Source: Limnoraphis robusta CS-951 (lineage in GTDB: Bacteria; Cyanobacteriota; Cyanobacteriia; Cyanobacteriales; Microcoleaceae). From it: a DNA stretch of 39,390 nt. The stretch lies in the NCBI RefSeq assembly GCF_000972705.2, contig NZ_LATL02000011.1, positions 1 through 39,390 on the forward strand, read 5' to 3'. Below are positions 1 through 39,390 of this stretch, in pieces. Both the position numbers and the translations under genes were made by a program. The notes below the pieces were generated by a model. That model was given only the letters and a program-made list of their open reading frames with translations. It was not told the origin of the DNA and ran no database searches. Position 1 is the stretch's first letter, and each line of letters opens with the position of its first letter.

Positions 1-311
1 CAATATTAGAAGCAGTGGCTCTAAGAAGCGGCGTACATTTTGTTAAGGTAAATCCTCACAGCACAACCGTAGACTGTTCTTCTTGTAAAACCAAAGTTCC
101 CAAAACTCTTTCTGTCCGTCTTCATCAATGCCCCAAGTGCGGGATTGAAATCGACCGGGACGAGAACGCTGCAATTAATATCCTTCACAAAGGATTAACC
201 ACCCTGGGACTCACGGTGGCTGCCTGTGGACGGTTAAGTGATTACACTCCGAATGAAGCAGGAATTCCTAATAGTGATGTTAGGATGCTGACACTATATT
301 CGCAGAATTAG
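1..311 (+). CDS. tnpB: IS200/IS605-group TnpB, C-terminal part (gene cut by window start)
   Basis: Last ~103 codons of a TnpB-type RNA-guided nuclease of IS200/IS605 elements; the frame is open to the first base, so the gene begins outside the window (in-frame codons start at base 3). The sequence shows the OrfB zinc ribbon (CSSC, about 20 residues, then CPKCG) followed at once by DRDENAAINIL, which carries the RuvC-III acidic residue of TnpB proteins. The family is usually about 370-420 aa, so only a quarter is visible and intactness cannot be judged. No tnpA is visible, but it could lie upstream. The stop codon lies inside a hairpin (288-317) typical of the right end of these elements. A nearby GTG could serve as start only for a truncated frame and is not the real start. 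Confidence 0.9.
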   Translation, partial: ILEAVALRSGVHFVKVNPHSTTVDCSSCKTKVPKTLSVRLHQCPKCGIEIDRDENAAINILHKGLTTLGLTVAACGRLSDYTPNEAGIPNSDVRMLTLYSQN

Positions 312-495
312 TGTCAGAGTATGTCACATCATTATCTTTACCGGGTCGCCCTAGTGCTTCAATCATTAACCGTGATAAAATACAGTGGCTAGAAACGCCA
401 TCAAAGATCACCTGTGTTGCTAGGATTGCTTCACTGTTTGTTTGATTGTCGTTTGGGTTGGTAATGTATTTTTGCTCTATTGATTCTATTCTCAT
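280..495 (-). CDS. Small hypothetical protein, possibly interrupted by the IS element
   Basis: A 71-codon frame beginning ATG at 495, preceded at good spacing by a purine-rich site (TAGGGA, 8 nt before the start on the minus strand). The first ~50 residues (MRIESIEQKYITNP..., ...GVSSHCILSRLMIEALGRPG) look protein-like. The last ~20 codons run into the right-end hairpin and 3' end of tnpB, so the natural C-terminus may have been replaced by insertion of the element. I do not recognise a family. It could equally be a small intact orphan gene or a chance frame. Confidence 0.35.
   Translation of the reverse strand: MRIESIEQKYITNPNDNQTNSEAILATQVIFDGVSSHCILSRLMIEALGRPGKDNDVTYSDTNSANIVSAS
288..317 (+). 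other. Right-end hairpin of the IS200/IS605-type element
   Basis: Imperfect palindrome: CTGACACTA, one unpaired T, ATTC, loop GCA, GAAT, TAGTGTCAG. This gives a 13-bp stem with a single bulged T. Subterminal hairpins with a bulged T are the TnpA recognition structures of IS200/IS605 ends, and the same region forms the 3' part of the TnpB guide RNA (reRNA/omegaRNA). The tnpB stop (309-311) is inside the right arm. The exact element boundary is probably a few tens of bases downstream and cannot be fixed from one copy. Confidence 0.7.
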
Positions 496-627
496 CGCTT
501 TTTCCCTACAAGTATACTGCTCATGTCATAAGTTAACATCAATCCCTCAACAGATTTGTACAAGGTTAACAATTTTCCCAAGACGCAATCTTCCACAATC
601 TCGCCAGTTTTTCGGGAGAATGTTTAT

Positions 628-1764
628 CTAGATTGGTTCCATTATCGACAATACATAATCACATTGATTAACGCTGTGATTGGTGGAAACATTAAAAATT
701 ATTCCGTTTGATTCGGCTTTTACTTCTACAATTTTAGGCAGGTTTTCAGTTTTATTGAAGCTGAGAATTTCATAGAGGGCTTGACCTGTTTTGACTAAAC
801 TTCCGAGTTCAACTCGATTTTGAATCATTCCACCTGTGGGTGCATAATAGTTTTTGAGGTGACTTTTCCGGACTAATTTGAGAGGATGATTAGCGGTTTC
901 TGGTAAAGGAAACCCATCTAGCTTTAACAAGTTTTTCGTGGCTAAATAGTTTTTAATCCCGCTCATTCCTTTTTCAACAGATTCCGGGTTCATAATCATT
1001 CCTGAACCTAGTTCTAATGTCCAAGATTCGATATCAAACTGAATGGGTTTTCCCAGATGAGATAATTGTTTTTCTAGGGCTAACCAAGGTTTGAGAAAGG
1101 CTTCATCAAAGGCGTCACCATCATAATCATTCATTAAGATTCCATAGTCAAGTAAAAAGGCTTTGGCACTTTCTTCTCGACTGTGAAAACAGTATAAGTA
1201 ATCAATGGCTTGATTGGTTGAACTGTGTAAATCAATCACATAATCTGCATCTAAACACAGAGATTGTAGGATATGGCGATAATATTCAGAATATGGAACT
1301 TGACTGGGGGCTTGTATTTCTTCCTTGATTTTATGAAAGCTTTCTAATATTTTTTGGCGATAGTTTTGCTGAATTTCTGTTCCGCTTAAATGCTGTTGCG
1401 ATCGCGCAAATTCTGCAAGATCTACTTCGGTTTTTTCGTAGTCCCAAAAGATGCGATTCCAGTCTTTCCCATCATAACTATTATAGCGGCCGGAGGAGAA
1501 ATGATGGGCGCGTTGGTTGACTCCGACGGGATTACAAACGGGAACCAGCCAAATTTCACCCGTAAGTTGAGTTTCATCGAGTTTAATTAAATCTGCAATT
1601 AACTGATGAATCACGGCATTTCCGCTAATTTCTGATCCGTGTAAGTTAGACTGGATATAGACTTTTTTTCCGGGTGCTGCACCAAGGAATTTGTAAACTT
1701 GCAGAGATAAGCGATCGCCAGAAGCGAGTTGAATGAGGGGAAGGGTTGAAATTGTAGGTTGCAT
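628..1764 (-). CDS. Succinylglutamate desuccinylase/aspartoacylase-family zinc deacylase
   Basis: 378-aa cytoplasmic metallo-amidohydrolase of the AstE/AspA family (M14-like fold), which removes acyl groups from N-acylated amino acids or related substrates. The zinc site is readable: H42 and E45 in NLHGSE, and H180 in VIDLHSS. The probable catalytic Glu is E251 in TLELGSG. The C-terminal ~90 residues (from about 290) form the beta-rich domain common to COG3608-type predicted deacylases. Substrate unknown. It starts with ATG one base before the end of the upstream membrane-protein frame (1765), so the two are probably co-transcribed. It is not obviously part of polysaccharide synthesis. Family is confident, substrate is not. 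Confidence 0.85.
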   Translation of the reverse strand: MQPTISTLPLIQLASGDRLSLQVYKFLGAAPGKKVYIQSNLHGSEISGNAVIHQLIADLIKLDETQLTGEIWLVPVCNPVGVNQRAHHFSSGRYNSYDGKDWNRIFWDYEKTEVDLAEFARSQQHLSGTEIQQNYRQKILESFHKIKEEIQAPSQVPYSEYYRHILQSLCLDADYVIDLHSSTNQAIDYLYCFHSREESAKAFLLDYGILMNDYDGDAFDEAFLKPWLALEKQLSHLGKPIQFDIESWTLELGSGMIMNPESVEKGMSGIKNYLATKNLLKLDGFPLPETANHPLKLVRKSHLKNYYAPTGGMIQNRVELGSLVKTGQALYEILSFNKTENLPKIVEVKAESNGIIFNVSTNHSVNQCDYVLSIMEPI

Positions 1765-2205
1765 TTACTGTTTGATGAAATAATGGAATCCTAGACCTAA
1801 ACCTAAACCCAATAGAGAAGTTGTCAGTAATATAAAAAAAGCCGACCAATTTCTAATTCCCAGGGTTTGCAGTTCAATCCTTGCTAAAGTCGTCGCAGAA
1901 AGAATCAATAAAATTTTAGCAAACGTGTTTAAATAAGTGGCGATTACAACAATAATAAACGAACCTAAAAGAACACAAACAAAAGTTCCAACATCGGTTG
2001 CAAACCATTTAATAATGGGCTTTTGCAACTGATTAATCGGAGTGGTAAATAATAAACAAAGTCCAACAATAGTCGCCACAATCACACCCCAAGCATAGAG
2101 ATTAAGATGCGCTTCAAAAAGCGTCCATCCAAACGTGAAATAGGTTAATATTAGGAGGAATAGAGAGAGCCAAGTCACCTTTTTCACGTTCAGATTTCCA
2201 ATCAT
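1765..2205 (-). CDS. Small integral membrane protein of unknown function
   Basis: About 146 aa starting MIGNLNVKK; the frame stays open to 2274, but that extension would overlap the ferredoxin gene and is not hydrophobic, so I prefer the ATG at 2205, 23 bp past the ferredoxin stop. About four hydrophobic segments are visible (WLSLFLLILTYF, LYAWGVIVATIVGLCLLF, VGTFVCVLLGSFIIVVIATY, AFFILLTTSLLGLGLGLGF), separated by short polar loops. I do not recognise the family. Position between a NIL ferredoxin gene and a deacylase gene, all on one strand with minimal gaps, suggests one operon. Confidence 0.7.
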   Translation of the reverse strand: MIGNLNVKKVTWLSLFLLILTYFTFGWTLFEAHLNLYAWGVIVATIVGLCLLFTTPINQLQKPIIKWFATDVGTFVCVLLGSFIIVVIATYLNTFAKILLILSATTLARIELQTLGIRNWSAFFILLTTSLLGLGLGLGFHYFIKQ

Positions 2206-2228
2206 CCCATTGAGAAGACATTTGAGTG

Positions 2229-2633
2229 TTAAAGATTCGTTGAAATCGCCTGTACCGGACAAGCAGAAATACACTGTTCACAGACAATACAGCGTGAGCG
2301 AGTAAAAGTTAAATAAAAGGTGTCAGAATCAAGGGTTAAAGCTTCAGTTGGACAAACTCCCGTACACAAACCACAATCGACACAAATTTCTTCGTCAATG
2401 AGAATTTCTCGTCGTTCCAAAGAAACCTTAATATTTTGGGATTGCATCCAATCAATAGCGGCTTCTAGTTGGTCAATATCACCCGATAACTCAACGACAA
2501 GGGTTCCCACCTGATTCGGTGCAACCTGAGCGCGGATAATATTGGACGCGACATTAAAATCCTTAGCCAACCGATAGGTGATTGGCATTTGAACGGAAGT
2601 TCGGGGAAAGGTTAGCGTGACCCGTTTTTTCAT
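2229..2633 (-). CDS. NIL-domain 4Fe-4S ferredoxin
   Basis: 134 aa. Residues ~5-78 form the NIL domain (RAQVAPNQVGTLVVELSGD..., a ligand-sensing fold also found at the C-terminus of the methionine importer MetN). Residues ~80-131 hold two complete 4Fe-4S motifs: C84-x2-C87-x2-C90-x3-C94 and C115-x2-C118-x2-C121-x3-C125, each followed by Pro. This architecture is common in cyanobacteria and is thought to couple electron transfer to sulfur or amino-acid metabolism, but the partner is not known. ATG start at 2633; first gene of a likely three-gene unit. Confidence 0.9.
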   Translation of the reverse strand: MKKRVTLTFPRTSVQMPITYRLAKDFNVASNIIRAQVAPNQVGTLVVELSGDIDQLEAAIDWMQSQNIKVSLERREILIDEEICVDCGLCTGVCPTEALTLDSDTFYLTFTRSRCIVCEQCISACPVQAISTNL

Positions 2634-2969
2634 CCGATCAATCTCTAGGACATCGCTATAATCATATCATTGAGTCTATCCGATTATTCAACTTTAAAAA
2701 TCAGAAACTCTAGAAACAGAGGAGTGGGTCTCAGGCGGGTAAAAATGGCTCAATTGTAGCTCGTTCAAATCTTAGGGTTCGATCACCTGTGGAAGCAGAA
2801 AGGGTATGCTAGCATGGATGCAGCCCACTTGAGGCCGCCGAACAGTCTCAGTAGGATTCTCGTTTAGTTTAGAAGTTGATCATTGCATATTATTCAGTTC
2901 AGGGAGTAGAGAATCTCAAATTTAAAATACGGCTGGTTTTTAGCGTGAAAAATACGCCCTACAATTAGA
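2634..2969. promoter_or_regulatory. Divergent intergenic region upstream of the Wza-like and ferredoxin genes
   Basis: 336 bp between divergently transcribed genes, so it should contain promoters for both. I see no convincing -35/-10 pair. A TATTAT at about 2888 could be a -10 for the plus-strand gene but lacks a good -35. A perfect 10-bp palindrome (ATGCTAGCAT, 2806-2815) could be an operator. No tRNA, riboswitch or JUMPstart-like element was recognised. Confidence 0.4.
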
Positions 2970-4790
2970 ATGAACAAGCTAGCTCAACGAGCTGAACGAA
3001 TTCAGCGATTTCAAAGCCTAAGTATCCTAACATTTCTCATGGTTGCTTTTCCCTCTATGGGCTTGCCGCAACTGTCATTTTTACCTCAGACGGGTTCATT
3101 GAGTCTGGCATCGACTCCTCCTCAAGTAGAAGATGCTTATAGACTCGGATCAGGCGATCGCATTAGTATTAATATTTTTCAAGTTCCTCAGTATAGTGGT
3201 GAGTTTGAAGTGTTGGTGAATGGGACTATCAACTTACCCCAAATTGGGGGTGTATCGGTGGATGGACTCACATTAGAACAAGCAGCAGCCAAGATTGCCG
3301 AGCAATATGAAAGTCGGCGGATTCTCAGACAACCGCGCATCACCGTTAGCCTGATTGCTTCTCGACCTTTAATCATTGGAATTGCCGGAGAAGTTCATCG
3401 TCCGGGTTCTTACACTCTACCTTTGGACGGGTCAAAATTGCCAACAGTCAGTCGAGCGATCAAAATTGCAGGTGGGATTACTCAAGCGGCGAATCTGCAA
3501 CAAGTTCAACTGCGGCGTCCGAGAGGAGATGGTTCAGAAGAGATCATCAATGTTAACTTGTGGCAATTACTTCAAACCGGGGATCTTCGCTACGATACCT
3601 CACTGCGAGATGGAGATACGATCTTTATTCCCACGGCTAATCAAATTGATCCGGGTGTTGGTTCGCAACTAGCGAATGCTAGCTTTGCAGCCGATCAAAC
3701 TCAACCGATGAGTATTGCGATTTCTGGAGAAGTACAACGACCTGGCCCTTATGTGGTTGCCGGAACAGGTGCATCGAGTGGGATTCCGACGATTACCCAA
3801 GCGATTCGCCAAGCGGGGGGCGTGAAGTTAATGGCCGATATTCGTCGAGTTCAGATTCGTCGAACAACCCGAACTGGATTTGAGCAAACGATAGAGGTTG
3901 ATTTGATGCCGTTGTTAGAAGGGGCAGATCTTCAGCAAGATATTCTTCTACAAGAAGGGGATAGTATTTTTGTTCCCTCAATTGACAATATTAATTTAGC
4001 TCAGGTTTCTCAATTGAGAACAGCTAGTTTTGCGGCATCTCAAACAGAACCTTTGAATATTGCAGTGATTGGGGAAGTGTTTCGACCTGGCCCGTATACT
4101 GTAACAGGAACCGCCAGAACAGGTGAAGCAGGTGTTCCCGGTAGTGGTGGCAGTGGAAGTACACCACCTACAGTAACTAGGGCGATTCAAGTCGCCGGAG
4201 GCATCAAACCGCTAGCCGATATTCGTCTGATTGAGATTCGGCGTGTGAATAATTCGGGTTTGCCTACTGTAATTACCATTAACCTCTGGGAATTATTAAA
4301 GCAGGGAGATGCAACCCAAGATACGATTTTACAGGAGGGAGATACGGTTTTTGTCCCGACTGCAACCGAAGTTAATCCCGAAGAAATCGGTCAAATTGCA
4401 CAAGCGAGTTTTGCGCCTAATACGATTCGGGTTAACATAGTCGGAGAGGTGCAAAGACCCGGTTTGGTGGAAATTCCACCCAATACACCGCTCAATGAAG
4501 CTCTGTTCAGGACGGGGGGGTTCAACTCCCGTGCTAATGAGGGATCAATTGAATTGATTCGTTATAATCCCAATGGTACAGTCGAGCAACGGCGAGTTCA
4601 ACTTGACTTTACTCAAAATGCCAATGATCAAACCAATCCGATACTCCGCAATAATGATGTGGTGATTGTGACTCCCTCTACTTTAGCGAATATTTCCGAC
4701 ACGGTAGACAAAGTGGTGAGTCCTTTAAATCGGATTCGATCATTGTTTGTGATTCCCTCCGCATTCATTGATGTGTTTAGAAACTTTTAG
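2970..4790 (+). CDS. Wza-like outer-membrane polysaccharide export protein with four SLBB modules
   Basis: 606-aa OPX protein that would form the outer-membrane/periplasmic channel for exopolysaccharide. A hydrophobic segment at ~17-32 acts as signal sequence, without a clear lipobox. The Poly_export domain starts at AYRLGSGDRISINIF (~56) and ends near 130. SLBB modules follow, each with a GEV(H/Q/F)RPG signature, beginning near 135, 246, 359 and 485. The first three are ~115-residue tandem units with similar linkers (e.g. ASFAADQTQP, ASFAASQTEP). E. coli Wza is ~380 aa, so this protein is extended mainly by extra SLBB copies, as in some cyanobacterial OPX proteins. Followed 93 bp later by the Wzc-like partner. 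Confidence 0.92.
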   Translation: MNKLAQRAERIQRFQSLSILTFLMVAFPSMGLPQLSFLPQTGSLSLASTPPQVEDAYRLGSGDRISINIFQVPQYSGEFEVLVNGTINLPQIGGVSVDGLTLEQAAAKIAEQYESRRILRQPRITVSLIASRPLIIGIAGEVHRPGSYTLPLDGSKLPTVSRAIKIAGGITQAANLQQVQLRRPRGDGSEEIINVNLWQLLQTGDLRYDTSLRDGDTIFIPTANQIDPGVGSQLANASFAADQTQPMSIAISGEVQRPGPYVVAGTGASSGIPTITQAIRQAGGVKLMADIRRVQIRRTTRTGFEQTIEVDLMPLLEGADLQQDILLQEGDSIFVPSIDNINLAQVSQLRTASFAASQTEPLNIAVIGEVFRPGPYTVTGTARTGEAGVPGSGGSGSTPPTVTRAIQVAGGIKPLADIRLIEIRRVNNSGLPTVITINLWELLKQGDATQDTILQEGDTVFVPTATEVNPEEIGQIAQASFAPNTIRVNIVGEVQRPGLVEIPPNTPLNEALFRTGGFNSRANEGSIELIRYNPNGTVEQRRVQLDFTQNANDQTNPILRNNDVVIVTPSTLANISDTVDKVVSPLNRIRSLFVIPSAFIDVFRNF

Positions 4791-4883
4791 TGTAATCAGT
4801 CAGCCAATTCACTATACTGGGGCTAGACTCCAGGGAAAAAATGCCGTTGTATGCCAAATAGGTTAGTTATTTTGTAGGAACTT

Positions 4884-7145
4884 ATGATTCGGGTTGGACG
4901 AGATTCTCAATCGCTACCGACTGCCTACACTCCCCCTTTCGAGGACGATGATGAGGGAGGATTAGATCTTAGCCAACTTTTAGGGGCCATCCGTCGTCGC
5001 CTTCTGATTGTAGTTGGGTTAGCAACAGTCGTGGCTTCTGCGGCGGCTTATAAAGCGGCGACTGATACCCCTGTTTATCAAGCTCAATTTGAGATTTTAA
5101 CGGAGCCACTGACGATTGAAACTCAAGTTATTTCTACTACTAACCCACAAACTTTAAGTAGTCGAGAGGAAATTGTAGCGGTTAATGCGGATGCCGTTAA
5201 ACTTAAACTGCTCACAAGTCCCCAAGTGCTTGAGCCTGTTGCAGAAAAGCTTCAAAGTCAATATCCAGGTATTAGCTATGAGGCTATTGCTCGGGGTCTT
5301 AACATTAAACCATCCGATCTCGATATTTTGGTGGTGGGATATCAGAGTACAGATCCTCAATTAGTCAAAGCGGTTTTAGATTTAGTTGCTGAGGCTTATC
5401 TGGAGTATAGTTTGCAAGTTCGCCAAACTGATATTTTGAAGGGAATCAAGTTTGTCGAAGATCAACTCCCCTATTTGCAAGAGCGGGTGGAAACTCAGCA
5501 AGAACGCTTGCAAGGACTACGACAAAAGTATAACTTAGTTGATCCCGGAACGACAGGTCAACAACTAGCGACTCAAATTAGTTCAATCGAACAGCAACGC
5601 CTTGATACTCAGCTACAATTGCGTCAAGCTCAAGCACTTTATACCAATCTACAACAACAACTAGCCAATCCATCAACGACTGAAACGGCTTCGGCTTCGG
5701 TACTTGCTCAAAGCGCTCGCTACCAAGCAATTCTTAGCCAACTGGGAGCGATTGATAATGAGATTGCCAAGGGATCTGTTCTATATTTAGAAGAAAGTCC
5801 AGAAATTAAACTTTTACAAGAACAGCGAGAACAATTAGTGCCGTTATTGCGTCAGGAAGGAGAACAAGTCGCTAGAGATTTAGCGAATCAAATCCGAGAA
5901 TTAGAAGCCCGTTATGAGATACTGACGGATACCCTAAATCGCCTCAATCAACAAGTCAAGCAACTATCGGTTACTAATCGAGAGTATGCTGATATTCAGC
6001 GAGAATTAACGATAGCAACGGAGAACCTCAATCAATTCCTTGCTAAACGAGAAGCATTTAAAATTGATGCGGCTCAACGAGAACAACCTTGGCAGTTACT
6101 TACTCCGGCAGGTTCACCTAAACCTTCTTCTGCAAGTGTCAAGAGAAACTTATTACTGGGAGGGGTTTTAGGGACGCTATTGGGTTTGGGAGCGGCTTTA
6201 GCAATTGATAAATTGAGCAATATTCTCTATACACCTAAAGAGATTAAAGATGTTGCTAGACTTCCTTTGCTGGGAATTATCCCCTTTGATAAAAATCTGA
6301 AAAACCAGGATACTACAGTAGATATTGGTCGTGTATTTTTGCGAAATACTCCTGACGTGCTGAGTTTGGGTATGGAGAGTAGACCCCAACAACTGATTTC
6401 GGTTTTTTATGAGGCTTTCCGATCTTTGTTTACTAATATTCGTCTTCTGAGTCCTGATACTCCCATTCGTTCGGTTGTAATTAGTTCAGCGATGCCGGGA
6501 GAAGGAAAATCAACAGTTGCTATTTACTTAGCTCAAGCGGCAGCCGAACAAGGAAGACGAGTATTATTGGTTGATACTGATTTGCGTCATCCCAGTATTC
6601 ATAATCGCTTGGGTTTAGCGAATATGCAAGGGTTAACCGATGTGATTTCAACTGATATTGACTTTAATCATGTTATTCAGCAATCTCCACAAGAAAATAA
6701 CTTATTTGTTCTGACCGCCGGTTCAATTCCTCCTGATCCCATTCGAGTATTAGCCTCTCAAAAAATGCAAGATTTAATTGCCCAATTGAGAAGTGCTTTT
6801 GATTTAGTTGTTTATGATGCTCCTCCCTTAACCGGACTAGCGGATGCTTATTTACTAGCAGCAGAAACAAATGGGATGGTCTTGGTTGCAAGTTTAGGCC
6901 GGGTTAAGCGTTCAGTCCTTGAAAATGCTTTAGACCAATTGAAAGAGCATTCAAACTTTAGCACTCCTGTTCTCGGAGTTGTGGCGAACCGGGCGAAAAA
7001 TGTTCCGTTGACTTCCTATGGTTATAGTTACTACAATCCGTCTGAGACTCAAAAAAGATCGGTCAATCCGCAAAAAGCAGTCGGTCAAAAGACTCATCAT
7101 AAATCAGAATCATTCTTAAATATTTTTGAAAAAAAGAGAAAATAA
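4884..7145 (+). CDS. Wzc-like polysaccharide co-polymerase / bacterial tyrosine kinase
   Basis: 753-aa inner-membrane protein controlling chain length and export (PCP-2a plus BY-kinase). Order: Wzz domain with TM1 at ~38-58, long periplasmic coiled coils (~190-390, many Gln/Glu heptads), TM2 at ~420-442 (LLLGGVLGTLLGLGAALAI), then the kinase. Walker A is SSAMPGEGKST (~534-544), Walker A' is LLVDTDLRH (~560), Walker B is LVVYDAPP (~641). A short C-terminal tyrosine cluster (SYGYSYYNPSE, ~711-721) is the expected autophosphorylation site. ATG at 4884 gives a normal cytoplasmic N-terminus. The opposing gene begins 53 bp beyond the stop; I see no hairpin terminator in that gap. Confidence 0.93.
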   Translation: MIRVGRDSQSLPTAYTPPFEDDDEGGLDLSQLLGAIRRRLLIVVGLATVVASAAAYKAATDTPVYQAQFEILTEPLTIETQVISTTNPQTLSSREEIVAVNADAVKLKLLTSPQVLEPVAEKLQSQYPGISYEAIARGLNIKPSDLDILVVGYQSTDPQLVKAVLDLVAEAYLEYSLQVRQTDILKGIKFVEDQLPYLQERVETQQERLQGLRQKYNLVDPGTTGQQLATQISSIEQQRLDTQLQLRQAQALYTNLQQQLANPSTTETASASVLAQSARYQAILSQLGAIDNEIAKGSVLYLEESPEIKLLQEQREQLVPLLRQEGEQVARDLANQIRELEARYEILTDTLNRLNQQVKQLSVTNREYADIQRELTIATENLNQFLAKREAFKIDAAQREQPWQLLTPAGSPKPSSASVKRNLLLGGVLGTLLGLGAALAIDKLSNILYTPKEIKDVARLPLLGIIPFDKNLKNQDTTVDIGRVFLRNTPDVLSLGMESRPQQLISVFYEAFRSLFTNIRLLSPDTPIRSVVISSAMPGEGKSTVAIYLAQAAAEQGRRVLLVDTDLRHPSIHNRLGLANMQGLTDVISTDIDFNHVIQQSPQENNLFVLTAGSIPPDPIRVLASQKMQDLIAQLRSAFDLVVYDAPPLTGLADAYLLAAETNGMVLVASLGRVKRSVLENALDQLKEHSNFSTPVLGVVANRAKNVPLTSYGYSYYNPSETQKRSVNPQKAVGQKTHHKSESFLNIFEKKRK

Positions 7146-7198
7146 TAAAATTTAAATATACTTATTCTTTTTTATCCAAAAAATTAAGAAATTGCATA

Positions 7199-9154
7199 TT
7201 AGTATCCTAGATAAAGAAAAGAATAGCCCATATTTCTTCTTCTCGTATTAATAAAATCTTTGTTTTGATCCCCTTGAATTTCTCGAATTAAAACTTCATA
7301 GCCTGTGGCGGATGGTATGTAAGAACGGGTTAAAATAGCTACCTTTGACTGATCATTAATGTACTGAGCTTGAGGAGGATTAAGATCAGGAATATCAGAG
7401 TTAACATATATAAATCCTCCCTGAACTACAGTTAAACCCTGATTTTTTGTTTCTAAAATTGTACCGGGTTTTTCGGTTTTTAATCCCAATATCCAGAGTT
7501 GACCTCCATCATTTAAAATCTTAGATTCTGATTCTAAAGGTACACCTTCTACATTCAAACTTCTTGCCCAAGCTTTTTGATTTTGAATTTGCACTGATTC
7601 TGAAACAACATCTTCAAAAAATACATTCCCTTTCCCTTCTGTCGTGTTTTGATATGAAGTGATCCAACTTCGCTGAATGACCAGTGTACGATTGGCATTA
7701 TGTTCAATACTTGGCCCTTCCATTCGTTCCATCACAACAATCGGTTCATCACCCTCTTCAAACCGAAACACCGGATCAACTGAATCTCTCGTAAATTTTG
7801 CTCTCATACCAATAATTTTTTTGACAGTCCCCCGGATTAAAATAGGTTGATTCACCTGGTAAGAACGATTCGGAAGAAATACAGTCTGCACTCCGGGAGT
7901 ATCAATTGCGGCTTGAATATCTTCTCCTGAATTACCCTCTACAACTGCAATATTATTCAAATCATGTTCAATATAGGGTGTTTCTTCTACAGGGATAGAT
8001 AACATCTGGGTTTGGGTTGAAAGATTAACAATTGGAGATCTACACATCCACTGTTCAATCTCTCCCTGAAGTGTTTCAACTTCTCCTGTTTCGCAGCTAT
8101 AAACTTGAGCGGTATTTTGATATCCCGTTTGTTTGATATCAAATAAATAGGTGCTAATTGATTGCTTTTCTCCGTCTGTCGCTTGACCATTATCTCGATA
8201 TCGGGTTTCAATTGCGGCTTGATTATCTCCACCCAATCCTTGAAATTCACCACCAATCAGAGTAAGAGTAGCGTTATGTTCTTTGACTAATAAAACAGGA
8301 ACTTGGTTAATACTTTTTAAGTTCCGAATGGTTAGAACCTGCATAACCTGCTCAATTCCCACTTTATTTTGTTGGGTCAAGGTAATGTTTTCCATTGTGA
8401 TTGAGTTAGTCGTTCCTCCCCCCACAAGAATACCCTGATCAAAGCCTTCTACAAATACATTTTTAATCAAAAGAGGCCCGACTTCAGCAGAAGTTAAGTT
8501 CAGACCTTGAGCGCCTTGACCATCACCGGAAATAATTGCAACATTAAACACACCTCCGCCATTATTAGAGTTCATTTTGATGCCAATTGCATTTTTATTT
8601 CCTGAACCCACATGAACGGTTAAATTCTCAATGCGGTTGCGAAATGCGTTAGCTCGATTATCTTTTGTGTCTAAAACAGGTTTACTCTCGCCACTAGAAA
8701 AGTTATCAGCATTATCTTTAAGGCGAATAATACTTCCTTCTCGAGTTTCACCTAAAAGGGTTGTTCGTTTATAGTAAAGTCCGCCATGCGCTCCTTTTGG
8801 CCATTCAATCGTATCACTAACAATATAAGTTCCATTGGGAACATATATAATTTTGCTGCCGTTGGCAATTTCATCTCGGCTAATTGCTTGTTTAAAGGCT
8901 TCTGTATCATCGGTTATGCCGTCACCTTTTGCGCCGTAGTCTTTGACATTAATCACACCTCCCTCTGCTTCGGAAACAGGGGGAAACACTTCTCTTTGCG
9001 GCGGATAATTTGCCATTGCACTGTTAAGGCCAGGATTGTTTTGAGATAAATTTGATTCGGAGTTGGGAAAGATATTTTGCCTAAAAATTTCTTCGGAAGC
9101 GCAGCTTGAAGCTAAAAAGGTTAGTACAACTAAAGCTATTGTTTTGTAAATCAT
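7199..9154 (-). CDS. Secreted twin beta-helix protein, pectate-lyase superfamily (paralog A, probable lipoprotein)
   Basis: 651 aa. The N-terminus MIYKTIALVVLTFLASSCAS is a signal peptide ending in a lipobox-like ASSC (Cys18), so it is probably lipid-anchored. A Pectate_lyase_3-type right-handed beta-helix begins at GGVINVKDYGAKGDG (~65), with the usual TDDTEAF. A second, weaker helix start lies near 405-440, where the FGA motif has been lost but GEDIQAAID and FLPNRSYQV remain. Near residue 553 it carries QLWILGLKTEK, shared with the other two paralogs in this window. Such folds occur in polysaccharide lyases, epimerases, hydrolases and phage depolymerases; no catalytic residues can be assigned. 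Last gene of the 14-gene minus-strand run, so its role is probably on the locus's own polymer. Confidence 0.85.
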   Translation of the reverse strand: MIYKTIALVVLTFLASSCASEEIFRQNIFPNSESNLSQNNPGLNSAMANYPPQREVFPPVSEAEGGVINVKDYGAKGDGITDDTEAFKQAISRDEIANGSKIIYVPNGTYIVSDTIEWPKGAHGGLYYKRTTLLGETREGSIIRLKDNADNFSSGESKPVLDTKDNRANAFRNRIENLTVHVGSGNKNAIGIKMNSNNGGGVFNVAIISGDGQGAQGLNLTSAEVGPLLIKNVFVEGFDQGILVGGGTTNSITMENITLTQQNKVGIEQVMQVLTIRNLKSINQVPVLLVKEHNATLTLIGGEFQGLGGDNQAAIETRYRDNGQATDGEKQSISTYLFDIKQTGYQNTAQVYSCETGEVETLQGEIEQWMCRSPIVNLSTQTQMLSIPVEETPYIEHDLNNIAVVEGNSGEDIQAAIDTPGVQTVFLPNRSYQVNQPILIRGTVKKIIGMRAKFTRDSVDPVFRFEEGDEPIVVMERMEGPSIEHNANRTLVIQRSWITSYQNTTEGKGNVFFEDVVSESVQIQNQKAWARSLNVEGVPLESESKILNDGGQLWILGLKTEKPGTILETKNQGLTVVQGGFIYVNSDIPDLNPPQAQYINDQSKVAILTRSYIPSATGYEVLIREIQGDQNKDFINTRRRNMGYSFLYLGY

Positions 9155-9222
9155 GGTTCACCCGGTAACTTGAGTCTAAAAGATAGTCAAAATTTAATTT
9201 TGATTGAAATGAACACCCAGAT

Positions 9223-10665
9223 TTATTTTAAAAGCAATAAGACTTGAAATAGATCTTTAATCGATTTTGGACGCTGGTATGCTGTTTGTGGGGTAGCAAT
9301 TTCACTCACTTTGTTTTGCTTTTGACAGTGATGCTCTTGCCATCTCAAACCAATAATACTCGCAACATAAAGCATATAACCCGGTTCTTCCATTTGGGTA
9401 AAAATTAAACCGAAAGCGATGGGGCAAAGCGCAATAAACTTAGACACATCATCGAAACAGAGTCGTCGCCAAACCACCCACCAAACATATAGAAATGAAA
9501 TTAAACCGAGCCATCCTACATCTCCCCAAATTCCAGCCCAACCAAACAAGGGAGAAAACATACTGGATTGATCCCCTAACCAACTTGCTCCCACAGCTTG
9601 CCAAATTGCATTGGTAGCAGGGTGTTCGGTTGAACCGAGTGGACGCAACAGACTATCGTATTCTCGAAGCATCCATCCCCCCAGTCGTCCAACTGTATGA
9701 CCTGGCCCCAAACCCAACCAAGGATGCAATACGGAGTCATAGAAGGTCGGAACAATCCGAAACGTTGCTGTTTTCAAGAGAGTGGCTTCTCCTTCGGGGC
9801 CATAAATTTCGGGTCTCATCCAAGTTTGAAACGCTTCGAGAGCTTCTATATTATGTATACCCCAGAAGAACGCATAACCCAGCACAACGCCTCCAATGAT
9901 ATATTGAAGGGCTTGTACAATGTTTTGAAACTTAGTCAATAACAAAAATATACCCGCTATTCCAAACACCAGCATAACTTGTTTAGCATCAGCCATATTC
10001 ATGTGCCAAAATGTAGCTAATGCCACACCAGCACGAAATAAAATTGGCAGTTTTTTAGCGGCAGAAAAATAGTATACACCAAAAGTTAGGGCAACGGAAG
10101 CCGCAACAACGTGACCCGCTCCTCCCCCAATAAATACACCTTTAATATTGTCTTCTAAGCCTTCGCGAAGATGGAGCTGTAAAACATAATGTTGAACATA
10201 AGCAAAGATCGTATTGGTAAAAGAAGAAAAAATGATAAAGGCGCGAAATTGTAATAATTTCTCTGGAGTCAGAGGCAGACTAACAATTGCAATGAGCAGA
10301 AGAAAATGCTCACAAAAAAACATGAAATTTAAACAAGCATTAATGAAACCTGCATTGTTTAAAATTGCACTGGCAAGGTTGACTGCAAAAAATAGCATAA
10401 CCGCTATCGTTAATTCCTGAACAATGGCAATTTGTTTCCGATCTTTTACCTTGCTTTTTAGCAGTACAAATGCACAGATCCAAGGAATAATACCCAAATG
10501 CGCCAGGTTAATAATAGAAGGAAATTTTAATAAGGTTAAAACTCGGGGATAGAAAGCCGAACAAAAGCCAAAAAGCACCAGAGTAGACAGCTTAATAAAT
10601 CCCTTGCGCTTTTTTGGGGGTCGATAATAGTATGGAGTTTGAGTTAAGTCTTCATAGGATTTCAC
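9223..10665 (-). CDS. Wzy-like O-antigen/exopolysaccharide polymerase
   Basis: 480 aa with about 11-12 hydrophobic segments from residue ~28 to ~440 and a large loop at ~270-375 between late segments, the layout of Wzy/WaaL-type proteins. The loop contains HPWLGLGPGHTVGRLGGW; an HP.LG.GPG-like sequence is typical of O-antigen ligase/polymerase (Wzy_C) proteins. It would join lipid-linked repeat units on the periplasmic side of the inner membrane. The start is GTG with an AAGAGG site 10 nt upstream; no ATG fits better. In the minus-strand operon, 36 bp downstream of a GT4 gene. Ligase activity cannot be excluded from sequence alone. Confidence 0.8.
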   Translation of the reverse strand: MKSYEDLTQTPYYYRPPKKRKGFIKLSTLVLFGFCSAFYPRVLTLLKFPSIINLAHLGIIPWICAFVLLKSKVKDRKQIAIVQELTIAVMLFFAVNLASAILNNAGFINACLNFMFFCEHFLLLIAIVSLPLTPEKLLQFRAFIIFSSFTNTIFAYVQHYVLQLHLREGLEDNIKGVFIGGGAGHVVAASVALTFGVYYFSAAKKLPILFRAGVALATFWHMNMADAKQVMLVFGIAGIFLLLTKFQNIVQALQYIIGGVVLGYAFFWGIHNIEALEAFQTWMRPEIYGPEGEATLLKTATFRIVPTFYDSVLHPWLGLGPGHTVGRLGGWMLREYDSLLRPLGSTEHPATNAIWQAVGASWLGDQSSMFSPLFGWAGIWGDVGWLGLISFLYVWWVVWRRLCFDDVSKFIALCPIAFGLIFTQMEEPGYMLYVASIIGLRWQEHHCQKQNKVSEIATPQTAYQRPKSIKDLFQVLLLLK

Positions 10666-10701
10666 AAGCGATTAACCTCTTTCAAACCACAATTTTTAAC
10701 C

Positions 10702-11865
10702 TTAGAGAGAACGAGCAATTTCATAAATCTCCATAAGCTGATGGTAGTTTTTCTCAGGAGTATATTTCGCCTCATACTCAGCCCTAGCAGAGTGGCGCAT
10801 TTGGATTAATTCTTTGGGGTGAGCGATCGCTTTTTCCACTATAGCAGCTAAGTCTAAAGGATCACTCGGACGAAAATGCAACCCAGTACGATCATTATCA
10901 ACTAATTCGGCGATCGCTCCCAAATTAGAAGCAATAACCGGAGTCCCTTTCGCAAAGGCTTCTACCGCAACTCGACCAAAGGTTTCATACCATTTAGACG
11001 GAAAAATCAAAAACATTGCTTCTCCCATCATGTCATAAACCTCAGCCATCGGTTTGCGTCCCAACCACTCCACGTTAGACAGTCGTTGAGTCGCTTCAAC
11101 CACTAAACTCGATAAAGGCCCGTCTCCCACTATTTTAAGCGGGATAGGACTGTTGAGGTGTTCCCAAGCTTGCAGTAAGATATCAAGACCCTTTTCAACG
11201 GAAAGCCGCCCGACATAAAGGGCATATCCACCGCTTCCTGATCCCATTCCGGGGTCTGGAGAAACAAAGTTAGGTTTGACTATAATTTTCTCTCCAGGCC
11301 ATCCCGCTTCAATAAATTTTTGTCGAGCAAACTGACTTAAACTGACAAAAAGATTCACCTGGCTTAACCAAGTATTCATCACTTGATGAGTCATTAACAT
11401 GGCAATAGTTCCCGCAGTTGCCAGGCGACTTTCTCGATAGCAAGCGTGTAAAAATCCGGGATAAGGAACAGGTTTTCCGAGACAATCTTCACAAACTCGA
11501 CCTTGACGAAAAAACAGTCCATTAGGACAAATTAACCGATAATTTCGTAAGGTTTGGACAACTGGAACCCCTGCCGAACGGGCAGCATAATAAACCGAAG
11601 GTGAAATAAGCGGAAAAAAGTTCTGAACGTGAACGATATCTGTCGGTGAGTTCTTGAGCTTTTGTTGAACAATTTGATAGGATTCTTGAGACCAGATGGT
11701 TTTCAGGGCTAAATGAGCCGAATTAAAGCTAGCAATGCGATCATTATGTTCTTCGTAGCGATCAACTTCATGTCCCATTTCTCTAAGAAGATTGGCTTCG
11801 GCTTGGGTTGACTCATCTTCTCCGCCCCTCACTTGATAGTTGTTATGGATGCTCAAAATACGCAT
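10702..11865 (-). CDS. Glycosyltransferase family 4
   Basis: 387-aa GT-B retaining sugar transferase, cytoplasmic, probably membrane-associated. The N-terminal domain starts MRILSIHNNYQVRGGEDES (acceptor-side glycine loop). The middle has LRNYRLICPNGLFFR followed by a Cys-rich stretch (CEDC and a later Cys), typical of one GT4 subgroup. The C-terminal domain shows YVGRLSVEKGLDIL and the EX7E motif ETFGRVAVE with KGTPVIAS. Donor and acceptor sugars cannot be read. ATG start. It lies between a twin beta-helix gene and the polymerase gene in the same direction. Confidence 0.9.
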   Translation of the reverse strand: MRILSIHNNYQVRGGEDESTQAEANLLREMGHEVDRYEEHNDRIASFNSAHLALKTIWSQESYQIVQQKLKNSPTDIVHVQNFFPLISPSVYYAARSAGVPVVQTLRNYRLICPNGLFFRQGRVCEDCLGKPVPYPGFLHACYRESRLATAGTIAMLMTHQVMNTWLSQVNLFVSLSQFARQKFIEAGWPGEKIIVKPNFVSPDPGMGSGSGGYALYVGRLSVEKGLDILLQAWEHLNSPIPLKIVGDGPLSSLVVEATQRLSNVEWLGRKPMAEVYDMMGEAMFLIFPSKWYETFGRVAVEAFAKGTPVIASNLGAIAELVDNDRTGLHFRPSDPLDLAAIVEKAIAHPKELIQMRHSARAEYEAKYTPEKNYHQLMEIYEIARSL

Positions 11866-11913
11866 TGAAGCACAGTTCCTTTTGTTGTAAATTATCTCTC
11901 GTTTCTGGTCTGA

Positions 11914-13830
11914 TTAAGTCTGATCAGAGCCAACATACAGAGGCATTCGCCCATGAGAGGCTGGCAGATCTTGAAAGCGAAATTGTTTAGAAATACCATC
12001 GTGAGTTTCTAAAACCTGAGTTTGGTAAACTTCTCCTTTATTGCGATAAATTAAACTAACGCTTGAGTCTTCATTAATAAATGCAGGTGCAGGGCCGATA
12101 CGTTCCCGATTTTTATAGAGTAATCCTCCAAGTACCTCTGTTCGTCCTCCCTCATAGGTGCCAATAATTGTCCGATCTTTTTCGGTTTTGAGTCCCAAAA
12201 TCCACAAATCACTTCCTTTATTGATGATGTGAGGATTGTGTTCATAACTTTCCGTATTAATTTGTCGAATCCAAACTTTTTGATGGTCGAATACCAGGGG
12301 AACAGAAACGACATCTTCAATAAAAACTTTCCCTCCAGGCACTGTATTAATATAACTACCATAGCCCATAACTAACGTTCTTGACGAGGCGTGTTCTATC
12401 CAATAACTGCACTGATTCCCATAGTTTGTGTCCACATTTACGGCGATCGCATCTGAGACGCCATCTTCAATAATAAAGGCAGGTTGCCCCGGTATATTAA
12501 AAATAACCTGAGCCTGAAGACCGAATAATCGCCGCACATTTCCCCGCACGCGAATACTTTGCTTAGAAGTGTAAGTCCCCGCAGGTAAATAAATCACTTC
12601 CGCCCCGGAATCAATGGCTTTTTGAATGGCTACTCCATCATCTTTTTGATCATTCGGTTGAGCGCCAAATTTCCTAACACTCACCCAACGATTGGGATCT
12701 CCGTAGGGAATTTCTGGCGGGTCTTCTATGGGTAACTGTAGGGATTTTTTAGGTTCAGAAAATAGGCTTGAAATTCGATGAGAAACAAACTCTTCTATGG
12801 GAGAACCGGGGAGTTTTTGGCGTTGACCTGCTTGATTATCAATTGCCCATTTGTAGCCTTGGGTTTTCAAATCTCGGGCAAATAAAACCGCTTGAGCGTG
12901 ATTAAGAATAGCTGTAGATTCAGGATTCCCCTCTGTTAGTTCCGCATCAACTAATACCATGAGCGCCATTTTGCCTTGATTTTCAATCGCAGGAACTTGA
13001 TTGCGACTTTTCAGATCATGAATGGCTACAGTATTCGAGGTATTAACAAAGCCGACTTTTCGTTGATTAGTGAGGGTAATGTGTTCAAAAGTCATGCTAT
13101 ATTGGTCGTGAGTGATGAAAATCCCGGTATCAAAACCATCGATATTAACATTTTGAATTAACCCCGGCCCCGGCCAAGGTTTGTCTAAACTTAAACCAAT
13201 AAATCCCTGTTTTTGAGGGTCACTTGAACGAATTGTTACCTGATAAACGCCACCACTATTATTAGTATGATAGCCCATACCAATGGCTCCGGGATTACCC
13301 ATTCCCACATCAATTGTCAGGTTACGAATGCGTTGAAAGAAATTTTGTCCGCCATGACCATATTCAATTTGAAGAACTTTTTTCGGATGTTTTATATCCT
13401 GAAAACCCGGACAATTATCTTTGAGTTTTATAATAACACCTGCACGACTTTCACCCCAAACATCCTTTTTTTTATCTCCCCATGCAATGGTATCACTAAT
13501 AAGGTAAACTCCATTGGGAATATAAATGGCACGAATGCTTCCGCCTTCATCGGATTTTCCTCGACCAAAAACACTTTTGAAAGCTTCGGTATCATCCGTT
13601 TTACCATCTCCTTTTGCTCCGAAGTCTTTAACGTTAACATAGCCGGATTCTGTAGGCAAGGCTAAGGAGGGCGAAGCAACAATTTCTGCTGAAAAATTAG
13701 AGGGGATTTCGTTAGGACGACGTTGCATGAACTGACTTTGTGCTGAACCCTGATTAACTATCGTATGACTGACGAATACAACGATTATCCCCAAAATTAT
13801 CAGAGCCGTTAATCGTTTTTTTACTCTCAT
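11914..13830 (-). CDS. Secreted twin beta-helix protein, pectate-lyase superfamily (paralog B)
   Basis: 638 aa. A short basic start followed by a hydrophobic segment (~8-26, ALIILGIIVVFVSHTIV) and GSAQS suggests a Sec signal peptide or N-terminal membrane anchor. Two Pectate_lyase_3 helix starts are intact: VNVKDFGAKGDGKTDDTEAF (~46-65) and VSVRKFGAQPND...DDGVAIQKAI (~385). Between them lie DVGMGNPGAIG and KPWPGP, both closely matched in the giant protein at the right end of the window. Near 540 it has DLWILGLKTEK and then TEVLGGLLY, the shared C-terminal motif. Likely periplasmic or cell-surface polysaccharide-active or polysaccharide-binding protein; catalytic residues are not identifiable. 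Confidence 0.85.
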   Translation of the reverse strand: MRVKKRLTALIILGIIVVFVSHTIVNQGSAQSQFMQRRPNEIPSNFSAEIVASPSLALPTESGYVNVKDFGAKGDGKTDDTEAFKSVFGRGKSDEGGSIRAIYIPNGVYLISDTIAWGDKKKDVWGESRAGVIIKLKDNCPGFQDIKHPKKVLQIEYGHGGQNFFQRIRNLTIDVGMGNPGAIGMGYHTNNSGGVYQVTIRSSDPQKQGFIGLSLDKPWPGPGLIQNVNIDGFDTGIFITHDQYSMTFEHITLTNQRKVGFVNTSNTVAIHDLKSRNQVPAIENQGKMALMVLVDAELTEGNPESTAILNHAQAVLFARDLKTQGYKWAIDNQAGQRQKLPGSPIEEFVSHRISSLFSEPKKSLQLPIEDPPEIPYGDPNRWVSVRKFGAQPNDQKDDGVAIQKAIDSGAEVIYLPAGTYTSKQSIRVRGNVRRLFGLQAQVIFNIPGQPAFIIEDGVSDAIAVNVDTNYGNQCSYWIEHASSRTLVMGYGSYINTVPGGKVFIEDVVSVPLVFDHQKVWIRQINTESYEHNPHIINKGSDLWILGLKTEKDRTIIGTYEGGRTEVLGGLLYKNRERIGPAPAFINEDSSVSLIYRNKGEVYQTQVLETHDGISKQFRFQDLPASHGRMPLYVGSDQT

Positions 13831-13845
13831 TTTAACTCGGTTGAT

Positions 13846-14997
13846 TTAGGATTTTTTGTTAACGATAGATTCATAAATCGTTTCTAAAACACGAGCTTGT
13901 TTATCTTGGTTAAAATTGACTTCTACTTGTTCTCGTCCTCGCTGACTAAACTGTTGCCATAATTCTAGGTTATTTAATAATTGTAAACTATATTCAGCTA
14001 ATCCTTTAATATCTTTTTCTGGGGTCAGAAAACCTGTTTCTCCATGAATAACGGCTTCTGGAATTCCCGCATGATAGGTACTAATCACAGGAAGTCCCAT
14101 TGCTTGCGCCTCTAATACAACATTGGGTAATCCTTCAGAATCCCCTTGAGATGCGGTAACACTTGGGGTTGCGAGTAAACGAGCGCGATTCATCCAATTT
14201 CGCACAATTTCAGGCGGTTGGGTTCCGAGAAATTGATAGTTTTTCAGTTTTTGTTCGGCTAAAGTTTCAAGCTGAGTTTTTAACGTTCCATCCCCAATAA
14301 TTACCAGTTGAACCTCTGGTTTTTCGGCTTGAACGTGGCTGATTGCTTCGATTAAATATTCACAGCCTTTTTTCTCGGTTAAACGCCCCACAAACAGCAC
14401 GATGGGTTCGCGAGTTATTTCTAAATTGGGGCAGAATTTGTTAACATCTACGCCATGATAATGGGTTCTAATTTTTTCAGGCGGAAAGCCATTTTCTAGG
14501 AGTTTTTTATGAATAAATTGAGAAACGGTTAAAAATAAAGTGGTTTTTTCTTTTAGCTTTTCCAAACGATTAAAATAAATCCAATGATTCAGAGAGGTAT
14601 AGCGGGAATGTTCGGCATCAACGGTGGCATCTGCGCCTCGATAGTGAACAATTAGAGGAATATTCAGTGATTTTATCCAGGGTAAAACTAAGACTCCACT
14701 CAACCCAAATTGAGCATGAATTAAAACCGGATTTAACTGTTTAACCTGTCGATAAAGTTGGGGAGCAAAGCCAGAAAGTTTAAAGAGTTGTTCCTCTATT
14801 TTCCCTCTCAAATTCCCGGAATTAATAACAAAGGTTCGTTCCCTGGGTAATTCTAATCCTTGTACCCGACGAGAACCCACATAATAGGCGGTAAATTGTT
14901 GAAATTTCTCCGCCGGGTCTCGTATAAAAGTCTGGGAGGGAGGAAGCAAAAGGCTGTTAAATAAGATGACGGCGGGTTTGCTTGTATAGTTCTGCAT
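13846..14997 (-). CDS. Glycosyltransferase family 4
   Basis: 383-aa GT-B transferase. N-terminal domain: LFNSLLLPPSQTFIRDPAE (~12-30), the SQTFI form seen in colanic-acid WcaL-type transferases, then IHAQFGLSGVLVLPW and HYRGADAT. C-terminal nucleotide-sugar domain: VLFVGRLTEKKGCEYLIEAI, VIIGDGTLKTQLE, and the EX7E motif EGLPNVVLE followed by MGLPVIST. Sugar specificity unknown. ATG start; only 15 bp separates its stop from the next gene (paralog B), supporting co-transcription. Confidence 0.9.
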   Translation of the reverse strand: MQNYTSKPAVILFNSLLLPPSQTFIRDPAEKFQQFTAYYVGSRRVQGLELPRERTFVINSGNLRGKIEEQLFKLSGFAPQLYRQVKQLNPVLIHAQFGLSGVLVLPWIKSLNIPLIVHYRGADATVDAEHSRYTSLNHWIYFNRLEKLKEKTTLFLTVSQFIHKKLLENGFPPEKIRTHYHGVDVNKFCPNLEITREPIVLFVGRLTEKKGCEYLIEAISHVQAEKPEVQLVIIGDGTLKTQLETLAEQKLKNYQFLGTQPPEIVRNWMNRARLLATPSVTASQGDSEGLPNVVLEAQAMGLPVISTYHAGIPEAVIHGETGFLTPEKDIKGLAEYSLQLLNNLELWQQFSQRGREQVEVNFNQDKQARVLETIYESIVNKKS

Positions 14998-15031
14998 TAA
15001 ATCAACTCCTAAACTGAAAAATAACTAGAAA

Positions 15032-16297
15032 TCAACTGATAATTTTTTCATAAAGTTGGGCTAATTTTTGACCTTTAATTTCCCAAGAAAATTCTTCTTG
15101 AACTCGCTTTTGTCCGGCTTTTGCCATCTGCGTTCGCAACTCGGGGTTTTCAGCTAGAGTTTTCATCGCCAAGGCTAAATCTTTTATTGCTTGTTCGGGA
15201 GTTTCAGCCGTGATTTTAAAGCCTGTTTCTTCTGTAACTTGCAGGGCTGGCCCGCCCAAATCTAAACAGATAACAGGACAACCTGCTGCCATCGCTTCTA
15301 AACAGACTAACCCACCGGATTCATGCAGGCTAGGATGAACTAAAGCCACGCATTGTCTGAGCTTATTTAAGGTGTCTTGTCGAGAGAGTTTCTTCCAAAA
15401 TTTAACTTGAGTTTGAATGCCTAATTTCTCAACTAAATCCTCAAGTATTTGGCGTTCTGGGCCGTCGCCAATCATCCAATATTCTGTATTTTTGGGTAAA
15501 TTCGCTTGAGCAAAAGCTTGTAATCCTAAGTGAAATCCTTTCCAGTGTAACAGGCGACCAATACTAACAAATCTGATGGTATTTCGCTCAAGTTGAACGG
15601 CTTCTCCGAGTTGAATAATTTCTTCTTGAGATAGTCCTAATTGAGAGATGATTTCGACATGAGTGGCGCCGAGTTTTCGCAGTCTAGAGGCTGTGTCTTC
15701 TGTTGTTCCTCTAGCTAAAATACTGCGTTGAGCGGTGAGGTGAACAAAGGGGTCAATTTCTCCTAAGTTTCGGACAATATCTCGGAGAATTTCATAGCGT
15801 TTTCCTGAAGCACTAAACTCTTTGCGAAAAGCTGGGGGCGCCACTTCTCCGCCACCGACTGGCCCCCAAACAAAAGGAACGGGGAGTAATGCTAAAAAAC
15901 TCGGCGTTGCATAGCGAACGTAGGTGACATGATGAACGATATCAAACTTGATTTGTTGATGCAGTTTACGGCCTAGAAAATAAGCGGAAATTTGCCAGAG
16001 ATAATAGTGTAAATAAACCAGTCGTTGGTTTCGGTTCAGTTTTTGTACCCAACGAGAAGGTTCACAGTAGATAAATTCTAAGCCTGGTAAGGGATTTTTT
16101 TGGAGTTCAGCTTCGATTTCCGAACGATTATTTTCTCGCGTTAAAACCCAGACTTTGTGATATTTCACCAGTTCTCGAACGATGTTCCATCCAACTCCTG
16201 GTTCTGAACCTTCTCCGGGACGACAGGCATAGGCGGAGATTAAAACGTTCAGACCGTTCACGTTATCTTCAAGTTCTAATCGGTTAAATTCGCTCAT
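15032..16297 (-). CDS. Glycosyltransferase family 4
   Basis: 421 aa. The N-terminal signature ISAYACRPGEGSEPGVGW (~21-38) defines a GT4 subgroup common in cyanobacterial exopolysaccharide clusters. PFVWGPVGGGE (~140) and RFVSIGRLLHWKGFHLGL (~240) follow, then the EX7E motif ESGGLVCLE and AAGCPVICLDLGGP. Retaining cytoplasmic GT-B enzyme; donor and acceptor unknown. ATG start. A 98-bp gap separates it from the upstream methyltransferase gene and 34 bp from the next GT. Confidence 0.9.
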   Translation of the reverse strand: MSEFNRLELEDNVNGLNVLISAYACRPGEGSEPGVGWNIVRELVKYHKVWVLTRENNRSEIEAELQKNPLPGLEFIYCEPSRWVQKLNRNQRLVYLHYYLWQISAYFLGRKLHQQIKFDIVHHVTYVRYATPSFLALLPVPFVWGPVGGGEVAPPAFRKEFSASGKRYEILRDIVRNLGEIDPFVHLTAQRSILARGTTEDTASRLRKLGATHVEIISQLGLSQEEIIQLGEAVQLERNTIRFVSIGRLLHWKGFHLGLQAFAQANLPKNTEYWMIGDGPERQILEDLVEKLGIQTQVKFWKKLSRQDTLNKLRQCVALVHPSLHESGGLVCLEAMAAGCPVICLDLGGPALQVTEETGFKITAETPEQAIKDLALAMKTLAENPELRTQMAKAGQKRVQEEFSWEIKGQKLAQLYEKIIS

Positions 16298-16395
16298 TTG
16301 TAGTTAGGCAATTTTTTCCCATCTGTATTGAAAATTAAACTCAGTTAATGTTGATTAAATTTCGTTGACTCGGGTTGAGAATATCAGCTCGTTAT

Positions 16396-17211
16396 TTAAG
16401 CATTGGGCTTGATAATAATTCCGACATACTTGGCATTTTCCAATATCGGTGTTTGAACAATGATTGGATTTTCGCCTACAGAATCAGAAAAATCACGGAA
16501 TGCAAAATCATCATGTATATCATCTGAAATTAATATTCCTCCGGGTTTAAGAGCATTCCAGAGTTTAGGATAAGCCCACATTCGTCCTTCATAAAATTTA
16601 TCACTATCATAATGAGCCATATCTATCACATTCAGCCTTTTTAGGGCTTGAGGAAGGGCTTCTCGGTCAGCGGCTGCCAAGATTGTCCAAAAACGTTTCA
16701 ATTCTGAAGGGACAACACAGCCGACATACTGTTCACTTCCTTCAAAAAAATAGGGAAGGTCGGTACTAATTAGGTGAGAATTGCTTCGCTGACTCAGAGA
16801 AAGTAATAAGGTTAAAGAAGACCAACCATAAGATACTCCAGTTTCGATTACCTGTAGGGCTTGCAGGTGTTCTGCGAGCTGATAAATCAGTTCTAGATTT
16901 CCACCTCCTCCCATTTGAACGGGAGACTTTTCGGTAATTTCTCTAGCTCTACTCAATTGCTCTTGAAACTTTTCCTCAAAGGGTTCAAACTGCTGTAAAC
17001 CTGTAATTTTTGTAATCGCCGTTTGAGTGTCAATTGCATATTGTTCACACCATTTTGTTGCTTCCTCTTGTGCTTTTGCTCTTGACTGTGCTGTATAAGT
17101 CGAACGTTCAGGCCAGAAAGTATTTTCGACTTTTCTTTGAGTTCTTCGGAGGGCTTCAGGATACAAGTTAGGACGATGTAATAACCAAAAAAAACGCTTT
17201 AAACTTGACAT
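16396..17211 (-). CDS. Class I SAM-dependent methyltransferase (Methyltransf_24-like)
   Basis: 271 aa, soluble. The SAM-binding motif is VIETGVSYGWSSLTLLL (~116-132); the acidic residue after beta-2 is in LISTDLPYF; GGILISDDIHDD (~230) is the acidic metal/catalytic stretch typical of the Methyltransf_24/O-methyltransferase group. Residues ~1-90 are a charged helical N-terminus. It probably adds O-methyl groups to a sugar of the polymer, inferred from the seven GT and acylation genes around it. ATG start at 17211. An assignment as a hydroxylase-like relative of the same fold is possible but less likely. Confidence 0.8.
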   Translation of the reverse strand: MSSLKRFFWLLHRPNLYPEALRRTQRKVENTFWPERSTYTAQSRAKAQEEATKWCEQYAIDTQTAITKITGLQQFEPFEEKFQEQLSRAREITEKSPVQMGGGGNLELIYQLAEHLQALQVIETGVSYGWSSLTLLLSLSQRSNSHLISTDLPYFFEGSEQYVGCVVPSELKRFWTILAAADREALPQALKRLNVIDMAHYDSDKFYEGRMWAYPKLWNALKPGGILISDDIHDDFAFRDFSDSVGENPIIVQTPILENAKYVGIIIKPNA

Positions 17212-17305
17212 AATGCTTGGATTTTATCTGTGTTGTTTATCACTGTTTGTCATCTGCACCGAATCCCCAAATCACATAACCTGAAATCAAGCTATATGAT
17301 ATTTT

Positions 17306-18439
17306 TTAGAGTAAAGATTCTGTGACTTTCTTCAAAAACTGAGCAGCCCTATCCGGGGCATATTGATTCATTAACGCTTCTGATTGAGCGCCCATTGACA
17401 CGACTAACTCTGGGTTTTCAATAAAACAACGCATTAAGTTCGCGAGCTGTTCTGGGTGATAGGGATCAAAACAGTATCCATTCTGACCATCAGTGATTAA
17501 TTCCGATGCTCCTGCCCATTTTGAGCAAAGAATTGGCTTTCCTAATATCATCGCTTCTAAAACAACCATTCCCCAAGTATCTTCTAAAGTGGGTAGTACA
17601 AATACATCTGCTTTCTGAAAATATTCTCCTAGTTCTCCATAGTTAACTCGACCTACCCATTGAACGCAATCTGTTAAATCATTCTCCTGACAAAACTGTT
17701 GGAGTTCTTCCTGTTGGGAACCGTCTCCCACGATTAATACAGTATAGTTTGTATGTCCTTGTTTTTTCAAGTGTGTGCAAGCGTCTAAGAGAAAATTTAA
17801 TCCTTTTCTCGGAATCACACTTCCGACAAATAGAAAGATAGGTTTTTGCCAAGAGGTTAGGGCATCTATAATATTAGCAGACTGGCTAAAAAGAGCTTGA
17901 ACCGCAGGAACTTCATAGGGATGTACAAAAACCTGTGAGGGTTTCGCGTTGAGAACTTCTGTTAGATAAGATTTACCTGCGTTTGAATTGGTAATACAAG
18001 CATCGGACGCTTTAACCATTGCTCGTCGTACTGTTAACCGAGGGGCGGAATTTCGAGCATCAATACTCGGTGAACTTCCTTCATAAGCAATCACAACTTT
18101 CCATTTTCCGATAGGTTTAAAGAGTAAAGCAATCATCGTCCAAACGCCAAAGGAGTTGGAAAAAATGACATCGGGTTTAAACTTTAATAATCGATTAACG
18201 ATATTTAACGGCAGATAGGTAAAACTATAGCCATAACCTTTAGAGGATTTGATAATCGGGATAATTTTTCGTTCTCCGACGATATCAATTTTAAAAGAGT
18301 CTTCAAAACCGGGAGCATAACCTCGCCAGTTTGCCACAAAAGCTGTCATTTCAGGAAATAGTTTTGCTAACTCTGCTAGAGGCGGATGCCAATAGTAAAA
18401 GGCGGAGGTGAGTAACCAAGCAATCCGAATATTATTCAT
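17306..18439 (-). CDS. Glycosyltransferase family 4
   Basis: 377 aa. N-terminal domain MNNIRIAWLLTSAFYYWHPPLAEL, with VIFSNSFGVWTMIAL and VVIAYEGSSPSIDARN (~115-135). C-terminal domain: PIFLFVGSVIPRKGLNFLLDA, VLIVGDGSQQEEL, and DTWGMVVLE (the EX7E motif with Asp replacing the first Glu), then LGKPILCSKWAGASELI. Retaining GT-B fold; specificity unknown. Its start lies 15 bp from the stop of the upstream flippase-like gene, so the two are very likely translated from one mRNA. Confidence 0.88.
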   Translation of the reverse strand: MNNIRIAWLLTSAFYYWHPPLAELAKLFPEMTAFVANWRGYAPGFEDSFKIDIVGERKIIPIIKSSKGYGYSFTYLPLNIVNRLLKFKPDVIFSNSFGVWTMIALLFKPIGKWKVVIAYEGSSPSIDARNSAPRLTVRRAMVKASDACITNSNAGKSYLTEVLNAKPSQVFVHPYEVPAVQALFSQSANIIDALTSWQKPIFLFVGSVIPRKGLNFLLDACTHLKKQGHTNYTVLIVGDGSQQEELQQFCQENDLTDCVQWVGRVNYGELGEYFQKADVFVLPTLEDTWGMVVLEAMILGKPILCSKWAGASELITDGQNGYCFDPYHPEQLANLMRCFIENPELVVSMGAQSEALMNQYAPDRAAQFLKKVTESLL

Positions 18440-18454
18440 TATTAAATACCGAAT

Positions 18455-19414
18455 TTAATCTTTGGAAAGGGTAGAATTTTGTGAGCGGGTAGTGGCATAT
18501 TGTCCTAAAAAGGGAAGTCCACCGACTGCGGGGAGGAAATATCGAGAGGTACAAAGTAAGCCTAAAGCGGCGGCTGTTGTTGCATCAAAATAGGGTTGAT
18601 AAAATAAGACTAATGCGGCATCGCGAGTTCCAACTCCTGCAAATGTTAAGGGTAATAATCCGGCTAAAATAGCGAGGGGAGAAAGGGCTAAGTTTGCCCA
18701 AAACGGAGTCCAAGCGTTCAGTGCTAGAATGAAAAACCAGATTTGGAGTAAATGGAGGAACCAAATAAAAATTGAAGTTGTACTAATTTTCAGCAGTAGA
18801 GTTTTATCCCTCCAAAAATATTCGTGCATTTCCCCCCAAGAAATTTGTAGTTTTTTAAGTTTATCTCCAATTTTTTTATGTGAAATTTTGCTCAGACTTA
18901 TAAAAAAGTAATCTGCAAGTTTTCGAGATCCTAAAAGTGAGAGTCCCAATATTAAACCCAAGCTGACACCGAGGGTCATTGTCCAAAATAAGGTATCTTT
19001 CTCAGGATAAACGATCAACCCTAGAACACACCATAACAATAGTGATAAGAGATCGCAAGTTTTTTCAAAGACAACGAGAGATAAAGAGAGTGAACCTGTT
19101 AAATGTCCCCGTTGTTGCATGAAGTATGCTTTCGCAATATCTCCCATTTTGGAGGGTAAGATCATATTCAGCACACTAGCGGCTAAAATTAAACGATTCG
19201 CCTCAGTAAACCTCAATCTTCTGCCTAAAGGCATCAGTTGTTGCAGTCGCCAAGCGGTAATCATTGTAATCGGAATAACCATTCCTAAGCTGATGATCAT
19301 CCATTGGCGATCGCAATTTTTAAAAATCTCAATTAAACCCGCAATATCAATTTGAGAATAAAGAACTGCTAAAATAACTAAACTAATACCAATAGAAATC
19401 AGCCGTTTGATCAC
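18455..19414 (-). CDS. Lysylphosphatidylglycerol-synthase-TM / UPF0104 flippase-like membrane protein
   Basis: 319 aa with about 7-8 transmembrane segments beginning at residue ~5. Family hallmarks: SVLNMILPSKMGDIAKAYFM (~80-100), the (L/N)(L/M)(L/I)P.K.G...KAY motif of AglD/MprF-N-like flippases, and LPLTFAGVGTRDAALVLFY (~255-273). Members without a transferase domain are thought to help translocate lipid-linked sugars. The start is GTG; it is preferred because the following residues match the family N-terminus and the nearest ATG would delete the first helix. It sits between GT2 and GT4 genes with 15-bp gaps on both sides. No classical Wzx is seen in the window, so a role in flipping glycolipid is plausible but unproven. 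Confidence 0.82.
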   Translation of the reverse strand: MIKRLISIGISLVILAVLYSQIDIAGLIEIFKNCDRQWMIISLGMVIPITMITAWRLQQLMPLGRRLRFTEANRLILAASVLNMILPSKMGDIAKAYFMQQRGHLTGSLSLSLVVFEKTCDLLSLLLWCVLGLIVYPEKDTLFWTMTLGVSLGLILGLSLLGSRKLADYFFISLSKISHKKIGDKLKKLQISWGEMHEYFWRDKTLLLKISTTSIFIWFLHLLQIWFFILALNAWTPFWANLALSPLAILAGLLPLTFAGVGTRDAALVLFYQPYFDATTAAALGLLCTSRYFLPAVGGLPFLGQYATTRSQNSTLSKD

Positions 19415-19429
19415 AAGAGTTAACCCATA

Positions 19430-20389
19430 TTACTTGGAATTTGTAAACTTCTCAAACTCAGAGCGTCGTAATCGTAACTGCACATCCTCTAAAATTTTCC
19501 GGTTCACAGCCATCACATCAGCAACTAAACCCAACATCCACAATTGAAACCCGATTAAGATTAAAATGGCGGCTAAAATCAAGCTGGGTGTTCTCGCTTT
19601 GGTCATATTGTCAAAGAATAACACCAACCAACGCACACACAACATAAATCCCATTGTAAACGGAATACTCCCTAAGACCGTAAAAAATCGTAACGGTCTG
19701 TAGGTCATAAAAATGCGTAGAATCGTAAAAATTGATCGTTTAATATAAGAGGGAATACTCTTAACTAAACGAGAAGGGCGTAAATCTGGATTCGTCCGAA
19801 TGGGAACCGAAGTAATCGCAATTCCTTTTTGTCCGGCTTGAATAATGGTTTCTAGGGTATAAGTATATTCGTTAAAAACATTAATTTGCATGGCGGCATT
19901 GCGACTAAACGCCCGAAACCCGCTTGGTGCATCGGGAATATTAGTGCTACTGGCTAAACGAACCACCCAACTTCCGAGTTGTTGCAAGAACTTTTTACTG
20001 GGGGAAAAGTGTTTAATCTGGCGAATCGGTCTAGCTCCCACGACAATTTCGGCATAACCGAGTAAAATAGGTTCGATTAAACGGGGAATATCCTCTGCAC
20101 AATATTGATTATCGGCATCAGTATTAACAATAATATCAGCACCCGCTTTCAGACAGGCTTCGATTCCCGCCATAAATGCTTTAGCCAAGCCCTGATTGTA
20201 TTCAAAACTGACAATATGATCGACCCCGCAGCCACGAGCGACATCGACGGTACGATCTAAGCTTCCATCGTTAATGATCAGCCATTCTACCGTATCAATA
20301 CCGGGAATTTGACGGGGTAGTTGTGCGAGGGCGATCTCGAGCGTTTCTTCTTCGTTGTAGCAAGGAATCTGGATAATGAGTTTAGTCAT
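19430..20389 (-). CDS. Glycosyltransferase family 2 (dolichol-phosphate mannosyltransferase-like) with C-terminal membrane anchor
   Basis: 319 aa. GT-A fold: IIQIPCYNEEETLEIAL (~5-21), LIINDGSLDRT (~37-47), and the DXD-type motif NTDADNQY (~90). PDAPSGFRAFSRNAA (~152-166) is characteristic of polyprenyl-phosphate glycosyl transferases. Two C-terminal hydrophobic segments (~237-257 and ~270-292) anchor it in the inner membrane. It may make a polyprenyl-phosphate sugar or add a sugar to the lipid-linked intermediate. ATG start; immediately upstream of the flippase-like gene, a pairing also seen in other lipid-linked sugar systems. Confidence 0.88.
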   Translation of the reverse strand: MTKLIIQIPCYNEEETLEIALAQLPRQIPGIDTVEWLIINDGSLDRTVDVARGCGVDHIVSFEYNQGLAKAFMAGIEACLKAGADIIVNTDADNQYCAEDIPRLIEPILLGYAEIVVGARPIRQIKHFSPSKKFLQQLGSWVVRLASSTNIPDAPSGFRAFSRNAAMQINVFNEYTYTLETIIQAGQKGIAITSVPIRTNPDLRPSRLVKSIPSYIKRSIFTILRIFMTYRPLRFFTVLGSIPFTMGFMLCVRWLVLFFDNMTKARTPSLILAAILILIGFQLWMLGLVADVMAVNRKILEDVQLRLRRSEFEKFTNSK

Positions 20390-20485
20390 CCCTCAGTTAA
20401 GTCAGAGGAGTAGTTGTTTGAGCTGATCAGTTTTGATTAGACTTTATCATAACAGGCTCATGTTTTTAACTCAATTCCAAAGCGT

Positions 20486-21418
20486 TTAGTTGATAATCGA
20501 CTGTAACTGGTTGACTATTTCCGAAGATCGTATTTTTCTACCTGTAGGGCTGAGGTGATAGATTGTATCCCCAAACAGGGAGGGATCGGATTTTAAATTT
20601 AGATCTTGATCATAAATTACCGGGGCTATCTCATTTAAAGCAGATATAACGGTTTGAGCAGCTTCAACAGACTGATCATCATTTTTAGATAAGATCCAGG
20701 GCAATCCAAACACTAGAATTCCTCCAGCCTGTTCAACATCCTGATGAAATACATTTAATCGTTTGAGGCTGTGTTCTGAGATTTCCACTTTCAAACTGTC
20801 CGGTGTTGAGGAACCCGAAGGTAAAATCATTGGACTACCCCGTTGATCAAGATTAGTTTGATACTGCCCATCTGGTTTTGTAGAACTGGTATTTTCACTA
20901 AAATGGGCAAACAAGTTTTCTTGCAGTCTCTTGATTGATTGTACAATTCTATCAGAGCCAGGTACGCCCATCAACATCACTTCTTTTGCTCTCTGCTCTA
21001 CCCCAAATCCTCCCAAACCGGGCTGTGAAACGGCGGCTCCAAACATACTCGAAAAATAGCCTGTTCCATCATCAGCCAGAAGTCCATATTCTGGAATTAA
21101 AAGAACAATATCACCTGGGCGAATCTCACTAGCAACGCTAGCTAAAATAGTGTTTAAACCTAGACCTGCGTGCAGTCCCATGTTAACGACGGGAATACCC
21201 ACCTGTTGTTCAATTTGTAAAGCATCAATCCCAAAATGCGTACCAGAGCCACCGACAATCAAGATTCGTTTTGATCCTTTAATCTGACTTGACCGCTCAA
21301 TTTTCTCTTCATAAATTGTCTTAATCCAGTTGACTTCTGGATCTAAATAGCGATTATGGATGTAACCCGCAGTCCAAACTAGGCTAGCAACAGCAAACCA
21401 ACGAATAATTTTCCACAT
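20486..21418 (-). CDS. Membrane-anchored SGNH/GDSL-like protein, DltD/AlgX-type partner of MBOAT
   Basis: 310 aa. N-terminal hydrophobic anchor (~5-20), then ILIVGGSGTHFGID (~52-65), corresponding to SGNH block I with nucleophile candidate Ser58. LLIPEYGLL follows in mid-protein. Near the end is FGDTIYHLSPTGR, a DxxH pair (D284, H288) like the catalytic Asp-His block of SGNH hydrolases. No exact family name can be given, but the gene lies 12 bp downstream of an MBOAT gene, and MBOAT plus periplasmic SGNH/DltD-like protein is the standard arrangement for O-acylating exported polysaccharides. Inference: it transfers or edits acyl groups on the polymer. ATG start at 21418. Confidence 0.72.
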   Translation of the reverse strand: MWKIIRWFAVASLVWTAGYIHNRYLDPEVNWIKTIYEEKIERSSQIKGSKRILIVGGSGTHFGIDALQIEQQVGIPVVNMGLHAGLGLNTILASVASEIRPGDIVLLIPEYGLLADDGTGYFSSMFGAAVSQPGLGGFGVEQRAKEVMLMGVPGSDRIVQSIKRLQENLFAHFSENTSSTKPDGQYQTNLDQRGSPMILPSGSSTPDSLKVEISEHSLKRLNVFHQDVEQAGGILVFGLPWILSKNDDQSVEAAQTVISALNEIAPVIYDQDLNLKSDPSLFGDTIYHLSPTGRKIRSSEIVNQLQSIIN

Positions 21419-21430
21419 AGTAGAATATTT

Positions 21431-22864
21431 TTAAAACGCAAAGTAAACAAATTGAGAAGAAGATTTAGCCGCAAACAAAATGACTAAGCTTAGGATCATC
21501 AATGAGACGTTCGGTCGCAATAAAAATCTGTAGACTTGTTCTCGGTCTTGCCAAGATGCTATCTGCTCAAACCCGAGTAGTATAATAGCGAGCATTAATG
21601 TAAGACCTAAGCCCCATTTATTATTGATTGCTGCAATTTTTTCCTGGGTAGCGACAATTGAATAGGCTGAAGGAGTGATGAGGGTTTGCAATTTAAGCAG
21701 CAATTGGTTGGTATTGTTTTCCATAAAAAATAGCCACCCAAACATCACAGATGTTAATGTTAATATCCAAGCGATGAACTGAGGAAGTGAGAACAAACGA
21801 CCGATAGAACGATGAATAATCAGCAGCACGCCGTGATAAAATCCCCAGAAAATAAAATTCCAACCTGCACCATGCCAAAGACCTGAGATTGTAAATACAG
21901 TGAGAATATTTAATCCAGTCCGTCCGACTCTAGAACCGCCTAAAGGAATAAAAAGGTAGTCCCGGAACCAACCACTTAAAGTAACGTGCCATCGCCGCCA
22001 AAACTCTTGAACACTTTGGGAAATATAGGGAGCCAAAAAGTTGACTGTGAGTTGAACTCCCATCATTTTAGCCAAGCCAAGCGCAATGAAACTGTATCCG
22101 GCAAAATCGAAATAAATTCTTAATCCAAATAGATAAATCGATAACCAAATTATCCAAGCATTGGCTGTTTCTTGAAGGTTGATATGGGGTGCTAAGTTAT
22201 CGCCCAATACAATCTTCATAAACAGTCCTAACACCAGCCATTTTAAGCCGGTATCAATGTTTTCAAAAGAAAAGTTAAATCGGAATTTTTCTATTTGGGG
22301 GAGAAAGTCTGAACGACGCTCAATCGGGCCAGCGACAACCTGGGGAAAAAAGGAAGCAAAATTTACATAATCGATAAATTTGATGGGGTGTCGATCATTT
22401 GTTTTATAGGAATCAACAACAAAAGCAACCATCTGAAAGGTATAAAATGAAATGCCCGGAGGAATTCCAGAAATGTTGGAAATTCCCGTGTTTTCATTCC
22501 ATCCTGCGGCGATTTCTCCAAACCCTAATCCCAATACATCTTGAACCAAAAAGTCTAGATACTTAAAACTAATCAAAATAGCAAGATTAATTGTGATAGT
22601 TACTATAGCAATTGGTTTGGCTATTACTTTGGGTTGACTCTGCATCAAGCGAACCATAACGTAATTGAAGACCAACTCCAAAGCAAAAATAAAAAAACTT
22701 GAATGGGCTGCGTTCCAGAAGAGTATTAATGAAACGAGCATCAATCCTATACGATCATAGGAGGACGGCAACATCTTGAAAAGTTGACCCAAATAGCGAA
22801 TTCCTAATAAGGGAATAGCCATTAACAACAACCACCACCAAAAAGAAAAATCTGTAAAATTCAT
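21431..22864 (-). CDS. MBOAT-family O-acyltransferase (AlgI/DltB-like)
   Basis: 477 aa with ~10-11 transmembrane segments. Recognisable core: PPGISFYTFQMVAFVVD (~137-153), FFPQVVAGPIERR (~174-186), VQEFWRRWHVTLSGWFRDY (~285-303), and SGLWHGAGWNFIFWG, which carries the invariant MBOAT histidine (~331). AlgI-type proteins move acetyl groups across the inner membrane for alginate, cellulose or LTA-type modification. The downstream SGNH-like gene (12-bp gap) is the expected partner. Suggested role: O-acetylation of the exopolysaccharide. ATG start at 22864, 81 bp from the upstream GT gene. Confidence 0.92.
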   Translation of the reverse strand: MNFTDFSFWWWLLLMAIPLLGIRYLGQLFKMLPSSYDRIGLMLVSLILFWNAAHSSFFIFALELVFNYVMVRLMQSQPKVIAKPIAIVTITINLAILISFKYLDFLVQDVLGLGFGEIAAGWNENTGISNISGIPPGISFYTFQMVAFVVDSYKTNDRHPIKFIDYVNFASFFPQVVAGPIERRSDFLPQIEKFRFNFSFENIDTGLKWLVLGLFMKIVLGDNLAPHINLQETANAWIIWLSIYLFGLRIYFDFAGYSFIALGLAKMMGVQLTVNFLAPYISQSVQEFWRRWHVTLSGWFRDYLFIPLGGSRVGRTGLNILTVFTISGLWHGAGWNFIFWGFYHGVLLIIHRSIGRLFSLPQFIAWILTLTSVMFGWLFFMENNTNQLLLKLQTLITPSAYSIVATQEKIAAINNKWGLGLTLMLAIILLGFEQIASWQDREQVYRFLLRPNVSLMILSLVILFAAKSSSQFVYFAF

Positions 22865-22945
22865 TTCAATGTTCAGAAATGCAATAACTTAAACAAATCC
22901 GGTTGAAAACTGCTGAAATTTTTGAATTTTTATTGATAATCACGA

Positions 22946-24217
22946 TTAAATAAGTATATGCTTTGAAATTAACTCAGCAAATGCTTGAGCGGAGTTTTGT
23001 TGAGCAAAAGATCGCATTTGTAAGCGATCGCACAGCTTGTCTGAGTCTTCTTGTAAAAATCGAATTAATCCTTCTGCAATTGCACTCGGCATTGTAGAAT
23101 CAACGGTTAAGCCCAGTTGATAGCGTTTGACCATTTCCCCCATTAACCCATAGTTTGAACTGAGAACAGGTTTAGCTGCTGCTGCTGCGAGTAAGAGAAT
23201 TCCACTCATTCCAACATGACGCTGATAGGGGGCTAATACCACATCCGCTAAGTTAAAGTAAGCGGGGATTTCTTCATCGGAAATAAACTCATATCTTCGG
23301 ATGATTTGCACGGGCTTATCTTGACAAAGCTGTGCAATCTTTGGGTCTAAAGATGTGGCAATATTAGACTCCCCAACCAATAATAAACAGATTTTTTGGT
23401 TCAATTCAGGAGATAAACGAGCGATCGCATCAAGGAGTTGATAAATTCCTTTGCGTTGAGTTAAGGCTCCAAATAAGAGAAAAATATTTCGTTCGGGGTC
23501 AATTCCTAACTCTTCTCTCAGTAAAGAACAGGGCGAATTTTCAGGTTCAATCAGTTCAACGGGATCGGGTAAATGAATCGCTTTTACATGAGTATTAAAT
23601 CGGTTTAAGTGATTGATAGCAAAGGGATCGAGACAGAATAAATTTTGTAGTTTTGGGTGTCGTAAAATGCGAGAGAGGAGTAATTTTTCACGCCATTGTT
23701 GCCAGCGTTCTTGCTGAGTAGGACTGTAGTTTGTGAGTTCTTGAGGATAATGAAATGTAGGTCGAAAGTAAATTCCTGAAAACGAACAAGGAGAGGGTCT
23801 ACCCAACGCCAGTGGAAACTCACAGGTATCAAAGTACATAATCAGAGCGTGAGTTGCTGCGAGTTTCTCTGCATATTTACCGAAAATTTCCCACTCTTGA
23901 AAATTCCGCAAAGATCTTTTGATTTTAGACTTTCTAGAGTTGAGAGCGGCTTCTTCTTCGGGGGAAATTCCCACAAAGTTAATTTGACTCGGCGAATGAG
24001 TTGCAGCCCAGTCTACAACATTACGATGTTCCTCAAAAAATCGCGGTGAAACAACGACATTAAGCTGCCCTGAAAAGCTCTGTTTATGCCAATACTGAAT
24101 CAGATGTTGAATGTAGATGGGATGATGACCTTTCACGGACAGATCAAAAAGCATGAGTTTTTGAGTGCTTTTTGCTTCTCTTTCACTCGGTTTATTCACG
24201 GCTGAATTGAGCCTCAC
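22946..24217 (-). CDS. GT4-like glycosyltransferase lacking the canonical EX7E glutamates
   Basis: 423 aa. N-terminal domain FDLSVKGHHPIYIQHLI (~24-40) and SGIYFRPTFHYP (~148-159). C-terminal GT-B domain IFLLFGALTQRKGIYQLLDAI (~243-263), CLLLVGESN, and VVLAPYQRHVGMSGILLL followed by AAAAKPVLSS. At the position where most GT4 enzymes have EX7E there are no glutamates in register, so donor binding may be altered or activity lost. The start at 24217 is GTG with a GAGGTG site ~12 nt upstream; the ATG at 24154 (MLFDLSVKGHH) is a reasonable alternative. Operonic with the methyltransferase gene 21 bp upstream. Confidence 0.78.
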   Translation of the reverse strand: MRLNSAVNKPSEREAKSTQKLMLFDLSVKGHHPIYIQHLIQYWHKQSFSGQLNVVVSPRFFEEHRNVVDWAATHSPSQINFVGISPEEEAALNSRKSKIKRSLRNFQEWEIFGKYAEKLAATHALIMYFDTCEFPLALGRPSPCSFSGIYFRPTFHYPQELTNYSPTQQERWQQWREKLLLSRILRHPKLQNLFCLDPFAINHLNRFNTHVKAIHLPDPVELIEPENSPCSLLREELGIDPERNIFLLFGALTQRKGIYQLLDAIARLSPELNQKICLLLVGESNIATSLDPKIAQLCQDKPVQIIRRYEFISDEEIPAYFNLADVVLAPYQRHVGMSGILLLAAAAAKPVLSSNYGLMGEMVKRYQLGLTVDSTMPSAIAEGLIRFLQEDSDKLCDRLQMRSFAQQNSAQAFAELISKHILI

Positions 24218-24238
24218 TGAATTGTTTGTTTCACCTCT

Positions 24239-25099
24239 CTATTTAATCCCGACAATCGTCATTCCTCTAAATAACAATGGGGTACTCGCAACTTTTTTTC
24301 GCAGGGCATAGGGGAACTTTTCCAAAATAACTTCACTCCCACTAATTAAAGGAAGTGTTGCCATGTTCAGAGGAATTTCTAGATGAAATTTTTCTGTGCT
24401 TTTCACCCAAAGCACTTGGGAAAATCCAACTTTTCGGAAAAGCTTATATAACTCGGTTACGGTGTATTCTTTGAGGTGAAATCCTCGAGCGACCTCATCA
24501 AAGTATTTTGAGATATCATGGGGGCCAGATAAACGATGAGGCGTGATACAAATATATTTGCCTTTCGGAGCGAGTGTTTTGTAAATATTCTGAAGTTGTT
24601 CGACTGCATCATCCGGGTGCAAATGTTCCATCAGTTGGTGACTGTAAGCAATATCAACACTATTTTCTGGAGCATTTACACTGCACCCATCTGAGACAAT
24701 AAACTCCATATTGTCTGGAAATGTTGTATTTTTAGTGACTTCTGTTGCCACATCGACTGCATAGACTTTTTTCACCCATTTAGACACTTCCATCGATAAA
24801 CTACAATCTCCGGGGCCGATTTCTAAGTAGGTTGTTTCCGGAGTCAAAAATCGTTTCAAAAGATACATTCGTTGAGTGACAATCCAAGCCGTAATTTCCG
24901 GGCTTGATTTGCGTGTCCATCGGGGATGATGGGGAAGAGTGGTGTATAACTTATCATACAAAGTGGTGTATAAATTTCGTCTTTCTTCCTTATTAGAGTT
25001 CAGGAGTTGACTCGCTAACTGTTTTTCGAGTTCATAATGTTCTTTTAACTGTTCAACCGTTCTACTCTCTGAACTGGGGACTGAAATTTTAGTGGACAT
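24239..25099 (-). CDS. Class I SAM-dependent methyltransferase (Methyltransf_11-like)
   Basis: 286 aa. SAM-binding motif I is TYLEIGPGDCSLSMEV (~93-108), motif II is VYAVDVAT, followed by VDIAYSHQLMEHLHPDD (~148-164) and LAPKGKYICITPHR (~178-191). Residues 1-80 are helical and charged. Likely methylates a sugar or glycolipid intermediate; substrate unknown. GGGAGA stands 10 nt before the ATG. It is the first gene of the 14-gene minus-strand run and starts in the divergent region shared with the plus-strand GT4 gene. Confidence 0.83.
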   Translation of the reverse strand: MSTKISVPSSESRTVEQLKEHYELEKQLASQLLNSNKEERRNLYTTLYDKLYTTLPHHPRWTRKSSPEITAWIVTQRMYLLKRFLTPETTYLEIGPGDCSLSMEVSKWVKKVYAVDVATEVTKNTTFPDNMEFIVSDGCSVNAPENSVDIAYSHQLMEHLHPDDAVEQLQNIYKTLAPKGKYICITPHRLSGPHDISKYFDEVARGFHLKEYTVTELYKLFRKVGFSQVLWVKSTEKFHLEIPLNMATLPLISGSEVILEKFPYALRKKVASTPLLFRGMTIVGIK

Positions 25100-25123
25100 T
25101 TAACTTGGATCTCCCGATTAAAA

Positions 25124-25153
25124 ATTAACGTTGGTGAGTTTGAGCGGATTCAA
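25124..25153 (-). promoter_or_regulatory. Candidate promoter of the large minus-strand polysaccharide operon
   Basis: On the minus strand, TTGAAT (25153-25148) and GTTAAT (25129-25124) are separated by 18 bp and lie about 25-50 bp upstream of the first gene of the run. Match to the sigma-70-type consensus is moderate (5/6 and 4/6). Position is good; the call is inference only. Confidence 0.3.
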
Positions 25154-25200
25154 ATCAATTTTTTTTCAACGGACTGCCTCTGGACAAAGGAAGTCTGAAT

Positions 25201-25235
25201 TTGAGAAAATTTTATTCTAATCGTTATACTATAAT
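25201..25235 (+). promoter_or_regulatory. Candidate promoter of the plus-strand GT4 gene
   Basis: TTGAGA (25201-25206), an 18-bp spacer, then TATACT (25225-25230) followed by an overlapping TATAAT (25230-25235). This predicts a transcript start near 25240, about 30 bp before the ATG at 25270. It lies where a longer TTG-started reading of the gene would begin, and so argues for the shorter protein. Confidence 0.5.
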
Positions 25236-25269
25236 ATACTCAATAAAGTACAAGTTGCCAAGTTTTCAA

Positions 25270-26382
25270 ATGCTAGAAAGATCACCTGATGTAGCCTTTT
25301 TTCTCGGTTTCTTAGGTGGTGGTGGAGCGGAGCGAGTTTTCATTAATCTGACTCGGAGTTTTGCCGAACGAGGTTTAAAGGTAGATTTGGTGTTAAGTTC
25401 AGCCGGAGGGCCTCATTTAGAGAAAGTATCACCTCAAGTCAGAATTATTGATTTCAAAACACCTCGCCTGACTGCTTGCCTCCCTTCCCTGATCAGTTAC
25501 TTAAAACAAGAACAACCGAGAGGAATGCTTTCAACTCTCCACTATGCCAATGAAGTGGCTCTCTTGGCGAAAAAGCTTTCTAGAACTCCAACAAGGGTGG
25601 TGGTACGTGAGGCAAATAATCTTTCCAGAGACACCCAAGCATCGACACCCTATAAAAGACGTTTACTACCCTTTTTGGTCAGATCTTTTTATCCTTGGGC
25701 TGATCATATTGTAGCTGTTTCTAAGGGAGTTGCAGAGGATCTTTCTCAGGTTTCTGGTTTGTCCCTAGAACGTATCCAAACGATTTATAATCCCACAATC
25801 ACTCCAGAGTTACAGGAAAAAGCGAAAGAACCTCTTGATCATCCTTGGTTTGCTGATGGACAACCTCCAGTCATTTTAGGAGTGGGTAAATTACACATTC
25901 AAAAAGATTTTTCAATGCTAATTCGGGCTTTTGCACAAGTCCGACAAGTCCGAGAAGCTCGATTAATGATTTTAGGATGGGGGCCTGAACGACCTCAACT
26001 CGAAGCATTAGTTCAAGAATTAGGCTTAGAAAATGATGTGGCATTACCGGATCATGTATTGAATCCTTATGCCTATATGTCACGATCCGCAGTCTTTGTA
26101 TTATCCTCCGCTTGGGAAGGCTTACCGAATGTATTAATTGAAGCGATGGCAACGGCAGTCCCTGTGATTTCTACAGATTGTCAAAGTGGGCCTTCTGAAA
26201 TTCTCAAGGGTGGTGAATATGGCTGGTTAACTCCAGTTGGTGATAGTCAAGCGATGGCCGAGGCAATTCTGAAAGTTTTATCGGGGAATTTAAAGCCAAT
26301 TGATCCCGATTGGCTCAAACAGTTTACGTTGGAAGTTTCAAGTCAACGATATCTAGATATTCTGGGAATTACTCAAGATTAA
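25270..26382 (+). CDS. Glycosyltransferase family 4 (inverted relative to its neighbours)
   Basis: 370 aa from ATG 25270 (MLERSPDVAFFLGFLGGGGAERV...). The frame is open to a TTG at 25201, but the extra 23 residues (Tyr/Ile-rich) overlap a good promoter, and the GT4 N-terminal strand begins only after the ATG. Motifs: GGGGAERVFINLTRSF (acceptor glycine loop), VVVREANNLSRD, VILGVGKLHIQKDFSMLI, LMILGWGPERPQLE, and the EX7E motif EGLPNVLIE with TAVPVISTDCQSGPSEIL. The last is the form seen in GalNAc/colanic-acid-type GT4 proteins. It is the only plus-strand gene between two minus-strand blocks; the next gene converges on it with a 37-bp gap. Confidence 0.9.
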   Translation: MLERSPDVAFFLGFLGGGGAERVFINLTRSFAERGLKVDLVLSSAGGPHLEKVSPQVRIIDFKTPRLTACLPSLISYLKQEQPRGMLSTLHYANEVALLAKKLSRTPTRVVVREANNLSRDTQASTPYKRRLLPFLVRSFYPWADHIVAVSKGVAEDLSQVSGLSLERIQTIYNPTITPELQEKAKEPLDHPWFADGQPPVILGVGKLHIQKDFSMLIRAFAQVRQVREARLMILGWGPERPQLEALVQELGLENDVALPDHVLNPYAYMSRSAVFVLSSAWEGLPNVLIEAMATAVPVISTDCQSGPSEILKGGEYGWLTPVGDSQAMAEAILKVLSGNLKPIDPDWLKQFTLEVSSQRYLDILGITQD

Positions 26383-26419
26383 TACAGACCCAAATCTGGA
26401 TTTAAATCGGAGGATTGAA

Positions 26420-27655
26420 CTAACTTTTAATCTCAGAATAAAGAGTATAATAACGTTGAGCTTGTAACTCCCAACTTAACTCTTGTTCTGCTTTTTTGCG
26501 GGCTTGAGTCCGTAATATTTGATAGCGATCGCGATCTTCGAGTACCCAAGCAATTCCTTGGGCTAAATCTTCAATTTCAAAAGGTTTGGCTAAATAGCCA
26601 TCCTGTTGATGAGTGACAATATCTTTCAGTCCAGTTGCTGCAAATGCAACGACCGGAGTTCCACAAGCTAAAGACTCAGAAGCCGTTTGTCCAAAAGCTT
26701 CTTGAATGCTCGGTACAACCATGACATTTGCTGCGGAATAGACCAAGGCGAGGGAAAGATCATCGTTAAATTGACCCAGATAATGGGTTTTAAATCCTAA
26801 ATCTAGGGGTTTTTCAGGTTGAGAATCTCCGAAAACCACCAGTTCAATTTGATCTTCCCCAACAGACTGACTAAGACTTTGCAGGGCAGGTTGCAAAAGC
26901 TGAAACCCCTTTCTTAAATCCCCTGTTGTTCCTGGAGATGCCCCAAATAAAACCAGTTTTTTTTCTCGGGGTAAATTGAGTAGTGATCGGGCAATTGACA
27001 TCTCAATGGGTTTGTATTTTTCTAAATCTAGTCCATGAGGAATCACTTCAATTCTGACATCTTTAAAAACAGAACTTGATTCTGCACAATCAGCCAGCCA
27101 AATACTGGGGCTAACAATGGTGAGATTTGCCGCTTTCCAAGCTTTCTTTTTGCGTTGTAAAACCCAACGGGATAAATCTTGATTTTTCTCACTTTTCAGT
27201 TGAGGACAAGCCCCACAAGAATCACTATAGCGATCGCATTCTTGGGCGTAATGACACCCACCTGTAAACGGCCACATATCATGGAGAGTCCAAACAATAG
27301 GTTGATTAAATTTGGCTAAAGTTTCAATTTGTACAAACCCATTACAAATCCAATGTAAATGAACAATATCAGGATTAATTTGGCTGACTTTAGAAGCGAG
27401 AATATCTGGAAACCATTGAACCGCAAAGCGAGTTCTAGGACGCTTCGGGTAAAGTTTTAAAGGGATATTAGATGAAGGTGGCCCTAACTTTGTTAAGAGA
27501 CTTTTCTCCGCAATAACGGTTTGATCCGTGCTAAACTTACCTCGAACAAGCATTTGTGAATGAATACCCACTGAACAGAGTCCTTGGTGGAGTCGGTAAG
27601 CAGCGCGTGCTGCCCCTCCTTCAATATCTGTGCTGCTTAAATGCAGGATTTTCAT
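26420..27655 (-). CDS. Glycosyltransferase family 4
   Basis: About 411 aa. Three possible starts are adjacent (TTG 27661, ATG 27658, ATG 27655); AAGAGG at 27667-27662 stands 6 nt before the ATG at 27655, so I choose that one. N-terminus MKILHLSSTDIEGGAARAAYRLH; DIVHLHWICNGFVQIE and TLHDMWPFTGGCHYAQECDRY (with a CGACPQL Cys cluster) mark the WcaC-like GT4 subgroup. C-terminal domain: KLVLFGASPGTTGDLRKGFQLL and the EX7E motif EAFGQTASE with CGTPVVAFAATGLKDIV. Specificity unknown. First gene downstream of the acyltransferase gene (38-bp gap) on the same strand. Confidence 0.9.
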   Translation of the reverse strand: MKILHLSSTDIEGGAARAAYRLHQGLCSVGIHSQMLVRGKFSTDQTVIAEKSLLTKLGPPSSNIPLKLYPKRPRTRFAVQWFPDILASKVSQINPDIVHLHWICNGFVQIETLAKFNQPIVWTLHDMWPFTGGCHYAQECDRYSDSCGACPQLKSEKNQDLSRWVLQRKKKAWKAANLTIVSPSIWLADCAESSSVFKDVRIEVIPHGLDLEKYKPIEMSIARSLLNLPREKKLVLFGASPGTTGDLRKGFQLLQPALQSLSQSVGEDQIELVVFGDSQPEKPLDLGFKTHYLGQFNDDLSLALVYSAANVMVVPSIQEAFGQTASESLACGTPVVAFAATGLKDIVTHQQDGYLAKPFEIEDLAQGIAWVLEDRDRYQILRTQARKKAEQELSWELQAQRYYTLYSEIKS

Positions 27656-27661
27656 CATCAA

Positions 27662-27667
27662 CCTCTT
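27662..27667 (-). promoter_or_regulatory. Ribosome binding site deciding the GT4 start
   Basis: AAGAGG on the minus strand. It is 6 nt before the ATG at 27655 but only 3 nt before the ATG at 27658, and it abuts the TTG at 27661, so the innermost ATG is the best-spaced start. Confidence 0.55.
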
Positions 27668-27693
27668 AATATTTCAGATTAATTTAGACACCA

Positions 27694-28785
27694 CTATACA
27701 CCGAACATCAGCCGAGAGAGTGATTTTCTTTTCATCAGCAACGATGTCACCAGCCAACTTATGATAAAACTGAAGATAGAAATTGCTAAGAACAGCAAAG
27801 TTGAACCCTCAAAAGTCGAGTTTGGATTCATTCGATTCAGCAGAATTATTAAAATCTCAACCACGATGAGATGAATCAGATAAATCCCGAAAGAATAAAG
27901 ACCAGATTGATTAATTAAATGATTTTCAGGAATATATTTAGACAGAGAAACTGCTAGCAGTAAAGCAGAATATCCCAGATAAACTTCGGAAAATGACTCC
28001 GGTAAAATCAGCGTTCCCCCCAAAGCGATGAGTACAAACGTTATCAAAAGGGCAATTGTAAAACCTTTCTCCTGAAGTCTTTTATTCAAAGGTGCTTTCC
28101 AACTTGGATAGTTCAATAACATCGCTACAAAAATATACGGTAGACATCTGATAATCCAAGATAATTGGACTAATGCAATGCGAACAATACTATTATCTTT
28201 AGCCTGATCAAAAAATGTTTCTAGAAAGTTTTGAAAAGCCACATTCTCACCCAACTCAAAAGCATTTCCTGTCTTCAGGATCAATTCATAGATGATCAAA
28301 CTCAATACACAGAATAAAACCAAAGTTTTTAATGCAACTTTTCTGTGAACTAAAAATTCACATCCTTTAACCGTGATAGTTCCAATAATCAGAAGCGGTA
28401 AAAAATACAAGTGAAATGCTGCTCCTCCAAAAAATAGGATCGAAACAGGATCTTCTAATAAATGACTTAACTGATCATAATCTCGATCAATGGCATACTT
28501 AGCTGCTTTATACAACAGATAAAATAATGTCCAAAATCCATAAGGAATCAGAAGGCGAATCAGTCTAGGCTTGAGTTTAAACTGACTACCTGAATAGAGT
28601 TTATCAGTCGCTAAATAAAAAGATGTTGCTAGAAAAAAGGGAACAGCAAAAGATGCAAATTGACGAATCAACTCCCAGAGGGGAGGTTTAACCGTGAAGC
28701 CTCCATCGGAATGCAATACAACTACACCATAGACAGCTATACCTCGGAATAGATCTATACCCGTGAGTCGTTGTTTTTTTTCCAT
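27694..28785 (-). CDS. Acyltransferase family 3 (OafA/WcfI-like) membrane protein
   Basis: 363 aa with ~10 transmembrane segments over the whole length. The N-terminus RLTGIDLFRGIAVYGVVVLHSD (~6-27) is the family hallmark: Arg14 and His25 correspond to the conserved R and H of the Acyl_transf_3 domain. Such enzymes O-acetylate or otherwise acylate sugars of exported glycans from the membrane. This is a second acylation system besides MBOAT/SGNH. ATG start; 152 bp separate it from the ABC exporter gene upstream on the same strand, so it may have its own promoter. Confidence 0.87.
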   Translation of the reverse strand: MEKKQRLTGIDLFRGIAVYGVVVLHSDGGFTVKPPLWELIRQFASFAVPFFLATSFYLATDKLYSGSQFKLKPRLIRLLIPYGFWTLFYLLYKAAKYAIDRDYDQLSHLLEDPVSILFFGGAAFHLYFLPLLIIGTITVKGCEFLVHRKVALKTLVLFCVLSLIIYELILKTGNAFELGENVAFQNFLETFFDQAKDNSIVRIALVQLSWIIRCLPYIFVAMLLNYPSWKAPLNKRLQEKGFTIALLITFVLIALGGTLILPESFSEVYLGYSALLLAVSLSKYIPENHLINQSGLYSFGIYLIHLIVVEILIILLNRMNPNSTFEGSTLLFLAISIFSFIISWLVTSLLMKRKSLSRLMFGV

Positions 28786-28937
28786 GAGTTAAACAGGAGT
28801 TAAATTATTCTGATTTCAGTCCTTTGATTGGCTTTGATCATCGAGCTAATTAGTCAGTTCAGAGCCAAAAAATACTGTTGGTAAATTGCTCTGTTTGATG
28901 AGCATATCAATTGCTATTCGGGTTGCCATGAAGTGTT

Positions 28938-30737
28938 TTACGAGAGGTTATCTTTCAGAACAACTTCTTTGTAGCTACCAGACTCAACGACTCGCCCTTT
29001 CTCCAAGCGATAGATAAAATTACAATGTTCAACCGTTGTGAGACGATGAGCAATGATGATCATAGTTTTAGCTCCACTCAATGATTTAATCGCTTCTGTA
29101 ACTAGAGTTTCCGTTTCGTTATCAAGAGCTGACGTTGCTTCATCAAGAACTAATATTTCTCGTTCGTGATAAAGTGCGCGAGCAATTCCCACTCGTTGGC
29201 GTTGACCTCCAGATAGACGAACTCCTCTTTCTCCCACTCTTGTTTTCATACCCTCGGGTAAATTGGCTACGACTTCTTTGAGTTGCGCTCCCTCTATGGC
29301 TTTATTCAATTTGTTTTCATCAATTAAATGATCCGGAAGACCAAAAGCAATATTTCGCTCCAGTGTGTCGTCTATCAAAAAAATTGACTGGGGTATGTAA
29401 CCGATGAGATTTTGCCAAGAACGCAAGTTTTTATAGATTGATTGTCCATCAACCTGAATATCACCAGACTGAGGAACTAATAAGCCTAAAATCACATCAA
29501 CCAAGGTTGTTTTACCTGCTCCCGATTTACCAATAAAAGCAATAGATTGACCTTTTTCAAGTGTCATTGAGATTTTTTCTAATGCGATTTCTGAGGTCTT
29601 CGGATAGGAATAGGTCACTTGATCTAAGACGATTTTTTGCTCAAAGGGTATGGTATGATTCGCCTCTGTTAAAGAAGAATGAGAATGCTGTTCTTGATGG
29701 AAACTCGGATCAGACTCTAGGGTTTCTAACTCTTTGAGATCGGTGTAGAGTTGATTTAAAGCATAGCTAGAGTTTTTCAGCACACTCAAACCACTGGTGA
29801 GATTAGAGAAAGCAGGAATTAGGCGAATAGAAGCTAGAGCAAAAATGCTTAAAGTTGATGTCAGTTCCGACATATCTCGGTTTAAAAAAAGATTGATTGA
29901 TGTAAAGCCGACTAAAAACACGACTAACATCGTTTCTGTAATAAAACGAGGAGATAGCTTAAAAGCATAGAAGCCAATGGAAGCGTCGGCATATCTTTGA
30001 GCTTGTAAAGTACATTCCTGTTCAAAATAAGGGCCGCAACCGATAATTCTAGTTTCCTTAAATCCACCTAAACCGTGGTTAACCCCTCGTATAATTCCTT
30101 GATTGGCTTCATAAAGTTCTTTACCCCAAAAGCGCACTTTGTCTTTAAAAGCATTAAATAGAAAGATCAGAGGTAGCATGATAAAAATTAGAGAAGCTAC
30201 CGCTAGAGGACTCGCGAAACACAGCAATACAGAAATCGCGATTAAAGTGATAAAGTTAGCCGTGCTGCTCAGAAGTGTACTTAAAACCGCATCTGCAAAC
30301 TTCGTTGTTTCTCCGACTATATGATCAATTAAGTGAGCGCTATTTTTGCTGAGATAGAAAGTATAGGGAGCTTCTATATAAGCCGTCATCAGTTTAGAGA
30401 CTAATCGGCCTCTCTGAATGTAGCTGTATTTAAAAATATAGGATTGAATAGACCAACTTATCAAGGATTTTACACAGAAGATAATAATGACTAAAATTCC
30501 AATGAATGCCACCATTTGGCTCGGCTGAGTGAAGCCTAACTGTTTGTAGAGCCAAGCAATCTGACTGCTTTCTTTAACAACAGCTTCCGGACGACTCGCT
30601 AAACTAATAAATGGTCCAATTAAACCAATGCCAATCACCTCAATTGTCGAGACAAATGTAAATAAGACCAGCATTAATACCAAGCTGCTCTTTTTGGCAG
30701 GTAGAACATATAAAAATTTAGACAAGTAACTGAACAT
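28938..30737 (-). CDS. ABC exporter half-transporter (MsbA/PglK-like), probable lipid-linked oligosaccharide flippase
   Basis: 599 aa, a fused membrane domain and ATPase. About six hydrophobic segments lie in residues 15-325. The nucleotide-binding domain starts near 368 (IVLDQVTYSYPKTSEIALEKI): Walker A GKSGAGKTT (~402-410), Q-loop GYIPQSIFL, signature LSGGQRQRVGIARAL (~510-524), Walker B ILVLDEATSALD (~530-541), H-loop IIAHRLTTV. Full-length homodimeric exporters of this type include PglK, which flips undecaprenyl-linked oligosaccharides. In this locus, without a Wzx, a flipping role is attractive. Lipid or peptide export cannot be excluded. ATG at 30737. Confidence 0.88.
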   Translation of the reverse strand: MFSYLSKFLYVLPAKKSSLVLMLVLFTFVSTIEVIGIGLIGPFISLASRPEAVVKESSQIAWLYKQLGFTQPSQMVAFIGILVIIIFCVKSLISWSIQSYIFKYSYIQRGRLVSKLMTAYIEAPYTFYLSKNSAHLIDHIVGETTKFADAVLSTLLSSTANFITLIAISVLLCFASPLAVASLIFIMLPLIFLFNAFKDKVRFWGKELYEANQGIIRGVNHGLGGFKETRIIGCGPYFEQECTLQAQRYADASIGFYAFKLSPRFITETMLVVFLVGFTSINLFLNRDMSELTSTLSIFALASIRLIPAFSNLTSGLSVLKNSSYALNQLYTDLKELETLESDPSFHQEQHSHSSLTEANHTIPFEQKIVLDQVTYSYPKTSEIALEKISMTLEKGQSIAFIGKSGAGKTTLVDVILGLLVPQSGDIQVDGQSIYKNLRSWQNLIGYIPQSIFLIDDTLERNIAFGLPDHLIDENKLNKAIEGAQLKEVVANLPEGMKTRVGERGVRLSGGQRQRVGIARALYHEREILVLDEATSALDNETETLVTEAIKSLSGAKTMIIIAHRLTTVEHCNFIYRLEKGRVVESGSYKEVVLKDNLS

Positions 30738-31261
30738 ATATTATCGATGACAATAGGTGTTTATTTCTCAATCTCTCTCGGGCTTTATTTTACTCTAATC
30801 TCGGATAATCTTGCGGAGTTAATTGGAAAAATAAACTCTAAAATCAGACGTAAAAGAGGGCTTTTGTAATCCGGATTATTCTAGTAAATTAAGCTGTTTT
30901 ATGCGGACATGACTGAGTTCAATTTTCTCTATAGGCGCATCTACAAAGGTTGAGGTTTTTACTGATAAAAAGTTTCGAGGCTCAACAGCTTAGTTTGATT
31001 TGATACTTGAGACTGGTCAGCTCTGAAATTATACATCAGAAGTAGTACGATGAGATTATAACTCAACAACTTACCTTGTGGCTAGAATTGCATACAATCC
31101 TGGCTCAAGTTGATGAACTTTAGTAAAGGTTTACAGAAAGTCGAGATCGGACGGCTAGAGTTTTGTAAAGATTTAATGAAGGAGTCGAACAGTCTCTTGA
31201 CAATGCTCTTCTGAAGTGTGAACCTCAGTTATGGCGGGTGTTAAAGTTAAAAATTTTTCAT
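30738..31261. promoter_or_regulatory. Divergent intergenic region between the ABC exporter and rfbF
   Basis: 524 bp between divergent genes, expected to hold both promoters. It contains a perfect -35-like TTGACA (31197-31202), but no fitting -10 lies 16-18 bp downstream. No RNA gene, hairpin with U-run or convincing small ORF was seen. A GTG at 31238 opens the rfbF frame eight codons early but is not needed. Otherwise nothing recognised. Confidence 0.4.
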
Positions 31262-32035
31262 ATGAAAGTTGGAATACTTGCAGGTGGCTTAGGGACTCGT
31301 CTTTCAGAAGAGACAGTAGAAAAGCCTAAACCTATGGTGGAGATCGGTGGGAAACCCATTCTGTGGCACATTATGATGCACTACTCCCACCACAGTTTTA
31401 AAAACTTCGTGATTGCTCTGGGATACAAAGCAGAGGTGATCAAAAAGTACATGGTTGATTACTGTTCTCTTAACAGTAACCTCACCGTTAATGTACAGAC
31501 AGGCGCTTTCGAGATGCACGGAGGAGTCAAACCCGACTGGAATGTTGACCTGATTGATACAGGACTTAACACTAATACAGGAGGCCGGATCAAGCGTCTC
31601 GCTCCCTATATGGGTAATGAGACTTTTATGCTAACTTGGGGGGATGGAGTCACCGATTTAAACTTACATGATTTGCTGGCTTTTCATCGCTCACATGGTA
31701 AGTTAGCAACGCTGACTGCTGTTCGTCCTGCCGCTCGTTTTGGTCACTTAGAACTCGACGGGGATCAAATCGTAGAATTTTCAGAAAAGCCCCAAACTCA
31801 AGAAGGTTGGATCAATGGAGCTTTCTTTGTGTTAGAACCGGAAGTATTCGACTATATTGAGGGCGATGATACTCAGTGGGAAAAAGCACCCCTTGAGAAT
31901 TTAGCAAAAGAGGGTCAGTTAATGGCCTACAAATACACAGGTTTCTGGCAATGTATGGATACTTTGCGAGATAAACGTCGGTTAGAAAGCCTGTGGGAAA
32001 CTGGCAATGCACCTTGGAAAACTTGGGAGGAATAA
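31262..32035 (+). CDS. rfbF: Glucose-1-phosphate cytidylyltransferase
   Basis: 257 aa from ATG 31262 (MKVGILAGGLGTRLSEET), the usual family start; the GTG at 31238 would add eight non-family residues. It makes CDP-glucose from CTP and glucose-1-phosphate, the entry to CDP-deoxysugars. GGLGTRL is the nucleotide-binding loop, KPMVEIGGKPILWHIM follows, TWGDGVTDLNL (~125-135) carries the metal-binding acidic residue, and GWINGAFFVLEPEVFDYI (~182-199) is the RfbF sugar-binding stretch. Length matches the family. First gene of a three-gene plus-strand cassette; the SDR gene starts 8 bp after its stop. Confidence 0.93.
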   Translation: MKVGILAGGLGTRLSEETVEKPKPMVEIGGKPILWHIMMHYSHHSFKNFVIALGYKAEVIKKYMVDYCSLNSNLTVNVQTGAFEMHGGVKPDWNVDLIDTGLNTNTGGRIKRLAPYMGNETFMLTWGDGVTDLNLHDLLAFHRSHGKLATLTAVRPAARFGHLELDGDQIVEFSEKPQTQEGWINGAFFVLEPEVFDYIEGDDTQWEKAPLENLAKEGQLMAYKYTGFWQCMDTLRDKRRLESLWETGNAPWKTWEE

Positions 32036-32043
32036 ATCAAAAA

Positions 32044-33090
32044 ATGAGAGTTTTAGTAACAGGTCATAAAGGGTATATCGGCACAGTCTTAGTGCCAATG
32101 TTACTGAATAAAGGACATGAAGTAGTCGGCTTAGATAGTGATCTCTATCAGCAGAGTACCTTTGGCGAAGGAATTCAAGAAGTTCCTGAAATGGTTAAAG
32201 ATGTAAGAGATGTGGAAATTTCCGATTTAGAAGGATTGGATGCGGTTCTGCATTTAGCCGGACTGTCTAACGATCCTTTGGGAAATCTCAATCCCGATTT
32301 AACCTATGAAATCAATCATTTAGCCTCCGTTCATCTGGCAAAATTAAGCAAAGAAGCAGGAATTACCCGCTATATTTTCTCCTCTTCTTGTAGTAATTAT
32401 GGTGCAGGTGGAAGTGACTGGTTAACTGAAGAATCAGCCTTTAATCCGGTTACGCCCTATGGTCATTCTAAAGTATTAGTTGAGCAAGATGTTGCCAAGC
32501 TTGCCGATGACAATTTTAGCCCGACTTTTCTCCGCAACTCAACCGCTTATGGGGTTTCTCCTCGTCTGCGATTTGATTTAGTTCTGAATAACTTAGTCGC
32601 TTGGGCTTTGACAACGGGCAAAGTTTATATCAAGAGTGATGGCACGCCTTGGCGCCCGATTGTTCATATTGAAGACATTTCTCGCGCTTTTATTGCCGTT
32701 TTAGAAGCGCCTCGTGAGAAAGTTCATAACGAAGCCTTTAACGTTGGACGGAACGAAGATAACTACCAAATTCGAGACATTGCCAATATCGTTAAAGAAG
32801 TCGTTCCCAACTGCGAAATTGAATACGCTTCAGATGGTGGCCCGGATACCCGTTGTTATCGAGTAGATTGTAGTAAAATATTGCGAGTCTTACCCGAGTT
32901 TCAGCCGCAATGGAACACCCGCAAAGGCGCAGAAGAACTCTATGATGCCTATCAAAAAATCGGTTTAACTTTAGAAGAATTTGAAGGCCCAAAATACAAA
33001 CGCATCGCTCACATTCAAAAATTACTGGCTGAAGGACGCTTAAATGAAGCTCTGCGTTGGCAAACGAATGTCGCTGCATCTGTCGTATAA
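32044..33090 (+). CDS. NAD-dependent epimerase/dehydratase (extended SDR) for a nucleotide sugar
   Basis: 348 aa from ATG 32044; earlier in-frame codons lie inside rfbF. Rossmann motif VTGHKGYIGTVL (~5-16, GxxGxxG form), LHLAGLSND, active-site region FSSSCSNYGAGG (~117-128) and the YxxxK motif YGHSK (~144-148) give a complete Ser/Tyr/Lys triad. RPIVHIEDISRAFIAVL (~207-223) is the usual C-terminal landmark. It resembles the SDRs found between rfbF and a sugar C-methyltransferase in several bacteria. Exact reaction (epimerase, 4-reductase or dehydratase) cannot be read. GGGAGG lies within the end of rfbF 13 nt before the start, suggesting translational coupling. Confidence 0.88.
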   Translation: MRVLVTGHKGYIGTVLVPMLLNKGHEVVGLDSDLYQQSTFGEGIQEVPEMVKDVRDVEISDLEGLDAVLHLAGLSNDPLGNLNPDLTYEINHLASVHLAKLSKEAGITRYIFSSSCSNYGAGGSDWLTEESAFNPVTPYGHSKVLVEQDVAKLADDNFSPTFLRNSTAYGVSPRLRFDLVLNNLVAWALTTGKVYIKSDGTPWRPIVHIEDISRAFIAVLEAPREKVHNEAFNVGRNEDNYQIRDIANIVKEVVPNCEIEYASDGGPDTRCYRVDCSKILRVLPEFQPQWNTRKGAEELYDAYQKIGLTLEEFEGPKYKRIAHIQKLLAEGRLNEALRWQTNVAASVV

Positions 33091-33108
33091 GGAACAGGAG
33101 TAGAAACC

Positions 33109-34338
33109 ATGCCCGATACAATGCCCCCTTGTCTTTCTTGTGGTTCCCAAAATTTACAGTCTATTATTGACTTTGGATATACTCCTTTGGCAGATGGACT
33201 GTTAACCAAAGATCAACTCGATCAACCTGAATATACTGCTCCTTTAGAACTGGCTTTTTGTCCAGACTGTGGATTAGTTCAAATTACCGTTAGTGTTCCC
33301 CCAGAGATTCTGTTTTGTCGGGATTATCCCTATTTCTCCTCAGTTTCTCCCTCTTTACTCAAACACTTTGGAGATAGCGCCAAAGCCATTATTGAGTCTA
33401 GAAAACTCGATGGTAGCAGCTTTGTGATCGAAGCTGCGAGTAACGATGGCTATATGCTGAAAAACTTTGTAGAAGTCGGAATTCCAGTATTAGGAATTGA
33501 TCCGGCTTCAGGGCCAGTTGAAGCGGCACAAAAAGCAGGGATTCCTTCAACTTGTACCTTTTTTACCCAAGATTTAGCCAAAGAATTGCGATCGCAAGGA
33601 AAGCAAGCCGATGTTTTTCTAGGGAATAATGTACTGGCTCATGTTCCCGACTTGAACGGTTTTGTCGAAGGAATTAGTATTCTACTAAAAGATACAGGAG
33701 TAGCAGTCATTGAAGCTCCTTATTTGGTTGATTTAGTCGAACATTGTGAATTCGATACGATCTATCATCAACATTTGTGTTACTTCTCTGTTACCGCTTT
33801 AGACAACCTGTTTAGAAGACATTCTCTCTATCTCAACGACATTCAACGCACAGCGATTCATGGCGGTTCTTTACGTTTGTTTGTAGAACCCAAAGAAGAC
33901 GTTAAAGACTCGGTGAAGTCTCTACTCCAAACGGAAAAAGAACAGGGCGTTGATCGCATTGACTACTACAAAGACTTTGCAGATAACGTTGAAGCCGTTA
34001 AGAATGGTTTGCTTGAAATCTTGTGGGATTTGAAAAAGCAAGGGAAACGAGTTGTGGGTTATGGTGCTGCCGCTAAAGCCACAACAATGTTGAGTTATGT
34101 GGGAATTAACAAAACTCATTTAGACTACATTGTAGACCTGAATAAGTTCAAACAAGGTCGGTTTATGGGCGTGAATCATTTACCGATTTTCCCCCCAACG
34201 AAGCTGTTAGAAGACAAGCCAGATTATGTGTTAATTTTGGCTTGGAACTTTGCGGAAGAAATTATGAAACAGCAAGAAGCCTATCAACAGCAAGGCGGGA
34301 AATTTATTGTTCCCATTCCCAAACCGCATATTGTCTAA
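33109..34338 (+). CDS. Sugar C-methyltransferase (TylCIII/NovU type), SAM-dependent
   Basis: 409 aa in three parts: N-terminal zinc-binding domain with C8, C11, C51 and C54 (Methyltransf_13); SAM-binding core with [15 protein letters not shown] (~107-121), [10 protein letters not shown] and [14 protein letters not shown]; and a C-terminal Methyltransf_14 domain including [15 protein letters not shown] (~244-258) and [17 protein letters not shown] (~315-331). Family members place a C-methyl group at C-3 of a 4-keto nucleotide sugar. AGGAG lies 8 nt before the ATG at 33109. Gap to the SDR is 18 bp, and the terminator begins 10 nt after the stop, closing the operon. Confidence 0.92.
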
Positions 34339-34348
34339 GATTGATTCT

Positions 34349-34382
34349 AAAACAATATCTCGATCACTCGGGATATTGTTTT
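34349..34382 (+). terminator. Strong intrinsic terminator after the C-methyltransferase gene
   Basis: AAAACAATATC (34349-34359) pairs perfectly with GATATTGTTTT (34372-34382); the stem extends inward by a wobble and three more pairs to a 4-nt loop, about 15 pairs in all, followed by more Ts. It starts 10 nt after the stop codon and would end the rfbF operon. Confidence 0.8.
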
Positions 34383-34383
34383 T

Positions 34384-34701
34384 ATGGTGTTGTTGATCGT
34401 AGGAGTTGGAGTAGTTCTAATCATTAAACTGCTGAAAACTCCTACTGTTTCAACAGTCTAGTTAATGCTCAAAGACATTATTTCTCTTCGTTTTCTCACC
34501 TGAGAGTTATTAATTGTAGGCTGCACTCAAACTCAATTCTAGTTATTGAGATCAACAATAAGCTGATTACAGCTTAATTTACCTATGCCAAAGTCGCGAA
34601 ATCTTTGTAGCGTCAGCATATTGTTTGCGCTTTTTACCTGAGTTTAAATGCACAATAGCTTAAAGAAGAAGTGAGGGGTGAAATAACATCCCCAGCATCC
34701 T
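34384..34701 (+). ncRNA. Possible small RNA transcription unit (non-coding stretch between two terminators)
   Basis: No gene of meaningful length lies here; the longest ATG frames read by eye are under 20 codons. The stretch is bounded on the left by the terminator of the rfbF operon and on the right by an independent strong terminator at 34702-34734. A second hairpin, GGGGTG-AAATAA-CATCCC (34675-34692), sits just before that terminator. An orphan terminator implies a transcript that starts within this gap, so a small RNA is plausible; no promoter or known RNA family was recognised. Confidence 0.35.
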
Positions 34702-34734
34702 ACCCATCAACGATATAAGTTTGATGGGTTTTTT
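34702..34734 (+). terminator. Orphan intrinsic terminator
   Basis: Perfect 9-bp stem ACCCATCAA / TTGATGGGT (34702-34710 and 34721-34729), 10-nt loop, then a run of Ts (34729-34734). It points to the plus strand and lies almost 400 bp beyond the last coding sequence. Confidence 0.75.
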
Positions 34735-34782
34735 AACGCATCCGGAATACTGATTAAGTTAATTTGATTTAGCAAACATTTA

Positions 34783-34960
34783 ATATCATGTCCGGTTGAA
34801 CAGTTATAAATAAACGACAGAGGAGTCAGGAGTCAGGAGTCAGGAGGAAATCAAGAAGAAGAAAGAGGAGGAGGAGTCACCGAGTCACCGAGGAAATCAA
34901 GAAGAAGAAAGAGTCGGATTATGAGAAAGTTTTTTATCACTAATTATCCGGACATGATAT
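34783..34960. mobile_element. MITE-like element with terminal inverted repeats
   Basis: About 178 bp bounded by the perfect 13-bp inverted repeat ATATCATGTCCGG / CCGGACATGATAT, with weaker similarity continuing inward to about 28 bp. A TA dinucleotide lies at each edge (34784-34785, 34958-34959), as expected for IS630/Tc1-mariner-type target duplication. No coding capacity. The interior is a purine-rich repeat tract (34821-34913). Probably a non-autonomous element mobilised in trans; the family is not recognised. Confidence 0.6.
34821..34913. repeat. Purine-rich tandem and direct repeats inside the MITE-like element
   Basis: AGGAGTC is repeated three times plus a partial fourth copy (34821-34846). 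A 24-bp direct repeat starting GAGGAAATCAAG occurs at 34844-34867 and 34890-34913, 46 bp apart. Between them GAGTCACC occurs twice in tandem. The plus strand is almost wholly purine here. Confidence 0.75.
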
Positions 34961-34976
34961 AAGTCTTTAATATTAT

Positions 34977-35102
34977 TTATGAAATCCGTTCTTCAACCCC
35001 TTTTAATTCCTCCCTAAAACGTTGATATCCAAGAAATTCCACTCTATTTTTAGTGATTAATCCTAATTGAGACTGTAAAAATATATTAAAAATTGCTTGC
35101 AA
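34977..35102 (-). pseudogene. Possible 3' remnant of a lost minus-strand gene
   Basis: A minus-strand frame of about 41 codons ends at 34977 with a protein-like sequence: LQAIFNIFLQSQLGLITKN, RVEFLGYQRFREELKGVEE, RIS. It has no good start codon and an in-frame TGA lies a few codons upstream, so if genic it is the C-terminal fragment of a decayed gene. I do not recognise the family. It lies just past the MITE-like element. Confidence 0.3.
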
Positions 35103-35376
35103 TAGTAGGGTTCAGGCGAATCACCTGCGAATAAGTTTTGACATTGCTTTAAACAATGACCTGTTTTTTAAAGCAATTGTAAAATCTCAGTAAATCTACT
35201 GATGAGAGCCTCAAAAATATGGCAGTATAGATTTACTTTAATCAATACTTTTACTAGCTCTTTATTAACGACCAGGATGACAATATGGTGAAAACAGAGA
35301 ACTGATCTCTGCACTCCAGTAAAAGTAAAGTCAGGTTGAAACTGTAAGTTAGAACATAAAAACCTCCTATCCAGAT
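35103..35376. promoter_or_regulatory. Upstream region of the giant beta-helix protein gene
   Basis: 274 bp without a convincing gene. It contains an 11-bp perfect inverted repeat ATTGCTTTAAA / TTTAAAGCAAT (35143-35153, 35167-35177) and a small hairpin CAGAGA / TCTCTG (35295-35311). No clear promoter or Shine-Dalgarno site; the bases before the start contain CCTCCT, the complement of a Shine-Dalgarno sequence. Confidence 0.35.
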
Positions 35377-35985
35377 ATGACCACATTTTTATCCGATGAC
35401 TTTAATAACAGCAGCCTCAGTTCTCAGTGGAGTTTTATTGACCCCGTTGGTAATAGTTCTTATAGCCTGAGTGGCACAAATACAAAAGATGCTTATTTAA
35501 ACCTATCCGTTCCTAGTGGTTCATCTCACGACATCTGGAACAACACCCTCACAGCCGCACGAGTGATGCAACCGGCGACAAATACCGACTTTGAACTGGA
35601 AGTCAAATTTGCCTCCGAACCCGCCCAAAGATATCAAATACAAGGCATCTTAGTCGAACAAAATGCCAACAACTGGCTGAGATTTGACACCTTTCACGAT
35701 GGTAGCCAACTGTTTGTATTTGCCGCAGCAACCATCAACGGTTCTTCCCAAGAAAAAATGCTCGCCGAAATTGACTCCGGTGAAGCGTCTCATCTGAGAG
35801 TCAATCGTCAAGGGTCAACATGGACATTAGAGTATTCGGCAGATGGACAAACCTGGGCGAGTGCAGGCAGTTTTACTCAAGCCCTCAATGTCACATCCGT
35901 CGGAACATTTGCGGGGAATGCAGGTAATAATAATCCAGCTTTTACCAGTCAAGTCGATTACTTTTTTAATACCGCCGCTCCCATT
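35377..35985 (+). repeat. Duplicated beta-sandwich module, copy 1
   Basis: 203 codons, MTTFLSDDFNNSSL to FFNTAAPI. It matches copy 2 (38731-39339) without gaps; I count about 26 residue differences by eye (roughly 87% identity). LRFDTFHDGSQL and HLRVNRQGSTW are conserved in both. Confidence 0.9.
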
Positions 35986-38900
35986 CGTTTAGAAGATGGA
36001 AATCAGCTCTCCATTGACAATGATATTTCTGTCACTGAAAATGATACAGGTACAACGACCCTGAACTTTACCGTCAGCTTATTAGAAGCCAGTGATGAAG
36101 TTGTAACCGTAGATTTTTCCACCGAATCTGCGACGGCGACTGAGGGAGTCGATTATCTAGGCAGCAGTGGAACTCTTAGCTTTGCACCGGGCGTCACTGA
36201 ACAAACGATTTCAGTTGAAGTGCAAGGCGACGAAAATATTGAGCCTTATGAAAGCTTTTTCGTCAACCTGTTTAATCCCAGTAATGCTTCTATCGGTGAT
36301 AGTCAAGCTATCGTCACCATTACCGATGATGATGTTGACTCAAACTTCCCGCAAGTGAAATTTCCCGATGATGCGGGAATGGTGAATATCAAAGATTATG
36401 GAGCCAAAGGGGATGGAGTTACAGATGATACCGCAGCCATTCAGCAAGCCCTGGCAGAAAATCGGGTCATCCACTTTCCCAATGGCACCTATCTAGTCAG
36501 TGATACCCTGCAATGGGGAGATACAAAACGACTGGTGTTGCAGGGAGAAAGTCAAGATAAAACGATTATTAAACTCAAAGATAACCTCGCTGCCTTCAAC
36601 AACTCCAGTAGCCCTAAACCCCTGCTGACAACCTTTGAAGGGCAGAGTACAGGACAAGCGTTTCAAAACTCAATTTACAACCTGAGTGTTGATGTCGGAG
36701 CCGGAAATGCCGGTGCAATTGGTATCCGGTTTACCAGTAATAATCAAGGTGGTCTTCGCGATGTTACGATTCGCTCCAGCGACCCCAATAATTTAGGTAA
36801 AACTGGACTCGCTCTGACAAAACCCTGGCCGGGTCCATCTTTATTCAAGAACGTCACCGTTGAAGGGTTTAATTATGGGGTGGAAGTTAATCATCCCGAA
36901 TATAGTAACGTTTTTGAAAATTTAACCCTGCGCGATCAGAAAATTGCAGGTATTAGCAACAATGGCAATATTCTCAGCATCCGGGGATTAACCAGCAACA
37001 ATTCCGTTCCGGTGATCGAGAATAATGATGATAAAGGAATGATCACCCTAATTGATGGCAACTTCGAGGGCGGTTCGTCACAAACCTCAGCCATTAACCT
37101 CAAAGCCGGGACGTTATATGCCCGCAATATTACCACTGAAGGCTATCAGTCCGCTCTCAAAAAAGGCAACAGCATCGTTTCAGGTAACTCCATCTCTGAA
37201 TACGTTTCCAGTCCAGCTTATAGCCTTTTCCCCTCTCCGCAAACCTCTTTACAACTCGATGTACCGGAGTTACCGGAAATTCGCTATGACAACCTGAGTA
37301 ACTGGGCGAACGTTACCGATTTTGGTGCCATTGCTTCCGACAATCAAGACGATAGCGCCGCCATTCAAGCCGCACTCAACTCTGGAAAATCTACCATTTA
37401 CTTTCCGGGTGGTCGATACAACATCAACAATACTCTCGAAGTCGGGGGCAACGTCAAGCTAATCACCGGAGCATCTTATCAAACCGTTCTCACCGTTGGA
37501 GGGAACTTAAAAAATCAGGATCAACCCGTATTCCGGTTTGAGTCTACTAATCAAGATACAGTCACATTGGAACGCTTTTTTGGGGACTATGGAGGCGGAA
37601 ACTTTCATTGGGTTGAACAAGCCTCCCCAAACACTCTTGTTCTGAGAAATTTTGCCGTTGGTTCCGGTTCAGCGTACCGCAACAGCGTTCCCGGTGAACT
37701 GATTATTGAAGATGTTGCAGCTAGTGATTGGGTGTTTGACGAACAAAAGGTTTGGGCTTGGCAACTCAATCCAGAAGGCTTCACCACCAAAATTACCAAC
37801 AATGGCGGACAACTCTGGGTTCTCGGACTCAAAACCGAGAAAGAAGGCACGATCATCGAAACCACAGCAGGAGGACAGACAGAAGTTCTTGGGGGGTTAA
37901 TTTATCCCGCCAGCCGAGGTGATTTGATTCCTTCCCAACAGCCTGCTTTTATTAATGATGAGTCCCAACTGACGATCGCAGGCGTGGGTGAATCTCGATA
38001 CAACGTGGGTAGCTACAACATTTTAGTTGAGGAAACCCGCAATGGGGTGACTGAAACTTTGCTCAACGATAGCAATATTCTCAGACGGGGACAGGGTTTT
38101 GAAATTCCCCTCTATACAGGCTTTCAAGACAGTAGTGGGAACCTTAATCAAGCCCCCGTCGCTGTTAATGATTCTTTGACGATTGATAGTGTTGAATCAA
38201 TTGTTATCGATGTGTTGAGTAATGATAGCGATCGCGATGGTCGTCTCGATCCGACGAGCGTCACGATTAATAATCAACCGAGTCAGGGTGAGGTCAGTGT
38301 TGATTTAACGACAGGAGCAATAACCTATACTCCCGATGCCAGTTTTACCAATAACGATAGCTTTACCTACACGGTTCAAGATGATGATGGCGAAACCTCC
38401 AACGTAGCAACAGTCAGCATTACCTTGGATGCCAATCAAGCGACCGTTGCCAACAACGATACAGCTTCTGTCTCCCGTGGGCAATTCGTTGAGATCAATG
38501 TATTGGCAAACGACAGCGACAGTGATGGGACTGTTGACCCCCTGACTGTGGAGATCGCTCAACCGCCAGCCTATGGGGAAGTGTTGGTGAATAGCAACGG
38601 CACCATCAGTTATACCCACAATGGCTCGAACACAACCAGTGATAGCTTCACTTACGCCGTTCGAGACGATGAAGCTGCTCAATCTAATGTTGCAAGTGTA
38701 AACCTAACGATTGAAACTCCCTCTCAAAATATGACCACATTTTTATCCGATGACTTCAATAACAGCAGTCTCAAGTCCCAATGGAGTTTTGTTGACCCTG
38801 TTGGTAATAGCTCCTATAGTCTGACTGGCACCAACACCGAAGATGCCTATTTAAACCTATCGGTTCCTAGCGGTTCATCTCACGATCTGTGGAACAATAA

Positions 38901-39390
38901 CGTCAAAGCCGCACGGGTGATGCAACCAGCGACAAACAGCGACTTTGAACTCGAGGCCAAATTTGCCTCCGTACCCAGCCAAAAATTTCAGATACAAGGG
39001 ATTTTAGTTCAACAAAATGCCACCAACTGGCTGAGATTTGACACCTTTCACGATGGTAGTCAACTCAAAGTCTTTGCAGCGGCCACCATCAACGGTTCTT
39101 CCCAAGAAAAACTGATCGCCAACATCAACCCAACTCAAGCTTCTCATCTAAGAGTCAATCGTCAAGGCTCAACTTGGAAGCTAGAATATTCCGCAGATGG
39201 ACAAACCTGGGCGAGTGCAGGTAGCTTCACTCAAGCCCTCAATGTTACATCAGTCGGAACATTTGCCGGAAATGCGGGTAATAATGCTCCAGCTTTTACC
39301 AGCCAAGTCGATTACTTTTTTAATACGGCCGCTCCTATCGTTCCGGAAGATGTCGCCCTTCCCAACCAAGCCCCCGTTGCGAATGATGAT
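35377..39390 (+). CDS. Giant multidomain secreted protein with twin beta-helix (paralog C); runs off window end
   Basis: An uninterrupted frame from ATG 35377 to the last base, 1338 codons without stop; an in-frame TAG at 35350 makes this the first ATG. Domains in order: ~200-residue beta-sandwich module resembling DUF1349 (1-203); Calx-beta (~210-322, ATEGVDY, ENIEPYESFFV); twin Pectate_lyase_3 helix (~335-920) with starts VNIKDYGAKGDG and VTDFGAIASDNQDDSAAIQ, KPWPGP, and QLWVLGLKTEK (~811-821); two cadherin-like/VCBS-type modules (~924-1018, 1019-1115; VLSNDSDRDG, VLANDSDSDG); a second copy of the beta-sandwich module (1119-1321); and the start of another NQAPVANDD module. There is no N-terminal signal peptide, so export by type I secretion via a C-terminal signal beyond the window is likely. 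Possibly an exopolysaccharide-modifying or sheath protein. Confidence 0.88.
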   Translation, partial: MTTFLSDDFNNSSLSSQWSFIDPVGNSSYSLSGTNTKDAYLNLSVPSGSSHDIWNNTLTAARVMQPATNTDFELEVKFASEPAQRYQIQGILVEQNANNWLRFDTFHDGSQLFVFAAATINGSSQEKMLAEIDSGEASHLRVNRQGSTWTLEYSADGQTWASAGSFTQALNVTSVGTFAGNAGNNNPAFTSQVDYFFNTAAPIRLEDGNQLSIDNDISVTENDTGTTTLNFTVSLLEASDEVVTVDFSTESATATEGVDYLGSSGTLSFAPGVTEQTISVEVQGDENIEPYESFFVNLFNPSNASIGDSQAIVTITDDDVDSNFPQVKFPDDAGMVNIKDYGAKGDGVTDDTAAIQQALAENRVIHFPNGTYLVSDTLQWGDTKRLVLQGESQDKTIIKLKDNLAAFNNSSSPKPLLTTFEGQSTGQAFQNSIYNLSVDVGAGNAGAIGIRFTSNNQGGLRDVTIRSSDPNNLGKTGLALTKPWPGPSLFKNVTVEGFNYGVEVNHPEYSNVFENLTLRDQKIAGISNNGNILSIRGLTSNNSVPVIENNDDKGMITLIDGNFEGGSSQTSAINLKAGTLYARNITTEGYQSALKKGNSIVSGNSISEYVSSPAYSLFPSPQTSLQLDVPELPEIRYDNLSNWANVTDFGAIASDNQDDSAAIQAALNSGKSTIYFPGGRYNINNTLEVGGNVKLITGASYQTVLTVGGNLKNQDQPVFRFESTNQDTVTLERFFGDYGGGNFHWVEQASPNTLVLRNFAVGSGSAYRNSVPGELIIEDVAASDWVFDEQKVWAWQLNPEGFTTKITNNGGQLWVLGLKTEKEGTIIETTAGGQTEVLGGLIYPASRGDLIPSQQPAFINDESQLTIAGVGESRYNVGSYNILVEETRNGVTETLLNDSNILRRGQGFEIPLYTGFQDSSGNLNQAPVAVNDSLTIDSVESIVIDVLSNDSDRDGRLDPTSVTINNQPSQGEVSVDLTTGAITYTPDASFTNNDSFTYTVQDDDGETSNVATVSITLDANQATVANNDTASVSRGQFVEINVLANDSDSDGTVDPLTVEIAQPPAYGEVLVNSNGTISYTHNGSNTTSDSFTYAVRDDEAAQSNVASVNLTIETPSQNMTTFLSDDFNNSSLKSQWSFVDPVGNSSYSLTGTNTEDAYLNLSVPSGSSHDLWNNNVKAARVMQPATNSDFELEAKFASVPSQKFQIQGILVQQNATNWLRFDTFHDGSQLKVFAAATINGSSQEKLIANINPTQASHLRVNRQGSTWKLEYSADGQTWASAGSFTQALNVTSVGTFAGNAGNNAPAFTSQVDYFFNTAAPIVPEDVALPNQAPVANDD
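38731..39339 (+). repeat. Duplicated beta-sandwich module, copy 2
   Basis: In frame, 3354 bp downstream of copy 1. It even retains the ATGACCACATTTTTATCC sequence that serves as translation start in copy 1, here internal, so copy 2 appears to derive from an N-terminal copy of this or a related gene. Confidence 0.9.

Follow-up and report, generated by a model that had tools for sequence, protein, structure and literature searches.

What do three homologous beta-helix proteins do among the polysaccharide genes of a cyanobacterium? The question was raised by a stretch of 39,390 nucleotides from Limnoraphis robusta CS-951 (GCF_000972705.2, contig NZ_LATL02000011.1, positions 1-39,390, forward strand), hereafter called the window, which encodes three such proteins, A, B and C. 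An earlier note on this DNA had proposed that they act on the same polymer at three successive stations, by trimming, epimerising or organising it. The assignment of genes to complete cyanobacterial polysaccharide pathways is described as still challenging in an excerpt of PMC10485101.

Gene content of the window

The window is a cyanobacterial polysaccharide locus (Table 1). By Pfam it contains eight glycosyltransferase genes, seven of group 1 and one GT2, and Pfam and NCBIfam scans disclosed further genes for acyltransferases and methyltransferases. A glucose-1-phosphate cytidylyltransferase scored above its NCBIfam cut-off. The genes for GT4_3, GT4_2, B, GT4_1, W and A follow one another in this order of transcription. 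No phage-type Pfam family exceeded its cut-off in the window, and Rfam gave no match anywhere in it. A phage origin was considered and rejected: seven phage records showed partial matches, none of which spanned 80% of B.

The ABC exporter reached the cut-off of none of the 25 NCBIfam families among the matches listed. Its score with HepA was 279.7 bits (cut-off 725), and therefore no HEP island is claimed here. Positions 28938-34338 comprise this exporter together with a glucose-1-phosphate cytidylyltransferase, an NAD-epimerase and a C-methyltransferase, a gene group reminiscent of the heterocyst envelope polysaccharide island. At the start of the window (3-311) an open frame resembles, by eye, a TnpB-type transposon protein in its zinc-finger end. 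The gap upstream of protein C contains short purine-rich repeats (gtcaggagtcaggag, gaagaagaaag; 34820-34920).

Table 1. Genes and candidate catalytic residues in the window
Feature	Position	Strand	Remarks
Wza-like polysaccharide export protein	2970..4790	+	Poly_export, SLBB
Wzc-like chain-length / tyrosine autokinase protein	4884..7145	+	
Protein A, GH55-like double beta-helix	7199..9154	-	By homology to B; 651 aa
Candidate catalytic Glu 536, Glu 561 of A	7547-7549, 7472-7474	-	
Polytopic membrane protein W	9223..10665	-	Putative Wzy-type polymerase or ligase
GT4_1, GT4-type glycosyltransferase	10702..11865	-	Member of recurring block
Protein B, GH55-like double beta-helix	11914..13830	-	638 aa
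Candidate catalytic Glu 527 (NxE), Glu 550 (KTE) of B	12250-12252, 12181-12183	-	
GT4_2, GT4-type glycosyltransferase	13846..14997	-	
GT4_3, GT4-type glycosyltransferase	15032..16297	-	Member of recurring block
GT4_4, GT4-type glycosyltransferase	17306..18439	-	Member of recurring block
GT4_6, GT4-type glycosyltransferase	25201..26382	+	Homologues in recurring block of other genomes
ABC exporter, PglK/HepA/MsbA kind	28938..30737	-	Possible lipid-linked-sugar flippase
Protein C, GH55-like double helix	35377..39390	+	By homology to B; incomplete at window end
Candidate Glu 800, Glu 821 of C	37774-37776, 37837-37839	+	

W is 480 residues long and hydrophobic in several segments, of which a crude hydropathy count gave six. 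It belongs to a conserved cyanobacterial family of polytopic membrane proteins, to which no Pfam family corresponds and of which 1142 relatives were found at E values up to 1e-20 (7995 scored). Among the best 120 relatives, nearly all named ones are called 'hypothetical protein' and one is listed in UniRef as an O-antigen polymerase; named close relatives occur in Limnoraphis (92%) and Lyngbya (83%). Fifteen members gave no polymerase or ligase match in Pfam, the W of the window gave none in NCBIfam, and no convincing relative was found in the PDB. Because of its topology, its position in the operon and the one O-antigen polymerase name, we call W a putative Wzy-type polymerase or ligase, which may build the sugar chain.

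Homology, domains and export signals of A, B and C

The three proteins show full-length homology over roughly 600 residues, as the earlier note had supposed. Pairwise identities amount to 35% (A/B), 35% (A/C) and 40% (B/C) over about 620-650 alignment columns, with E values of 1e-87 or better. All three match PF12708, with E values from 7e-32 to 7e-35. A further stretch of this family, the second of the successive Pectate_lyase_3-type units ascribed to all three proteins, exceeds the cut-off in B and C, not in A. The motifs PNG.Y..SDT, GNxxAIG and LGLKTEK...GG.(I/L)Y, which had been read from the letters, are indeed common to A, B and C. In the Pfam scan of the proteins, the endosialidase N-terminal family PF12218 also matched, below its threshold.

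Their N-termini differ in the way that had been described. By eye, A exhibits a lipobox-like ASSC and C has no hydrophobic segment at its N-terminus, while the hydrophobic N-terminal segment of B may be a Sec signal or an anchor. In C, a DUF1349/GH43_C2-like module is followed by Calx-beta, the GH55-like double helix (residues about 330-916), Big_9/cadherin repeats and a second DUF1349/GH43_C2 module. Two rows of its clade have an RTX repeat (PF00353) at the C-terminus, which would be compatible with type I secretion, as suggested for C; the C-terminus of C itself lies beyond the window. The DUF1349/GH43_C2-like modules of C, at the N-terminal start and past the cadherin repeats, are nearly alike, which indicates an internal duplication. 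In one relative of C (locus L154, 5407-10833; 1809 aa), PA14 and Calx-beta as well as an RTX repeat accompany the GH55-like double helix, and locus L159 harbors a tandem pair of C relatives of about 1835 aa each.

Relation to GH55

By homology, A, B and C belong to a bacterial group of GH55-like proteins with two successive predicted right-handed beta-helices. The double beta-helix fold, which the earlier note had expected, is seen in the structural model of B. In a structure search with this model, GH55 structures aligned with B54-635 over 540-554 residues (SacteLam55A over 428). Beyond GH55, three of the 50 matches listed span both helices by range, namely 4oj5 (rmsd 27), 2pyg (261 aligned residues) and 7ukj (248). 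Sequence comparison pointed to distant homology as well, phmmer giving an E value of 1e-16 to CtLam55 (5m5z) and hhalign a probability of 99.5% across B57-462. A CtLam55 fragment found no match in 100 genomes, which is uninformative because the set contained no positive control. A connection with GH55 has been made before, since public records already name some relatives 'glycoside hydrolase family 55 protein'.

Epimerisation had also been envisaged for these proteins, which would make them C5-epimerases or polysaccharide lyases of the AlgG/AlgE kind. DPHD is the catalytic motif of the mannuronan C5-epimerases AlgE and AlgG. A DPHD-like motif (pattern D[PAGS]H[DN]) occurred in none of 124 family members, and the match to such enzymes comprised about 260 aligned residues, which corresponds to one helix. 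A UDP-sugar dehydrogenase-type Pfam match, too, was absent among the window genes scanned. We regard this identity as highly improbable and rejected it on account of the missing motif and the one-helix match.

Candidate catalytic residues

According to an excerpt of PMC10637969, the general-acid Glu of GH55 acts with a helper Tyr, and the relay Glu is followed by a His of subsite -1. In MnLam55A these residues are Glu614 (general acid), Glu591 (relay), Tyr617 (orienting the acid) and His592 (after the relay); the two glutamates occupy successive rungs of the second helix. For a register test, B was cut at residue 531, folded and aligned to GH55 structures. The last residue of the truncated model fell on MnLam55A 595, CtLam55 635 and PcLam55A 614. 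With MnLam55A Glu591 as anchor, Glu527 of B therefore comes to lie on the relay Glu, and Glu550, one rung further, at the general acid. Confidence is low at the end of the truncated model, where the last eight residues have a mean pLDDT of 58, and one-helix matches ranked ahead of the GH55 entries, which came 18th and 19th. When the C-terminal parts were scanned with ungapped profiles, this register took first place among 72,900 windows with a score of 14.3, which is below the 95% point of the column-shuffle maximum (16.9) and therefore is by itself no proof of the register. Using the C-terminal halves alone, hhalign gave a competing register one rung off at a low probability of 25%. The two candidates are 21 (C), 23 (B) and 25 (A) residues apart, compared to 22-23 in GH55. 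Glu550 (KTE) is likely the general acid of B, and Glu527 (NxE) the relay or water-activating residue.

Glu527 is conserved in 93% and Glu550 in 95% of 124 family rows. Both occur in 36/36 polysaccharide-linked and in 15/15 other cyanobacterial rows, and non-cyanobacterial rows retain them in 51/59 (Glu527) and 54/59 (Glu550). Conservation of the LGLKTEK block, anticipated by the earlier note, was borne out across the family alignments; the assumption that this block lies outside known enzymes is probably wrong, as it most likely holds the GH55 general-acid position. If this register is adopted, position 553, the counterpart of the helper Tyr (MnLam55A Tyr617), is Tyr in one of the 36 polysaccharide-linked rows, and a 24-row alignment contained neither a His after NxE nor a Tyr at +3 of KTE. 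For the Trp and Asp of subsite -1 and the rest of the relay residues there was no confident alignment to the family rows. Because the helper Tyr and the subsite -1 His are lost, we call the family GH55-like and would expect a different substrate.

The loss of these two residues would also suit A and B being non-catalytic helpers (chaperone, guide or anchor) on nascent envelope polymer, which reuse the GH55 scaffold for binding. Adhesins are known among beta-helix proteins, for instance PfbA, a one-helix match. The invariance of both candidate glutamates in all 51 sampled cyanobacterial rows (36 + 15), taken from several diverged clades, speaks against such a helper function, which we consider rather unlikely.

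Distribution and gene neighbourhood

The family extends well outside the cyanobacteria. Of 7994 candidates scored, 1645 proteins had E values up to 0.001; among the best 80 of 362 loci, titles include Planctomycetota, Verrucomicrobia, Armatimonadetes and others. In cyanobacteria 62 distinct places were found (the non-cyanobacterial G011 excluded), 50 of which are covered by 47 neighbourhoods of 8.6 to 20 kb. The 33 controls, all of 20 kb, were taken at round coordinates in nine of the neighbourhood genomes. Twelve places on short contigs or with partial or lower-scoring matches were omitted by eye; W is adjacent in two of them (G010:C299 and G488:C1210), both of which would raise the W count.

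A homologue of a window glycosyltransferase was present in 33/47 neighbourhoods and 1/33 controls, a W homologue in 24/47 and 0/33, and at least three polysaccharide-gene homologues in 29/47 and 1/33. The 33 include L197, whose sole glycosyltransferase is a GT2 homologue and which does not count as polysaccharide-linked in the tree and conservation counts. Wza (1/47 vs 0/33), Wzc (4/47 vs 1/33) and the ABC exporter (7/47 vs 4/33) were not clearly enriched. Of the partners suggested, wza, wzc and wzy, the Wzy-like W is enriched; Wza and Wzc are rarely near. W lies at most 300 bp from the family gene in 15 of the 24 neighbourhoods, and in 21 the two genes share a strand. One recurring order is GT4_4, GT4_6, GT4_3, GT4_1, family gene, W.

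Among 388 genomes of one class, 34 possess the family (up to three candidates scored per genome) and 93 possess W. W was found in 31/34 genomes with the family and in 62/354 without it, as raw counts in which kin genomes each count. Where W is most like that of the window (467 bits or more), 23 of 27 genomes contain the family, compared to 8 of 66 other W genomes. A wider draw from the phylum revealed the family in 4/194 genomes, that of the window included. Among the papers listed in literature searches, titles and abstract beginnings disclosed nothing on GH55-like genes linked to cyanobacterial exopolysaccharide loci.

The proximity to polysaccharide genes claimed for the family holds mainly in cyanobacteria; it is mostly absent in other phyla, where a glycosyltransferase homologue was found in 2/57 loci of at least 10 kb and a W homologue in 0/57, by window-derived references that would miss diverged genes. 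The two loci, L042 (an alphaproteobacterial MAG) and L053 (Rhizobium), are the only such among the 57; in L042, Wza and Wzc homologues are near the family member as well. The distribution in other phyla would be expected of scavenging enzymes, i.e. secreted glucanases that attack foreign beta-glucans of fungi or algae and lie near polysaccharide genes without functional reason. Characterised GH55 enzymes degrade laminarin, as stated in the excerpt of PMC10637969. For A and B, scavenging is contradicted by the same-strand adjacency to W, which recurs in separate clades, and by the association of W and the family at genome level, and we consider it quite unlikely.

Phylogeny of A, B and C

In a quick tree of 113 rows, calculated without a mixture model and omitting loci duplicated between collections, A, B and C fell into three separate clades. 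The B clade contains three other rows, all in polysaccharide loci, and the A clade two, likewise in polysaccharide loci. The C clade has seven other rows, five of which lie outside glycosyltransferase neighbourhoods, and with the two RTX-bearing rows this makes a scavenging role plausible for C. No genome on the tree has members of the A and B clades together; one has members of the B and C clades, on separate contigs. Therefore, different members adjoin W in different lineages. The label 'polysaccharide-linked' requires 17 changes on the tree, in which 27/110 inner branches are open, and gain and loss are not distinguishable. Within the sample, the trio is peculiar to the window; the idea of three stations is not upheld, and the trio as a conserved system was rejected on the tree and the genome sample.

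Differing export signals seem to be common across the family. A crude scan with evident misses assigned a Sec signal or anchor to 18, a lipobox-like signal to four and no signal to 14 of the 36 polysaccharide-linked rows (11 with glycosyltransferases only and 25 with W). Some of the 14 lack a signal because other domains precede the helices.

Proposed role

We think that A, B and C are probably GH55-like hydrolases; most economically, A and B would cut the polymer of the locus in the envelope and C would act outside. The substrate would be held in a cleft between the two successive right-handed beta-helices and cleaved with B-Glu550 (KTE) as the general acid and B-Glu527 (NxE) activating the water. 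In several cyanobacterial clades the family member appears beside the putative Wzy-type polymerase and a block of GT4 glycosyltransferases. A and B would be exported and retained in the cell envelope, where they may trim ends, limit the length or release the locus's own polymer, like PelA does for Pel. C would leave the cell by a separate route, probably type I secretion. For all three, the substrate, the localisation and the function in the cell are inferred. Glycosidases encoded within polysaccharide operons can influence the product: the hydrolase activity of PelA leads to secreted low-molecular-weight Pel (excerpt of PMC9894940).

More tentatively, different members of one old hydrolase family may have been recruited beside W in several lineages, so that the W subgroup nearest to that of the window has a near-obligate GH55-like partner which sets chain length or release. 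If true, there would be a cyanobacterial polysaccharide pathway with a polymerase kind of its own, the unnamed family W. The recurring pair of hydrolase and putative polymerase would offer a testable two-gene handle on polymer length and release, and the family may act on polymers that few known enzymes cut. The GH55-like group, partly labelled GH55 in records, would be set apart from proven beta-1,3-glucan enzymes.

Comparison with known systems

AlgE/AlgG epimerases and phage tailspike depolymerases share the PF12708-type right-handed beta-helix with the N-terminal half of the family and match one of its helices only; the epimerases differ by their DPHD motif. The GH55 enzymes PcLam55A (3eqn), CtLam55 (5m5z), MnLam55A (8jhh) and SacteLam55A (4pex) likewise consist of tandem beta-helices with a linker over the whole length. 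Besides the distant sequence homology, the positions of the relay Glu and the general-acid Glu are most likely shared, and B-Phe164 is the counterpart of the Phe of the aromatic block. Unlike GH55, the family lacks the helper Tyr and the subsite -1 His, has about 580 residues as against 750 in the longer fungal enzymes, and its genes adjoin polysaccharide-synthesis genes in cyanobacteria. PelA and PslG have folds other than the GH55-like double helix, and their systems differ from the window, where a putative Wzy-type polymerase accompanies the hydrolase genes. As with A and B, the glycosidase genes of the Pel and Psl systems reside within the synthesis locus of the polymer that is presumably cut.
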